A stretch of DNA of 64,000 nucleotides, taken from assembly GCA_947467625.1 (NCBI GenBank), contig CANIJN010000003.1:1-64000 (forward strand). Reading direction: 5' to 3'. The DNA is from Opitutia bacterium (GTDB lineage: Bacteria > Verrucomicrobiota > Verrucomicrobiia > Opitutales > Opitutaceae). The notes under the pieces were generated by a model. The model ran no database searches. It saw only the letters and a list, made by a program, of their open reading frames with translations, and was not told the DNA's origin. Below, piece by piece: positions 1 to 64,000 of the stretch (within the stretch, counting starts at the first letter, position 1; each line of letters starts with the position of its first letter). The position numbers were made by a program, and so were the translations under genes.

Positions 1-2
1 TC

Positions 3-743
3 CGCAATGTGCAGGGCACCTTCGGGAAAAACGGTTTTTTCCTCCAGCCTCATTGGCGCGCGGGAGCCAACTATGGGCAGATAACTTTCGAGAACATCGA
101 TCTACGACCGGCCAAGGCCGACTATGGGATCATCCCGTTTGTCTTCTTCCTCGCCGGCCACTTCGAGCACCTCACCTTGCGTAACATCCAGAGCCACCTG
201 CCGGTGGACAGCCGACCGGTGATCTGGGTCATGCCGCACGCGGTGATCGATGTGCTGAGCGTGGAGGGGATGCGGATTTATCAGAAAGATCCTCACTCCG
301 CCAAAGCGCCGGTCATTCAGGTCGATGGGCAGATTGATCTCCTGGCGGTGAAGGATGTGACTCTCTACCGGGCCAAAGAAATGCCGATCGACGGGGCGCT
401 GATTCGGACTGATCCCGATAAGACCAAATGGAAGAACTACCTTCGCGTCGGGACCAGCCAGACGAAACCGAACCCGACAAATTACGGCAAGGTGCCTTTG
501 GACAGCCGCGGCTGGCCGGGCGCTCAGGCCTCGCTGGAAATCATCCCGAAAATCAATCGTCTCCATCTCTCGAATATCACGGCCAACCGGATCAAGAGTG
601 TGGTCCAGCACGATCTCGGCGAAATCGGCCAACTCCAACTCGACAACATCATGACGTCTGAAGTGCCGAATCCGATCTCCGTCAGTGGTGAGGCGAAGAT
701 CGGAGAAATTTCGTCCACGAAAAAAGACGGAAATCGACCATGA
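3..743 (+). CDS. Right-handed beta-helix (GH28/pectate-lyase-like) protein, 5'-truncated by window edge
   Basis: Frame is open to the left edge (RN-VQGTFGKNGFF...); aligns closely with the C-terminal half of the 5480-7105 protein. Confidence 0.8.
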   Translation, partial: RNVQGTFGKNGFFLQPHWRAGANYGQITFENIDLRPAKADYGIIPFVFFLAGHFEHLTLRNIQSHLPVDSRPVIWVMPHAVIDVLSVEGMRIYQKDPHSAKAPVIQVDGQIDLLAVKDVTLYRAKEMPIDGALIRTDPDKTKWKNYLRVGTSQTKPNPTNYGKVPLDSRGWPGAQASLEIIPKINRLHLSNITANRIKSVVQHDLGEIGQLQLDNIMTSEVPNPISVSGEAKIGEISSTKKDGNRP

Positions 744-2287
744 AGCCCGCCATTTCATTCCTCGCGGCGTTGCTGCTCGCACTGACGGGCACGCTCACGG
801 CCGCGGAGCTCTTCGACCCGCTTCCTCGGTCGGTGCCTGCGGTCGAGGGAGTCGATTCTGCGGGCATCGTCCGATTCCTTGAGACGATGGAGGCGCGAGG
901 GTTCGAGTTGCACAGCTTCATGCTCCTAAGGCACGGCAAGGTCGTCGCCGAGACTTGGTGGACTCCCTACGCGCCTGATATCCCGCACGGCCTCTATTCC
1001 TTGAGCAAAAGCTTCGCCTCGACCGCCGTCGGACTGGCCGTGGCGGAGGGACGACTCACACTGGACGACAAGGTGATCTCGTTCTTTCCGGAGTCGCTGC
1101 CACCGCAGGTTAGCGATCACCTCGCCGCCATGCGCGTGCGCGACCTGCTCTGCATGGCCGCTGGTCACGAAAAGGATCCGCAGGATGAAATGGTAAAGTC
1201 CGACGACTGGGTCCGCGCCTTCCTCGCGCAGCCGCTCGTCCGCGCCCCCGGCACGCAATTTGTCTACAGCAGCGCGGCTACCTACATGTGCTCCGCCATC
1301 GTGCAGAAAGTGACTGGCATGACCGTGCTCGCTTATCTCCGACCCCGTCTGTTCGAGCCACTGGGAATCACTGGCATGACGTGGGACACCTGCCCTCGAG
1401 GCATCAATACGGGAGGCTGGGGCCTGAGCGTGCCGACCGAGGGCCTCGCCAAGTTTGGACAACTCTACCTTCAGAAAGGCCAGTGGCAGGGCCGCCAAAT
1501 CCTACCGGCTGCATGGGTCGCGGAGGCCACCTCGTTTCAAATCCAGCAGCCCGCCAAGGCCGGATCGACCCTGCAAAGGGAAGATGACGATAAGCGCCAA
1601 GGGTATGGCTACCAGTTCTGGCGTTGCCGCCACAACGCGGTGCGGGGCGACGGAGCGTTCGGCCAGCTCATCGTGATGATGCCTGATCAGGATGCGGTCG
1701 TCGTGATGACCAGCGAAAGTCGTGACATGATGGAGCAACTTGGCCTGGTCTGGGACCATCTCCTGCCCGCTCTCCAAGGCACTGCGCTTCCGGCCGACGG
1801 AGCCGCGCAGCAGAAACTCACCCGACTCCTCCGCTCCCGCAACCTGGCACCCCAGCGTGGCGTCGGCGGACCCGTAGGCACGCAGACTTTTGCCCTGGAA
1901 CCAAACAGCCTCGGCATCACCCACCTCACCTTGGCCACTACCGGCAAAGCCGTAAACCTTACCGCCACGGTGGATGGCACCGAACATCGCATCGTCCACG
2001 GACTCGGCGAATGGCGTATGAGTGACACCGCCATGCCGGGAACACCCACTCGGCTCGGCGCCGGCACGCTCGCCATGACGACGCGAAGGGTAGCCGCCAG
2101 CGCCGCCTGGCTGGATGCCGCGACGATCGAACTCACCTGGCGCTACCTTGAGTTCCCGCACCGCGATACGGTCACCTGCCGTTTCGATGCAGACCGCGTC
2201 ACCCTGAGCTTTCTGAGCAGCATCACCGTCTTGGGCAGGGCTGCGCCTGCCCGTCCCACACTGACTGGCAAGAGAATAGCCCCATGA
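740..2287 (+). CDS. Serine hydrolase, beta-lactamase class C family, exported
   Basis: Signal peptide MKPAISFLAALLLALTG; SxxK motif in LYSLSKSFASTAVGLAV; ATGA overlap with upstream gene. Confidence 0.85.
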   Translation: MKPAISFLAALLLALTGTLTAAELFDPLPRSVPAVEGVDSAGIVRFLETMEARGFELHSFMLLRHGKVVAETWWTPYAPDIPHGLYSLSKSFASTAVGLAVAEGRLTLDDKVISFFPESLPPQVSDHLAAMRVRDLLCMAAGHEKDPQDEMVKSDDWVRAFLAQPLVRAPGTQFVYSSAATYMCSAIVQKVTGMTVLAYLRPRLFEPLGITGMTWDTCPRGINTGGWGLSVPTEGLAKFGQLYLQKGQWQGRQILPAAWVAEATSFQIQQPAKAGSTLQREDDDKRQGYGYQFWRCRHNAVRGDGAFGQLIVMMPDQDAVVVMTSESRDMMEQLGLVWDHLLPALQGTALPADGAAQQKLTRLLRSRNLAPQRGVGGPVGTQTFALEPNSLGITHLTLATTGKAVNLTATVDGTEHRIVHGLGEWRMSDTAMPGTPTRLGAGTLAMTTRRVAASAAWLDAATIELTWRYLEFPHRDTVTCRFDADRVTLSFLSSITVLGRAAPARPTLTGKRIAP

Positions 2288-3891
2288 AGAATTTACTCCC
2301 AATGAAACCCACGCTCACATTCCTCACCGCCCTGCTGCTTGCGCCGCTGGCCGCGTTGCACGCGGCACCTTCCGCAGATTCCCGCATCGTCGTCGCCAGC
2401 GAGGCGGGCGCGAAGCTCGACAGCGATGTCAACAAGGGCGGCGGCACCGACGACACCGCGCTCATCCAGAGCATCCTGGACCGCGCGCCGAAGCTCGGTT
2501 CACTCACACTGATCGTGGACGGCGCCATCCTGACCTCAGGCCTGAGGATTCACTCGAACACCACCATCCAGTGCCTGAATCGCGCCTGTGGCTTCTACCT
2601 CGCCGACAACTCCAATCGTCCGATTATCGGCAATGCCACGCCCCAGCCCAAAGGCCGGGCGGATCACAATCTTTCGTTCATCGGCGGCACTTACAATGGC
2701 AACGCGGAGCACCAGGAACATTCATCGAAGGACTACGGATGGACTACCGCGTTTGCGCTGCACGGCGTGGAGCAGGTGCTCTTCCGTGATGTTTCCATCA
2801 CCAATGCACGCACCTTCGCCGTCTATCTCACCAACTGGCGGCGGGTGGTCTTTGAGAACATCTACATCAACGTTAACCACATGCCGAAATCCTCGAACCA
2901 GGACGGCATCCACGTCCAGGGCCCGGGCGAGTTCCTGAGCATCCGTAATGTTCAGGGACGCGCGTGGGACGACCTGATTGCGCTGATCATGGACGACCTG
3001 CGTGGCGGTCTGGACAATAAGGGGAAATTTGCCCCCAGTCCGGTCGCTAGTCAGCGATTTAGCCCCAACTCGGCGATAGGCCCCGTGAGCGACGTGGACA
3101 TTGATGGCGTGCAATCGGACGACTGTGCTCAGGTTATCCGCATCCAATCCCGCGCCTCGAGGGTCGACCGCCTCTCGATCCGCAACGTGAAGGGCACCTA
3201 CCGCGATTTCGGCGTCTGGATCACGTCGTATCTGTGCGAGGGTGGCGACTTCGGTCGACTGGAGTTTGAGAACATCGATCTCCGTCCTGGCGGTCAGCGT
3301 GCCTACGACTACGTGCCGCCCTTCCTCTTCTGGCTCGCGGGCAAGATGGAGCAGGTGACGCTCAAAAACATCAGCAGCCATGCGCCGATCGACGACCGCC
3401 CGCTCATATGGATCCAGCCGGACGCGAAGATCGACCGGTTACGCATCGACGGCCTGAACGTATACGACCCGCGCAAGAAAATCGGTCACTCGCCGCTCAT
3501 CCGCGCCGATGGGCACATCGCGCTGCTGCAAGTGCGCGAGGTAGTGGTCCAACGACCGCAGGCCACCTCACCCGCCGGCTCCTTGATCGGCACCTCCCTG
3601 GATCGCTCCGCGCTAAAGGCCTTCATGGATGCTCGGGCCTGGATAGTAAAACCGGGCAACGGGATGCACGGCTGGCCCGAAGCTTACGGCTACCTCACTT
3701 CGCAACCGCAGATTCAGCGGCTGCAAATTGATGACGTCGTCGCCGAGGGCCTGGAGCAACTCCTCGATCATCAAGCGGGAACCATCGAAGCGCTGGACCT
3801 CCGTGACCTCTCGATTCCCGCCACGACGAAGGCTGTTCATCAAGGTGGCGAGGCGAAGATTACCAAAACCCAAGGAGCATCCTTGAAATGA
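2284..3891 (+). CDS. Right-handed beta-helix protein (GH28-like), exported
   Basis: Repeating VDIDGV/IRNVKGT/FENIDLRP strands, NQDGIHVQGPGEFLSIRNV motif; ATGA overlap; alternative inner ATG at 2302. Confidence 0.8.
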   Translation: MKNLLPMKPTLTFLTALLLAPLAALHAAPSADSRIVVASEAGAKLDSDVNKGGGTDDTALIQSILDRAPKLGSLTLIVDGAILTSGLRIHSNTTIQCLNRACGFYLADNSNRPIIGNATPQPKGRADHNLSFIGGTYNGNAEHQEHSSKDYGWTTAFALHGVEQVLFRDVSITNARTFAVYLTNWRRVVFENIYINVNHMPKSSNQDGIHVQGPGEFLSIRNVQGRAWDDLIALIMDDLRGGLDNKGKFAPSPVASQRFSPNSAIGPVSDVDIDGVQSDDCAQVIRIQSRASRVDRLSIRNVKGTYRDFGVWITSYLCEGGDFGRLEFENIDLRPGGQRAYDYVPPFLFWLAGKMEQVTLKNISSHAPIDDRPLIWIQPDAKIDRLRIDGLNVYDPRKKIGHSPLIRADGHIALLQVREVVVQRPQATSPAGSLIGTSLDRSALKAFMDARAWIVKPGNGMHGWPEAYGYLTSQPQIQRLQIDDVVAEGLEQLLDHQAGTIEALDLRDLSIPATTKAVHQGGEAKITKTQGASLK

Positions 3892-5483
3892 AAATGTTGA
3901 TCATGAAACCCACCCTTACATTCCTCACCGCCCTGCTGCTTGCGCCGCTGGCCGCGTTGCATGCCGCGCCCTCCGCGAACGCCCACATCGTAATCGCCAG
4001 CGAGGCGGGCGCGAAACTCGACAGCGACGTCAACAAAGGCGGCGGCACCGACGACACCGCGCTCATCCAGAGCATCCTCGACCGTGCGCCGAAGCTCGGT
4101 TCGCTCACACTGATCGTGGACGGCGCCATCCTGACCTCAGGCCTGAGGATTCACTCGAACACCACCATCCAGTGCCTGAATCGAGCCTGCGGCTTCTATC
4201 TGGCGGACGCATCCAATCGCCCGATTGTCATCAATGCAACGCCCCAACCGCAAGGCCGCGCGGATCACAATCTGTCGTTCCTCGGCGGGACTTACAACGG
4301 CAATGCTGCGCACCAGGAACACCACACGGAAGAATATGGCGCTACAACGGCGTTCGCCCTGCATGGGGTGGAGCAGGTGCTCTTACGTGATGTCTCCATC
4401 ACCGACTCACGGACATTCGCCGTTTACCTCACCAATTGGCGGCGCGTCGTCTTCGAGAACATCTACCTCAATCTCGAGCATATTCCGAAGCAATCGACTC
4501 AGGACGGCATCCATGTCCAGGGCCCCGGCGAGTTCCTGAGCATCCGCAACGTCCAGGGCCGCTCGTGGGATGACATGATCGCACTGACCAACGACGGCCT
4601 GGCAGGCGACTGGAACAGCGAGGGGCAATTCGTTCGAGCGACGAACCGCAATTCCGGCAAATACTCGGGCATGGGTGCTGTGAGCGATGTGGACATCGAC
4701 GGCGTCCAGGCATTCGACTGTGCTCAGATCATCCGCATCCTGTCACGTGCTGCTCGGCTGGACCGCGTTTCCATCCGCAACGTGAAGGGAACCTACCGGG
4801 ACTTTGGCGTCTGGATCACACCCTATTTCCGCGAGGGCGGGAACATCGGGCGGCTGGAGTTTGAGAACATCGACCTACGTCCCGTCGGTCCAAGCGCCTA
4901 CGATTATGTGCCGCCCTTCCTCTTCTGGTTCGCGGGCAAGATGGAGCAGGTAACGCTCAAGAACATCAGCAGCCACGCGCCCATCGACGACCGCCCGCTC
5001 GTCTGGATCCAGCCGGACGCGAAGATTGATCGGCTGCTCATCGATGGCTTGAACGTCTATGATCCGCGCAAGGAAATCGGCCACGCGCCACTCATCCGCG
5101 CCGATGGGCGCATCGCGTTGCTGCAAGTGCGCGATGTCGTCGTCCAACGTCCGCAAGCCCAGGCGCCCGCCGGCTCCCTGATCGCCACCTCGCCGGATCG
5201 CTCGGCGATGAAGGCCTTCATGGATGCCCGGTCCGGTATCGTGAATCCCAAAGGCATGCGTGGCTGGCCCCAAGGTCCCGGCTACCTCACCATGCCGCCG
5301 CAGATTCATCGCCTGCAGATCAGCGGCGTCGTCGCCGAAGGACTGGAGCACATCCTCGATCATAAAACCGGCACCATCGAAGCGCTGGACCTCCGTGACC
5401 TCTCGATTCCCTCCACGACGAAGGCTGTTCATCAAGGTGGCGAGGCGAAGATTACCAAAACCCAAGGAGCATCCTTGAAATGA
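3888..5483 (+). CDS. Right-handed beta-helix protein, paralog of 2284-3891
   Basis: Very high protein and DNA similarity to the preceding gene; alternative inner ATG at 3903. Confidence 0.8.
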   Translation: MKMLIMKPTLTFLTALLLAPLAALHAAPSANAHIVIASEAGAKLDSDVNKGGGTDDTALIQSILDRAPKLGSLTLIVDGAILTSGLRIHSNTTIQCLNRACGFYLADASNRPIVINATPQPQGRADHNLSFLGGTYNGNAAHQEHHTEEYGATTAFALHGVEQVLLRDVSITDSRTFAVYLTNWRRVVFENIYLNLEHIPKQSTQDGIHVQGPGEFLSIRNVQGRSWDDMIALTNDGLAGDWNSEGQFVRATNRNSGKYSGMGAVSDVDIDGVQAFDCAQIIRILSRAARLDRVSIRNVKGTYRDFGVWITPYFREGGNIGRLEFENIDLRPVGPSAYDYVPPFLFWFAGKMEQVTLKNISSHAPIDDRPLVWIQPDAKIDRLLIDGLNVYDPRKEIGHAPLIRADGRIALLQVRDVVVQRPQAQAPAGSLIATSPDRSAMKAFMDARSGIVNPKGMRGWPQGPGYLTMPPQIHRLQISGVVAEGLEHILDHKTGTIEALDLRDLSIPSTTKAVHQGGEAKITKTQGASLK

Positions 5484-7105
5484 AAATGCTGATCTTGAAA
5501 CCCTTCCTCGCATTCCTCACCGCGCTGCTGCTCGCGCCGCTGGCCGCGTTGCACGCGACACCTTCCGCAGACGCCCGCATCGTCGTCGCCAGCGAGGCCG
5601 GCGCGAAACTCGACAGCGACGTCAACAAAGGCGGCGGCACCGACGACACGGCGCTCATCCAGAGCATCCTCGATCGCGCGCCGAAGCTCGGCTCGCTGAA
5701 GCTGATCGTCGATGGCGCGATCCTCGTGCGGGGGCTGAAGGTTCACTCCAACACGACCATCGAGTGCCTTAGCAGCGCTTGCGGATTCTTCCTCGCGGAC
5801 CACTCCGACCAGCCGATCTTCATCAACGCCGATCCCTCGCGCACGGAGCGCAAGAACCAAAACATCGCGTTCCTGGGTGGCACCTACAACGGAAACTCCG
5901 CAAACCAAACCCCACACACAATGGAGTCAAAGTTGCCGCCAGGACGGAACTGGACCGTCGGTATCGGCTTGTATGGCGTGGAGCAGGTCACGATGCGCGA
6001 TGTCACCATCAGGGACATGACCACCCTCGCCGTCCAGTTCTCGAACTGTGAGCGCGTCACCTGCGAGAACGTCTTCATTCACGTCGGCCAAAAGCCCATT
6101 CCATTCCAGTGCGGCATTCAATTCCATGGCCCGGGCCGGTTTCTCTCCATGCGAAACATCCATGGCAACCCTGGCGATGACATCATCGCCATCATTGCCG
6201 ACGGCATCTATAGCGACTGGAACAAGCAGGGCGAGTTCACTTACAACGATTTTATGGGACCCAACGTCAGCTTCGGTCCCATCAGCGATGTGGACATTGA
6301 CGGTGTGTTCATTGACGGGGCGCACAACGGCATCCGCATTTCCTCCCGCGCCTCGCGGGTGGATCGAATATCCATCCGAAATGTGCAGGGCACCTTCACC
6401 AAGTATGGCTTCTTCATCTCGCCTCAGTGGCGTCCGGGAGGCGATTTTGGGCGGATCACCTTTGAGAACATCGACCTTCGTCCGCTGGAGCCCGACTTCG
6501 GGCCGCTGCCCTTCATATTTCTGATCCAGGGCAACATCGAGCAACTCACGCTGCGCAACATCCACAGCCACCTGCCCGTGGACAGCCGGCCCGTGGTCTG
6601 GGTGCAGCCGAGTTCCGACATCGGCGTGCTGCGCGTAGACGGGATGAGCATCTACCAAAAGGACCCGCGCTCCGCCCAGACTCCCGTGATCCAGGTGGAC
6701 GGGCACATCGACCTTCTTTCCGTGAACAACGTGACTCTCTTTCGCCCCAAGGAAATCCCCATCGCTGGGTCGTTAGTCCGCACGGACCCGGATAAGACCA
6801 AGTTGAAAAAATACTACGCTATCGGACGGAGCGTGCTCAATGCCTCATATCCTTGGGCAGTGGACGGACGCGGCTGGCCGGAAGCCTTGCAGAGTCTCGA
6901 ACGCAAGCCGCAGATCAATCGCCTCCATCTCTCGAACATCACCGCCAACCGGATCAAGAGCGTCGTCCAGCATGACGTCGGCGAAATCGGTCAACTCCAG
7001 CTCGATAACATCATGACCACTGAAGTGCCGAATCCGATCTCGGTCATCGGCGCAGCGAAGATCGGAGAAATCTCATCCACGACGAAAAAGGAAAATAGAC
7101 CATGA
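5480..7105 (+). CDS. Right-handed beta-helix protein, paralog (subtype of the truncated left-edge gene)
   Basis: N-terminus nearly identical to neighbours, C-terminal half closest to the 3-743 gene. Confidence 0.8.
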   Translation: MKMLILKPFLAFLTALLLAPLAALHATPSADARIVVASEAGAKLDSDVNKGGGTDDTALIQSILDRAPKLGSLKLIVDGAILVRGLKVHSNTTIECLSSACGFFLADHSDQPIFINADPSRTERKNQNIAFLGGTYNGNSANQTPHTMESKLPPGRNWTVGIGLYGVEQVTMRDVTIRDMTTLAVQFSNCERVTCENVFIHVGQKPIPFQCGIQFHGPGRFLSMRNIHGNPGDDIIAIIADGIYSDWNKQGEFTYNDFMGPNVSFGPISDVDIDGVFIDGAHNGIRISSRASRVDRISIRNVQGTFTKYGFFISPQWRPGGDFGRITFENIDLRPLEPDFGPLPFIFLIQGNIEQLTLRNIHSHLPVDSRPVVWVQPSSDIGVLRVDGMSIYQKDPRSAQTPVIQVDGHIDLLSVNNVTLFRPKEIPIAGSLVRTDPDKTKLKKYYAIGRSVLNASYPWAVDGRGWPEALQSLERKPQINRLHLSNITANRIKSVVQHDVGEIGQLQLDNIMTTEVPNPISVIGAAKIGEISSTTKKENRP

Positions 7106-8616
7106 AAAAGTCCCTCACCTTCCTCACCGCCCTGCTGCTCGCGCCGCTGGCTGCACTGCAAGCCGCCGATGCGCCGAAGCAGAAACCCAACCTCGTCATT
7201 ATCTTCACCGACGACATGGGCTATGCCGACATCGGCGCATACGGCTGCAAGGACATCCCCACACCTCATATCGACCGGCTCGCCGCCGAGGGCACCAGGT
7301 TCACCAGCGCCTACACCGTCGCGCCCGTCTGTGTGCCTTCGCGCATGGGGCTCATGAGCGGTAGGTTCCCCGCCCGCTTCGGTGTCTTCGACAACCCCAT
7401 ACGCCAGCAGCAAGTCCAGATATGCCAGATATGGATGCAGCAGATCACCCTAGCCGACGTGCTCAAAAAACAAGGCTACCGCACCGCCACCATCGGCAAG
7501 TGGCATCTCAGCGGGCACAGTGACTTTGAGTTCAAGCCACCGCACGAGCGCGGATTCGACGAGTTCGTCGGCGTCACGGGCGGCTTAAGTTCGTTTTGGA
7601 AGGGCACGGAACTCGTGCGGCTGAAGGACGGCAACTATGAGCGGTTCAAATCGCCGGACTACCTCACCAACTTCTTCGGCACCGAGGCCTGCGAGTTCAT
7701 CCAGCGGCAGAAAGACGGTCCGTGGTTCCTTTATCTGGCCTTCAATGCCCCGCATGCGCCGCTCGACGGACTTGATGAGGATCAGGCCGCCATCGAGGCG
7801 AAGGACATCAGTTCCAACCGTCGCAAATACGCCGCGATGGTCCGCGCCGTCGACCGCAACATTGGCCGCGTGATGGAAAAGATCCGCGAACTCGGCCTCG
7901 CCGGAAACACGCTGGTTGTTTTCACCAATGACAACGGCGGCGGCGGTAACAACATCGCCATTCACACCCGTAACACCGCAATTAACATCCCATACCGCGG
8001 CCACAAGTTCGACGTCTTGGAGGGCGGCGTGCGGGTGCCTTTCATCATGCACTGGCCCGGCCAGGTGCCCGTCGGCCAAACCTTCGATGGCATCGTCAGC
8101 ACGGTGGATGTGTTCCCAACCTTTGCCAAAGTCGCCAACGCCACCCTGCCCGGCAACTTGGACGGCGTGGATCTCATGCCTTACATCCAGGGCAAAAAGA
8201 CCGGCCACCCGCACGACACCCTCTGCTGGCAGCAGCGAATCTTTGCCAGACCGAACGAACGCAAACCCGGCCCCGTCTATCCCGTGCCCGCTTACAACCT
8301 GGCCATCCGCAGCGGTAAATGGAAAGCCATCAAGCTCGACCAACCCTTCGACGGCACCGACGACTCCCGCGCCCAGGAACTCTACCCCAACCAGACCTAC
8401 CCCACCCAGGCCAGCGTCGATAACATGCGTCCCGAAGACGCCCGCCCCTGGGAACTCTACGACCTGAGTCGCGACCCCGCCGAACTGAACGACCTCGCCA
8501 CCGAGTTCCCTGATAAAGTGAAGGAACTCAGCGCAGCCTTTTTCGCCTGGCAGAAACAGATGCCCAAGCCCGTGCCGCCGCCCGTCGCGACCAAAACCGA
8601 AGCCAAGCAGAAATAG
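7102..8616 (+). CDS. Sulfatase (arylsulfatase A family)
   Basis: KPNLVIIFTDDMGYAD start and formylglycine motif CVPSRMGLMSGR. Confidence 0.93.
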   Translation: MKKSLTFLTALLLAPLAALQAADAPKQKPNLVIIFTDDMGYADIGAYGCKDIPTPHIDRLAAEGTRFTSAYTVAPVCVPSRMGLMSGRFPARFGVFDNPIRQQQVQICQIWMQQITLADVLKKQGYRTATIGKWHLSGHSDFEFKPPHERGFDEFVGVTGGLSSFWKGTELVRLKDGNYERFKSPDYLTNFFGTEACEFIQRQKDGPWFLYLAFNAPHAPLDGLDEDQAAIEAKDISSNRRKYAAMVRAVDRNIGRVMEKIRELGLAGNTLVVFTNDNGGGGNNIAIHTRNTAINIPYRGHKFDVLEGGVRVPFIMHWPGQVPVGQTFDGIVSTVDVFPTFAKVANATLPGNLDGVDLMPYIQGKKTGHPHDTLCWQQRIFARPNERKPGPVYPVPAYNLAIRSGKWKAIKLDQPFDGTDDSRAQELYPNQTYPTQASVDNMRPEDARPWELYDLSRDPAELNDLATEFPDKVKELSAAFFAWQKQMPKPVPPPVATKTEAKQK

Positions 8617-8624
8617 ACCAAACC

Positions 8625-10442
8625 ATGAAACCCACCGTTTCATTCCTAGCGGTCTTGCTGCTAGCGCCGTTCGCCGTCTGCGACGTCGCCCAAGTGAAGC
8701 AGCCCAACGTCCTTCTCATCATCACGGACGACCAGGGCTACGGAGATTTTTCCATCCATGGTAACCCGCACCTGCAAACGCCGCACATCGATAAGCTCGG
8801 CTGGGAAAGCGTGCGATTCGACCGCTTTTATGTGAACTCGTTCTGCGCCCCTACGCGGGCGGCCTTGCTCACGGGGCGCTGGCCGCTGCGAACCGGTTGC
8901 CATGGGGTCACGAACAATGCCGAGGCCATGAGACCTTCCGAGGTGACACTCGCCGAGGCGCTGGGTGGTGGTGGCTACCGGTCGGCGTGCATCGGCAAGT
9001 GGCACAACGGCGAACAGTATCCCTACACGCCGATAGGTCAGGGTTTCGACGAAGCGTTTGGCTTCAACAACGGACATTGGAACAATTACTTTGATCCAGT
9101 CCTATTACGAGGCTCCCAGCCCGAGCAGACGAAGGGCTACATCACCGACGTGTTCACCGACGAGGCGATGAAGTTCATCACCACGAACAAGACCAAGCCC
9201 TTCTTCTGCTACCTGTCCTATAACGCACCACACTCGCCCTATCAGGTGCCGGACCGCTACTTTGACAAATTCAAGGCCAAGGGCTTCGACAACACCGTCG
9301 CCGCCTTCTACGGCATGTGTGAAAACCTCGACGACAACGTGGGGCGCCTGCTGGCACATCTCGAGGCCGAGCAGCTCGCGGACAACACCATCGTCCTCTT
9401 CCTTACGGACAACGGCGGCACCGCCGGAGTGAAAACCTACAACGCCGGGATGCGCGGCGGAAAAACCAGCGTGCATGAGGGGGGCACGCGCGTTCCGCTC
9501 TTTATGCGCTGGCCTGCCGCGAAATGGCAGCCGCACCTCGCCACCCCCATCGTCTCGCACATTGATCTGTTCCCCACGCTGCTCGACCTCTGCGGGGTGA
9601 AGGCATCGGATGGGCCCAAGGTCGATGGCGTCACCCTGCGGCCACTCCTGGAAAAAGGCGGACGCGCCGCGTGGCCGGAGCGCACCCTCTTCACGCACAA
9701 TCCCATCGACGAGACCAACAAGTTCCCGGGAGCTGTGCGCACGCAACGCCACCGCCTCGTCCGCGAAATCAGGGGTCCCGCCGGCGGCTCGAGCGCCAAG
9801 GCGAACGACGCGAGCGCCACACCCTGGCAGCTCTACGACATGGAGACGGATCCCAGCGAGACGAAGGACATCGCCGCCGACCACCCCGACATCGTGCAGC
9901 AGCTCAGCGCCCGCTACGACGCGTGGTTTGCCGACATTTCCCGCGAAGGCCTGGAGCGTTTCCCGTTGCCGGTCGGTTATGCCGAACACAACCCTGTCGA
10001 ACTGCACGCACCGCAAGCGTTCTTCACCAAGCCGCTCCAGTTTGCCGTGGGTGTTAGTTCCGGCGCCGCCAACGACTGGCTCACCGCCTGGACGGATGCG
10101 CAGGGGAAAGTTTGGTTCGAGATCGAGGTGGCCACCGCCGGCGAATATGACATCGAACTCGCTTACGCGTGTTCTCCCTCCGATGCCGGTTCGCGCCTGC
10201 GTATCAGCGTGGGTAGCGAGTCATTCGAGACCGTCATTCCCGCGGCCCTCGCACGGGAAATCCCGCTGCCTCACCGCGACGAAAAGGCCAAATACCGCAG
10301 CCTCGATTGGGCCACGCTCAAAGCTGGCACACTCAAGCTCTCAAAAGGCCTGGCCAAGCTCACACTGCAGCCGCTTACCATGCCCGCAGCACAGGTGATG
10401 GATTTGAAACAGGTGAAGCTGTCGCTGCGAAAATCGAAATGA
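8625..10442 (+). CDS. Sulfatase with extra C-terminal beta-sandwich-like region
   Basis: QPNVLLIITDDQGYGD, formylglycine motif CAPTRAALLTGR. Confidence 0.92.
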   Translation: MKPTVSFLAVLLLAPFAVCDVAQVKQPNVLLIITDDQGYGDFSIHGNPHLQTPHIDKLGWESVRFDRFYVNSFCAPTRAALLTGRWPLRTGCHGVTNNAEAMRPSEVTLAEALGGGGYRSACIGKWHNGEQYPYTPIGQGFDEAFGFNNGHWNNYFDPVLLRGSQPEQTKGYITDVFTDEAMKFITTNKTKPFFCYLSYNAPHSPYQVPDRYFDKFKAKGFDNTVAAFYGMCENLDDNVGRLLAHLEAEQLADNTIVLFLTDNGGTAGVKTYNAGMRGGKTSVHEGGTRVPLFMRWPAAKWQPHLATPIVSHIDLFPTLLDLCGVKASDGPKVDGVTLRPLLEKGGRAAWPERTLFTHNPIDETNKFPGAVRTQRHRLVREIRGPAGGSSAKANDASATPWQLYDMETDPSETKDIAADHPDIVQQLSARYDAWFADISREGLERFPLPVGYAEHNPVELHAPQAFFTKPLQFAVGVSSGAANDWLTAWTDAQGKVWFEIEVATAGEYDIELAYACSPSDAGSRLRISVGSESFETVIPAALAREIPLPHRDEKAKYRSLDWATLKAGTLKLSKGLAKLTLQPLTMPAAQVMDLKQVKLSLRKSK

Positions 10443-10522
10443 AAAACCCCTCCCGCTCCTCGCCGCGCCGCTGCTCGCGCGGCTTCTATCACTGCAAGCT
10501 GGGGACGGAGACCTCGGACTGA
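10439..10522 (+). pseudogene. Orphan, frameshifted signal-peptide start (decayed gene 5' end)
   Basis: ATGAAAAACCCCTCCCGCTCCTCGCCGCGCCGCTGCTCGCGCGGCTTCTATCACTGCAAGCT resembles the shared signal-peptide block but is out of frame and stops at 10522; has the ATGA overlap. Confidence 0.55.
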
Positions 10523-10620
10523 AAATTGGCATCCCCCATAGGGAAAAATGCGGCCGTCCGGGTGGAGCATTCAAAAATTTACGTTAAGAAAACGACAATG
10601 GCTGAAGAAACCGAAAATCC

Positions 10621-12417
10621 ATGAAACCTAAATCCCTCAATCACATGAACCCCAAATCCGCCATTTTGCTGCTTATCCTTTTCATCACCGGTTATCGTGA
10701 TTCGACAGCGCAGACCGATAAGATATATGACATTTCCCGCTCCCCGCACTATACCTTTGCAACAACTCTGGCGCAGCAGGAGGAACAGCTCAGGGCCAAT
10801 CCAATCATGTTGCGGTTTGCCGAGTCGCGCAAAAAACAGGCAAATGATCCGCATCGGCCGGTCTATCATTTGGTCAGCCCTGAAAGTCTGATGAACGATC
10901 CGAACGGCTTAACATATTGGAAGGGGCGCTGGCACCTATTTTATCAGGGATACCCGGTCGATGAGAATAAACGTTCACATTGGGCCCATGCCGTGAGTGA
11001 AGACCTCGTTCATTGGCGGGATTTACCCTATGCGCTTTATCCTGGTCCTGAGGAACAGTGCTTTTCCGGAAACGTTCTGGCTGAAGGAGACCGGGCCATT
11101 GTCTTGTATCACGGGCGCAATATTGGGAATATCACGGCTATTTCCATCGACCCCCTGCTTTTAAACTGGGAGAAGAAGTATAAGAAAGGATATATCTCTG
11201 TAAAAATCGGGCAAAGTGTCGACAAGGCCTTTGCTGGCACCAAAGGAGAAGCGGGGCTCACCAATATCAGCGCCAAGGAAACTGCCGCTGAAACAAAAAA
11301 AACGATACCAGAAGGCTCTTATATCTTCGACCCCTGTATTTGGAAGAAGGGAGAATACTATTACTCTCTTTCAGGATGCTCAGTCCCGAAGGGACCCGGC
11401 GGGAAGAGAATCCCTACCGAACTTCTTTTCCGTTCCAAAGACCTGGTAAACTGGGAATATCTCCACGAATTTTCTGAAGGTGACAGGTTTTCATATATCG
11501 GAGATACAAGGCATTGCGCCAACTTTGCACCCATCGGCAATAAGTACATGCTGTCTTACTTTGGTTCTGCATCGGGAGGCCAATACCTGTTGGGAGATTA
11601 TGACAAGGAGCGGGATAAGTTTGTGGTAACCTCGCATGGGAGAATCAATCATGGAGCGATTCATCCCGGCGGCATCCATGCTCCTGCGATTCAAACGGAC
11701 GGCAAGGGGGGCGTAATCATGATCTGTAATGTCAACACGGGCATGGTTACGGGAGAATGGGACCACCTCATGACCTTGCCACGCCGGATGACCTTGGCAG
11801 CTGGGGAAAATGTTCTGATTGAACCGGTGGAGGCTGTGGAATCACTGCGTTACGACGGGAAGCATCTAGGGAAAATGACATTGCCGGCCAATCAGGAAAT
11901 CGTGCTTGAAGGCGTCAAAGGCAAAGCCATCGAGATTGTGGCTGAGATCGACCTGACCGCGGGGCGGAAAAAAGCTGATTTCCAAGATCAGGCATTGCCC
12001 CCATTTACTTATAAGGATCCCGCCTCGACGCCGATGTTCGAGATGAATGTTCTGCGGTCTCCGGATAAGAAGGAGTATACCCGTATCGCGTTTTACCCGG
12101 CGCGAACAGGTAAGGGCGGTATAGACCGAAAGGAAAATAGCTGGATAACACTGGATAGCTCCTATTCATCGACGCTTCCCGGTGCCTTTTCGCGTGCTCC
12201 GGAGACAGCGCCCGTCATGCTGAAAGAGGGCGAATCCCTGCAACTACGGGTATTTATCGACCATAGTGTAGTGGAGGTGTTTGTAAACGGCACGCAATGT
12301 ATCACCTCCCGGGTCTACCCCGGCCTAATAGAGAGCGATGGTGTCTCCGTTCGTTCCGCCGGCAAGGATGCTGCGCTTAACTCCCTTTCGGTGTACCAAA
12401 TGAAAAGCATCTATTGA
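10621..12417 (+). CDS. Glycoside hydrolase family 32 (levanase/fructanase-like)
   Basis: HLVSPESLMNDPNGLTYWKGRWHLFYQGYP (NDPNG nucleophile motif), SEDLVHWRDLP; GH32 C-terminal FIDHSVVEVFVNG. Confidence 0.93.
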   Translation: MKPKSLNHMNPKSAILLLILFITGYRDSTAQTDKIYDISRSPHYTFATTLAQQEEQLRANPIMLRFAESRKKQANDPHRPVYHLVSPESLMNDPNGLTYWKGRWHLFYQGYPVDENKRSHWAHAVSEDLVHWRDLPYALYPGPEEQCFSGNVLAEGDRAIVLYHGRNIGNITAISIDPLLLNWEKKYKKGYISVKIGQSVDKAFAGTKGEAGLTNISAKETAAETKKTIPEGSYIFDPCIWKKGEYYYSLSGCSVPKGPGGKRIPTELLFRSKDLVNWEYLHEFSEGDRFSYIGDTRHCANFAPIGNKYMLSYFGSASGGQYLLGDYDKERDKFVVTSHGRINHGAIHPGGIHAPAIQTDGKGGVIMICNVNTGMVTGEWDHLMTLPRRMTLAAGENVLIEPVEAVESLRYDGKHLGKMTLPANQEIVLEGVKGKAIEIVAEIDLTAGRKKADFQDQALPPFTYKDPASTPMFEMNVLRSPDKKEYTRIAFYPARTGKGGIDRKENSWITLDSSYSSTLPGAFSRAPETAPVMLKEGESLQLRVFIDHSVVEVFVNGTQCITSRVYPGLIESDGVSVRSAGKDAALNSLSVYQMKSIY

Positions 12418-12437
12418 TTCTCTTTTGGAGACATCCC

Positions 12438-13229
12438 ATGAAACAGATGCTCACACTTCTCACCGCCCTGCTGCTCGCGCCGCTGGCCGCGGTGCAGGCT
12501 GCCGGCGCAATCGCACCGCCCGGCGATCGGAACCTGCCGATTAACCAGATCTATCCGCCAGAGGCCTTCTACCACCACGGCAAAGGCGGTCGCGTGCTGG
12601 ACGTCACCAAGCCGCCTTTCAATGCCAAGGGTGACGGCAAAACCGATGACACGCAGGCGCTGTGCGACGCGATGCGCTTTGTGCGTGACCATTACGAAGA
12701 CCTGGCGGGCGAAGGATATTCCTACGCCAGTTACAAGTTTGCCCAGAACTGGATCATTTATCTGCCCAACGGCGAGTATCTGGTCAGTAATACCATCAGC
12801 CAAGGCTGGCCGGCGCGCGCCTACGATATCAAGAAAGGCTGGGGTGATATCAAGCCGGAGTTATTCGACATTGAATTCGAATGGGACGCAACACGGCAGG
12901 GCGATTTTCAACTCAAGGTTTGGGACCAGGAACTCTTCAGCTTCAACGCCAAGGAGTCGACCTACGAGGTTCATGGCCGGAATGGTATCACGATCCACTC
13001 AAAGTGGAGAATTTCTCCCGTGAACGGCACCATCAAAGTGCGCCTGATTTGCGACCGGAGCATCTGCAGCTACTTCATCAACGATGGCTACGAGGCGGGT
13101 AACCGCTACCTGGCCGGTTTCCGCCCTGAATGTAATCAGGCCTTGAGTCTTCAGGGCGACGGTGGAACGATTTTCAGGACGTTTCAATTCCGCGCCCTGC
13201 GCCCGACGTGGAAGACGGCGGCTCGATGA
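12438..13229 (+). CDS. Chimeric exported protein: truncated pectate-lyase-like N-terminus + GH32-like C-terminal beta-sandwich
   Basis: VLDVTKPPFNAKGDGKTDDTQAL (pectate lyase superfamily start) followed by ELFDIEFEWDA..FQLKVWDQELFSFNAKESTYEV..NGTIKVRLICDRSICSYFINDG (GH32 C-terminal type). Confidence 0.7.
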   Translation: MKQMLTLLTALLLAPLAAVQAAGAIAPPGDRNLPINQIYPPEAFYHHGKGGRVLDVTKPPFNAKGDGKTDDTQALCDAMRFVRDHYEDLAGEGYSYASYKFAQNWIIYLPNGEYLVSNTISQGWPARAYDIKKGWGDIKPELFDIEFEWDATRQGDFQLKVWDQELFSFNAKESTYEVHGRNGITIHSKWRISPVNGTIKVRLICDRSICSYFINDGYEAGNRYLAGFRPECNQALSLQGDGGTIFRTFQFRALRPTWKTAAR

Positions 13230-14380
13230 ACAACTCTAAGACTTTGAAACCCACCCCCACATTCCTCACCGCCTTACTGCTTGCACCGCTGGCCGCACTG
13301 CATGCTGCCGACCACGCCACTTTCGTGAACGAGGACGCATGGCATTATTTCACGGCCGCGCCGGATGTGAAACGCGGCCTTGGCGACGAGGACAATCCGC
13401 CGATGCGTCCCGAATTTACGCTCACGAAGAAGGGGCTTGAAAACTACATCGACGAAATCGCGCGCGGACACGTGACGCATTTCCTCATGAATCTCAACTC
13501 CCAGCGCGCCAACTTCCCCTCGAAAACGTTCGAGCCCCTCTGGAAATCGCTCGATGAGCCGGAGCGCTACCACCCCGATTACATTCGCGCCATGAAGGCG
13601 CTCTACGAAAGCGGCGTCGACCCTTACAAGGTGTGGATCGATCGTTGCCGCATCAAGGGGATACAGCCATGGATTTCGATCCGCATGAACGATCTCCACC
13701 GTGTGGACGAACCGAAGAGCCCGAATATCTCGACCTTCTGGCACGAACATCCCGAATACCGTTTGAGGCCCGAAGGGTGGAATAGCGGGCTCGACTACAC
13801 GCTCGAACCCGTCCGCAAGCGCATGCTCGATTTCATCACGGAGGTCCTCGGCCGTTACGACCCCGACGGACTCGAACTCGACCTCATCCGTTTCCCGTTC
13901 TACCTTCCCAAAGGTCGCGAAAAGGAATGTGCACCGATCTTTACGGCGTATATGCGGGAAATCCGTAAAGTCGTCAATGCAGCGGCGGCGAAACGCGGCC
14001 ACACGATCACCCTCTCCGTTCGACTCCTGCCGAAACCCTCCGAATCGCGCAACCTCGGCATGGAAGCGGACGTCTGGGCGAAGGCAGGCATCGTCGATGT
14101 TATCGTCACATGCAATCACTGGGCGACCATCGATTTCGACATTCCGCTCGCCGAGTGGCGCACCTGGACGGGTGATAAGGTCCCGATCTTTCCCGGTGCC
14201 GACTCCGGCATCGCCGAAAACGGCAAACGCCGGTTCGCGAACTTCGAAGAATACCGCCGTTGGGCCCGTATCATGCACGAACGAGGTGCGAAAGGCCTCT
14301 ACCTTTTTAATCTTTTCCAACATCCGCAGGACGGCCCCGTCTGGAACGGCGTCCTGTCGGGCGGTCTCGCACCGCTCTAG
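13226..14380 (+). CDS. Exported glycosyl-hydrolase-like TIM-barrel protein (GHL10/family-10-like)
   Basis: YDPDGLELDLIRFPFYLPKG; shared signal peptide; ATG 13226 gives ATGA overlap with upstream stop. Confidence 0.6.
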   Translation: MNNSKTLKPTPTFLTALLLAPLAALHAADHATFVNEDAWHYFTAAPDVKRGLGDEDNPPMRPEFTLTKKGLENYIDEIARGHVTHFLMNLNSQRANFPSKTFEPLWKSLDEPERYHPDYIRAMKALYESGVDPYKVWIDRCRIKGIQPWISIRMNDLHRVDEPKSPNISTFWHEHPEYRLRPEGWNSGLDYTLEPVRKRMLDFITEVLGRYDPDGLELDLIRFPFYLPKGREKECAPIFTAYMREIRKVVNAAAAKRGHTITLSVRLLPKPSESRNLGMEADVWAKAGIVDVIVTCNHWATIDFDIPLAEWRTWTGDKVPIFPGADSGIAENGKRRFANFEEYRRWARIMHERGAKGLYLFNLFQHPQDGPVWNGVLSGGLAPL

Positions 14381-14574
14381 GGTTTTCGAAAAACTAAACC
14401 AGGCGGGTGGAGCAACAGGTCACACCAAGCCGACGATTGGCACGATTGCGCGGAGTTTACTGGAAAACCTCAACCAGCTCGCTCACGGGAGGCAAGACGT
14501 CTTGAAATCTGTGGTCGGCCGCTTGCCTGTCAGCCAGCCGATGACGGAAAGCCAACCAAGAAAGACCCCACGTC

Positions 14575-16212
14575 GTGAAATCCAGCCTCTCCCTCCTCAC
14601 GGCTCTGCTGCTCGCGCCGCTGGCCGTGCTACACGCCGCGGACGCCATCCGACCGAACATCCTCTTCATCATCGCCGATGATCTTGGTTGGGGCGACCTG
14701 CGCTGCTACGGCAATCCCGTAATCGACACGCCCACGCTCGATGGGCTGGCGAAGGCGGGCGTCCGCTTCACCGATCACTACTCGCCGTCGGCGTTGTGTG
14801 CGCCGGCTCGCGCGGGATACCTCACGGGGCGCTATAATCATCGCACCGGAGCCGTGGACGTGCCGAGCAATCGCGGGCTCGACCGGCTCGATTTCTCCGA
14901 GAAGACCTTCGGCGACTACTTCCGTCATGCGGGCTATGCCACGGCGCTTATCGGCAAGTGGCACAACGGCGCTTATTCCCGGGACCAACTTCCACACCGG
15001 CGCGGATTCGACCAGTTCTTCGGCTTTCCCAACGGCGGGCAGGATTACTGGAAATGGAACCTGCTCCGCAACGATGCCGCGGTGCCGCACGACGGGCGCT
15101 ATCTCACGGAGGCACTCAACGATGAGGCCATCACGTTCATTCGTTCGCACGCGGCCAAGCCCTTCGCGTTGTGGCTCGCGCATCATGCGCCGCACGGTCC
15201 ACTGCAGGCTCCGGAGGCCTTCGTGCAGAAATACGAGAAGCGCTTGGGCAGGGACGCCACCAAAGCTGTGGCAGTCACGTATGCGATGATCGAGGCAATG
15301 GACACGGGCCTGGCGCGCGTGTTTCAGACGCTCAAGGACGAGGGCGTGTGGGAAAAAACGATCATCGTGTTCACGAGCGACAACGGCCCCGTGCTGAGAC
15401 GCGACCCGGAACTCGGTTCGCAGCTGCGTTTCAACGGTGGCTTCTCCGGCGAGAAAGAGTCGGTCTTGGAAGGCGGCATCCGCGTGCCCGGCATTGTCGC
15501 CTGGCCCGGTCACATCCCGGGTGGACGGGTCGAGTCCACACCGGTCCACGGCTGCGACTGGCTGCCCACCCTCTACAGCCTCGCGGGAAAGTCCGCGCCA
15601 ATCGGCGCCAAACCGTTCGACGGCCTGAACCTGATGCCCTTGCTCGAAGGGAAACCGGCTCCCGCAGTGGCCGGGCGTTTCCTGCCGTTTCAACGCAACC
15701 GCTACGCGCCGGTGCGACATGTCAACGCGTCCATTCGCGAGGGCCGCTGGAAGCTATATTGGCCCGGCGAAGAGGCCTCGTTCAGGAAGGACGGCGGTCG
15801 CGACAATCCCTCGTTCCAGCGTGGCTTGGTTCGCCCGCATTGGGAGATGCCGCTCGACAGGCAACTCGACCCGCCCACCACCGCACCGCAACCGCCGCCT
15901 CGCCTCTACGATCTCGAGATCGATCCCAGGGAACAGCATGATCTGGCAACCGCTCGGCCCGAAATCGTGAAGACCCTCACCGCGAAACATGAGGCCTGGT
16001 TCTCCGGAGTGGTCGCCGAGTGGGAGCAATCCCGCGCCCGCGTCGTCGAACAGGATCGCGCTTACTGGAAGGAGCGCCGGGCCCCGGATCCCGCAGCGCT
16101 GTTTCAGGAATTCTGGCAATGGCAGACCGTCCCGATGGGCACTGATCCCAAGACCGCCGATCCGCTGAAAATCTTCCGAGGCTATTGGAATGACCCGGAG
16201 ATTCGGCGCTGA
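14575..16212 (+). CDS. Sulfatase
   Basis: RPNILFIIADDLGWGDLRCYG; formylglycine motif CAPARAGYLTGR; GTG start. Confidence 0.92.
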   Translation: MKSSLSLLTALLLAPLAVLHAADAIRPNILFIIADDLGWGDLRCYGNPVIDTPTLDGLAKAGVRFTDHYSPSALCAPARAGYLTGRYNHRTGAVDVPSNRGLDRLDFSEKTFGDYFRHAGYATALIGKWHNGAYSRDQLPHRRGFDQFFGFPNGGQDYWKWNLLRNDAAVPHDGRYLTEALNDEAITFIRSHAAKPFALWLAHHAPHGPLQAPEAFVQKYEKRLGRDATKAVAVTYAMIEAMDTGLARVFQTLKDEGVWEKTIIVFTSDNGPVLRRDPELGSQLRFNGGFSGEKESVLEGGIRVPGIVAWPGHIPGGRVESTPVHGCDWLPTLYSLAGKSAPIGAKPFDGLNLMPLLEGKPAPAVAGRFLPFQRNRYAPVRHVNASIREGRWKLYWPGEEASFRKDGGRDNPSFQRGLVRPHWEMPLDRQLDPPTTAPQPPPRLYDLEIDPREQHDLATARPEIVKTLTAKHEAWFSGVVAEWEQSRARVVEQDRAYWKERRAPDPAALFQEFWQWQTVPMGTDPKTADPLKIFRGYWNDPEIRR

Positions 16213-16465
16213 CGGCCCCGGGGGGACTTGTAATCACGCAACACGGTCTTACACGCATTTCCGGATTGTTCGGCACGCGACTTGCCGCGCTTGCCACTCC
16301 GCCGACAAATGCCCGCGACCAGTCCGTCGTTTTGTCCTCATGATTCTGCTCGCGGTTCGCCGGCGATTTCTCGCGCTGTTTTCAGCCGCCGTTTATCGGA
16401 AAGATTCCCAAATCCTACAGGCTGCAAACCAAACGGAAGCAGGCGGTTTCAGATTTATTAAGCGA

Positions 16466-16491
16466 CACTTCGTAAGTGATATTGACAATAT
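16466..16491 (+). promoter_or_regulatory. Two adjacent perfect palindromes upstream of the ROK gene, second overlapping a TTGACA -35-like box
   Basis: CACTT-CGT-AAGTG (16466-16478) and ATATTG-A-CAATAT (16479-16491); TTGACA at 16482, AAATAT 18 nt downstream. Confidence 0.5.
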
Positions 16492-16534
16492 GTTATTCGC
16501 GGCGCAAATATGCGGCGTTTAATTATTTATTGAT

Positions 16535-17743
16535 ATGGTCGCCCCCGAGCTTCTCTCAAAGATCAACGAACGACGCGTGCTTGAGTTTATACAGGCCAGT
16601 GGTCCGTCCTCCCGGGCGGCGATGGTGAGAGCATGTGGGATGAGTGCTCCGACGGTTTCGAAGGCGGTCGCTTCGTTAGTTCGGCGCGGATTCCTTGAAG
16701 AAAGTGGCTTGAGCGAGGGGTTCGGTCGGCCGGGAAAGCTGCTGCAGCTTTCCGAACAGACCGCAAACGTGCTTTGGGTTGTCGTCGATGCCGGCATGTG
16801 TTGGGCAGGCAGCGCGAGGCTCGATGGCGAAGTTTCGGAGGAAAACGTGCGGTCGTTTTCGACTCCGGAAACTTATGCGGAGCTGCTGTCGGCGATTGAG
16901 CAGCACCTTTCGGATTTCGTCGGCGGCGAAGTCTCCACCCTGGGTTCGCGATTTCGGGGAGTGGGGGTGAGCGTGCCCGGCCTGCTGAATTCGCGGCTGG
17001 ATCGGACCGTCATATCGCCAAATCTGCATCTTCTCGATGATCAGTCTCTGGCCTCCGAACTGAGCCGCCGGCTGGGATTGCGCTGCGTGGCTCTGCAGGA
17101 ATCTCACGCCCTCTGTGTTGGGGAGCGGATGTATGGTGCCGCCCGCGGGATGGACGATTTCGCGATGTTGGATGTCAGCACAGGGCTGGGGCTGGGTATC
17201 TTCAGCGGCGGAAGACTGCTGACCGGCAACAGCGGCATGGCCGGTGAGATCGGTCACATCACGGTGGAGCGCGCGGGCATCCGCTGCGGTTGCGGCAATC
17301 GGGGTTGCCTCGAGACCGTGGCCACCGATTCCGCCTTTGTCCGGGAAATGTCTCATCTCCTCGGGAAATCGGTTGGAATCAACGAAGCCATCCATGCGAT
17401 CCGAAGCGGACGGGTGGACTCCGCCGCCGTGGTCGAGCGCACCGTCGATTACATGGCGATCGCGGTCGCCGCCGTGATCAACGTCTTCAACCCGTCGACC
17501 CTGTTCCTCCATGGAAAGCTGCTGGCCTCAGACCAGGCGATCTTCGATCGCGTGCTCGCGGAAGCAGGGAGGCGGACGCTGAAGCCCTCCTTCGCCGACT
17601 GCCGAATTCTGCAGTCGCAGGGCAACAAGCGGCTCGGAGCCGTGGCGGGCATTATCGGGAACCTGGCGGACGAAATGGCGCCGTCCATGGCTTGGTTTGA
17701 ACCGGGAGGGGCGAAAACGATCTCCGCTCCTGGAGGCGAATAA
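16535..17743 (+). CDS. ROK family transcriptional regulator
   Basis: N-terminal HTH (SRAAMVRACGMSAPTVSKAVASL) and ROK signature GEIGHITVERAGIRCGCGNRGCLETV. Confidence 0.9.
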   Translation: MVAPELLSKINERRVLEFIQASGPSSRAAMVRACGMSAPTVSKAVASLVRRGFLEESGLSEGFGRPGKLLQLSEQTANVLWVVVDAGMCWAGSARLDGEVSEENVRSFSTPETYAELLSAIEQHLSDFVGGEVSTLGSRFRGVGVSVPGLLNSRLDRTVISPNLHLLDDQSLASELSRRLGLRCVALQESHALCVGERMYGAARGMDDFAMLDVSTGLGLGIFSGGRLLTGNSGMAGEIGHITVERAGIRCGCGNRGCLETVATDSAFVREMSHLLGKSVGINEAIHAIRSGRVDSAAVVERTVDYMAIAVAAVINVFNPSTLFLHGKLLASDQAIFDRVLAEAGRRTLKPSFADCRILQSQGNKRLGAVAGIIGNLADEMAPSMAWFEPGGAKTISAPGGE

Positions 17744-17748
17744 ACGCC

Positions 17749-20268
17749 ATGAAACGCAATCTCGCACTCTTCAGCGCGCTGATGGTGGCGCCTCTCGCCA
17801 CACTCCGAGCTGCGGACAAGCCGCCCCGGCCCATCTCCACTCTGATCGAGCAGAACTGCCTCGACTGCCATGACGGGGAGACCAAGAAGGGCGCGCTCGA
17901 TCTCACGGAGCTGACGTTTGATCTGACCGATCCGAAACGGATGGAGCGCTGGGTGCAGATATTTGACCGGGTGGAGAAAAAAGAGATGCCGCCTGCGAAC
18001 GAGGAAATGACCGCCGACGACAGGAAGGCGTTGCTGGCCGCCTTGGAATCCCCGTTGTATACGGCGAGCGCGGCCGCCACGGCGGAGAAGGGGCGCGGCC
18101 CCATGCGGCGGCTCAATCGCATCGAGTTCGAGCAAAACCTGCGTGACCTGCTGGAACTTCCGTATCTCGACATCCGCGACATGCTGCCGGCGGATCGCGA
18201 GTCGCATCACTTCGACAAGGTCGCGTCCACGCTGGACATCTCGCATGTGCAGCTCACGGCTTACCTGGATGCAACGGAGACGGCGTTGCGTCAGGCCATG
18301 GTGACGTCATCCGCGCCGCTGAAGTCGAAAAAGACGCGAGTGGTGGGTCGCCAAATCGGTCCGCGTGGTATCGTGGGTGGCGTGCAGTCGATGTTCTATG
18401 CGCGGGATGGCAAAGGCTTGGCGACACTGGACCAGCAAGCGGACGAAGTCGCAAAAGACAGGGACGATCCCAGCCTTGAGTTAGCCTTGTTCCGCTCGCC
18501 GGGATGGCCGTATGCGGTGTATCCGAAGAACATCATCGCCAGCGCCACGGGCGAGTATCGCGTGCGGTTCTCCGCGCAGTCGGTGCTGCAAACGGAGGGA
18601 TTGATTTTCAAGCCAGGCACGCGGCCCGTGCCCATGAATTTCCGCGCCCGCAAGCCCACGAACCACGACATTGCCGAGGACGTGCGCGCCACCGGCGGTG
18701 TCATCGACGTGCAACCCGGAGGCGGCGTGTATGAAACGACGGTCTATCTGCTCGCCGGCCAGACGATCGAGTATGGCCTGCTCGGCTTGCCGGCGCCGCA
18801 GATCGATGCGCAGGGCAAGGTGGGCTACTACCGTTATCCGCCCTTGCCAGAGGGTGGTCAGCCGGGCATCGCGTTTCAGTGGCTAGAAATGGAAGGCCCC
18901 ATCGCTCCGGCATCCTGGCCGCCCGCTTCGCATCGCGTGCTGTTTGATGATCTCGGTGCCGACGTGAGATCGGCCACGCCAACCGCGGACGCGAAACGAC
19001 TCCTGCGCCGCTTTATCGCCCGCGCCGCACGCGAGCCGGTGGCGGAAGACGCGATTCCGCCATTTGAAAAACTCGTGCTCGATGCCTTGCAGAACGGCGC
19101 GCCACTCGGCGAGGCGTTACTCGTCGGTTATCAGGCGTTCCTCAGCTCCAATCTGTTTCTGTATCTGCGCGAACCCCGGACGAAGGACGGTCATTTCGCC
19201 ATCGCCAACCGGCTCTCGCATTTCCTCACTGATTCGCGGCCCGATGGGGCGCTCGCAACGCTCGCGGCGCAAAAGAAGCTGCGCGATCCGGCCACGTTGC
19301 GTGCGGAAACGGACCGGCTCATCTCCAGCGCGGGCTTCGCGCGCTTCGTGAATCATTTCACCGACTGCTGGCTGAACCTGCGCGAACTTCGCCGCGATGA
19401 TCCCGACATCCGGCTTTATCCGGAATATCGGCTCGATGATTATCTCGTCGAATCGATGGGCCTGGAGACGCGCGCATTCTTCACTGCGATGCTGCGCGAG
19501 AATTTGCCCGCGACTTCGCTCATCCAGAGCGACTTCGCTTTCGTCAACGACCGCCTCGCGCGACACTACGGCCTGCCCGCGGTGAGCGGCGCGGCGCTGC
19601 GCCGGGTCGAATTGCCGAAGGGCAGTCCGTATGGCGGACTGCTCACCCAGGGCGCCATCTTGAAGGTATCCGCGAACGGCACCAGCACTTCGCCCGTGCT
19701 GCGCGGCGTGTGGATCATGGAGCGTCTCATCGGCGACCCACCACCGCCGCCGCCGCCCGGTGTGCCGGCCGTGGAGCCGGATATACGCGGAGCGAAAAGC
19801 ATCCGCGAACTTATCGCCCAGCACACGAACACGAAGACGTGCGCCAACTGCCACGCGAAGTTTGATCACGTCGGTCTCGCGCTCGAAAACTTCGACATCC
19901 TCGGCGCCTGGCGCACGCGTTATCGCGGCACGAGCGACGGCGAGCGCATCACCGGCATCGACCGCGCCGGCCACGATTTTGCCTTCACCCTCGCGGGCGC
20001 GGTCGATCCCAGCGGCAAATTTGCCGACGGCCGCACGTTTGCCGACATCCACGGCCTGAAAGCGATCTTCACCGCCAACCCGCGCAGACTCGCCCGGAAT
20101 CTCCTGCATCAGTTCGCGCTGTATGCCACCGGCACGCCCGTGCAATTCTCCGACCGTCGCGACATCGAGGAGCTGCTCGATGCGTGTGCGAAGGACGGCT
20201 ACCGCGTGCGCGATCTCGTGCATGCTCTCGTGCAAAGCCCAATCTTCCTCGGAAATCCAAAGCGATGA
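17749..20268 (+). CDS. DUF1592/DUF1588/DUF1585-type planctomycete cytochrome-like protein
   Basis: CLDCH near N-terminus and TCANCHAKFDHVGLALENFD; PPPPPPPGVPAVEPDIRGA. Confidence 0.88.
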   Translation: MKRNLALFSALMVAPLATLRAADKPPRPISTLIEQNCLDCHDGETKKGALDLTELTFDLTDPKRMERWVQIFDRVEKKEMPPANEEMTADDRKALLAALESPLYTASAAATAEKGRGPMRRLNRIEFEQNLRDLLELPYLDIRDMLPADRESHHFDKVASTLDISHVQLTAYLDATETALRQAMVTSSAPLKSKKTRVVGRQIGPRGIVGGVQSMFYARDGKGLATLDQQADEVAKDRDDPSLELALFRSPGWPYAVYPKNIIASATGEYRVRFSAQSVLQTEGLIFKPGTRPVPMNFRARKPTNHDIAEDVRATGGVIDVQPGGGVYETTVYLLAGQTIEYGLLGLPAPQIDAQGKVGYYRYPPLPEGGQPGIAFQWLEMEGPIAPASWPPASHRVLFDDLGADVRSATPTADAKRLLRRFIARAAREPVAEDAIPPFEKLVLDALQNGAPLGEALLVGYQAFLSSNLFLYLREPRTKDGHFAIANRLSHFLTDSRPDGALATLAAQKKLRDPATLRAETDRLISSAGFARFVNHFTDCWLNLRELRRDDPDIRLYPEYRLDDYLVESMGLETRAFFTAMLRENLPATSLIQSDFAFVNDRLARHYGLPAVSGAALRRVELPKGSPYGGLLTQGAILKVSANGTSTSPVLRGVWIMERLIGDPPPPPPPGVPAVEPDIRGAKSIRELIAQHTNTKTCANCHAKFDHVGLALENFDILGAWRTRYRGTSDGERITGIDRAGHDFAFTLAGAVDPSGKFADGRTFADIHGLKAIFTANPRRLARNLLHQFALYATGTPVQFSDRRDIEELLDACAKDGYRVRDLVHALVQSPIFLGNPKR

Positions 20269-21575
20269 ACGCTCCCTACGTCTCCACCGCGTCATCCCAC
20301 ATTCCCCGCCGCACCTTCCTGCGCGGCATCGGCATCACGCTCGGGCTGCCGATGCTCGAATGCATGACACCCGTGTTTGCGCGGGCGGCGCAGTCGCCAC
20401 CGCCGAAGCGCATGCTGGTGATCGCAAACAACCTTGGCGTGCTGCCGAAAAATTTCTTCCCGGCGACAGCGGGCCGTGACTACGCGCTTTCCCCCTACCT
20501 TAGCCTGCTCGCCGACGTGCGGAACGAGTTCACAGTCTTCAGCGGCCTCTCGCATCCTGGCGTGACGGGTGGTCACAGCACGGACAATTGTTTCCTCACC
20601 GCCGCGCGCGGCGCGTTCAAGGCCGGATTCCGCAACAGCATCTCGCTCGATCAATACGCCGCCGAGAAGCTCGGTCAGGTGACGCGCTTCCCAACACTGA
20701 ATCTGGGTGTCAACATCGAGAAGGCCAACCGCAGCCTCTCGTGGACGCGCGATGGCGTGTTGTTGCCCGCCGAGGACAGCCCCGCCCAGCTCTACCGACG
20801 CATGTTCGTCCAGGGCGATGCCGCCGCGGTGCAACAGCAGCTTCACCGGCTCCGGCAACGCGGCAGTATTCTCGACGCCCTCACCGATGAAGCCGGCCGC
20901 TTCAGCCGCACCCTCGGCAGCACGGACCGAGACCGCCTCGATCAATACCTCACCTCCGTGCGCGAGGTAGAGCAGCGTCTGCAGACCGCGCGCGAATGGG
21001 AACAGCGCCCCAAGCCCACCACCACGCAACCCGCGCCGAGCGACATCAACGACAGCAAGCTCTTCTTCGAGAAGTTCGACCTCATGCTCAGCATGGCGCA
21101 ACTTGCCTTCGAATCCGACAGCACCCGCATCGTCACGCTGATGGTCGACGCCTTCAAAACCCCCGTATTCTCACTGCCAGGACAAAAGGCCACCACCGAG
21201 ACCTATCATAATCTCAGTCACCACGGGCAAAAGGAGGAAAAGGTGCAGCAACTTGAAGCTGCCGACCGCCAGCACATGGCCCTGTTGCGCCAACTCGTGG
21301 GCAACCTGGCCGTAAGAAGGGAAGGGGAGCAGCGCCTGCTCGATCGCACCATGGTCCTCTACGGCAGCAACCTCGGCGACGCCAACATCCACGACAATAC
21401 CAACCTTCCCATTTTCCTCGCCGGTGGCGGTCTCCCGCACGGCCAGCACCTTGCCTTCAAGCGCGACAACAACAAACCGCTTTGCAATCTTTTCGTCACC
21501 ATGCTGCAAAATCTGGGAATCGAGTCCGAGGCCTTCGCCAGCAGCTCGGGTGCGCTTACGCTGAAGTCCGCGTGA
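20265..21575 (+). CDS. DUF1552 family protein, Tat-type signal
   Basis: IPRRTFLRGIGITLGLPMLE; LLDRTMVLYGSNLGDANIHDNTNLPIFLAGGG; ATGA overlap at 20265. Confidence 0.88.
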   Translation: MNAPYVSTASSHIPRRTFLRGIGITLGLPMLECMTPVFARAAQSPPPKRMLVIANNLGVLPKNFFPATAGRDYALSPYLSLLADVRNEFTVFSGLSHPGVTGGHSTDNCFLTAARGAFKAGFRNSISLDQYAAEKLGQVTRFPTLNLGVNIEKANRSLSWTRDGVLLPAEDSPAQLYRRMFVQGDAAAVQQQLHRLRQRGSILDALTDEAGRFSRTLGSTDRDRLDQYLTSVREVEQRLQTAREWEQRPKPTTTQPAPSDINDSKLFFEKFDLMLSMAQLAFESDSTRIVTLMVDAFKTPVFSLPGQKATTETYHNLSHHGQKEEKVQQLEAADRQHMALLRQLVGNLAVRREGEQRLLDRTMVLYGSNLGDANIHDNTNLPIFLAGGGLPHGQHLAFKRDNNKPLCNLFVTMLQNLGIESEAFASSSGALTLKSA

Positions 21576-21597
21576 GAGTTTTCCCTCTCCCAATCCG

Positions 21598-22707
21598 ATG
21601 AAGGACCCCGCTCCCAAGACCTGTCGCTGGGCCATTCTCGGCGCCGCTTTTATCGCCCACAAAAACTGGCAGGCCATTCGCGACGCCGGCAACGCCACGC
21701 TGGTCGCCGTCGCCAGTCGGGATGTGCGACGGGCGCAGGCGTTTGTCGACGAGTGCCAGGCCCAGGTGCCGCATCCGGTCAAACCCGAGGCGCTTGGCAG
21801 CTACGAGCAGGTGCTCGCGCGACCGGACATCGATGCGGTTTATCTTCCCCTGCCGACCGGTCTGCGAAAGCAGTGGGTCATCCGAGCGGCGGAAGCCGGG
21901 AAGCACGTGCTCGTCGAAAAGCCCGCCGGCGGTGATGCCGCCGAGGTCGCCGAAATGATTGCCGCCTGCGAGCGGCATCGCGTGCAGTTCATGGATGGCG
22001 TGATGTTCATGCATGGGCGGCGTTTTCAGAAGCTGCGTGCGGTGCTCGACACTGAAGTGGGCAGTCTCCGCCACATCGCCAGTCAGTTCAGTTTCCTCAG
22101 TGATGCGGAGTTTTCGCGCACCAACATCCGCGCCCACGGCGCGCTCGAACCGCTCGGTTGCCTGGGCGACCTCGGCTGGTATTGCCTGCGCGTAACCCTG
22201 TGGGCGATGGGGGAGATCGCGCCGCTGCGCGTCACCGGACGGATCCACGCCGAGACCCAGCAAAGCGCCGCACCGCCCGTGCCGCTCGCTTTTTCCGGCA
22301 CGCTGGAATTTGCCGGTGGAGTCGGAGCCTCGTATCACTGCTCCTTCAATGCCATGAACGCCCAATGGGCTATCGTCAGCGGCACGAAGGGACTCCTCCA
22401 GATCTCCGACTTTGTCCTGCCGTTTTCTGGAACGCAGACGCGCTACAACCTCACGCGCTCCGAGTTCGCGATTAATGTTTGCCAGGCGGATTACCACGAG
22501 GGCCGACAGGCCGGGCAGATCGACGAACCGAGCAACAACGCCCCCGGTTCGCAGGAGTCTGCGCTGTTTGCCGACTTCTCGGACCTCGTGATCACCGGCC
22601 GACGTGATTCGCACTGGCCCCGGATCAGCCTGCTCACCCAGCAAGTCCTCGACGCCTGCTTGCGCTCGGCCCGCTGCGGCGGCGCGCCTGTGAGCGTCGA
22701 GTTCTGA
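21598..22707 (+). CDS. Gfo/Idh/MocA family oxidoreductase
   Basis: WAILGAAFIAHKNWQAIRDAGNATLVAVASRD and AGKHVLVEKPAGGDAAE. Confidence 0.9.
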   Translation: MKDPAPKTCRWAILGAAFIAHKNWQAIRDAGNATLVAVASRDVRRAQAFVDECQAQVPHPVKPEALGSYEQVLARPDIDAVYLPLPTGLRKQWVIRAAEAGKHVLVEKPAGGDAAEVAEMIAACERHRVQFMDGVMFMHGRRFQKLRAVLDTEVGSLRHIASQFSFLSDAEFSRTNIRAHGALEPLGCLGDLGWYCLRVTLWAMGEIAPLRVTGRIHAETQQSAAPPVPLAFSGTLEFAGGVGASYHCSFNAMNAQWAIVSGTKGLLQISDFVLPFSGTQTRYNLTRSEFAINVCQADYHEGRQAGQIDEPSNNAPGSQESALFADFSDLVITGRRDSHWPRISLLTQQVLDACLRSARCGGAPVSVEF

Positions 22708-23515
22708 ATTTCACTCCATGCCTCGCCTCACCGCGCCGCGGCGCCCACCGTTCCCGCGCAAGCCCCGAATACCGGTGCTGAATCCGCCGAACCCCAGGGC
22801 AAGACCGGCGCCACGTCCGTCGCGTTCGGCTAACGGTCCGAGGGCATGACCAAGTGGGATGCCAAGTTTGTCCCACACGAGCGGCAAGAGCATCTATTCC
22901 ATTTGCAGCGGCTCGCCAACGGATCAAAGCGCTACGCCGCCGAGGCTGATTAGATGGGCCACGCTTTGATGCGAGACTTGATCCACAGGACCAAGTTGCC
23001 GACCACAGTCGTCGTTGGAGAGCAGGGCGGCATAAAAGACACGCATCCCTGGAAGGGCTGCACTGTTGTCCAAGCAGGCAGCTTCCAGACGATAAGTCCG
23101 GCGGATTGTCCTTGTGATTCTGCAGATGCTGCCCGCTGGCTCTGCGGTGGTTACTCGCTCGGTCTTGTGACGCGATTTACTGGAAACCAAGGTTTATATC
23201 GGCGAATGGCGCAGGGCCGCTTTTACTGACCATCGCCGGCACAGCTTTGCGCCCCATGGATGCACCCAATCCTTTTACACCGATTCTAATACCAACCGCG
23301 TGCGCGTGGCGCTGGACTGCAGTGATCGTTGTCAGCCCTGCTTTGAGCACCCCTGTGCAATCGACGAGTCCCGATCGCCATCTTCAGGACGGCCGGGGTT
23401 TCGAATCCGTTTCAAGTCGGTGGTGCGTTGGAACTCAGGGGCAGGCCGACACCCGCCGAATCCGAATTTGAAATCCACATTGAAGCACCCGACCAGTCCA
23501 TTCCCCCCGCTCGCC

Positions 23516-24787
23516 ATGAACATCCCCTCCCTCGACCGACGCCGCTTCCTCCAGACCCTCGGCGGCGCAGCGCTGACATTTCCCTGGTTCTCCCCGTTGG
23601 CCCTGCGCGGAGCGGAGGCGGTCAAGGCGCCAAGACGGCTGGTTTGCGTCGGCCTCGATTATGGTTTTCGCCCGGAGGCCTTCTTCCCAAAGGGAGAAGG
23701 CCCGGGATTTGAACTCACGCCGCTCCTGCAGCCCCTGCAGCGCTGGCAGCGTAAAATGACCGTGTTCTCCCAACTGGAGCACCCAGGTGTGCAGGGCGGC
23801 CATTACGGCGTGCATGCTTACCTGACCGGGGTGCGGCGCGAGCAGGCGAGCGGCTATCCGGACGGATGCGTTTCGCTCGACCAGCTGGTGGAGGAGCAAC
23901 TCGGAGGGCTGACGCGGTTTCCCTCCCTCTGCCTCGGCGTCGGCGGAGGTGATTCGATCACCTGGACCCGCGCCGGAATCGCGGTGCCCAAGCTCGATGA
24001 CCCCGGCGCCGCCTTCGATTTATTGTTCCGGCCCGGCGCCGCGAACACACAGCAGCGCCGGCGCGCGGAACTCGCCGAGAACGAGTCGGTGCTTGCCCTC
24101 ATGGCCCGCGATACGAAGCGGGTCAGTCCTCTACTGGACCGCTGGGACCGCGAGAAGCTCGACGAATTCATGGGAGCGGTGGGGGACTTCGAACGGTCCA
24201 ACGCCAACCAGCGCGCGTGGCTTGATCGCCCCATGCCTGTGACTGACGGCAAGCGACCCGCTTGGCAAAACAACGGCTGCCTCGACCGCGTGCGGGCTAC
24301 CTTTGATCTCGCGACCCTGGCGCTGCAGGCGGACGCCACCCGGATACTAACCTTGAATATCGGCGGATCGCTGCCCGTGACAAACATCCCCGGGATCAAT
24401 CGCGGTTATCACGATCTGTCGCACAGCGGCCAGGATCCCGAAAAACTGCGGCAGCTCGGGATCATCGAGTCGGCGCTGGTCGCCGAACTGGATCACTTCC
24501 TCTCCCGGCTCGATACGATGAAGGACATCGGCGGCGGCTCCCTGCTGGACAACACTACGGTGCTCTTCGGCAGCGGCATGGGCAATGCCAGTTCCCACGC
24601 GAATACCAATCTGCCTGTTCTCGTGGCCGGCGGCGGTTTCCGGCATGGGCGCCATCTTTACTTCCCGAAGCAGGGCCGCCAGCAGACGCCGCTCTGCAAC
24701 CTGTTCGTCACGCTCCTCCAACAAATGGGAATCGAGCGCGACCGCTTCGGCTCAAGTTCCGGCAACCTGAATCAGCTCCTCATGTGA
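23516..24787 (+). CDS. DUF1552 family protein, Tat-type signal
   Basis: ATG at 23516 (MNIPSLDRRRFLQTLGGAAL), in frame with the longer track ORF 23300-24787; LLDNTTVLFGSGMGNASSHANTNLPVLVAGGG. Confidence 0.85.
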   Translation: MNIPSLDRRRFLQTLGGAALTFPWFSPLALRGAEAVKAPRRLVCVGLDYGFRPEAFFPKGEGPGFELTPLLQPLQRWQRKMTVFSQLEHPGVQGGHYGVHAYLTGVRREQASGYPDGCVSLDQLVEEQLGGLTRFPSLCLGVGGGDSITWTRAGIAVPKLDDPGAAFDLLFRPGAANTQQRRRAELAENESVLALMARDTKRVSPLLDRWDREKLDEFMGAVGDFERSNANQRAWLDRPMPVTDGKRPAWQNNGCLDRVRATFDLATLALQADATRILTLNIGGSLPVTNIPGINRGYHDLSHSGQDPEKLRQLGIIESALVAELDHFLSRLDTMKDIGGGSLLDNTTVLFGSGMGNASSHANTNLPVLVAGGGFRHGRHLYFPKQGRQQTPLCNLFVTLLQQMGIERDRFGSSSGNLNQLLM

Positions 24788-27336
24788 TCGTGCGAACGAA
24801 CGCTCTCCTCATCCTGCTCGCGGCCGGTGGCACGCTCGGTGCCGCCGAGCATGCGCCCCTCCAACCCGACGCCTTCCTTGCGCGCTACTGCCTCGACTGC
24901 CATGGGGCCGAAAAGCACAAAGGCGACCGGAGGTTCGATAATTTGCCGCTGCAGATCGGATCCGAACTCGTCCTGGCCGAACGCTGGCGGGAAATCCTCG
25001 ATCAATTGCAGCTCGGCGAGATGCCGCCAGAGGATAAGCAGCAGCCCTCTGCCCCCGAACGGCTGGCCGTGATCAGATGGATTGAAGGTCAACTGACGGT
25101 CGCGCAAACCGCCGCGGCCTCGCAGGCCGGAAGCGTGGTGCATCGCCGGCTGAGCCGCGCCGAGTATCTCCACACCGTGCGGGACATGTTTGGATTCGAG
25201 GGCGACTTCGATCCCACGGTCCGTTTTCCCGCCGACGAGGAGAGCGATGGATTCCATAACATCGGTTCCGCCCTGCGCACCTCGCGCCACCACATCGAGG
25301 CCTACCTCGCGGCGGCCGATGCGGTGATAGATCAGGCCTATGACCTGGCGCACGTCAACGGAGCCCCGCCAGTGCGCACGTGGAGGGACACGCCGGAGTC
25401 CTGCGGAGACCTGAACCAAGCCTTCGGTCAGGGAGTCATCGCGGCCGAGAAAGCAGAAGGCCAGGCTTACATCCACTTGCGCCACGGTTTGCGCAATCAA
25501 GAGCTCATCTACGACAGTAAGATTTTCCTGAAGGATCTCCGGAGCACAGGCGTGCCGCACTCCGGATGGTACGAGATAGAAGTCGAGGCCACGGCCGCCA
25601 ACCGCCATCATCCCTATGGCGAAGAATTGATGCTCGGTCTGCTGAAAGCGTACTACCCGAACATGAAATCGTACTATGACGATTCGAAGCCGATGCAGCT
25701 CGGTGTGGGGCGACAGATCGAGGGGATGAAGGGTAACGCCTGGCGGCTGGTCCCTCCGAATATTCTCCAATCGCAAAATTTGCCGGACGACCGCTACACG
25801 ACGCTGCGCTTCCGTATCTGGCTCGACCATAATACGTTCCCCTACCTCTCCTGGCTCGACGGCCCCCCCAAGGGCACGGCGGGTAACTTCATTTCCACCA
25901 AACTTTATAAGTTCGACCCCGAAGTTCCCAAAATTGAGCAAAAGGTCTGGGAGAACCTCGCGCTGCGCCCCGAGCGGGACAAACTCTACACCCATCGCTA
26001 CCGGGGCCCCGAGGTCAGGCTCCGTTATTGGCAAATGACCGGGCCGCTGCAGCCGGCCAGCCCTCATGAGGCAGGGAAGCTGTTATTCAAAAGTATTCGA
26101 CCTGAAGCTACCAAAGTGGATTCGCAACGCCTCCGGGAGGAATTAAGCCGGCTCGCGACGCAATTCTTCCGCCGGGAAGTAAAGGTCGGGGAACTTATCC
26201 CGTATTACGAGATGCTGCAGCATGGCGTGGAGTCCGGGCTACGATACGCCGACGCCGTGAGGCCCGTACTAAAGGCGCTGCTGTGCTCGCCTGATTTTCT
26301 TTTTCTAAGCGAACCACAAACGCAGGCGGGTGCAATTACGCCGGGCCAGCTGGCCAATCGACTCTCTTATTTTCTAAACGCCGGACCGCCTGATCTGACC
26401 CTGCGCGAGCTGGCCGCCCGGGGCACCCTCGACGCGGCAGCGATCCGGCGTGAGACTGATCGCTTGTTGAATTCGCCCAAGTCCGAGCGTTTCCTGCGGC
26501 TCTTCACGCTGCAGTGGCTCGGACTGGAGCGGCTCGGCTCGATGCCACCTGGCAAGGAGACCTTTCCCTCCTACCACATTGATCGATTGGAGGACGCCAT
26601 GAAGGAAGAGACCTGGCGCTTTGTCGCGGAGCTGATCCGTACGAACCAGCCAGTGCAGTCGCTCGTTGAGGCAAACTTTACCTATGCGAACGCCGGACTC
26701 TCTCGGCTTTACGGTCTGCCCCCGATCGCCAGCGACACACTCGAGCGCGTCAATTTTCCGACCGGGTCGGGCCGCCGTGGACTGCTCGGGCACGCCAGCG
26801 TGCTGACCGTCACGGCGAACGGAGTCGAGACCTCTCCGGTGAAACGCGGCGTCTGGCTACTGGAAAAGATTTTGGGCACACCGCCTAGTCCACCGCCGCC
26901 CAACGTTCCGCCGATCGAGCCCGACATCCGCGGCGCAACTACGATTCGGCAGCAGCTCGAAAAGCACCGCTCCGTCGCGACGTGTGCCGACTGCCACGCC
27001 AAGATCGATCCGCTCGGGTATGCCTTGGAGGGATTTGATCCCATAGGCCGTCAGCGCGACCGCTATCCAAATGGCGCCGCGATCGACACAAGCGGATCCT
27101 ACCGCGGCCAGACCGTGAACGGTCCTGACGACATCCGGGCACTGCTGGCCCGCAATCCTGACCTCCTCGCCCGCAATTTCGCTCACCGCATGCTCACCTA
27201 TGCGCTGGGTCGCCAGCTTGGATTAGCAGACCAGGCGCCCCTGCGCTCGCTTCTATCCGATTGGAAGGACCGGCAATACGCGCTCCGGGATCTCGTCCAT
27301 TTGGTGGCAGCCAATGACTTGATGCAAAAACCATGA
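24784..27336 (+). CDS. DUF1592/DUF1588/DUF1585-type planctomycete cytochrome-like protein
   Basis: CLDCHGAEKHKG, TCADCHAKIDPLGYALEGFD, PPSPPPPNVPPIEPDIRGA; GTGA overlap. Confidence 0.88.
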   Translation: MIVRTNALLILLAAGGTLGAAEHAPLQPDAFLARYCLDCHGAEKHKGDRRFDNLPLQIGSELVLAERWREILDQLQLGEMPPEDKQQPSAPERLAVIRWIEGQLTVAQTAAASQAGSVVHRRLSRAEYLHTVRDMFGFEGDFDPTVRFPADEESDGFHNIGSALRTSRHHIEAYLAAADAVIDQAYDLAHVNGAPPVRTWRDTPESCGDLNQAFGQGVIAAEKAEGQAYIHLRHGLRNQELIYDSKIFLKDLRSTGVPHSGWYEIEVEATAANRHHPYGEELMLGLLKAYYPNMKSYYDDSKPMQLGVGRQIEGMKGNAWRLVPPNILQSQNLPDDRYTTLRFRIWLDHNTFPYLSWLDGPPKGTAGNFISTKLYKFDPEVPKIEQKVWENLALRPERDKLYTHRYRGPEVRLRYWQMTGPLQPASPHEAGKLLFKSIRPEATKVDSQRLREELSRLATQFFRREVKVGELIPYYEMLQHGVESGLRYADAVRPVLKALLCSPDFLFLSEPQTQAGAITPGQLANRLSYFLNAGPPDLTLRELAARGTLDAAAIRRETDRLLNSPKSERFLRLFTLQWLGLERLGSMPPGKETFPSYHIDRLEDAMKEETWRFVAELIRTNQPVQSLVEANFTYANAGLSRLYGLPPIASDTLERVNFPTGSGRRGLLGHASVLTVTANGVETSPVKRGVWLLEKILGTPPSPPPPNVPPIEPDIRGATTIRQQLEKHRSVATCADCHAKIDPLGYALEGFDPIGRQRDRYPNGAAIDTSGSYRGQTVNGPDDIRALLARNPDLLARNFAHRMLTYALGRQLGLADQAPLRSLLSDWKDRQYALRDLVHLVAANDLMQKP

Positions 27337-28949
27337 AGTCCCAGAATCCGCTCTGCCTTTTCGTCGTCTTGCTCTTCACGTCGCTGCTGCTGATGGCCGC
27401 TCCAACGGCCACGTCGAATCCTCGCATCATAGTCGCCAGCGAGGCCGGCGCCAAACTCGACAGCGATGTCACCAAGGGCGGCGGTACGGATGACACGGCG
27501 CTCATCCAGGGCATCCTCGACCGGGCACCGCAGCTCGGCTCGCTTACGCTGATCGTGGACGGCGCCATCCTGACCTCCGGCCTGAGGATCCACTCGAATA
27601 CTACGATCCAGTGTCTGAACCGCGCCTGCGGCTTTTACCTCGCGGACGACGCCAACCGACCGATTTTCGCTAACGCCACCCCGCAGCTCGAGGGCCGCTC
27701 CGACCGGAACCTCTCCTTCCTCGGCGGGACCTACAACGGAAACGCGGCCCATCAGGCTCACACCACGCCGGAGCGGGGTTGGACTACAGCCTTCGCCCTG
27801 CACGGCGTCGAGCAGCTGCTCTTCCGTGACGTTTCGATCACCAACGCCCGCACCTTCGCCGTCTACCTCACCAATTGGCGCCGCGCCGTGTTCGAAAATA
27901 TCTACCTCAATCTCGACCACATTCCCACGCGCTCCAACCAGGATGGCATCCACGTCCAGGGGCCGGGTGAATTCCTCAGCATCCGCAACCTGCAAGGCCG
28001 AGCGTGGGACGACATGGTGGCATTGAACATCGACGACCTGCTGGGCGACTGGACGGCCGAGGGGAACTTTGTCCGTGATCCCGACGTGGTGAAGCGCTAC
28101 GGCGCCCACGCCTCGATCGGCGCGGTCACAGACGTGGATATCGACGGCGTTCAGGCCGACGATTGCGCCCAGGTCATCCGGATTCTCTCCCGGGCGTCGC
28201 GACTCGATCGCGTTTCCATCCGCAACGTGAAGGGCACCTACCGGGACTTCGGCGTGTGGATCACCCCCTATTTCCGCGAGGGCGGCAACATCGGGCGGAT
28301 CGAGTTCGAGAACATCAACCTCCGGCCGGCGGGCACGCGGGCCTACAACTACGTTCCGCCGTTTCTCTTCTGGTTGGCCGGCCGAATGGAGCAGGTCGTG
28401 CTGCGGAACATCGTGGCGCACGAGCCAATCGACGGCCGCCCGCTCGTGTGGATCCAGCCGGACGCAAAGATCGAACTGCTCCGGGTGCAGGGCCTAGATG
28501 TCCGCGACGCCCGACCGAATCCGGATCGGACGCCGCTCATCCGCGCCGATGGTCGCATCGGCCTGCTGCAGGTCCGCGACGTTGTAGTGCAACGTCCGGC
28601 TGCAACCGGAACGGCCGGCTCGCTGATCGGCACCAGCTTCGACCGCACCGCCCTCAAAGCCTTCATGGACGCCCGCAAGGGCCTGCTCAAACTGACTCCA
28701 AACTCGGGGTGGCGTGGCTGGCCCGAAGGCTACAACTACCTGCTTTCCACGCCTGATATCACGCGGCTCCAGATTTCTGACGTCGTGGCTGATTCGCTGG
28801 AACACGTTGTTGACTTGGAGATCGGCAGGATCGGAGCCCTCGAACTGGACCGGATCTCGGGCGTGGGGCGCGAGCAACAAGTTCGCAGTTCTTCCAAGTC
28901 CGCCATCTCCGTGCTTCGCCAGGGGGCGCCGGACGCGACCGCACGATGA
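27333..28949 (+). CDS. Right-handed beta-helix protein, dispersed paralog of the 2284/3888 genes
   Basis: Mature part nearly collinear with the 3888 protein; signal peptide unrelated (MKSQNPLCLFVVLLFTSLLLMAA). Confidence 0.8.
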   Translation: MKSQNPLCLFVVLLFTSLLLMAAPTATSNPRIIVASEAGAKLDSDVTKGGGTDDTALIQGILDRAPQLGSLTLIVDGAILTSGLRIHSNTTIQCLNRACGFYLADDANRPIFANATPQLEGRSDRNLSFLGGTYNGNAAHQAHTTPERGWTTAFALHGVEQLLFRDVSITNARTFAVYLTNWRRAVFENIYLNLDHIPTRSNQDGIHVQGPGEFLSIRNLQGRAWDDMVALNIDDLLGDWTAEGNFVRDPDVVKRYGAHASIGAVTDVDIDGVQADDCAQVIRILSRASRLDRVSIRNVKGTYRDFGVWITPYFREGGNIGRIEFENINLRPAGTRAYNYVPPFLFWLAGRMEQVVLRNIVAHEPIDGRPLVWIQPDAKIELLRVQGLDVRDARPNPDRTPLIRADGRIGLLQVRDVVVQRPAATGTAGSLIGTSFDRTALKAFMDARKGLLKLTPNSGWRGWPEGYNYLLSTPDITRLQISDVVADSLEHVVDLEIGRIGALELDRISGVGREQQVRSSSKSAISVLRQGAPDATAR

Positions 28950-29299
28950 ACGCAACCGAGGCACGCGTCTTCGCACTCCTGCCTTGCCTCCACGGGATGG
29001 GTCCAACGCCAGTCGCCGCGGTTAATGCGATAGATGACATCTGGGTCGGCGCCGAACAATCCAAGATCGTTGTCCATCCGAATCGCAACGTAAGGTCGGT
29101 CAGGGTGCGGCCGACATTGCCTTGCAGTTACGACGAGCGCGTAAGCCAGGTGACGCAGGGCGAGAGTATGGCTCTGCACACAAGCTATACGGTTTACTGG
29201 AATACACCAAGGCGCTCGTCGTCGGCTCAACGCGGGATTTATTTCCGCTCATCGACAGTGAACCAGTGAACCCCTCCGACTGTTAGACCTTCCCCCACC

Positions 29300-32272
29300 A
29301 TGAAAACCTCACGCAACCCCGTCTCCACGTTTTGGGTATTTTACTCGACTCCAAAGCCAGCTGTTCAAAGACAGATTTCTCCTGCCAACCACCGTCCCTG
29401 GTCCACCACAATCCGCGCGGTAGGCGCGGCGCTGACCCTCTGCACTTACTCGTTTGCGCAGAAGCAAGATCCCGCCGCCGCGACGACCTCCACCAAAGAA
29501 CAAACCACCGTCCTGACTCCCTTCGAGGTCGTCGCCGATGCTTCGGATACTTACCAGGCGCTCAACACTTCGTCGCTCACCGGCACGAACCGATCTTTGG
29601 AAAAATTGCCTATCACGGCGGAAATCTTCAACGCGCAGATGATGTCCGACCTTGGAACATCCGACGTCACGAAGCTGTTGACGACGGGCTTCACCGGCAT
29701 CGGCCTGCCGGACAACGGCACCTCGAACGCCTCGGGACTGCAGAGCGGTGATGCCCTCAGCATGGGCGCCTTTACGTCGCGCGGGCTGGGCACCAAGCTC
29801 TTTCGCAATGGCTTCCTTTTTCTCGGAAATCTCGGAGAAGGTTACGCGTATGAGCGGATGGAGGTAATCCGGGGACCGCAGTCGCTCCTTTTCGGGATTT
29901 CTCCGGCTGGGGCGCTGATGAACGCCACCACCAAGCGGGCAATGTTCGGAGCGAACAAAGGAAGCGTCATGCTACGGACGGACGCCAATGGCAGCCGTCG
30001 CTACGAGCTCGACACCAACCTAAGCGGGAAGCTCGGGCAACGCCGCGTGGCGCTGCGCCTCGCGGCCTTTGACGCCGACACCAAGTTCTGGCGGGACTTT
30101 ATTCACGCGAAGGGGCGCGGAGCATACGCGCAATTGTCAGCTGAATTATTCCCGGCCAGTGAGACGATCCTAAAGGTGAGTGTCGATGACCGGGGCATGC
30201 TCTCGGTGCAGCCAAAGCTGCAAAACTTGGTGACGGGTATCCCGACTGTTGTGCCCAACAATAGCGTATTGTCGGTGCTGCTTGCGACCAAGAGCCCCGC
30301 GTTGGCGCAAATCGCCGACGGCCGGTTGACGTGGGAGAACATCGACACGTTTGGCGGGAACGCCACGTACCAGTACCGTCGTGAGCGATTTGACGAAATT
30401 TCGCTGACTTCGAAGATCACCCCATGGCTGCACGCCCAACTGCAGGCCTTCGAAGCCTACGCCTTCAACGACAGTGCTGGCACAAACACCTTTGCCACGC
30501 TTCGACCGCCGTTGACGCTGACCAATCCACTCAACGCTTGGGCCGTCGCTTATACCGCTGCTGTATTGCGTAATGAAGGAGTAACCCGGGGCGTGCGCGG
30601 TTTGTTGACGGCTGACTTCAATATCACGTCAAAACTGAAGAACCAACTCCTCGTCAACATGGAGAAAACAACCAATCCGTATAGTTCGAGCTTTCAGGCG
30701 CGGTGGTATCAGGTGGACGCGAACGGCAAATTTGTGGTGAATCAGTCGCAGTTGAACAATACGGACGGCGGTCGAACAATCATGCCCGCCCAGTGGGTCG
30801 ATGTGCTCGCCAATCCGGCGGGCTTTGTAGTGCCGCGACAGCAGTCCTACACGATCAATGGAATCACCTACGTCCGCGACTGGCAAAAAAACCAGAATCC
30901 CGCCTTTGTCACGAAGGACAATCCGTATGGATTCAACGCCGGTCCAACCGGGGCTAGCTTACAAAAGAGCCATACCCCGGCGTACTCCGCAGTTCTCTAT
31001 TCAGATTGGTTCGGCGACCGCATCTCGTCAGTTATTGGCGTGCGACGCGACCGGTCTTACAACACGGTTCTCACCACGGGCTTGCGCACACACGGAGCGG
31101 GCACCACCGGAAATGCCGGGGTGGTCTGGAAGTTTTCGAATCCCGTGTCGCTCTACGTGGGTGCGTCATCGAGCTTCCAACCAGTACTTTCAGGTTCTCC
31201 ACTTTGGGACAATACGCCGGCCCCCGCAGGCAAGGGCGAAAGCCTCGAGGCTGGGTTCAAACTCAATGCCTTCGAGGGTCGCCTTTCGGGGTCCATCACC
31301 GCCTTTCAAACGCGCGCCGTCAACCTCAGCACTGCCTTGAGCGCGGAGGTTCGAACAGTTACCGACCCCGCAGGCATCAATGGCCGGTGGTACGCCCTAT
31401 TCCCATTGCAACCCCTCTACGTTTACAACCGAGTCACGAAAGGTGTGGAGGTGACGCTAACGGCCCAACCGAAGAAAAACTGGCGGAATATGTTCGGCTT
31501 CTCGATGGCCAATGGGGTCGAGGCGGACAACCTAACGATGCCCTTTTACTACAATGATGAATTTCGCACGAATGCTCAGGGCCAGGTGCTCCTGGGGGAT
31601 GGAACCCCGTTGCTCGTGCCGGTGAATCCGGCGACTCGCGTTGCGGCGGACGGCAAGACCTACCCAGCAGGGACCGCCGTCCAGCCGCTGACGGTCAATT
31701 TTCTGAAGTCAGGGGACGCCAATGGGAATTACCGAGCCCAGATCGCGGCAGACAGCGGCGGGATCCTGAATGCCGCGGCACTCGGGCTGACGATTTCCGG
31801 CGTCGGCACCGGGCGCGTGGGACTGCCAATCAGCCAGCACCAGCTAGGCTTTGTGCCGGTGGTTCCCGGCATCCAAGTGCGCAAGGGAGGGGAGACCACT
31901 TCTGGATTCCCGCGCTTCTCCTACACCGCCACGAGCATGTATACGTTCTCCCAGTCGAAGCTCAAGGGACTGAGCCTCGGACTCAACGGTCGGGCCGATC
32001 TGAAATTGCTGCGTTACTTCTACAACGACGCCGCAAAGGGAAATCTCCGAACGCCCTACTACTGGAAAAATCAAGCCGTGCTCAACGCGATCGTCGGCTA
32101 CGACGTTCCGCTCGTGCGTCGGATGAAGTGGCGCACACAGGTTAACCTCAATAACGTGTTCGACAAACGCAGCGTCGAACTCGCGCCGAATGTCGCCACC
32201 GGCACGATCGACTTCGCCCTGCTGCGCAATGACCCCCGCACCTGGGTCTGGACGAATACGATCAGCTTCTAA
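29300..32272 (+). CDS. TonB-dependent receptor
   Basis: VLTPFEVVADASDTYQALNTSSLTGTN plug start, YERMEVIRGPQSLLFGISPAGALMN, C-terminal aromatic TNTISF. Confidence 0.9.
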   Translation: MKTSRNPVSTFWVFYSTPKPAVQRQISPANHRPWSTTIRAVGAALTLCTYSFAQKQDPAAATTSTKEQTTVLTPFEVVADASDTYQALNTSSLTGTNRSLEKLPITAEIFNAQMMSDLGTSDVTKLLTTGFTGIGLPDNGTSNASGLQSGDALSMGAFTSRGLGTKLFRNGFLFLGNLGEGYAYERMEVIRGPQSLLFGISPAGALMNATTKRAMFGANKGSVMLRTDANGSRRYELDTNLSGKLGQRRVALRLAAFDADTKFWRDFIHAKGRGAYAQLSAELFPASETILKVSVDDRGMLSVQPKLQNLVTGIPTVVPNNSVLSVLLATKSPALAQIADGRLTWENIDTFGGNATYQYRRERFDEISLTSKITPWLHAQLQAFEAYAFNDSAGTNTFATLRPPLTLTNPLNAWAVAYTAAVLRNEGVTRGVRGLLTADFNITSKLKNQLLVNMEKTTNPYSSSFQARWYQVDANGKFVVNQSQLNNTDGGRTIMPAQWVDVLANPAGFVVPRQQSYTINGITYVRDWQKNQNPAFVTKDNPYGFNAGPTGASLQKSHTPAYSAVLYSDWFGDRISSVIGVRRDRSYNTVLTTGLRTHGAGTTGNAGVVWKFSNPVSLYVGASSSFQPVLSGSPLWDNTPAPAGKGESLEAGFKLNAFEGRLSGSITAFQTRAVNLSTALSAEVRTVTDPAGINGRWYALFPLQPLYVYNRVTKGVEVTLTAQPKKNWRNMFGFSMANGVEADNLTMPFYYNDEFRTNAQGQVLLGDGTPLLVPVNPATRVAADGKTYPAGTAVQPLTVNFLKSGDANGNYRAQIAADSGGILNAAALGLTISGVGTGRVGLPISQHQLGFVPVVPGIQVRKGGETTSGFPRFSYTATSMYTFSQSKLKGLSLGLNGRADLKLLRYFYNDAAKGNLRTPYYWKNQAVLNAIVGYDVPLVRRMKWRTQVNLNNVFDKRSVELAPNVATGTIDFALLRNDPRTWVWTNTISF

Positions 32273-32416
32273 GTTCGCTGGCTGCAGTTTCAGCGTGCTA
32301 TTCCTGCAGTCATTCGCCGACGCCCAGCGAAAGCCTGCCCCGGCGTCACCCAAAGCGCAAACGGCACTCGGTCCGACGGAGGGCGTCATCTAATCAAGCG
32401 CCTTTGACAGCCATTG

Positions 32417-35400
32417 ATGACCTTGACCGCCCGCCTACTCACGAAGACGAAATCCAACTCCGCCAGCTGGATGTGCTCTCCGAGCACGGCCAGCGACAAC
32501 GGACGGGCCTATGGCAGCGCTCAGTTTGCACGGTCCACCTTGCAAGCGCTCCGCCTCGCTTGCCTTGGTGTGCTTTTCACCCACGCGTCGTGTTACGCCG
32601 CACCCGCCACCGCCTGGCGCGAAGTCGTGCGGATGCCAGCCGATAACCATGATCTCGCCGCCGCCGTTACCGGCGGAAAACTCTACGTCGCCGGCGGCGT
32701 GACCAACGACTACAAGGGCACCGGCCGTGTCCAGGCCTTCGATGAAATCTGGGAGCTCGACCCGCGCGCTTGGTCGTGGCGAGCCGTCGCCAAGTTTGCC
32801 CGTCCACGTATCTACTGCGGCACCGAGGCCTTCCACGGCCGCGTGTGGGTCGCTGGCGGTGACATCCTGCACGACGACGGAGAGCGCCGCGCGACGATGC
32901 TCGTCGAGACCTACGATCCGAAAACCGGCGCGCTGGAGCGCGCACCCGATTTGCCGTTCGCGCTGCCGCGGCCGCTTGCGCTTGCGGCGGCCGGCCGGCT
33001 GTGGGTCGTCGGCACGCTCGACCGCACGGCGCGCACGGGGCGCGGCCAGTTCGCCAGCATTGGTCCGGGCGAGAACGCGTGGCGCACCGAGCCCGAGGCG
33101 CTGCCGAAGATGTATGCGCTCGCCGGCGCAGCACTCAACGACAGGCTCTACATCAGCGTGCCCGAAACGGGCCTCGCGGAGTTTGATCCCGCGACGCGTG
33201 CGTGGCGCGTCATCCCCGGCCCCACGCAACCGCGCTCCGGCCAAGTCGCCGCGTGGCGCGGCGAGATCTGGATCGCGGGTGGAGTGGACCTCGCGGATCG
33301 GGCGGAGACGCGCATCTTCAACCCCGCGCAGGGCACGTGGCGCGTGGGCCCGGCCCTGCCCAACCCGCTCGCGTGGGGTGCCGCGGGCGTCGTCGACGAT
33401 CAACTCATTGTGGCCGGCGGCGCGTATCACAAGGACATCACGGGACCGCGACGCGCTATTTTTACCGATCGCACGCTCGCCCTTTCCGCCAGCGCAATTC
33501 CGCCTGCGCCGGCCGTCGCCAAGGGCCAGCTCCCGCGCTGGTCGGATCAAAAGCTTCGCGGCACCGGCGCCGTGCCGCTGCCGTTCAGCCTGCAGCCGGC
33601 GTTTCCGCACCCAAACCTCAGCCTGCTCACGATGCTGCGGCCAGTGCCCGGGACGGAGAGCGGCGGGCCCGATCGACTGCTCGTGCTCAACTTCAGCGGC
33701 ATCGCGAGCACGTTTCCCAACCGCCCCGGTGCCGCGATCAAGCCCGACCCGTTTCTCGATCTCGCGAGGCATACTGGGCAGGACCTGCAGGCTTACTCGA
33801 TCGCGTTCCACCCGCGCTTCCCCGCGGTGCCGCACATCTACGCGCTCTGGAATCGCCGTGCGCCCAAGCCCGCAGAAAATACGCTCGCCCGCTTTACTGT
33901 CACGCGCCTCGACCCGCCGCAGGCCGATCCCGCGAGCGAGCAAGTGCTGCTGCGCTGGCCGAGCGTCGGCCACAATGGCGGCGAGATCGCGTTTGGGCCC
34001 GACGGCATGCTTTACGTTTCCGTCGGCGATCGCAGCGCACCCGGTGATCCACAGGACATGGGCCAGCGCGTCGATTTGATCTCGGGCGGCGTGCTGCGGC
34101 TCGACATCGACCGGAACGACGCGGGGAAAAATTATGCCGTGCCGCCCGACAATCCGTTCGTCGGCCAGCCCGGCGTCCTGCCGGAGATATGGGCCTACGG
34201 CCTGCGCAACCCATGGCGGCTCTCCTTCGGTCCAGACGGCGATCTCTGGACGGGCGACAACGGTGACGACTCCTGGGAGAGCGTCCATCTCGTGCGCCGC
34301 GGCGCCAATTTTGGCTGGAGCACGTTCGAGGGCTCGCATCCCTTCAAGCGCCACCGCCCGCTCGCCGGCCCCAACCCCACGCTCACGCCACCCGTGATCG
34401 AGCTCCCGCATTCCGAGTCACGCTCGGTGATCGGCGGGCTCGTTTACACGGGAAAGAAGTTTCCCGGGCTCCTCGGTCATTACCTCTTCGGCGACTACGT
34501 AACGGGTGGCGTGTGGGCGTTCAAATGGGATGGCACCGCGCCCCAGCACTACCGTCGCATCGCCGACGGGGCCGAATCGGTCGTCGGCTTCATGCAGGAT
34601 CGCAGTGGCGAGATCCTGCTGTGCTGCCACAACGGCAACATCATGAGGCTCGTCGTCAACGACGTGGACGCAGCGCCCGCGAAGGAGTTTCCGGCAAAGC
34701 TGAGCGAGACGGGACTCTTCGCCTCGACCGCCACGCACACGGCCGCTCCCGGCGTCGTGCCCTACGCGATCAACGCCGAGCCGTGGGCGGATGGCGCGCG
34801 CGCGCGCCGCCTGCTCGCCGTCTCCGCTTGGCAGACCCTCACGATCGACACCGCCAACAATCAGCACTGGGCGCTACCCAACGGCAGCGCTGTCGCGCGC
34901 ACGCTGGAAATTCCCACGGACTTCGGCCCGCGCCGCGTCGAGACGCAGGTGATGTTCCGAGAAAACAGCACGTGGAGTTTCCGCACCTATGCGTGGAACG
35001 AAGCGCAGGACGACGCCGACCTCATGGTCGCCGAAGGTGCGACGCGGCCGGTGCCCGGCCTCGCGGATCGCACCTGGCGCTTCGCCCCGCGCGCTGAGTG
35101 CACGATTTGCCACAGCGCGGCGAACCGGCACACGCTCGGCCTCACGACCGCGCAGCTCAACCGCGATGCGGACTTTACTCCGCTCGGCCGCCGCGTCGAA
35201 AACCAAGTCGCCGCGCTCGCCGACACGGGCCTGCTCAAGCCTGCGGAGCTCGGCGAGCCCGCAAAGTGGCCGCGCCGCACCCCGCCGCACGAAGCCATCG
35301 CGTCGCTCGACCTCCGCGCCCGCTCCTACCTCGACATCAACTGTGCGCACTGCCACCGCTTCGGCGGCGTGGGCGGCCGGGCGCAATTCCAGCTCGGGGC

Positions 35401-35623
35401 GACGATCCCGCTCGAAGAGGCCGGCCTCGTGAATGGCGCGCCGCTCGCCCCGTTGCTCGGCGAGGGTTCGCGCATCGTCGCTCCCGGCGCGCCCGAGCGC
35501 TCGGAGCTTTTCCACCGCTTCACACTGAAGGAGGGCGGCCGCATGCCACTGCTCGGCACCATGCAGACGGACCCTGAGGGCGCGGCGCTCCTGCGCGCGT
35601 GGATCGAGAGCCTGCCGCGGTAA
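32417..35623 (+). CDS. Kelch-type propeller + glucose/sorbosone dehydrogenase (PQQ-type) + C-terminal cytochrome-like domain
   Basis: Kelch-like GGKLYVAGG repeats; GGEIAFGPDGMLYVSVGDRSAPGDPQDMGQ, WAYGLRNPWRLSFGPDGDLWTGDNG; CTICH and CAHCH motifs near the C-terminus. Confidence 0.8.
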   Translation: MTLTARLLTKTKSNSASWMCSPSTASDNGRAYGSAQFARSTLQALRLACLGVLFTHASCYAAPATAWREVVRMPADNHDLAAAVTGGKLYVAGGVTNDYKGTGRVQAFDEIWELDPRAWSWRAVAKFARPRIYCGTEAFHGRVWVAGGDILHDDGERRATMLVETYDPKTGALERAPDLPFALPRPLALAAAGRLWVVGTLDRTARTGRGQFASIGPGENAWRTEPEALPKMYALAGAALNDRLYISVPETGLAEFDPATRAWRVIPGPTQPRSGQVAAWRGEIWIAGGVDLADRAETRIFNPAQGTWRVGPALPNPLAWGAAGVVDDQLIVAGGAYHKDITGPRRAIFTDRTLALSASAIPPAPAVAKGQLPRWSDQKLRGTGAVPLPFSLQPAFPHPNLSLLTMLRPVPGTESGGPDRLLVLNFSGIASTFPNRPGAAIKPDPFLDLARHTGQDLQAYSIAFHPRFPAVPHIYALWNRRAPKPAENTLARFTVTRLDPPQADPASEQVLLRWPSVGHNGGEIAFGPDGMLYVSVGDRSAPGDPQDMGQRVDLISGGVLRLDIDRNDAGKNYAVPPDNPFVGQPGVLPEIWAYGLRNPWRLSFGPDGDLWTGDNGDDSWESVHLVRRGANFGWSTFEGSHPFKRHRPLAGPNPTLTPPVIELPHSESRSVIGGLVYTGKKFPGLLGHYLFGDYVTGGVWAFKWDGTAPQHYRRIADGAESVVGFMQDRSGEILLCCHNGNIMRLVVNDVDAAPAKEFPAKLSETGLFASTATHTAAPGVVPYAINAEPWADGARARRLLAVSAWQTLTIDTANNQHWALPNGSAVARTLEIPTDFGPRRVETQVMFRENSTWSFRTYAWNEAQDDADLMVAEGATRPVPGLADRTWRFAPRAECTICHSAANRHTLGLTTAQLNRDADFTPLGRRVENQVAALADTGLLKPAELGEPAKWPRRTPPHEAIASLDLRARSYLDINCAHCHRFGGVGGRAQFQLGATIPLEEAGLVNGAPLAPLLGEGSRIVAPGAPERSELFHRFTLKEGGRMPLLGTMQTDPEGAALLRAWIESLPR

Positions 35624-35704
35624 GACCGCCGTCAATCCAAGAAAGTCCCAAAACCCTATCCGATTCCCGAAGGCAAAAGATCGTAGACAAATACCGGGAG
35701 GCCC

Positions 35705-35800
35705 TTGCCCATTCTTAGGTCTCCCCTCTTCGTCTCGTCGCGACCCGCCCTGCTGCTCGCTCTGTTAATCGCGCTGCACGTCGCCGATTCAACGAAGCCC
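35705..35800 (+). pseudogene. Possible orphan sulfatase signal-peptide remnant, in frame with the next ORF
   Basis: PALLLALLIALHVADSTKPNIQ resembles TALLLAPLAALHAADA..KPNI(V/L) sulfatase starts, then homology ends. Confidence 0.35.
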
Positions 35801-35818
35801 AATATCCAAGAAGTGACC

Positions 35819-37018
35819 ATGAAAACCACCCTCACGCTCGACACCGCGTTACTATTCGCAATCGGACTCACGTTTGGCGGCCTAGCCTCTCCGGCGACGG
35901 CCGCTCCCACATTCGTCCGTCGCGCCTTTCCGCTGCCCCAACCCATTCTCGGCGTCGCCGCACTGGATGTGAATGGCGATGGCCGGCTCGATGTGGTCGC
36001 CGCGGGCGAGACCAAAGTCTGGGCCATGTTGGCGCCCGATTGGCGGATCGTAGAACTGGCGGACACGACAGGTGGTCGCACCATCCATGCGGTGGCGATG
36101 GACTGCGACGGCGACGGTGACCTCGACCTCGTGATCTCGCGGTCTTACTCCCTATGGATTCGGCACCGTCTGGCTCTGGCCGAGGGCAAGCCCTCCGTCG
36201 AGCCGGAGGGAGGAGATTGGACCGTGGCCTGGCTCGAGAATACGGGCAAACCCGAAGCTCGCTGGCCGCTGCACGTAGTTGATCGTGAACTTCACGGCGT
36301 GCATGGCTTGTCGACTGGGGACGTGGATGGAAATGGGAAGATCGATCTATTGGCGGACAGTTTCGCTGGACCGCATCTGGAGAACAGCCTGGCTTGGTTT
36401 CCCGCCCCATTCGGAAAATCACCGATCCGGCGGATGATCACCAAGGGCGGCGCAACCGGTCGTGCCCACTATCTGCACTTTGCCGACATGAATGGCGACG
36501 GTCGAGGAGATGTATTGCTTGGCGCTTCAGAGGAGGGAACGTTCACGTGGTGGGAACAACCGTCTGGCACCAACGGTGAGTGGCAGCGTCACCTGATCGC
36601 ACGAGAGCCGGGCGCAACCCATCCCCGCGCGGCCGACCTCAATGGTGACGGTCGCTTCGACGTGTTGGGCAGCTGCGGCCATGGCACCGGTGTCTTCTGG
36701 TATGAGGCGCCGATGTGGCGCCGCCACGTGATCGATGCCAACCTGCGCAACGTCCATGCATTCGACGGGGCAGATCTCGATCGGGACGGCGACATCGATG
36801 CGGTGGGTTGCTCCAACCTCGATAAGATCGTGCGGTGGTGGGAAAATATGGGCGGCGGGAAATTCCAGCCCCATGACATCGACGTGGGCAACGGCCAGCA
36901 AGCTTACGACCTCAAGATTGCAGACCTCGACGGCGACGGCCGCCCCGATCTTCTGCTCGCCGGATCCGAGTCGAAGAACGCCGTCGTTTATTTCCAGGTC
37001 CGTCCCAAGTCAAAATGA
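35819..37018 (+). CDS. FG-GAP/VCBS repeat protein, exported
   Basis: Repeats VNGDGRLDVVAAG, CDGDGDLDLVISR, MNGDGRGDVLLG, LNGDGRFDVLG, RDGDIDAVG, DGDGRPDLLLAG; inner ATG with own signal peptide (MKTTLTLDTALLFAIGLTFGGLASPATAA). Confidence 0.8.
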   Translation: MKTTLTLDTALLFAIGLTFGGLASPATAAPTFVRRAFPLPQPILGVAALDVNGDGRLDVVAAGETKVWAMLAPDWRIVELADTTGGRTIHAVAMDCDGDGDLDLVISRSYSLWIRHRLALAEGKPSVEPEGGDWTVAWLENTGKPEARWPLHVVDRELHGVHGLSTGDVDGNGKIDLLADSFAGPHLENSLAWFPAPFGKSPIRRMITKGGATGRAHYLHFADMNGDGRGDVLLGASEEGTFTWWEQPSGTNGEWQRHLIAREPGATHPRAADLNGDGRFDVLGSCGHGTGVFWYEAPMWRRHVIDANLRNVHAFDGADLDRDGDIDAVGCSNLDKIVRWWENMGGGKFQPHDIDVGNGQQAYDLKIADLDGDGRPDLLLAGSESKNAVVYFQVRPKSK

Positions 37019-37140
37019 CATCGTTTGCAGGATAAGTTTTCGGCAACCCGTCGCTACGCGTTTCGAACCGCGTGGTGTCTGAAAATCTGAACGCCCAGAT
37101 GGATCTGGTAGGAAGTGGGAGAGGGGAGGATGTAGCGGCG

Positions 37141-38010
37141 ATGACCTCGCGACTCCCGACGCACCTTTGGCTTGGAGCCGTAGCCGGTTGGCACAACCGG
37201 CACCAGCAGGTCGTGATCGATTATTTGCGTTCAGAGAATGAAGTGCTCAAACGGCAGCTCAATGGCCGGCCGCCACAACCGCCGCCGACGAACGCCGCCG
37301 CCTTGCGGAGAAAGATAGAGCTCTCGAGCCAAGGACATGGAAGACCGTCGCCTGCATCGTCACCCCCCGCGACCATTTAATCGTGGCACCGCCGGCTGGT
37401 GGCACCAAGGGGACTTATTCGAGAGGCAGGGTAGGGCGGACGCCGTGACGAGGTTCTTCTCGGAAAGCCCTTTCTGGTTATCGATCGGGACGCGCTCTTT
37501 GCCTCGGGGTTTGTGCGGGAAATTGAGCGGGCGGGGAGTCAGCCCGTTTGCATCCTGCCGAGCGCGCCAAACCGAAATGCGATTTCGAGCGATTCAATGG
37601 TTCGTTCAAACCCGAATCGGCGGATCGCTTGATCTACTTTGGTGAGTCCCATCTGCAGCGCGTCGACGACGAATACTGTCGATTGAAGGACTAGTTGTCC
37701 GGGGCTGAAACCACCAGTTGTCCGGCCCTTCCAAGGAGGCTGGCCTTTTGGTTTTTCCGAGCGGAAGCACAAGTTGTCCGAAATCACGCTTTGCCCGTCG
37801 TGTCCAAAACTTCGAACGGATGAAGGTGTCACCGATAGTGGACTAGGGTAGCAGCAGATACTTATCAGTTGGAGTCACCGCTGCACTTCTCGATGGAGGT
37901 TTTCGCCGGTTGATAAATATCCCAGAGGTTGGAGCCGCGAACGGAATAGTTCCGACGACCCCACCGAGGCGGCGGGATGCTTATCTACAATTACCGTGAG
38001 GGGGCGTGAT
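37141..38010 (+). pseudogene. Decayed rve-type (integrase core) IS transposase, frameshifted and interrupted
   Basis: LWLGAVAGWHNRHQQVVIDYLRSENEVLKRQLNG; frameshift to DERRRLAEKDRALEPRTWKTVACIVTP; FLVIDRDALFASGFVREIERAGSQPVCILPSAPNRN; frameshift to CDFERFNGSFKPESADRLIYFGESHLQRVDDEY; after a gap GMLIYNYREGA* at 38010. Confidence 0.7.
37693..37780 (+). repeat. Three direct AGTTGTCCG repeats inside the transposase relic
   Basis: AGTTGTCCG at 37693, 37716 and 37772. Confidence 0.6.
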
Positions 38011-38040
38011 CGTTTCAGTTTTTTGACCAGACGGTCGGAA
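38008..38040 (+). repeat. IS end sequence, copy 1
   Basis: TGATCGTTTCAGTTTTTTGACCAGACGGTCGGA directly after the transposase-relic stop; matches the sequence following the right-edge transposase stop. Confidence 0.7.
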
Positions 38041-38068
38041 TCGGATTTTCGATCGTCCGGAAACTGCT

Positions 38069-38124
38069 AACAGCAAATCGCAATCTTTGATCCGGGTTTT
38101 TGGCGTCACTCAGGGCCGACAGAA
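38069..38124 (+). repeat. Dispersed intergenic repeat, copy A
   Basis: AACAGCAAATCGCAATCTTTGATCCGGGTTTTTGGCGTCACTCAGGGCCGACAGAA matches 63475-63530 with few mismatches. Confidence 0.65.
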
Positions 38125-38295
38125 GTCACTGTCCGCCGCGCAGCTGCTTTAGTTCAACCTTGGTTTTTGGCACTGGCGAAAATCGTGCCCGCTCATCCAC
38201 CGATCCAACGATGGGAAACTCGATTTTCAGCGGGATCGGTTGAGAGATGGATTTATCGGTCCCCGCAACTCCAGCGATCGCAGGACTGAAATGTT

Positions 38296-39048
38296 TCAGC
38301 GGCCTCTCAGGGTCAAAATCCAGGCGATGATGTCCCAGCGTTGCTCGGGAGAGAGGGTCGCATCGAAACTCACCATCGGCGTGCCATTCAGCCCTGTGGC
38401 GAGGACACGGTAGATATCCGCGGGGCCGTCACCGCAGCGCAGATGGGGTTGGCGGAGATCGGAGGGCTTCGCGGGATAATTCCAGATGTCTTTGAGCGTG
38501 GGTGCGGCGGGCCCCTGGCCATCCGCCGCGGTGCCGTGGCAGGGTGTGCAGGTGGTTTGGAAGAGCACCTGGCCCCGCGCGGCGTGCGCGGCCCAGCCCT
38601 TCGGGTCGCCGAGCCAGGCAGGCGGCGCGGGCAATTGAAGTGGCTTCGCGTAGTTCTCCGCCTTTCTCCAGCGGCGGGAAAATGATTTCACATACTCGAT
38701 CACGGCGGTCACGTCGTCGTCCGGAAGTTGCACGAACATCCCCATGGCCGTGCCGGAGAGACCGTGTCGAATGGTGTGGCGGAGGTCGTCATCCGTCGGC
38801 AGCTTGCCGAACGGCGTCGAGCGAAACTTGAACATCCCTTCGCGAAAGGATCTCGGCCTCGGCTCCACCTTAGGGTCCATCTCACCGCGTCCGTCGCCAC
38901 GCGGTCCATGGCAGCCGATGCAGTTGCGCTCGAAGACGTATTGGCCCTGGAGGTAGTGATCGAAATTCGGTGTCCATGGTTCAGCGGCCAGAACAGCACG
39001 AGTCAGCAGACCGAGAGAAAAGAAAACGCTGGAGAAACTGACGGTCAT
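38296..39048 (-). CDS. Di-heme cytochrome c, exported
   Basis: CIGCHGPRGDG and CTPCHGTAADGQGP; signal peptide from ATG at 39048 (MTVSFSSVFFSLGLLTRAVLAAEP); track start 39084 lies in repeat DNA. Confidence 0.85.
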   Translation of the reverse strand: MTVSFSSVFFSLGLLTRAVLAAEPWTPNFDHYLQGQYVFERNCIGCHGPRGDGRGEMDPKVEPRPRSFREGMFKFRSTPFGKLPTDDDLRHTIRHGLSGTAMGMFVQLPDDDVTAVIEYVKSFSRRWRKAENYAKPLQLPAPPAWLGDPKGWAAHAARGQVLFQTTCTPCHGTAADGQGPAAPTLKDIWNYPAKPSDLRQPHLRCGDGPADIYRVLATGLNGTPMVSFDATLSPEQRWDIIAWILTLRGR

Positions 39049-39070
39049 TTTTCGCAATGAAACAGTCCGA

Positions 39071-39118
39071 ACAAACGCTGCCAAGAGATCGTTTCAGTTT
39101 TGGGACCATACGGTCGGA
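39071..39118 (+). repeat. IS end sequence, copy 2 (with a few terminal transposase codons)
   Basis: GATCGTTTCAGTTTTGGGACCATACGGTCGGA (39087-39118), 3 mismatches over 32 nt to 38009-38040; preceded by AACGCTGCC as in the right-edge IS. Confidence 0.65.
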
Positions 39119-39194
39119 CACCGCGCACTCGGTTTTTTTAGAAAAAACTTGAGGCTGCTTCGGTTAGTGGTATGACCTCTTACCTCTACCTCCT

Positions 39195-40595
39195 TTGAGC
39201 CCACCCGACCTCGAATTGCAGCTCAGAAGAATCATCACGCGCGGCCGTGTATTGGTATCCCCTGCGCAGCTGGCGGGCTATGCCGCGGACGGATTGGGTT
39301 ACAAGAATTACCCGCCGGATGCGGTGGTGATTCCGGCGGATGCGGAGGAGCTGGCGCATTTCATGCGATGTGCCGCAGGGCTGGGGGTGCCGGTTTGCCT
39401 GCGGGGCGCAGGCACCTCGCTCTCGGGAGGACCGGTGGCGGCGCAGGGCGGTGTGATTGTGCATACCTCTGGGCTGCGGAGCGTGCGCACCGTTTGTCCT
39501 GAGGGGTTTTGGTGCGAGGTGGAATGTGGAGTCGCGCTAAATGCCCTGGATGATGTCCTGAAGCCGCACGGCCTGTTTTATCCGCCCGACCCTTCGAGCG
39601 GTCCGGTCTGCACGCTCGGCGGTAATATCGCGACCAACGCCGGCGGGGCGCATTGTTTTCGCTATGGCGTGACGAGCAATTACGTGCTCGGGGTGGAGGT
39701 GGTCTTGCTTGATGGGCGGGTGAGGCGCTTCGGCGGCCCCGCGGGCGGGCGCGGGCCCTGGCGGGAGGACTGGAAGCGGTTCATGATCGGCTCGGAGGGC
39801 ACGCTCGGCGCCTTCACGCGGTTCTGGCTGCGGCTGCTGCCGCTGCCGGAGAAAGTATGGACGTTTCGCGCAACGTATCCGGACCTGCGCACGGTCGAGG
39901 CTGCGATTCACGCCCTGGTGGCGCACGCGTCCTTTCCGGCGGCGATTGAGCTGCTGGATCCGCGCGGGGTGGCGATGGTGGAGAGCAGCCAGATGGCGTG
40001 CGGGTTGCCGAAGGGATCCTTCATGCTGCTCACGGAGATCGACGGGCCGGGCGTGCTGGTGGACGCGCGGGTCAGTGCGGTCGCGGAGATTCTGCGCGGC
40101 GCCGGCTCGAACGACGTCGTGTTCAGCGATGAGGAGGCGATGCGCCAGAAACTCTGGAAGGCGCGCAAGGCGGCGGGCGGACTGCTCGGCCAGCTCAGCC
40201 CCGACTACGTCGTGCAGGACGCCGTGATCCCGAAGCGGGCGCTCGCGGAGGTTCTGCAGCTGGTCTACGACGAGTCGGATGCAGCTGGGTTGCGCGCGGT
40301 GAACGTTTTCCATGCCGGCGATGGCAACCTGCATCCCAATTTTCTCTTCGACTCGCGCGTTCCCGGCGAATTGGAAAAGGTGGAACTGATCAGCAAGCGC
40401 CTCATGCAGCGCGTGGTCGAGGTCGGCGGCACGCTCTCGGGTGAACACGGCATCGGCAACGACAAGGCCGCCTACATGCCGATGATCTTCGGGCCGGACG
40501 AAATCCGTCTGCAACTCGCCGTCCCCGCGGTCTTCAACCCGACGCACCAACTCAATCCGTTGAAAGTTTTCACGGGTCGCCGTTTCGCCGCATGA
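39195..40595 (+). CDS. glcD: FAD-binding glycolate oxidase subunit GlcD-like
   Basis: TTG start; CLRGAGTSLSGGPVA, GSEGTLGAFT, NVFHAGDGNLHPNFLFD, GGTLSGEHGIG. Confidence 0.88.
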   Translation: MSPPDLELQLRRIITRGRVLVSPAQLAGYAADGLGYKNYPPDAVVIPADAEELAHFMRCAAGLGVPVCLRGAGTSLSGGPVAAQGGVIVHTSGLRSVRTVCPEGFWCEVECGVALNALDDVLKPHGLFYPPDPSSGPVCTLGGNIATNAGGAHCFRYGVTSNYVLGVEVVLLDGRVRRFGGPAGGRGPWREDWKRFMIGSEGTLGAFTRFWLRLLPLPEKVWTFRATYPDLRTVEAAIHALVAHASFPAAIELLDPRGVAMVESSQMACGLPKGSFMLLTEIDGPGVLVDARVSAVAEILRGAGSNDVVFSDEEAMRQKLWKARKAAGGLLGQLSPDYVVQDAVIPKRALAEVLQLVYDESDAAGLRAVNVFHAGDGNLHPNFLFDSRVPGELEKVELISKRLMQRVVEVGGTLSGEHGIGNDKAAYMPMIFGPDEIRLQLAVPAVFNPTHQLNPLKVFTGRRFAA

Positions 40596-41539
40596 ACGTC
40601 GCGACTGTGCCTACTCCCACGCGTGCGTTCGCACCCTTCCTCGATGAAATCGACGGAACGCTTTGCGTGCCCGCGGAGTCCTCCGCCGCGGACATTCGCG
40701 ACCAGATCGGGGAGCATCCCCTGCGATTCCCGCTCATCCTCGACTTGCACGCGACCTTGGAAGAGCAGGTCGCAGCCTCGGCCTTTGCCCCCGCGTCGTC
40801 CCGATTTGGCCCCTATTGCGACAACATCATGGGCATGAACTGGCAGCTGCCCACGGGGCAGATCGTGCGAATCGGGGAGCGCGTCGTGAAGTCGACCACG
40901 GGATACGACTGGTTCCGTTTCCTCTTGCCGACCGGGCGTCGCTTCGGTCAGCCGCTGGACTATGTGATCCGCCTGCGGCCCGATTGCGGGACCACGGGTA
41001 TTTTCCTGATGAACGGGGGGGCGGAAAACGTGGCGCGTTCCGCGGGATTGCTCTTGCGCAACAGCTGGATGCATTGGCTCGATGCCGTGGATGTGGTCGC
41101 GCTCGGCGCCCGGCGAACTCTCCGCGTGACGGTCCATTGCCCGACGGCCGAGTGGGATATTTTTGCAACGTATCTTGGGGCCTTCGCCGCCAAGCAGGGA
41201 CTCGCGCTCGAGGTCCAACCCGACACGGCGATGCCTGCCGACGGATGTCCCGACGTGGTCTTCAAGACGGCGCCGGAGCAAGTCCACGCGCTCGCCGGAG
41301 AACTCGCGCGCACCGCCGGCGTGCGCTGCGTCGCGCTCTGTTATCACGGCGTGGTTCACGCGTATCTCCCCGAATCCGCCGAACGGCCCGCTTTGGTCCG
41401 CGCCCTCGTGCAACCGCACATCGCCGGGTTGCATGCGCTCGGGGGTGACTGGCACTCGCGTCATCTGGCGCCGCCGGCACCGTCCAACGAAGAGGCCGGC
41501 TGGATCGCGATCCTTGAGCAAGCATTTCCACTTCCGTGA
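40592..41539 (+). CDS. glcE: Glycolate oxidase subunit GlcE-like
   Basis: Position between glcD and glcF; VVKSTTGYDWFRFLLPTGRRFG; ATGA overlap. Confidence 0.7.
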   Translation: MNVATVPTPTRAFAPFLDEIDGTLCVPAESSAADIRDQIGEHPLRFPLILDLHATLEEQVAASAFAPASSRFGPYCDNIMGMNWQLPTGQIVRIGERVVKSTTGYDWFRFLLPTGRRFGQPLDYVIRLRPDCGTTGIFLMNGGAENVARSAGLLLRNSWMHWLDAVDVVALGARRTLRVTVHCPTAEWDIFATYLGAFAAKQGLALEVQPDTAMPADGCPDVVFKTAPEQVHALAGELARTAGVRCVALCYHGVVHAYLPESAERPALVRALVQPHIAGLHALGGDWHSRHLAPPAPSNEEAGWIAILEQAFPLP

Positions 41540-42771
41540 AACCGCAGCCTTCCATCGCCCGCCCGGAAGAGAGTCCGGACTATTTCTCGAACTGCACGCA
41601 TTGCGGTTTTTGCCTCGCCGTGTGCCCGACGTATAAGCTTACCGGAGACGAAAACAACTCGCCGCGCGGGCGGCTGCGCCTCTGGAGCGAAGAGGCTGCC
41701 GGGCGCCTGCCGCGGGATCCCTGGACGGATCACTACACCTCCGAATGCGTGGGTTGCCTTGCGTGCGAGCCCGCGTGTCCCGCCACCGTGCCCTACGGCG
41801 AGATCTTCGAGCGCGTGCGGCATGAACATGTGGCCGCGCGGCGCGCCACCCCGGCGCTCTCGCTCCGCCTGGCCGCCGCCGCCGTGGCGCATCCGGCGCT
41901 GTTCGGTGCGGCGCTCCTCCCGGCGCGCGTGCTGCGGCGGGCCGGGTTCAATATGCACCGTTTCCTCTTTCCAGGCAGGCCGGCGGTGATCGAAAGCACC
42001 TCGGCCTACGTGAAAAAGCTCATGGCACGGCAACGTCCCACGGGTCCGCGCGTCGCGTTCCTCACCGGGTGCCTGATGGAAGCGATGTTCCGCGAGATCA
42101 ATTTCGCCACGGTGCGCGTGCTCGTCGAAAACAACGTGCGGGTCGTCATCCCGGAGGACCAGGGATGCTGCGGCGCATTTCAGTCGCACACTGGACTAGA
42201 AGGCGCCGAGGCGCTCGCCGAGAAGAACCGCCGTGCCTTCGGGCCGCTCGAAGTCGATGCCGTGGTGAGTAATTCCTCGGGTTGCGGTTACGCGCTCGGT
42301 AAGGCGCTCCAGGGCCATCATCGGGTGCGCGATGTCCTCGACTTCCTCGGCGATCTTCGGCCGGTGCGTCGCGTGCGTGCCAGCGGCGACCCCACACGCA
42401 TCTATGTCGATCTGCCGTGTCATCTTGTGCATGGGCAGAAGCTGTCGGGCATTCCCGCGAACGTCCTCGACGCCACGGGATTTCGCTGGGAACTCGCACC
42501 GCGTGCGAAGGACTGCTGCGGCTCGGGCGGGGTCTACAACCTGCAAAAGCCCGAAAACGCGCGCGCGATCCTCGCCGAAAAATCCGCGTTCCTCAACGCG
42601 GCGGCGGGCGACCCGGTCGTCCTCGCGACGTCGAACCACGTCTGCATGATGCAGTGGCACTCCGCCGGCGCCACCGGCCTCGTCACGCGCCCCTACAAGG
42701 TGAAGCACGTGATCCAACTCCTGGATCCGGGGGAGGAATTCTCGCCGGTCCCCGTTCAAACTACCCCATGA
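41536..42771 (+). CDS. glcF: Glycolate oxidase iron-sulfur subunit GlcF-like
   Basis: CTHCGFCLAVCPTYKL and CVGCLACEPACPATVPYG ferredoxin motifs; CCG motifs (DQGCCGAFQSHTG, DCCGSGGVYN); GTG start. Confidence 0.88.
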   Translation: MKPQPSIARPEESPDYFSNCTHCGFCLAVCPTYKLTGDENNSPRGRLRLWSEEAAGRLPRDPWTDHYTSECVGCLACEPACPATVPYGEIFERVRHEHVAARRATPALSLRLAAAAVAHPALFGAALLPARVLRRAGFNMHRFLFPGRPAVIESTSAYVKKLMARQRPTGPRVAFLTGCLMEAMFREINFATVRVLVENNVRVVIPEDQGCCGAFQSHTGLEGAEALAEKNRRAFGPLEVDAVVSNSSGCGYALGKALQGHHRVRDVLDFLGDLRPVRRVRASGDPTRIYVDLPCHLVHGQKLSGIPANVLDATGFRWELAPRAKDCCGSGGVYNLQKPENARAILAEKSAFLNAAAGDPVVLATSNHVCMMQWHSAGATGLVTRPYKVKHVIQLLDPGEEFSPVPVQTTP

Positions 42772-45425
42772 ACCTGAAACATCCCGTCTTCCTCCGCCAG
42801 ATCGTCGTGGTCCTGCTGGGCAGCGTCATGCTGGCTGCGCCGCTGGGCGCCGCCGAGCCGGTCGATCCGACCCGCTATGAAAAGGAAGTGCTGGTGACAG
42901 CGGCGCGGGACGCGATCCAGCTGGAGGTGCTGCCCGGCGGCGACGTTCTCTTCGTCGAATACTGGGGCGGCGTGAAACGCTGGGACGCGAAGTCGGGCGC
43001 GGTCAGCAAGCTGGGGCAGGTGCCGGCTTATGCGAAAGGCGAAGTCGGGCTGCTCGGCTTGGCCGTGGCGCGTGACTTCGAGCGGAGCGGGCATTTGTAT
43101 GTGCAGTTTTGCCCTGCAGCGAAGCAGGGAACGATGCGCGTGAGCCGTTTCACGGTGAAAGACGGGAAAATGCCGGCGGAGTCCGAGCTGGAGTTGCTCT
43201 CTTGGCCCTACGATACCGAGCACGTCTTCCACATGGGCGGCGCGATGTGGATGGATGCGAAAGGCGATCTCTACATTGGCACGGGTGACAATTGTCATTA
43301 TGATCCCGGCCTGCCGCAGGACACACGGCCGGATCGCAAGAACTGGGACGCTTTTCGCTCGGCCGCCAATTCCCGCGACCTGCGCGGCAAGGTGCTGCGC
43401 ATTCATCCGAAGCCGGACGGCGGTTACTCGATTCCCGCGGGCAATCTCTTTGCGGGGGGCAAGGACGGCAGGCCTGAGGTCTTCGCCATGGGCGTGCGCA
43501 ATCCCTTCCGCCTTTCGGTGGACGACCAGACCGGCACGCTCTACTTCGGCGATGTCGGCGCTAACCTGCCGCCGGCTCTGGGGGTGACGCCCGACGGCTA
43601 TGATGAAATCAACGCCACGCAGACCGCCGGTAACTTCGGCTGGCCGCTCTTTGTCGGACCGAATGAAGCGCTGCCGCTCTATGATTTTGCCACGAACAAA
43701 CCGGGCAAACGCTACGACCCGCAGTTGCCGGAGAATCTTTCGCCGCGCAACACAGGCATCCAAAAACTACCGCCGGCCCGGCCTGCGCTTATCTGGTATT
43801 CGAGCCTGCCTTCGAAGGATTTTCCCACGCTCGGCAGCGGCGGTCGCACAATCATGGCCGGGCCGGTGTATCGCTACGACGCGGCGAATCCTTCTTCCAT
43901 TAAGCTCCCGGCGTCCCTCGATGGCCGCCTCTTCATCTACGAGTGGATGCGCAACTGGATTCAGACCGTGAAGCTCGGCACCGCCGGGCCGGAGATCGAA
44001 CCTTTCGTGCCCACGTGGACTCTGCGCCGGCCAATCGACATGAAGATCGGGCCCGATGGCGCGCTCTACATGATCGAATACGGCGACCTGTGGTGGCAGA
44101 ACAAAGACAGCCGCATCGTGCGGGTCGTGTATCGGCGCGGCAATCGTCCACCGGTGGCAAAAATTGTCCCCAGCGAAACGGCAGGCCGGCAACCGCTCGC
44201 ACTTACCTTCGACGCCTCGACCTCCACCGATGCCGATGGCGATGCGCTGAAGCTCAAATGGAGCATTGCGGGGCAGGAACAGACTGGAGACGGCGCCAAA
44301 TTCGCGCACACCTTCGCGGAGCCCGGAAGCTATGAAGTCACTGTGACCGCCACCGACACCAGTGGTGCGAAGAGCACGGCGAAAGAGATGATTTACGTCG
44401 GCAATGGGCGCCCCGTGGTGCGCTTTGAGTCACCGGCGCACGGATCGTTCTTCGAATGGGAGGCGTCGATTCCCTACAAAATCTCCGTCACCGAAACCGA
44501 TGGCGACCGCGTGCAGCCGAATCTCACCACCGTGCACGGTGAGTTCCGGGGCCGACGTTTCGCCACCGATGGCGACCTAGCCTTGCTCGATCCCGGGCTC
44601 GCACTGATGCGCGCCAGCACCTGTTTCGCCTGCCACATGGCGGACACACCCTCTGCTGGCCCTTCCTACAAGGCCGTTGCGTTGAAATACAAGGACGACC
44701 CCGCGGCCGCGGACCGGCTCGCGCAGAAAATTCTCAGCGGCGGCAGCGGCGCGTGGGGGCTCATGCCGATGCCGCCGCATCCCCAGCACAGCCTCGATCA
44801 GACGCGCCGTATGGTCGCCTGGGTGCTCGCGCTCAAGGACGAGCCGTCGAGTTCGTCCCAGTCGGGAGCGAACGGCACTTTTGTTGCTCCGTCGCAGCCC
44901 GTTGATGGCGCGGTCGTGAACGAAGGCGTGCTCATTCTTACAGCCACCTACACGGACGACGGCAAACAGGGTTCCATGCCGCGCCTGCGTGGTGAGAGTT
45001 CCGTGGTGCTGCATTCGCGCCGTAAGAAGGCCGCGCTCTACGACGAGAATCACGGAATGGCCTATATCGAGCATGCCTACGGGGAGAAAGCCATTGTCGG
45101 GTATTTGAAGGACGGCACCCACATCGTCTGGCGCGATCTGAATCTCTCGGGTATCTCGCGCCTGACGGTCCGCGCCGGCTCTTTCGATACCAAGGGCGGC
45201 ACGCTGGAAATCCGCCGCGGCTCACCCACCGGGCCCTTGCTCGCTCGCGTAGACGTGCCGCCGATCGGTGCCGGCGATGGCAACGAATTCCTCTCGCTCC
45301 CCGCCACGCTCATAAACGCCAACGACCTGACTGATGTGTGCGTCATAGCCCGTTGCGCCGACAAGAGCACCGTGCTCGGTCTGAACTGGATTGAGTTTCA
45401 CCCTTCAGCTTCTGCGTCCCGATGA
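42768..45425 (+). CDS. Glucose/sorbosone dehydrogenase-like + PKD + cytochrome c + C-terminal CBM-like domain
   Basis: KGEVGLLGLAVARDFERSGHLYVQF, YIGTGDNCHYDPG, MGVRNPFRLSVD; PKD-like DASTSTDADGDALKLKWSIAG; CFACH; start set by ATGA overlap with glcF. Confidence 0.8.
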   Translation: MNLKHPVFLRQIVVVLLGSVMLAAPLGAAEPVDPTRYEKEVLVTAARDAIQLEVLPGGDVLFVEYWGGVKRWDAKSGAVSKLGQVPAYAKGEVGLLGLAVARDFERSGHLYVQFCPAAKQGTMRVSRFTVKDGKMPAESELELLSWPYDTEHVFHMGGAMWMDAKGDLYIGTGDNCHYDPGLPQDTRPDRKNWDAFRSAANSRDLRGKVLRIHPKPDGGYSIPAGNLFAGGKDGRPEVFAMGVRNPFRLSVDDQTGTLYFGDVGANLPPALGVTPDGYDEINATQTAGNFGWPLFVGPNEALPLYDFATNKPGKRYDPQLPENLSPRNTGIQKLPPARPALIWYSSLPSKDFPTLGSGGRTIMAGPVYRYDAANPSSIKLPASLDGRLFIYEWMRNWIQTVKLGTAGPEIEPFVPTWTLRRPIDMKIGPDGALYMIEYGDLWWQNKDSRIVRVVYRRGNRPPVAKIVPSETAGRQPLALTFDASTSTDADGDALKLKWSIAGQEQTGDGAKFAHTFAEPGSYEVTVTATDTSGAKSTAKEMIYVGNGRPVVRFESPAHGSFFEWEASIPYKISVTETDGDRVQPNLTTVHGEFRGRRFATDGDLALLDPGLALMRASTCFACHMADTPSAGPSYKAVALKYKDDPAAADRLAQKILSGGSGAWGLMPMPPHPQHSLDQTRRMVAWVLALKDEPSSSSQSGANGTFVAPSQPVDGAVVNEGVLILTATYTDDGKQGSMPRLRGESSVVLHSRRKKAALYDENHGMAYIEHAYGEKAIVGYLKDGTHIVWRDLNLSGISRLTVRAGSFDTKGGTLEIRRGSPTGPLLARVDVPPIGAGDGNEFLSLPATLINANDLTDVCVIARCADKSTVLGLNWIEFHPSASASR

Positions 45426-46708
45426 CTGAACCCACTCCGTCTCGCATCCGCCGCGTGGTGCTGTTCTTCGCCGCCACTCTGGCGATCATCACCTATGTGG
45501 ACCGGGTTTGTATTTCCCAGGCCGCTCCGGCGATGCAGGCGGAGCTGGGGCTGACAAAAATCCAGATGGGCTATGCGTTCACCGCATTTGGCTGGGCGTA
45601 TGCGTTGTTTGAAATCCCCGGCGGCTGGCTCGGCGATCGCATCGGGCCACGCAAGGTCCTGATGCGGATCGTCACGATGTGGTCGCTCTTCACCGTCGCG
45701 ACCGGCTGGGCCTGGAATCTTGTTTCGCTCGTGGTCTGCCGCTTTATCTTTGGGGTGGGGGAGGCGGGTTGTTTTCCGAATATCACCAAGGCGTTCACGA
45801 CTTGGTTCCCGGCCGCCGAGCGCGTCCGAGCCCAAGGCGTCCTGTGGCTCAGCGCACGCTGGGGCGGCGCCTTCACGCCGCTGCTCGTCGGCTGGATGCT
45901 GGCGAGCGGTGGCGAGGGCAAAGCGGGGCTCGGGCTGCACTACAAGTGGATCTTCCTCATCTTCGGCCTGCTCGGCGTGGTGTGGGCGGTGTCGTTTTTT
46001 CGCTGGTTCCGCGACCAGCCGAAGGATCATCCGGCGGTGAATGCCGGCGAACTGGCGGTGATCGGAGCAACGCAATCCGCCGGGGATCATTCCATCCCGT
46101 GGAGCAAGCTCCTGGCCTCCCGGACGGTTTGGATGCTCTGGGCGCAGTATTTCTTCATGTCCTACGCCTGGTATTTTTACATCACCTGGTTCCCCACCTA
46201 TCTGCGGGAGCAGTTCCCCGGCATCGGTGACATCCAGCGCGCTCTGCTGGCCTGCGTCCCGCTTTTCTTCGGCGGCATCGGCTCTATGCTCGCGGGACTT
46301 TTTTCCGCCAGGTTGGATCGGTGGCTCGGCAGCATCGCGCGCACGCGCCGGTGGCTGGGAGTCCTCGGCATGGGCGCGGCCGGCATGATGCTGCTGGTCT
46401 CTATGCAACTCCACAACCCCGTCGCCTCCGTGCTGGCCATCGGCCTCGCGGCGTTGTGCAGCGATCTCGCCATGCCCGCTGCCTGGGGTGCGTGCATGGA
46501 TGTCGGCGGACGCCACACGGGCGCGCTCTCGGGCAGCATGAACATGATGGGAAATGCCGGCGGAGCCATCGCGCCGATGGTCGTGCCTCTTGTCCTCGCC
46601 GCCACGAACAACAATTGGACCGTCAACATGGGCCTCTTCGCACTGAGTTACTTCCTCGGTGCGATCTGCTGGGCCTTCATCAACTCCGACGAACGCCTGC
46701 ACGAATAA
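45422..46708 (+). CDS. MFS transporter (hexuronate/anion:cation symporter-like)
   Basis: ATLAIITYVDRVCISQAAPAMQAELGLTKIQMGYAFTAFGWAYALFEIPGGWLGDRIGPRKVL. Confidence 0.88.
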   Translation: MTEPTPSRIRRVVLFFAATLAIITYVDRVCISQAAPAMQAELGLTKIQMGYAFTAFGWAYALFEIPGGWLGDRIGPRKVLMRIVTMWSLFTVATGWAWNLVSLVVCRFIFGVGEAGCFPNITKAFTTWFPAAERVRAQGVLWLSARWGGAFTPLLVGWMLASGGEGKAGLGLHYKWIFLIFGLLGVVWAVSFFRWFRDQPKDHPAVNAGELAVIGATQSAGDHSIPWSKLLASRTVWMLWAQYFFMSYAWYFYITWFPTYLREQFPGIGDIQRALLACVPLFFGGIGSMLAGLFSARLDRWLGSIARTRRWLGVLGMGAAGMMLLVSMQLHNPVASVLAIGLAALCSDLAMPAAWGACMDVGGRHTGALSGSMNMMGNAGGAIAPMVVPLVLAATNNNWTVNMGLFALSYFLGAICWAFINSDERLHE

Positions 46709-46738
46709 TCTCCCTCCACTCCAAAAATCCACCACTCC

Positions 46739-47794
46739 ATGCCCCCAACTCCCACCTCCCGTCGTTCCTTCCTCACCACGCTCGGCACCCTTGCGGCCAC
46801 TCCGCTGTTGGCCCGTGATTTCAGTCCGGGCGCCGCCCCCGTGCGTTATCCTGAGCCAGATGTCGTCGCGCTCGATAAGGCATTCGAGAAATACAAGATC
46901 GCCATGTCGCCGATCGAGCGGCTGCACACCGGCATGTATTGGGCGGAAGGCCCCGCGTGGAGCGGCTGGGGCGGTTATCTCGTGTGGAGCGATATTCCGA
47001 ACGACATTCAGCTTCGCTGGCTGCAGGACGACAGCCGCGTGACCGTCCTGCGCAAGCCGGCCGGTCACAGCAATGGCAATACATTCGACCGCGCCGGCCG
47101 CCAGATTTCCTTTGAGCACGGCAACCGCCGGGTGGTGCGCTATGAGCCGGACAACACCGTCACCGTCCTCGCCGACAAGTTCAACGGCAAGCCCTTCAAC
47201 GCACCGAACGACGGCTCCGTGCATCCCGATGGCAGCGTGTGGTTCACCGATCCCGGCTACGGCAGCCTAGGGAACTTCGAGGGACACAAAGGCGAGTTGT
47301 TTCTCAAGGAAGCCGTCTACCGCATTGATCCCGGCGGCCGAATCGACAAGGTCACCGACGAAATCTTCAAGCCGAACGGCCTCTGCTTCTCGCCGGATTA
47401 CAAGAAAGTTTATGTCTGCGACACCGGCGCGACGCATTACCCGAGCGCTCCGAAGAACATTAAGGCCTGGGATGTGCTCGGGGCGAAACTGAAGAACGGT
47501 CGAGAATTCGCGTCCATGAAGATGAATCTCAACGGCAAAGAAGTCGCCGGTCTCGCCGATGGCATCCGCTGCGACCAGGACGGCAACGTCTGGGCGGGCA
47601 TGGGCTGGGTGGGCGAAGGTTATGATGGCGTCCACGTTTTCTCACCCGAGGGCAAACGCATCGGCCAGGTGCTGCTGCCGGAAATCTGCAGCAACGTCTG
47701 CTTCGGCGGCCCGCGCCGCAACCGTCTCTTCATGACCGGCAGCCGCTCTCTCTATGCTGTGCACAGCGAAGCGATCGGCGCGCATTGGTGCTAA
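46739..47794 (+). CDS. SMP-30/gluconolactonase family protein, Tat-like signal
   Basis: YWAEGPAWSGWGGYLVWSDIPND, FNAPNDGSVHPDGSVWFTDPGYG, KPNGLCFSPDYKKVYVCDTG. Confidence 0.88.
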   Translation: MPPTPTSRRSFLTTLGTLAATPLLARDFSPGAAPVRYPEPDVVALDKAFEKYKIAMSPIERLHTGMYWAEGPAWSGWGGYLVWSDIPNDIQLRWLQDDSRVTVLRKPAGHSNGNTFDRAGRQISFEHGNRRVVRYEPDNTVTVLADKFNGKPFNAPNDGSVHPDGSVWFTDPGYGSLGNFEGHKGELFLKEAVYRIDPGGRIDKVTDEIFKPNGLCFSPDYKKVYVCDTGATHYPSAPKNIKAWDVLGAKLKNGREFASMKMNLNGKEVAGLADGIRCDQDGNVWAGMGWVGEGYDGVHVFSPEGKRIGQVLLPEICSNVCFGGPRRNRLFMTGSRSLYAVHSEAIGAHWC

Positions 47795-47825
47795 GTGAAT
47801 CGAGGAATTTTCCGGCTTCCGCATC

Positions 47826-48929
47826 ATGAAATATCTTACGCTTGTCCTGCTCACCCTTGGCCTCACGACGGCACATGCTGCCGTGACCAAGGGCTCCTAT
47901 GGAACCACGCGCGACGGCCAGCCCGTCGAGCGTTACGTCCTGACCAACCAGAATGGTCTGGTCGCCAAGGTCATCACGTTTGGCGGCATCATCACCGAGC
48001 TGCACGTGCCGGATCGCAACGGCAAGCTGGCCAACATCGCGCTCGGCTTCGATACGCTCGCCGAATACGAGGAACACAACGGCACCGTCTACTTCGGCTG
48101 CATCACCGGCCGCTTCGCCAACCGCATCGCCGGAGGCAAGTTCGACCTCGACGGGAAAACCTACACCCTCGACCTGCATCCGAACACCTCGTTTCACCTC
48201 CACGGCGGACTCCGCGGATTCAGCAAAGTGATCTGGCGGGCGGAAATCCTCCGCGATCCGCGCGGGCCGGCGCTGCGGTTGAGCTGCCTCAGCAAAGACG
48301 GAGACCAGGGCTTCCCCGGCAATTTGAAGACGAGCGTCACCTATGTGCTCACGGATGACAACGCACTCGCCATCGAATACGAGGCGACGACCGACAAGGC
48401 GACGCCGGTCAACCTCACCAACCACACATATTTCAATCTGGCCGGAGCCGGCAGTGGCACCGTGCTCGATCATCGCGTGACCCTGCACGCGCAACGTTAC
48501 CTCGAGACGGATGCCGACATGGTTCCGACCGGCCGACTTCTGCCGGTGGCGGGCACACCGTTTGATTTCACGAAACCCGCCGCCATCGGTGCGCGGAACA
48601 GCCAGATCAACGTCGGCGGTTACGACCACGCCTTTGTCCTCGCGGACAAAGCGCGGTCCAAGCCTGCCCTCGCCGCCGAGGTGTCCGAGCCGAAGACCGG
48701 CCGCGTGATGGAACTCCGCACCGATCAGCCGGGCGTGCAGTTCTACACCGCCACCTATACCACGGCGCTCAAGGGACTGGGCGGCGCCACCTACGATCGC
48801 TTCCACGGCTTTTGCCTCGAGACGCAGCACCACCCCGACTCGGTGCATCACGCTGCTTTTCCGACCACGATTCTCCGCCCCGGCACCACGTATCGCACCG
48901 TCACCACCCACCATTTCTCCACCCGTTGA
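47826..48929 (+). CDS. galM: Aldose 1-epimerase
   Basis: GRFANRIAGGKFDLDGKTYTLDLHPNTSFHLHGGLRGFSKVIW; NLTNHTYFNLAG. Confidence 0.9.
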   Translation: MKYLTLVLLTLGLTTAHAAVTKGSYGTTRDGQPVERYVLTNQNGLVAKVITFGGIITELHVPDRNGKLANIALGFDTLAEYEEHNGTVYFGCITGRFANRIAGGKFDLDGKTYTLDLHPNTSFHLHGGLRGFSKVIWRAEILRDPRGPALRLSCLSKDGDQGFPGNLKTSVTYVLTDDNALAIEYEATTDKATPVNLTNHTYFNLAGAGSGTVLDHRVTLHAQRYLETDADMVPTGRLLPVAGTPFDFTKPAAIGARNSQINVGGYDHAFVLADKARSKPALAAEVSEPKTGRVMELRTDQPGVQFYTATYTTALKGLGGATYDRFHGFCLETQHHPDSVHHAAFPTTILRPGTTYRTVTTHHFSTR

Positions 48930-48931
48930 CC

Positions 48932-49684
48932 ATGAACCAAATCGACCTCCACCAACGCGTCGCCATCGTCACGGGAGGCGCCCGGGGAATCGGCCGTGCC
49001 ATTGCCGAACGTCTCCTCGCGTCGGGAGCGCGGGTTTCTCTCTGGGATATCGACACCGCGGCACTCGCCGCGGCTGCCTCCGAACTCGGTGCGCCCGGCG
49101 CGGTGCATACGGTCTTGGTCAATCTGGCGGACCTCGCCTCAGTCCAGGCCGCGGCGGAAGCGACCGCGGCAGCGTTTGGTAAAATCGACATTCTGGTGAA
49201 CAACGCCGGCATCACCGGCGGCAACGCCAAGACGTGGCAACTCGATCCAGCGGACTGGCGGCGAGTGATGGAGCTTAATCTCAATGGGCCGTTCTACTGC
49301 TGCCACAGTGTGGTGCCGCATCTGCTGAACAACGGTTACGGTCGCATAGTGAATATCGCCTCCATTGCGGGCAAGGAGGGCAATCCCAACGCCGCCCACT
49401 ACAGCGCCTCAAAAGCCGGCGTGATCGCGCTGACCAAATCACTCGGCAAGGAACTCGCGACGGCTCACATCACGGTGAACGCAATCGCCCCTGCGGTCAT
49501 CGCCACGGACATCCTGAAGCAGATGACCCAGTCGCACATCGACTACATGCTCTCCAAGATTCCTATGGGACGCTTCGGCAAGAAAGAGGAGGCGGCGGCG
49601 CTCGTGGCGTGGATCTGCTCCGAGGAGTGTTCCTTCACCACCGCCACGGTCTTTGATCTCTCCGGCGGGCGCGCCACGTATTGA
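48932..49684 (+). CDS. Short-chain dehydrogenase/reductase
   Basis: TGGARGIG, NNAGITGG, YSASKAGVIALTKSLGKEL; C-terminus DLSGGRATY. Confidence 0.9.
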   Translation: MNQIDLHQRVAIVTGGARGIGRAIAERLLASGARVSLWDIDTAALAAAASELGAPGAVHTVLVNLADLASVQAAAEATAAAFGKIDILVNNAGITGGNAKTWQLDPADWRRVMELNLNGPFYCCHSVVPHLLNNGYGRIVNIASIAGKEGNPNAAHYSASKAGVIALTKSLGKELATAHITVNAIAPAVIATDILKQMTQSHIDYMLSKIPMGRFGKKEEAAALVAWICSEECSFTTATVFDLSGGRATY

Positions 49685-49807
49685 AGCGGGAACGAAGCCC
49701 CTGAGATGACGACCAAGGAAGATTGAGAACCTGAATCCCAAACGCCGAAACTCCCGCGCACCTCGCGCCCTCGCTCCGCCACTGCCCGATTCCACCACCA
49801 CTCACCC

Positions 49808-50518
49808 ATGAACGTGACCATCCTCCAACGCCCGTCCTCGCTCGTCGAGGGCGTCTGCCAGCAGCTCGCGGGTTTGATCCGCGGCGACCACACGGGCGCG
49901 GAGCGCTGGCTGCCCGCCGAACGCGCACTCTCCGAACAGCTCGGCGTCAGCCGCACCGTCGTGCGTGAGGCCACCAAAAGGCTCGAACAACAGGGCCTGC
50001 TCGAGGTGCAGCACGGCACCGGCATCCGGGTCGTCGACAAATTGCACCGGCCCCTAAACGGCTCGCTCGAGTTGTTGATCCCCGACGTCGCCGAGCGTCT
50101 GCAGCAGCTCAACGAAACCCGACTTTCCATCGAGCCGGACGCCGCGGGCCTCGCTGCGCAACGCGCCACGAAAGAGCAAATCCGCGTCCTGCGCCGCATC
50201 CACGCCGAGTTGGAAGCCGCGGCCGACAACACCGCCGCCATCGTGGCCGATCTCAATTTTCACCGCACGCTCGCCGAGGCCAGCGGCAATCTCATCTTCC
50301 GCCTCGTCCTCGACTCGCTCGCAGAACTCGGCCTCGCCAGCCGGCAACGCACCATCGGTCGCATCGGCAAGGCGACCGCCATCGAGCACCACGCCGAGGT
50401 GCTGAACGCGATCGACGCCCGCGACCCGGACGCCGCGCGCCGGGCGATGCGCCGGCACATCCTCGCCGCCGGCGAGGATATGGACCTCCCGTCACTCAAA
50501 ACTCGTAAGACCAGGTAG
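49808..50518 (+). CDS. FadR-subfamily GntR transcriptional regulator
   Basis: WLPAERALSEQLGVSRTVVREATKRLEQQGLLEVQHGTGIRV wHTH plus alpha-helical FCD-type domain. Confidence 0.9.
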   Translation: MNVTILQRPSSLVEGVCQQLAGLIRGDHTGAERWLPAERALSEQLGVSRTVVREATKRLEQQGLLEVQHGTGIRVVDKLHRPLNGSLELLIPDVAERLQQLNETRLSIEPDAAGLAAQRATKEQIRVLRRIHAELEAAADNTAAIVADLNFHRTLAEASGNLIFRLVLDSLAELGLASRQRTIGRIGKATAIEHHAEVLNAIDARDPDAARRAMRRHILAAGEDMDLPSLKTRKTR

Positions 50519-50521
50519 CTG

Positions 50522-53500
50522 ATGAAGTCCTTCGCCATCGCCCTGGCAGTCTGTCTTGGCCTCGTCGCGTCTGCCCAAGCCGAAGAGCGCTACCTGCTCG
50601 CGGCGGACACGCAGGTCATCGAGATCGACCGCTCTGGCAAAGTCACAGCGTTACTGAAGCATCCTGGCCACGGCGGCATTTACGATGCCGCGCGGCTGCC
50701 GGATGGCGGGATTGCGTATGCGCACCGGGGCGGCTTGGCGGTGTTTGATGCGAAGAACAAGCTGGTTCTGGACCACCGTGCCCGTCCGGGAACCAAGGGC
50801 ACGGAGGCCAACAGCGTGGCAGTGCTCGAAGGCGGAAAGAAGTTCGCGCTCATGGACAGTGGCGTGAATCAGATCCGCATCGTCGATCGCTCTGGCGCGG
50901 TGGTGAGCGAGACGCCGCTGCCCGAACTCAAAGACGATCCGGTGCACTTCCGCTATCGCACTATCCGCGAGGTGCCGGGCGAGAATGCCTTCTGGGTCGG
51001 GCAATACGCGCGCAAAACGGTGCTGAAGGTGGAGACGGCTACGGGGCGGGTATTGCAGGCGATTCCGCTCGACCCGCTGCTCAAGTCGTCACCCACCGTG
51101 AAGAAGGCTTTTGCCGCCTTGCCGGCCAAGGATGGCTCGCTGTGGGTAGCCACATCCACGGGTTGCCAATTGCTGCATCTCGATGCGGCTGGGAAAAAGC
51201 TCGGCGTTTGGAGCATCGAGGACCTTGGCCTGAAATGTCTCTTCCTGCTCGGGATGGCGCAACGCGCCAATGGCAACCTGCTCATCGCTTGCGGTGATTT
51301 TCACTTGCGGAACGCAGACGAGGGACGCGACCTGCTAGCGGAGATCGATCCAACCGGGAAAGTCGTGTGGCGGCTCACGCGGGAGCAGTTGGTGGATCAA
51401 ATCGAGGGTGTCATCGACAAGACGAGTGGCCTGGAGGAGATGCGCGTCACGAACGTTCAGGTGTTAGACGTGCCTGCTTCGAAGTCGGTGAGCGTGGGAC
51501 CGATCCATACTTTCATCGGGAAACACTGCATCGACTGCCATGACGATAGCATCTCCAAGGGCGACTTCGACATCACGGCGCTCGCCTTCCGGCTCGATGA
51601 CGCGGGCAATCGCGCGCGGTGGGCGCGGGTGTTTGACCTCGTCGGACAGGGCGAAATGCCGCCGCCGGAGGAGCCGGAGGTCGGCGCGGAGGAACGGAAG
51701 CAGTTCGTCGTGCAACTCGGCGCGGAGCTGCTGAAGGCCTCGCAGGCAGAGGTGGCGAAGAACGGGCGCGGGCCGGTGCGGCGGCTCACCCGGGTGGAGT
51801 TTGAAAACAATCTGCGGGTGCTGCTGAAACTGCCGCAGCTCGACATCCGCGACAAAGTTCCCGCTGATCGCGATGCGCATGGATTCACGAAAGTGTCGGC
51901 GCTGCTCGACGTGTCGCGCGTGCAGCTCGACGCCTATCTCGATGCCGCGGAGACCGCGCTGCGCCAGGCGATGGCGGACGATAAGCCGCCGGCAGCGCCC
52001 GTGACGCAGCGCTTCACGGGCACAGATCTTTTTCCAGGGCTGGACACCTTCGGCGGGCGCGAGGCGATGTTCTTCGCACGCGACAACCGCATGGTCGCGA
52101 TCAGCGCGAAAGAGCTTGTGGCGATGACGCCCGAGCAGCGGCGCGATCCCACTCTAGAGATGGCGCTTTTTCGCTCCGCGACGTGGCCCTACTTCGGCTA
52201 TCCGCGTGGCTTCCGGGCAAAAGAAAGCGGCGCGTATCGGGTGCGCTTCCGCGGTCGCGCGGTGCGGCAGGCGCGAGATTTTCGACTCGTGCCCGCGCAT
52301 GCGCCGATTGCGATGAGCTTCCGCGCACGGCAGCCCTCGGGGGCGGACGTCTCCGGCGATGTGCGCGAGACCGGTGGATGGATAGATCTGCAGCCGGACG
52401 CGCGGGACTTTGAGACGACGATTCGCCTCATGGCGGGCGAGACTTTCGAATACAGCCCGCTCGGACTTCCCGTGCCGTTTATCCGCACGGACGGCGGCTT
52501 CTATTACGACTATCCGCCCATGCCGCCGGAGGGTCATCGCGGTGTGGCGATCCAGTGGCTCGAAGTCACTGGGCCGCTGCGCGAGACGAAGTGGCCGCCG
52601 CAGTCGCATCGCGTGCTGTTCGACGATGTCTCACTGGCGCGGGGCACCGCAGCGGATGCGGAGCGTTTGTTCCGGCGCTTTGCCGCGCAGGCCGCGCTGC
52701 GACCAATGAGCGGGCAGGCGCACGAGCCATTCCTTAAACTCATCCGCGCCAAGCTCGCCGGTGGAGCCACTTTTGCCAATGCGATGCTCGCAGGCTATCA
52801 GGCGCTGCTGTGCTCTTCGCATTGCCTCTATCTCACGGAGCCGCGAAAGGAGTCCGGTGACGCGCATTTCGCCATCGCGAATCGGCTCTCGCATTTCCTT
52901 TGGAACTCGCGCCCGGATGACGAACTCGCACAACTGGCGCGAACCGGCCGTTTGCGCGAAGCCTCAGTGCTGCGGGCGCAAACCGAACGCCTCATCGCCG
53001 ACCCGCGCTTCGAGGATTTTGTCGCCACATTTGCCGACGAATGGCTCGATCTGCGCAAGCTGCGCCGCGACATCCCGGACGAGCGCCTGTATCCCGAGTA
53101 TCGCCGGGACGACTATCTCGTGGATTCAATGGAGCACGAGACGCGCGCCTTTCTCCGCACCATGGTGCGCGAGAATCTGCCTGCCAGCACGGCGATCACC
53201 GCAGACTTCACTTTTGTGAACGACCGCCTCGCCGCGCACTACGATCTGCCGCGCGTGAGCGGGTCCGCGATGCAGCGGGTGACTTTGCCAAAGGGCAGCC
53301 CTTTTGGCGGACTCATCACGCAGGCCGCGCTGATGAAGCACACCGCCAACGGCACCACGACCTCGCCCGTGCTGCGCGGCGTGTGGATCATGGAAAAGCT
53401 GATGGGCCAGCCGCCGCCCCCACCGCCGAAGAGCGTGCCCGCCGTGGAGCCGGACATTCGCGGCGCCACCACCATCCGCGAGCTGCTGGCGAAACACACT

Positions 53501-53944
53501 GAGTCAAAAAACTGCGCAGGCTGTCATGCGAAGTTCGATCCGGTCGGTTTCGCGCTGGAGAACTTCGATGTGATGGGCTCATGGCGGGATCGGTATCGCG
53601 GCATGGAGCGCGGAGAGAAAATCACGGGCTTCGATCCCGCCGGACATCCCTACACCTACTTCGTTGGACAGCCCGTGGACGCGTCGGGAAAACTGCCGAC
53701 GGGCGAGACTTTCCGCGACATCCACGAGATGAAGCGGCTCCTCGCCGCCCATCCGCGGCAGCTCGCGCGCAACCTTCTCCACCACCTCACGCTGCACGCC
53801 ACTGGCACGCCCGTGGGCTTCGCCGACCGCGCGGAGATCGAAGCCCTGCTCGATGGCTGCGCGGCCGACGGATATCGGGTGCGCGACCTCGTTCACGCAC
53901 TGGTGCGGAGCAGCATCTTTCTTGGCTCAGAGATCGGACCATGA
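50522..53944 (+). CDS. N-terminal beta-propeller-like domain fused to DUF1592/1588/1585 cytochrome-like protein
   Basis: About 310 aa propeller-like repeats before CIDCHDDSISKG; then PPPPPPKSVPAVEPDIRGA and CAGCHAKFDPVGFALENFD. Confidence 0.85.
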   Translation: MKSFAIALAVCLGLVASAQAEERYLLAADTQVIEIDRSGKVTALLKHPGHGGIYDAARLPDGGIAYAHRGGLAVFDAKNKLVLDHRARPGTKGTEANSVAVLEGGKKFALMDSGVNQIRIVDRSGAVVSETPLPELKDDPVHFRYRTIREVPGENAFWVGQYARKTVLKVETATGRVLQAIPLDPLLKSSPTVKKAFAALPAKDGSLWVATSTGCQLLHLDAAGKKLGVWSIEDLGLKCLFLLGMAQRANGNLLIACGDFHLRNADEGRDLLAEIDPTGKVVWRLTREQLVDQIEGVIDKTSGLEEMRVTNVQVLDVPASKSVSVGPIHTFIGKHCIDCHDDSISKGDFDITALAFRLDDAGNRARWARVFDLVGQGEMPPPEEPEVGAEERKQFVVQLGAELLKASQAEVAKNGRGPVRRLTRVEFENNLRVLLKLPQLDIRDKVPADRDAHGFTKVSALLDVSRVQLDAYLDAAETALRQAMADDKPPAAPVTQRFTGTDLFPGLDTFGGREAMFFARDNRMVAISAKELVAMTPEQRRDPTLEMALFRSATWPYFGYPRGFRAKESGAYRVRFRGRAVRQARDFRLVPAHAPIAMSFRARQPSGADVSGDVRETGGWIDLQPDARDFETTIRLMAGETFEYSPLGLPVPFIRTDGGFYYDYPPMPPEGHRGVAIQWLEVTGPLRETKWPPQSHRVLFDDVSLARGTAADAERLFRRFAAQAALRPMSGQAHEPFLKLIRAKLAGGATFANAMLAGYQALLCSSHCLYLTEPRKESGDAHFAIANRLSHFLWNSRPDDELAQLARTGRLREASVLRAQTERLIADPRFEDFVATFADEWLDLRKLRRDIPDERLYPEYRRDDYLVDSMEHETRAFLRTMVRENLPASTAITADFTFVNDRLAAHYDLPRVSGSAMQRVTLPKGSPFGGLITQAALMKHTANGTTTSPVLRGVWIMEKLMGQPPPPPPKSVPAVEPDIRGATTIRELLAKHTESKNCAGCHAKFDPVGFALENFDVMGSWRDRYRGMERGEKITGFDPAGHPYTYFVGQPVDASGKLPTGETFRDIHEMKRLLAAHPRQLARNLLHHLTLHATGTPVGFADRAEIEALLDGCAADGYRVRDLVHALVRSSIFLGSEIGP

Positions 53945-55248
53945 ACACGCCCCACATCTCCACACCCATTCCCCGCCGCCGCTTCTTGCGCGGTCTCGGC
54001 GTCACGCTGGCCCTGCCTGCATTGGAATGCCTGATGCCAGTATTCGCCCGCGCCGCCGCGCCAACGTCACCGAAGCGAATGCTGCTCATCTCCAATAATC
54101 TCGGCGTGCTGCCGCAGCACTTCTTTCCCAAAGAAAAAGGTCTCGGCTACACGCCTTCGCCCTATCTGAAGGAACTCGCTGCGTTCCGGAGTGACTTCAC
54201 GATCTTCAGCGGGCTCTCCCATCCCGCCGTCACCGGAGGACACAGCACGGAAAACTGTTTTCTCACCGCCGCACGCGAGCCCACCCGCAGCGGGTTCCGC
54301 AACAGCATCTCGCTCGACCAATTCGCGGTCGAGAAGCTCGGCCAGCAAACCCGCTTTCCCGCGCTGAACCTTGGCGTGAATATCGACAAAGCGAACCGCA
54401 GCCTCTCCTGGACCCGCGATGGCGTGCTGCTGCCCGCCGAAGACAGCCCAGCTGGTTTGTTCCGCAAAATGTTCATCCAAGGCGATGCTCAGGACGTCGC
54501 GCTGCGGCTGAAGCGTCTCGAAGAGCGCGGCAGCGTTCTCGATGTGCTCCGTGACGACGTGCGCGGCTTCGAGCGCGGCCTTGGCGCTGCGGACCGCTCG
54601 CGGCTCGACCAGTATCTCACCTCCGTCCGCGAACTGGAGGAGCGCCTCGCCGTCTCCGGCGAATGGGAGCGGAAACCCAAGCCCGAAACCAAGGCCACTC
54701 CTCCGCAAGACATCGCCGACAAAGCCCGCTTCTTCCCCAAGATCCAGCTCATGCTCGACATGGCGCGCCTCGCCTTCGAGACGGACTCCACGCGCATCGT
54801 CACGCTCATGGTGGACGGCTTTGCCACGCCCGTATTCGAGATCGACGCCCAGCAGCGCACGCGCGATGGCTACCACAATCTCAGCCACCACGGTCAGTCG
54901 AAGGAGAAGCTCGCCGAACTCGAAAAAGTGGACCTCCAGCAGATGCGACACCTGCGCGATCTCATCTCCGCGCTCGCCGCCACACCCGGCGCCGACGGCG
55001 CCCGCCTGCTCGATCAGACGATGGTCCTTTACGGCAGCAACCTGGGCGATGCCAACGTCCACAACTGCACCAACCTCCCCATCCTGCTCGCCGGTGGCGG
55101 ATTCAGACACGGCCAGCACCTCGCCTTTGACACCCTGCACAACAAGCCGCTGTGCAATCTCTTCGTCTCTATGTTGCAAAACATGGGCATCGAATCCGCG
55201 GCATTCGGCAGCAGCGGCGCCACCCTCAGCGGATTGAGCCAACTCTAA
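53941..55248 (+). CDS. DUF1552 family protein, Tat-type signal
   Basis: IPRRRFLRGLGVTLALPALE; start set by ATGA overlap at 53941; LLDQTMVLYGSNLGDANVHNCTNLPILLAGGG. Confidence 0.88.
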   Translation: MNTPHISTPIPRRRFLRGLGVTLALPALECLMPVFARAAAPTSPKRMLLISNNLGVLPQHFFPKEKGLGYTPSPYLKELAAFRSDFTIFSGLSHPAVTGGHSTENCFLTAAREPTRSGFRNSISLDQFAVEKLGQQTRFPALNLGVNIDKANRSLSWTRDGVLLPAEDSPAGLFRKMFIQGDAQDVALRLKRLEERGSVLDVLRDDVRGFERGLGAADRSRLDQYLTSVRELEERLAVSGEWERKPKPETKATPPQDIADKARFFPKIQLMLDMARLAFETDSTRIVTLMVDGFATPVFEIDAQQRTRDGYHNLSHHGQSKEKLAELEKVDLQQMRHLRDLISALAATPGADGARLLDQTMVLYGSNLGDANVHNCTNLPILLAGGGFRHGQHLAFDTLHNKPLCNLFVSMLQNMGIESAAFGSSGATLSGLSQL

Positions 55249-55251
55249 ACT

Positions 55252-56949
55252 ATGAGAACCCTCCTTATCTCGCTTGTCCTCGCCACCTCAGCCTTCGCTG
55301 AAATAAGAACCGAAACCATCAGCGTGCCCATGCGCGATGGCATCAAGCTCGCCACCGACATCTATCGCGATGATGCAGTGACCAAGGCCCCCGTCGTCCT
55401 CATGCGCACGCCCTACGATCGCACGAAGGCGAAGGGCAATGCCGAGAAATTTGCGCAGGCGGGCTACATCGCGGTCATGCAGGACTGTCGCGGCACGCGA
55501 GCGTCCGAAGGCGTGATGGCTCCCTACAACAACGAAGGCCAGGACGGCTTCGACACGATCGAGTGGATCACGCGCCAGCCGTGGTGCAGCGGTCGCGTGG
55601 GCATGATGGGCGGCTCGTATGTCGGCGCGGTGCAATGGCAGGCCGCGGCCGAACACCCGCCCGGCCTCGCGGCGATCGCGCCGCAGGCGACCTGGAGCAG
55701 CTTCTATCGCAACATCTATCTTGGCGGCGCGGTGCGGCTTTCGCTGATCGCGAGCTGGATTGCCGGCAACACGCCGAAACCCGCCGGCGTGACACCGGGC
55801 GACATGAACGTGGCGTTGATGCGCCTACCACTCAGCGACGTCGACGAAGCCATCGGCTGGCGCATGCCGTGGCTCGACGCCTTTCTCACCCACCCGGAGC
55901 CCAACGGATTTTGGACGCGGCTGGATCTCACGTCGCGCCTGCCCGAACTCGCGCTCCCCGTGCTGCACGTCGTCGGCTACTACGATTTCTTTTCGCGCGA
56001 GTCGGTCGGAAATTTCATGATCATGCAGCAGCAGGCACGCGATCCCGCAACGCGCCAGCAACAGCGGCTCATCCTCGGCCCGTGGGATCACGGCACTGTC
56101 GGTAAGACGAAGGTGGCCGAGGTGGAGTTCGGCGCGGAGGCGGCCGTGGACACGTTCGCTTTGCAGGTCGACTGGTTCGACCGGCACCTCAAACAGGACG
56201 CGGCCGCACGCGCGAAACCGTTCGCACCCGTGCGCTACTTTTCGATGGGCGACAACGTGTGGCGCGACGCGCAGGCGTGGCCGCCCGCGGGGTTCAGCGC
56301 GACGTCGTTTTATCTGCGCTCGGATGGCAAGGCGAATACCCGCGGCGGATCGGGCCGGCTCACGCGCGAGGCTCCTGCGACCGCGGAACCTTCCGACCGG
56401 TTTCGCGCCGATCCGGCAAATCCGGCTCCGGCGTGTCCGGTCACTCCCACCCGCCCGATCAAGGCCGCCGTGTGGGGACCGGTCGACCAGAGCGCCACCG
56501 AGGATCGCGCCGACGTCTTGGTGTATACGAGCGAGGCGATGCGCGAACCGCTGACCTTTGCGGGCAACATTGAGGCTAAGCTTTACGTCTCCGCCGACAC
56601 GCCCGACGCTGACTGGGCGGTGAAACTCGTCGACGTGCGGCCCGATGGTTTTGCGCAAAATCTCGCCTCCGGGATTTTGCGCGGGCGCTACCGCGAGAGC
56701 CTGCTCAAGGCTAAACCGCTCCAGCCCGGCCAAGAGTATGAAATCACGGTCGATTTGGGGCCCTGCGCCGCGACGATCGCGCAAGGTCACAGGCTGCGCG
56801 TGGACATCTCCGGCGCGCTCTTCCCTCTCTACGACCGCAACCCTAACACGGGCGAAGGTCCCTTTGGCCGCCGGACCGCCATCGCCACCGAGAGCGTGCA
56901 TCACCGGCCCGGTGCGCTCTCGCGTCTCATCTTGCCCTGTCGGCCCTGA
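55252..56949 (+). CDS. CocE/NonD family hydrolase (X-Pro dipeptidyl-peptidase-like)
   Basis: SVPMRDGIKLATDIYRDD, GRVGMMGGSYVGAVQWQAAAEHPPGLAAIAPQ, GPWDHG. Confidence 0.9.
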   Translation: MRTLLISLVLATSAFAEIRTETISVPMRDGIKLATDIYRDDAVTKAPVVLMRTPYDRTKAKGNAEKFAQAGYIAVMQDCRGTRASEGVMAPYNNEGQDGFDTIEWITRQPWCSGRVGMMGGSYVGAVQWQAAAEHPPGLAAIAPQATWSSFYRNIYLGGAVRLSLIASWIAGNTPKPAGVTPGDMNVALMRLPLSDVDEAIGWRMPWLDAFLTHPEPNGFWTRLDLTSRLPELALPVLHVVGYYDFFSRESVGNFMIMQQQARDPATRQQQRLILGPWDHGTVGKTKVAEVEFGAEAAVDTFALQVDWFDRHLKQDAAARAKPFAPVRYFSMGDNVWRDAQAWPPAGFSATSFYLRSDGKANTRGGSGRLTREAPATAEPSDRFRADPANPAPACPVTPTRPIKAAVWGPVDQSATEDRADVLVYTSEAMREPLTFAGNIEAKLYVSADTPDADWAVKLVDVRPDGFAQNLASGILRGRYRESLLKAKPLQPGQEYEITVDLGPCAATIAQGHRLRVDISGALFPLYDRNPNTGEGPFGRRTAIATESVHHRPGALSRLILPCRP

Positions 56950-56969
56950 TTCTCTTCCGCCATGCACCT

Positions 56970-57100
56970 TCCCCTCATGGGCAGTCACGTAGCGCCGCAC
57001 GCCGGCGAGGAGTTCGCAGGTGTAGGTGCGCGTGGTTTCGACCAAGAGTGCGCCGCGGGGAGGACGCCGATGGCCAGAGGCCCTGAAGAACAGGTGACTA
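56970..57100 (-). pseudogene. Possible fragment of a XylR/LacI-type regulator N-terminus
   Basis: Minus-strand reading GHRRPPRGALLVETTRTYTCELLAGVRRYVTAHEG; no start and no continuation. Confidence 0.4.
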
Positions 57101-57108
57101 AAAACCTG

Positions 57109-57150
57109 AGAATTTCTGACCAGACAGTGCAGTGACGAAAACTGCTAAGC
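57109..57150 (+). repeat. Probable degenerate IS-end relic upstream of the DUF1553 gene
   Basis: CTGACCAGACAGT...AAACTGCTAA shared with 38024-38070 (TTGACCAGACGGT...AAACTGCTAA). Confidence 0.35.
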
Positions 57151-57168
57151 CGAATATAATTATTTATC

Positions 57169-59823
57169 ATGACTCCTCCATTCCACGGCAAGGCTCTCAT
57201 CGTGCTCCTCCTCGCGAGTGCGGTCGCACCCCTCGGCCTGAGTGCGGCTCCTGACACGGCTTTCTTCGAAACTAAGGTGCTCCCACTTCTCACCCAGCGG
57301 TGCTTCGAATGCCATTCGCACGAAAAGAAGATCAAGGCCGGTCTCGCGCTCGACTCGCGGGCCGGCTGGGTGGCGGGCGGCGACAGCGGTCCGGCGATCC
57401 TCCCCGGCGAAGTGGAAAAAAGCCTGTTGATCAAAGCCGTGCGCTACACCGATGACGACCTGCAGATGCCGCCCAAGGAGAAGTTGTCCCCCGCGGAAAT
57501 CGAAATCCTCGAGCAATGGGTGAAGCAGGGGGCGGTCGATCCGCGGTCCGGCGAAGTTGCAAAAAAGGGCCGGACGATCGACCTCGCCGAGGGGAAAAAG
57601 TTCTGGGCCTTCCGACCGGTGACCAATCCCGCTCCTCCCCGCGTGAAGGACAAGGCGTGGCCGCTGGACCCGCTCGATCGGTTCATCCTAGCAAAACTGG
57701 AAAAATCCTCTGTGCGTCCGATCGGCGACGCGGATCGTCCGACGTGGCTTCGCCGCGTTAGCCTCGACCTGACCGGCCTGCCGCCCACGCCAAATGAGGT
57801 TGCGGCGTTTGAGCATGACGACACACCGAAGGCCCGCGAGAACGTGGTGGACCGGCTGCTGGGTTCACGGGCGTTTGGCGAACGCTGGGCGCGGCACTGG
57901 CTCGATCTCACCGGCTATGCCGACATGATCGGCACGTCGAACAACGTCTTCGCCGAGCATGCGTGGCGCTATCGCGACTATGTGATCGCCGCGTTCAATG
58001 CCGACAAGCCGTTCGATCAGTTCGTGCGCGAGCAAATCGCGGGTGACCTGCTGCCGGCCAAATCCACCGAGTATCGCGCGGAGCAGATCACGGCGACGGG
58101 TTTCCTCATGCTCGGCGACATCGAGATCGTGAACCCCGACAAAGCGAAGATGGAAACCGATCACATCGACACCCAGATCACCAAGATTGGCGCCACGTTT
58201 ATGGGCATGACGCTTGGCTGTGTCCGCTGTCATGATCACAAATTCGATCCCGTCGGGGTCGAGGACTACTATGGCATCGCCGGCATGCTGCGCAGTTCGC
58301 CGTCGACCCGGAAGATTCCCTTTGGCGTGTGGAGCACGCTCAACACGACCGACCTTCCTGAGACCGCGGAGCAACTCGCCGCGCGCACGAAACTCGAGGC
58401 CGAACACGAGGAGAAACTGGCGGCGATGAAAGAGGAGCAAACCCGGCTCACCGACGAAAAGAAGGCGGTCGTCGCGGCGCTGACCAAGCTTGGCAAACCG
58501 GCGAAAGCGGCGGCCGCCACCCCGGCCACGACCGAGGCGGAAAGGAACGCTCCGGTCGAAGTGACGAACACCACAACGGGCGAAAAAAGCGCCGTGGCCG
58601 CGGTCGGCACGTCAAAGTCCGAGGCCGAGACGAAGCTAGCGGATACCGCGCCCGATCCGTCCGCTGCCGAAAGGGAAAGACTCACCAAGCGGCGTGACGA
58701 ACTCACCGAGACGCTCAAGAAACATGCCGCCGCGGTTCAGCACGCGGAGTTTTTCAGCTCCAAGGCGCCGAAGGCATTCGCGATGCACGACGGCGATAAA
58801 CCGGCGGACATGCCGGTCTACATCCGCGGCAATCCGTATGCCCCGGCGGCGGTCGTCCCGCGCGGTGTGCTGCGGGTCGCCTCATGGGACAAATTTCCGC
58901 CCATCCCGGCCGGCCAGAGCGGCCGCATGCAACTCGCCGATTGGCTGGCGGACAAACGCAATCCGCTCACTGCGCGGGTGACGGTCAATCGCATCTGGCA
59001 GAAACTTTTTGGCGAGGGGATCGTCCGCAGCGTGGATTATTTCGGCGTGCGCGGGGAAACGCCATCGCATCCCGAGTTGCTCGATCACCTCGCGACGCGG
59101 TTCATGAAGGACGGTTGGTCGCAGAAGAAATTCATCCGCGCTCTCGTCCTCAGCCACGCCTATCGCCTGGGCAGTGCCAACGATCCGGTGGCGATGAAAG
59201 TGGATCCGGAGAACCGGATGTTCTGGCGCATGAACCGCCAGCGGCTCGATGCCGAGGCCCTGCGGGATTCGCTGCTCGCCGTGAGCGGAGAATTGAAGCC
59301 CGCCGGCGGCGGGCCGGCCCTGGTGCTGGAAAATGTCGAGAACACGGGCAGCCTGGTGCAAAAGGGCGTGAACCCGCCGAACTACACCCACAAGGTTCCG
59401 CGCCCCGAGGAAGAGTTCACGCGCACGATTTACCTGCCGGTGTTGCGCAACGGTTATGCGGCCGCGGACCGCACGCGCGCGTTTTTCGACTTCGTCAATC
59501 CGGCGCAGATCGCGGGACAACGCGCGCAGACCGTCGTGCCCACGCAGGCGCTGTTCCTTCTCAACAACGACCTCCTGCGCAAACGGGCGGGGACCCTTGC
59601 GAAGAACGTGATCGCCGCGCACCCGGACCGCGAGGCGCGGCTCGATGAGCTCTGGCGGCGCGTCTTCAGCCGCGCGATCACCCCTGCGGAGCGGGGCGAC
59701 GCCGTCGCGTTTCTCGACCAGCTCGATCCGCTACTGAAAACCCGAGCCACCGCCGAGACGGTTGCCTGGCAGGAACTGTGCCACGGCCTGCTGGCATCGA
59801 ACCAATTCATTTTCCGCCTCTAA
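57169..59823 (+). CDS. DUF1549/DUF1553 planctomycete cytochrome-like protein
   Basis: CFECHSHEKKIKAGLALDSRAGW, WVKQGA, CVRCHDHKFDPV, GVRGETPSHPELLDHLATRF. Confidence 0.9.
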   Translation: MTPPFHGKALIVLLLASAVAPLGLSAAPDTAFFETKVLPLLTQRCFECHSHEKKIKAGLALDSRAGWVAGGDSGPAILPGEVEKSLLIKAVRYTDDDLQMPPKEKLSPAEIEILEQWVKQGAVDPRSGEVAKKGRTIDLAEGKKFWAFRPVTNPAPPRVKDKAWPLDPLDRFILAKLEKSSVRPIGDADRPTWLRRVSLDLTGLPPTPNEVAAFEHDDTPKARENVVDRLLGSRAFGERWARHWLDLTGYADMIGTSNNVFAEHAWRYRDYVIAAFNADKPFDQFVREQIAGDLLPAKSTEYRAEQITATGFLMLGDIEIVNPDKAKMETDHIDTQITKIGATFMGMTLGCVRCHDHKFDPVGVEDYYGIAGMLRSSPSTRKIPFGVWSTLNTTDLPETAEQLAARTKLEAEHEEKLAAMKEEQTRLTDEKKAVVAALTKLGKPAKAAAATPATTEAERNAPVEVTNTTTGEKSAVAAVGTSKSEAETKLADTAPDPSAAERERLTKRRDELTETLKKHAAAVQHAEFFSSKAPKAFAMHDGDKPADMPVYIRGNPYAPAAVVPRGVLRVASWDKFPPIPAGQSGRMQLADWLADKRNPLTARVTVNRIWQKLFGEGIVRSVDYFGVRGETPSHPELLDHLATRFMKDGWSQKKFIRALVLSHAYRLGSANDPVAMKVDPENRMFWRMNRQRLDAEALRDSLLAVSGELKPAGGGPALVLENVENTGSLVQKGVNPPNYTHKVPRPEEEFTRTIYLPVLRNGYAAADRTRAFFDFVNPAQIAGQRAQTVVPTQALFLLNNDLLRKRAGTLAKNVIAAHPDREARLDELWRRVFSRAITPAERGDAVAFLDQLDPLLKTRATAETVAWQELCHGLLASNQFIFRL

Positions 59824-59841
59824 ACCAAACTCATTCCCCCC

Positions 59842-61242
59842 ATGAAAACCGCGTTCCTTCCCACCCGTCGTCACTGGCTTCAGAGCGCCGCCTGCGGCTT
59901 CGGCGTACTCGCGTTGCAGGATATCCTTCGCGCCACTACACATCCGCAGACCGCCCGGATCCCCGGCCTGACGCCCAAGGCCAAACGCGTCATTTTCCTT
60001 TTCATGCAAGGCGGACCTTCCCAGATGGATCTGTTCGACCCGAAGCCCTTCATCACTGATCGGCACGGCCAGAAAATCGACTCACCGCTGCGTCCGGAGG
60101 TCACGCAGGTCGGCACGGAAAAGTATCTCGCGCTCGCTGCGATGGCGCCGGTGAAACCGCGCGGCCAGTGCGGCATGATGATTTCCGACCTGATGCCGCA
60201 CCTTGCCGGGGTGGCGGACGACCTCTGCCTGCTGCGGGGCATGAACGCCGACAATCCGCAGCACGCGGGCGCGACACTGCAATTCCACACCGGCACCTTT
60301 GCGGAAGTGCGGCCGTCGATGGGCGCGTGGGTCAGCTACGGGCTCGGCACGGAGAATCAGGACCTGCCCGCGTTCATTACCATCCAGCCCGGCGGCGTGC
60401 GCGAATACGGCTCCGCGTTTCTTCCCGCCATCCATCAGGGCACGGCGCTCACCGTGCCGCTGAACGACAAGACCTCGCCCATCGCCGACCTCCGCAACGT
60501 GTCCGCCAGCGACGACGTGCAACGCGAGCGCATCGAGCTCATGCACCGCCTGAACCGCCGCCTCGTCGGCGATCTCCAGGGCGATGCGGCCATGGAGGGG
60601 ATGATCCAGAACATGGAACTCGCCTTTCGCATGCAGACCGCCACGCCGCAAATCGTGGACATTGCGAAGGAGAGCGACGCGACGAAGGAACTTTACGGCG
60701 TCGGCGGTAAGGACACGGATAAAAATGCCCGCGCCTGCCTGCTCGCGCGCAAACTCAGCGAAGGCGGGGTGCGCTTTGTCCAGGTCACGATGGGCGGCTG
60801 GGATCACCACGGGGATATCCGCGGCAACCTGCCCAAACTTTGTGCCCAGACCGATCGTCCGGTCGCCGGTTTGCTGAGGGATCTGAAGTCGCGCGGGCTG
60901 CTCGAGGACACGCTGGTGTTGTGGAGCGGCGAATTTGGCCGCACGCCGTGGAGCCAAGACCTGAGTGGAACTGCCCCGATCGACAAACACGGACGTGAAC
61001 ATCAGCCCGAGAGTTTCTGCTCCTGGATGGCCGGAGGAGGGATCAAGGCCGGGCTCACGTTTGGCGAAACCGACGAGATGGGTTATCGCGCCGTTGCGGG
61101 CAAGATGCACGTCCACGATCTCCACGCGACCATCCTGCACCAGCTCGGAATCGATCACACCAAGCTGACCCGCCGGCACCTCGGCCGGGATTTCCGGCTC
61201 ACCGACGTTTACGGCGAAGTGGTGAAGGAAATTCTCGCCTAA
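59842..61242 (+). CDS. DUF1501 family protein, Tat-like signal
   Basis: TRRHWLQSAACGFGVLALQ; KRVIFLFMQGGPSQMDLFDPKP; LWSGEFGRTPW; GREHQPESFCSWMAGGGIKAG. Confidence 0.92.
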   Translation: MKTAFLPTRRHWLQSAACGFGVLALQDILRATTHPQTARIPGLTPKAKRVIFLFMQGGPSQMDLFDPKPFITDRHGQKIDSPLRPEVTQVGTEKYLALAAMAPVKPRGQCGMMISDLMPHLAGVADDLCLLRGMNADNPQHAGATLQFHTGTFAEVRPSMGAWVSYGLGTENQDLPAFITIQPGGVREYGSAFLPAIHQGTALTVPLNDKTSPIADLRNVSASDDVQRERIELMHRLNRRLVGDLQGDAAMEGMIQNMELAFRMQTATPQIVDIAKESDATKELYGVGGKDTDKNARACLLARKLSEGGVRFVQVTMGGWDHHGDIRGNLPKLCAQTDRPVAGLLRDLKSRGLLEDTLVLWSGEFGRTPWSQDLSGTAPIDKHGREHQPESFCSWMAGGGIKAGLTFGETDEMGYRAVAGKMHVHDLHATILHQLGIDHTKLTRRHLGRDFRLTDVYGEVVKEILA

Positions 61243-61561
61243 TGAACCCAGCGCCAGTTGTTCTGCCCTTGTTTGCTTATGCGGTGAACATAGCGGGGAT
61301 CCATTGCATCGGTAGTGTGAGCAACCTGGCGGAGAAACAGACCCTGCGCCGACGCGGAATGTCACAGACGATATGGTCGCTTCAGTGAGCATAGTAGCCC
61401 TCAAGCAGTATCTGCCGGTTCGGACCACAAAACTCATCTTTCAGGGCACCGTGCCATTTCTGACTAATGATCGTAACCAAATCCCCATGAGGCAAACCAA
61501 CACGACTTCCGGTTCCGTCGTTTCGGTTGACCTTGCGCAGCACAAAATCGAGCAATTCCGT

Positions 61562-61765
61562 CTCCTGATGGCAGGGGTGCTCTCGCTCAAGCACGACCCT
61601 GCGAGCCCGCCGCAGTCTGGATCCAGCGACACCTTCACCGCGCCGAAGAGGTCTGCTGCAGGAACACGGGTGGACGAGGGCATACTCATCCTCACCGCCG
61701 CGATCACCGACGAAAGCAAGGGGGCGGGTTCAAGGATGAGGTCGAATGCACTATCCGACGTATAA
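61562..61765 (+). pseudogene. Decayed fragment homologous to the C-terminal part of the 42768-45425 dehydrogenase
   Basis: LLMAGVLSLKHDPASPPQSGSSDTFTAPKRSAAGTRVDEGILILTAAITDESKGAGSRMRS vs RMVAWVLALKDEPSSSSQSGANGTFVAPSQPVDGAVVNEGVLILTATYTDDGKQGSMPRLRG. Confidence 0.65.
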
Positions 61766-61902
61766 TGAAAGCCCAGCTGAACCTGAACGGACTAATATAG
61801 ATGAGCACGAGACCAAACGCTCAGGGGCCCCGGCCAGCCGGCTTGGCGGCTGCCTCAGCATCGATGGCGGCTGGGGCGCCGGAAAACAGAACTCCCTTTC
61901 CC

Positions 61903-62712
61903 ATGAAAATCATCCGCTACCAGGACGCCGAAGGGCGCATTCACTATGCAAGCGAACAGGCCGACGGAACGGCCCGACGCATTGACGGCGACATTTTCGG
62001 CCGCCACGTCGTCACCGGTGAGGTCGTGCACCCCGGCCGACTGCTGGCACCGGTGGTGCCCACGCAGATCCTCTGTATCGGCCTGAACTACCGGCGTCAT
62101 GCCGCGGAAAGCGGAGCCGCCGTCCCCGAGCGGCCGGTCCTTTTCGTGAAAGGCATCAACACGCTGCAGAATCCGGGTGAACCCATCTTGATCCCGACCC
62201 ACTTGAAGAGCAGCGAGGTCGATTACGAATGCGAACTTGCCGTCGTGATCGGCAAGTCGTGCAAGAATGTCCGCCGGGAAGACGCGCTCGACTACGTGCT
62301 GGGCTATACGTGCTGCAACGATGTGTCGGCCCGAGATTGGCAGCTGCGGTTCGGCGGCGGCCAATGGTGCCGCGGCAAGTTCTTTGACACTTTCTGTCCG
62401 CTGGGGCCGAGGCTGGTGACCCGGGATGAAATCCCGGATCCCAACCGCCTGGGGATCATGACTCGGTTGAACGGACAGACGGTGCAGTCGTGGAATACGG
62501 ACGACATGATCTTCCCCGTCCGCGACCTCATCGCGTTTCTGAGCGGGAGTACGACGCTGCCCGCCGGCACGGTGATCCTGACCGGCACGCCGCATGGGGT
62601 GGGCATGGCGCAGAAACCGCCGCGCTGGCTCAAAGCCGGCGATGAAGTGACCATCGAAATCGAGGGGATCGGATCCCTCACCAATCCAGTGGCCGACGAG
62701 CCGCAACATTAA
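61903..62712 (+). CDS. Fumarylacetoacetate hydrolase family protein
   Basis: ILCIGLNYRRHAAESG, SSEVDYECELAVVIGK, YTCCNDVSARDWQ, TGTPHGVGMAQKPPRWLKAGD. Confidence 0.9.
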   Translation: MKIIRYQDAEGRIHYASEQADGTARRIDGDIFGRHVVTGEVVHPGRLLAPVVPTQILCIGLNYRRHAAESGAAVPERPVLFVKGINTLQNPGEPILIPTHLKSSEVDYECELAVVIGKSCKNVRREDALDYVLGYTCCNDVSARDWQLRFGGGQWCRGKFFDTFCPLGPRLVTRDEIPDPNRLGIMTRLNGQTVQSWNTDDMIFPVRDLIAFLSGSTTLPAGTVILTGTPHGVGMAQKPPRWLKAGDEVTIEIEGIGSLTNPVADEPQH

Positions 62713-62729
62713 CCAACCGCCCAAGACCC

Positions 62730-63473
62730 ATGTCCATCACCCCAACTTCTGTCGCACTTATCACCGGAGGCGCATCCGGAATCGGATTTGCGATCGCCCG
62801 TAAACTGCTCTCGCAAGGATCCACGGTCGCGCTGGTCGACCTCGGAGCCGAGCGTCTCCAAGCTGCCGCCCGGCAACTTGGCGGCGATGTCCTCACCTTC
62901 GAGGCGGATATCACCTCCGAGGATTCGGTCCAGCGTGCCGTTGGACAACTTCTGGCAAGCCGCCAGCGGATCGACGTCCTCGTCAACTCCGCCGGCATCA
63001 CCGGGATCACAAACCGCAAGGCGGCGGACATTCCCTTCGAAGATTTTCAGCGGGTGGTCGCGGTCAATCTCCATGGTTCCTTCCTCACGGCGAAGGCGGT
63101 CCTGCCCACCATGGCTCGCCAGGGCTTCGGGCGCATCCTGCTAATCGCCTCCATCGCCGGCAAGGAAGGCAACGCCGGGATGTGCTCCTACTCGGCTTCG
63201 AAGGCGGGCGTCATCGGGCTAACAAAGTCCCTCGGCAAGGAATATGCCGAAACCGGCGTGACCATCAACGCGCTGGCTCCGGCCGTCATTCGCACCGCCA
63301 TGGTCGACGCGATGCCTCCCGAACAAGTCAAGGTCAACACAGACAAGATTCCGATGCGGCGCTGCGGCACGCTCGATGAAATCGCCCACGTGGCCGCCTT
63401 TATCGTCTCGCGGGAAAACGGTTTCACCACGGGCTTCTGCTACGATCTTTCCGGAGGACGCGCCGTATACTGA
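62730..63473 (+). CDS. Short-chain dehydrogenase/reductase
   Basis: TGGASGIG, NSAGITG, YSASKAGVIGLTKSLGKEY; C-terminus DLSGGRAVY as in the 48932 SDR. Confidence 0.9.
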   Translation: MSITPTSVALITGGASGIGFAIARKLLSQGSTVALVDLGAERLQAAARQLGGDVLTFEADITSEDSVQRAVGQLLASRQRIDVLVNSAGITGITNRKAADIPFEDFQRVVAVNLHGSFLTAKAVLPTMARQGFGRILLIASIAGKEGNAGMCSYSASKAGVIGLTKSLGKEYAETGVTINALAPAVIRTAMVDAMPPEQVKVNTDKIPMRRCGTLDEIAHVAAFIVSRENGFTTGFCYDLSGGRAVY

Positions 63474-63474
63474 A

Positions 63475-63530
63475 CAGCAAATCGCATTCTTCGATCCGGG
63501 TTTCTGGCGTCACCCAGGGCCGACGGAAAT
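63475..63530 (+). repeat. Dispersed intergenic repeat, copy B
   Basis: AACAGCAAATCGCATTCTTCGATCCGGGTTTCTGGCGTCACCCAGGGCCGACGGAA; match to 38069-38124. Confidence 0.65.
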
Positions 63531-63820
63531 TCACCTTCGGCCCTGCAGCGCACCGGCACAGGGGAGGACTCGATCGGAAGTTAGCGAGAAAGGCCGTGAA
63601 TCAGGCGCGAGGGCAAAGGCGGGTAGCGAGAGGATTTAACCCGCAGTGCGCGCGACGCGACGCAAAAGCCGTAGTATGCTACCTCATGGGCCAGGAATTG
63701 AAGACCGTTCCCTTCGGCGAATATTTTGCTTCTTCGGTTCTTCGGGGGAATCTCAGTGGATCAATTTATGATAGTGATCTTTTGAAGTCGGAAGGCCGTC
63801 TGGTCCAAAAACTGAAGTGA

Positions 63821-64000
63821 TCATGCAGCGTCTTGGCAGTAGTAATTGAGCATCCCGCCAAGACGCTGGCGCCGCCGGACTTTCGCATTCGCGGATCCAA
63901 ACTCCAATGCTGTTTGGAGAATTGGGCCATCGAGTCCCTGATGGTTTCGCTCGCGTTGATAGTGCTCGAGATGCTCGTCGACCATACCTCGCAGATGTTC
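63821..64000 (-). CDS. rve-type IS transposase, C-terminal 59 aa, truncated by window edge
   Basis: Minus-strand reading EHLRGMVDEHLEHYQRERNHQGLDGPILQTALEFGSANAKVRRRQRLGGMLNYYCQDAA*; not in the supplied ORF track. Confidence 0.8.
   Translation of the reverse strand, partial: EHLRGMVDEHLEHYQRERNHQGLDGPILQTALEFGSANAKVRRRQRLGGMLNYYCQDAA

Follow-up and report, generated by a model that had tools for sequence, protein, structure and literature searches.

A signal-peptide coding sequence shared at the DNA level by unrelated secreted-enzyme genes of Verrucomicrobiota, and its possible role in gene exchange

In mobile promoters, or horizontal regulatory transfer, a short 5' segment moves between unrelated genes and genomes. 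In PE/PPE proteins and polymorphic toxins, a constant N-terminal trafficking or secretion module precedes non-homologous C-terminal parts, plausibly through recombination in the constant part. Integron gene cassettes form co-directional, promiscuous gene arrays with a repeated junction, and are exchanged between bacteria. In the mycoplasma vpma/vsp/vsa loci, a Xer1-type tyrosine recombinase exchanges downstream genes at a common 5' sequence, with the vpma sites at -72 to -1 (PMC2268961). This exchange is site-specific and proceeds by DNA inversion behind a single promoter, in one locus of related lipoproteins (PMC2268961). Finally, REPINs and RAYT-associated repeats are populations of a short sequence with a master sequence (PMC8049555).

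The signal-peptide block described here resembles each of these systems in part. Compared with mobile promoters, the segment that would move is translated and is the export signal, and in most cases the copies have no flanking promoter in common. Compared with PE/PPE and polymorphic toxins, the constant module is a predicted cleavable signal peptide of only 21-22 aa, and whole enzyme genes of many Pfam families appear to be swapped. Like integron cassettes, the genes behind the block lie in co-directional, mixed arrays with a repeated junction; unlike them, there is no attC-like fold (z 0.06) and no array-linked integrase, and the repeat sits at the 5' coding end and is translated. As in the mycoplasma loci, gene families have a common 5' sequence, signal sequences are shared and downstream genes seem to be exchanged (PMC2268961). 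The block differs from those loci in being coding and genome-wide, in preceding non-homologous genes, in its arrangement as direct repeats (80:1, with 80 of 81 neighbouring copies in the same direction), in crossing classes and in having a linked recombinase in one case only. As with REPINs, a short sequence population has a master sequence and a palindromic companion element is present, but the block itself is non-palindromic, coding and placed at the start codon (PMC8049555).

A text search of the open-access literature found no paper with the block peptide, and searches of the same literature gave no description of a signal-peptide coding sequence that is spread over several classes and joins non-homologous genes. 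Recombination at common 5' tracts is already known from mycoplasma (PMC2268961).

The block and the genes that carry it

The window is the whole stretch of 64,000 nucleotides that was analysed. A reading of the sequence alone had proposed that a near-identical 5' block starts unrelated genes in it, and this is borne out. Searching for a 32-nt core with at most 3 mismatches gave seven copies (2323, 3924, 5516, 7123, 12459, 13265 and 14596), with the peptides and leaders as described, and shuffled window sequence gave none. The 7102 sulfatase and the 12438 chimera, reported to share about 29 bases, are identical over exactly 29 consecutive bases. In terms of looser versions, those at 740 and 8625 hold, with genome comparisons breaking there too; the leader at 17749 resembles the block only distantly (Table 1).

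The short extra leaders before the block also look real, as homology to other genomes begins at the inner ATG (2302, 3902-3903). As for the range first given, 740-17820, the block is there, but the phenomenon is wider, being genome-wide and phylum-wide. Using an amino-acid-level pattern with at most 3 mismatches, the whole genome gave 23 matches, and the reversed-pattern control gave 0.

Table 1. Block copies and related features in the window
Feature	Position	Strand	Gene context and comparison
68-bp signal-peptide block, core 2323-2363	2302..2369	+	Beta-helix gene 2284-3891, leader MKNLLP before block; G437 homology begins 2302
Signal-peptide block	3903..3970	+	Beta-helix gene 3888-5483, leader MKMLI; homology to other genomes begins 3902-3903
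Signal-peptide block	5495..5562	+	Beta-helix gene 5480-7105, leader MKMLI; G438 synteny begins 5506, within block
Signal-peptide block	7102..7169	+	Sulfatase gene 7102-8616; G437 C257 homology begins 7098
Signal-peptide block	12438..12505	+	Pectate-lyase-like chimeric gene (ORF 12414-13229)
More diverged block, 6/41 mismatches	13244..13311	+	GH-like gene 13208-14380; homology breaks at 13245 and 13311
Signal-peptide block	14575..14642	+	Sulfatase gene 14575-16212; homology to three G437 loci stops at 14642, 14638, 14636
Looser block	740..807	+	Beta-lactamase-family gene 740-2287; G438 C97 homology spans intergenic region and block, stops 807
Looser block	8625..8676	+	Sulfatase gene 8625-10442; homology stops 8637 (G438), 8676 (G437 C257)
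Distant look-alike leader (MKRNLALFSALMVAPLATLRAAD), membership uncertain	17749..17816	+	Gene 17749-20268; assigned by peptide inspection only
Degenerate core copy, 10/41 mismatches	35741..35781	+	Inside ORF 35705-37018
Beta-helix paralogue without block	27333..28949	+	Discordance control; signal peptide unrelated to 2284/3888 products

The unit is 68 bp long, from the ATG to the presumed signal-peptidase site, with the consensus ATGAAACACACCCTCACCCTCCTCACCGCCCTGCTGCTCGCGCCGCTGGCCGCGCTGCACGCCGCCGA. With one representative for each of 85 mature-protein clusters, conservation runs from the ATG to ...CACGC-CGCCGA and is at background on both flanks, the A-rich ribosome-site region being the sole exception. 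The encoded peptide is of Sec type, MKHTLTLLTALLLAPLAALHA-A(D/E), also written MK(H/P)TLTLLTALLLAPLAALHA-A(D/E). By inspection, the pattern MK(P/H/K)xLTLLTALLLAPLAALHA-AD/E has a charged n-region, a hydrophobic h-region and small residues at the cleavage site, the features of a putatively cleavable, SPase I-type Sec signal peptide of 21-22 aa.

We collected 224 block copies ahead of these 85 clusters, allowing at most 8/41 mismatches, from about 30 genomes that are mostly lake or groundwater Verrucomicrobia/Lentisphaerae MAGs. Sulfatases are the largest mature cluster, with 55 copies. The remaining genes include beta-helix/GH28-like, GH2, GH32, GH127 and BNR-repeat proteins, PQQ beta-propellers and an FAD oxidoreductase; a beta-lactamase-family protein carries a looser block. 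No long ORF follows approximately 29 of the 224 copies.

Some copies precede a short peptide or a palindromic element, and orphan and truncated copies also occur. At one locus (L046) the block is fused into a twin-arginine-type leader, MKTTRREFI-LTALLLAPLAALHA.

Conservation at the DNA level and distribution

In searches blind to synonymous sites, the consensus-codon match was 0.74 in this genome, with 0.41 expected (z 8.1), and 0.86 in other genomes, with 0.42 expected (z 11.8). In the 12 best-sampled genomes it was 0.85 vs 0.41. For copies in other classes of the phylum, a pattern left free at every synonymous position recovered almost identical bases. Many copies were found by DNA-based patterns, which favour conserved DNA; the synonymous-blind searches and the clustering of CDS starts are free of that bias. 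In this clustering, a check suggested with the first reading and covering 585 ORFs in 0.94 of the 5.59 Mb of the genome, all 15 non-homologous pairs with a common 20-mer in their first 150 nt were block genes, and a mid-gene control segment (nt 240-390) gave no non-homologous pair sharing a 20-mer.

Codon bias acting together with constraint on a hydrophobic leader had been named as what could account for the identity. With the codon match at about double the expectation, these two causes are insufficient. Differences from the consensus have a non-synonymous to synonymous ratio of 340/455 = 0.75, against 1.69 under neutrality, in a set partly gathered with DNA patterns in which some third positions were left open, a bias that would act, if at all, against non-synonymous differences. 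The protein constraint on the block is therefore only mild.

A nucleotide-level constraint on the 5' mRNA, for translation, mRNA localisation or small-RNA binding, could make unrelated genes converge on the same bases or keep them, and the conserved synonymous sites and the match of the boundaries to a functional unit would agree with it. Against this, the block has no mRNA structure beyond that of shuffles (fold z 0.06 and -0.57), and non-synonymous changes are common (340/795), so the sequence is not tightly held. Such a constraint also predicts neither the patchy distribution (7/388) nor the gene-replacement junctions described below, and we consider it very improbable. A search of the block flanks for known RNA families found only a tRNA.

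In terms of distribution, a uniform scan found the block in 7 of 388 genomes of the phylum, with 26, 18, 11, 4, 1, 1 and 1 matches per genome. With a strict pattern it was present in 5 of 57 relatives, all in the genus of the window, and in none of 28 further genera sampled within the same family. A slowly evolving sorting signal equally common in distant genomes, the other explanation foreseen at the outset, does not agree with this patchiness. When about 85,000 species genomes were scanned once with a stricter pattern, 34 loci came back. They lie almost entirely in MAGs carrying the label Verrucomicrobia, Lentisphaerae or Opitutae, with a few odd labels besides, and many of the names refer to lakes or groundwater; taxon labels of MAGs are partly unreliable (one was labelled Klebsiella). 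Viral contigs gave 0 block matches, and plasmids gave only short, partial, chance-like matches (Streptomyces, Tistrella and others). Identity at synonymous sites combined with a patchy distribution is the picture that a dispersed DNA repeat, or mobile sequence family, would present.

Copies within one genome differ as much as copies between genomes, by 8.46 and 8.32 differences per 46 respectively (permutation p 0.78). Their relationships are star-like: the consensus is essentially the same in every genome, and a copy resembles others of its own genome no more than it resembles copies from different classes. As local gene conversion alone would make the copies of one genome alike, frequent exchange between lineages must be assumed from these comparisons. 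Intragenomic gene conversion was rejected as the sole cause, given the equal distances.

Signal peptide and mature protein also disagree with each other. In their mature parts, the 2284 and 3888 products have 71-72% aa identity to the 27333 product and only 50% to the 5480 product, whereas the block is common to 2284, 3888 and 5480, and 27333 has an unrelated signal peptide. The two parts of these proteins thus have different histories.

Homology breaks at the block and exchange of downstream genes

Comparing 0.56 Mb across 12 genomes, 215 of 451 unique inter-genome alignment ends fall in block windows, which make up 2.2% of the sequence. The density of alignment ends is 17.3 per kb at blocks; non-block gene starts have 1.06 per kb and the remaining sequence 0.41. 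Where one side is homologous, a break occurs at 43/48 block starts (downstream side) and 32/38 (upstream side), vs 7/20 (p 1e-5) and 9/19 (p 0.006) at non-block starts, the latter being a small control (n=20 and 19).

For the window, blastn against related loci repeatedly gives tracts with a start or stop in the block. Where the downstream gene is the homologous part, the tract starts at or near the block ATG (2302, 3902-3903, 7098-7101 and 14585). The clearest case is the 14575 locus. Positions 13245-14642 and 16158-19784 are 91-92% identical to contig C187 of a relative, G437, where the mature sulfatase between them (14642-16158) is replaced, from the last block base, by about 4.1 kb of other DNA. 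At two more G437 loci this upstream flank is present again, with 84% and 75% identity, and the block comes next, but yet other genes stand behind it; homology stops at 14638 and 14636. In nucleotide alignment, the four loci thus have a common gene end, intergenic DNA, ATG and block, and then four different genes. The same junction pattern is seen at 740-807 and 8625-8676. Second breakpoints are sometimes outside blocks, e.g. at 16158, inside the sulfatase 3' end.

More generally, upstream-homologous tracts stop at the block 3' end and downstream-homologous tracts start at its 5' end. Overlap of the tracts in the block is expected, since alignments run through a sequence common to all copies; the informative signal is that unrelated genes begin at the block end and the non-coding flank is common to the loci up to the ATG. 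Similar upstream DNA is found in 234 copy pairs, and in 213 of them the downstream genes are non-homologous. Part of these 213 pairs belongs to the family of the palindromic element, and some twenty other flank families, many of them neighbouring-gene ends, behave alike. Breaks concentrated at a repeat, with two tracts overlapping in it, are what junctions of homologous recombination would be expected to leave.

Ordinary transfer of gene clusters, combined with codon bias and with purifying selection that maintains a well-working Sec signal peptide, would give the block no special role. Clustered secreted CAZymes and sulfatases are indeed an often-transferred class, and the amino-acid constraint is mild. 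This explanation is nonetheless unlikely, as codon identity reaches double the expected value, no other sequence among the 585 genes behaves like the block, breakpoints are far denser at the block than at other gene starts and the same upstream flank leads into unrelated genes.

Mis-joining of MAG contigs at a short repeat could in principle produce similar junctions: the genomes are for the most part MAGs, and several copies are no more than about 300 bp away from the end of their contig. We find an assembly artefact hardly credible, because the copies carry private substitutions and the junction flanks, at 75-92% identity, represent old events. Against the other compared copies of this genome, the 14596 copy has no exact match longer than 22 nt, and for other non-paralogous copies the longest is 29-34 nt. 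The block is also found inside contigs of 0.36-1.35 Mb.

We consider it probable that the block is a horizontally circulating, DNA-conserved signal-peptide sequence acting as an in-frame homologous-recombination adapter for secreted-enzyme genes. Block DNA would circulate among Verrucomicrobiota by horizontal transfer, and genes of secreted carbohydrate-active enzymes would sit in co-directional arrays with a block copy at each gene start. A crossover inside the block, as the junctions suggest, would place a new mature gene, in the correct reading frame, behind the upstream flank, start codon and ribosome site already present at the locus. The incoming gene would already be export-tagged on joining, the in-frame export fusion being automatic, and we infer that this export is the reason such events survive. 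Direct repeats in co-directional arrays would permit gain, loss and replacement of whole genes. The agent is presumably RecA-type recombination, although 68 bp with 80-100% identity is little length for RecA to act on efficiently. Homologous recombination between copies, supplied by horizontal transfer, is thus the mode we favour, with element-like spread as the main rival mode, which may coexist with it.

The sequence-only reading had spoken of a 5' cassette spread by copying, recombination or gene conversion, in some genes as if joined to an existing start. Block-specific identity and homology breaks on the block support the cassette, but intragenomic gene conversion is not the main signal. 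As for the joining, the block seems to mark a junction for exchange of whole downstream genes rather than a sequence pasted onto resident genes.

How imported polysaccharide-degrading enzymes and sulfatases come to be exported is an open question for bacteria with large, variable sets of them, such as many Verrucomicrobiota. If true, the adapter would answer it, since any gene swapped in would be in frame, carry the export tag and come under the control of the resident locus. Bacteria would then have their own equivalent of exon shuffling, located at the address label of a protein, and the block would predict sites of gene exchange. Furthermore, signal peptides could not be assumed to evolve with their mature proteins.

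Palindromic companion element and possible mobility

A companion element of about 140 bp accompanies part of the copies. It is palindromic (CGGGCGAAACTTGCCGGG), with three TTCCAA/TTGGAA hairpins and a fold z of -3.45, so that the REPIN-type palindromy absent from the block is present here. The element immediately precedes some blocks, one of them in this genome (C168), and in a dozen cases it follows directly on the block with a constant junction. In several genomes, block-element-block tandems are found 187-196 bp apart, and for this reason we take some block copies to move together with the element, in a larger composite of about 190 bp.

In terms of recombinases, a search of 8 genomes placed a tyrosine recombinase (PF00589) no more than 5 kb from a listed block copy just once, at G437 C187. 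One of the two Y1 transposase genes of this genome lies about 100 bp after a block copy, and no other was found near block copies in the block-rich genomes compared. Family members lacking the block have as many Y1 transposases as carriers. With one near case each, a general linkage of the block to either enzyme was dropped, and no dedicated recombinase is evident. Neither target duplication nor terminal repeat was seen at the block.

These observations bear on a rival view in which, for example, a RAYT-type Y1 transposase pastes the block upstream of genes as a discrete mobile element, by itself or in the composite with the palindrome, and in-frame insertions survive through export. The element adjoining many blocks, the spaced tandems, the orphan and truncated copies and the Y1 gene next to one block all speak for insertion of this kind. 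The copies ahead of a short peptide or the palindrome, or lacking a long ORF, fit it as well, and the star-like, single-master pattern suits an element. On the other side, most copies lack the palindrome (2 matches vs about 20 blocks in this genome), Y1 transposases are not otherwise near blocks and are equally numerous in block-less relatives, and there is no target duplication or terminal repeat. Moreover, the shared upstream flanks are neighbouring-gene ends, which points to gene exchange at the block over block insertion. Overall, we regard a pasted element as improbable, although less so than ordinary transfer.

The broader reading, that the signal-peptide sequence is itself a selfish or exchanged mobile unit (68 bp, or the ~190-bp composite) copied between unrelated genes and across bacterial classes, is somewhat less doubtful but still not likely. 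If true, it would let arbitrary enzymes turn into secreted ones in a single step, by a route resembling exon shuffling. Two Lentisphaerae-type MAGs contain the companion element in large numbers (290 and 527 first-look candidates); in other genomes it is rare.

Heads, leaders and chimeric joins

The core, the central part of the 68-bp signal-peptide repeat (block) that opens unrelated secreted-enzyme genes, is also found behind a second head, KSAWQAVSLRSA-LTALLL..., an alternative 5' segment that in several genomes is joined to the same core at CTCACC. Fusion to another type of leader and a decayed copy in the window are listed in the table. The pectate-lyase-like 12438 gene of the window is an internal chimera on top of its block, because its 3' part (window 12849-13311) matches, at 75% identity, the 3' end of a block gene that encodes 764 aa in G437, a related genome (L235 5870-5429).

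Features associated with the block or its core
Feature	Locus	Position	Detail
Palindromic element + block	L028	2940-3260
Palindromic element + block	L125	7441-7668
Palindromic element + block	L133	10668-10850
Palindromic element + block	L006/L072 (G000 C168)	4370-4437
Alternative 5' segment + core	L038	3396
Alternative 5' segment + core	L057	4840 and 6094
Alternative 5' segment + core	L131	8256
Alternative 5' segment + core	L135 (rc)	2434
Alternative 5' segment + core	L211
Core in twin-arginine-type leader	L046	2475-2560	MKTTRREFI-LTALLLAPLAALHA; FAD oxidoreductase
ORF opening with decayed core copy	window	35705-37018	RPALLLALLIALHVADSTKPN, then second partial leader MKTTLTLDTALL
RAYT-like Y1 transposase gene	L233 (G000 C319)	3175-4298	start ~100 bp downstream of block copy
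Tyrosine-recombinase gene	L235 (G437 C187)	9645-10601	immediately upstream of block array

Neighbouring elements and genes

A palindromic element of ~140 bp (CGGGCGAAACTTGCCGGG, TTCCAA..TTGGAA hairpins, terminating in GACGAACAGATGAAAACGAAAGGAACAACC) lies next to the block in two placements, upstream as a leader or downstream as an abrupt continuation. Its candidate copies number in the hundreds in two Lentisphaerae-type MAGs. Only two RAYT-like Y1 transposase genes were found in G000, the window's own genome, including the one tabulated.

Several block copies are no more than about 300 bp away from the end of a contig (G000 C319 and C309; G426 C18 and C73; G432 C229). This suggests that assemblies break at block arrays and that the arrays are undercounted. 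G437, which has the tyrosine-recombinase gene by its array on contig C187, is the relative syntenic with the window.
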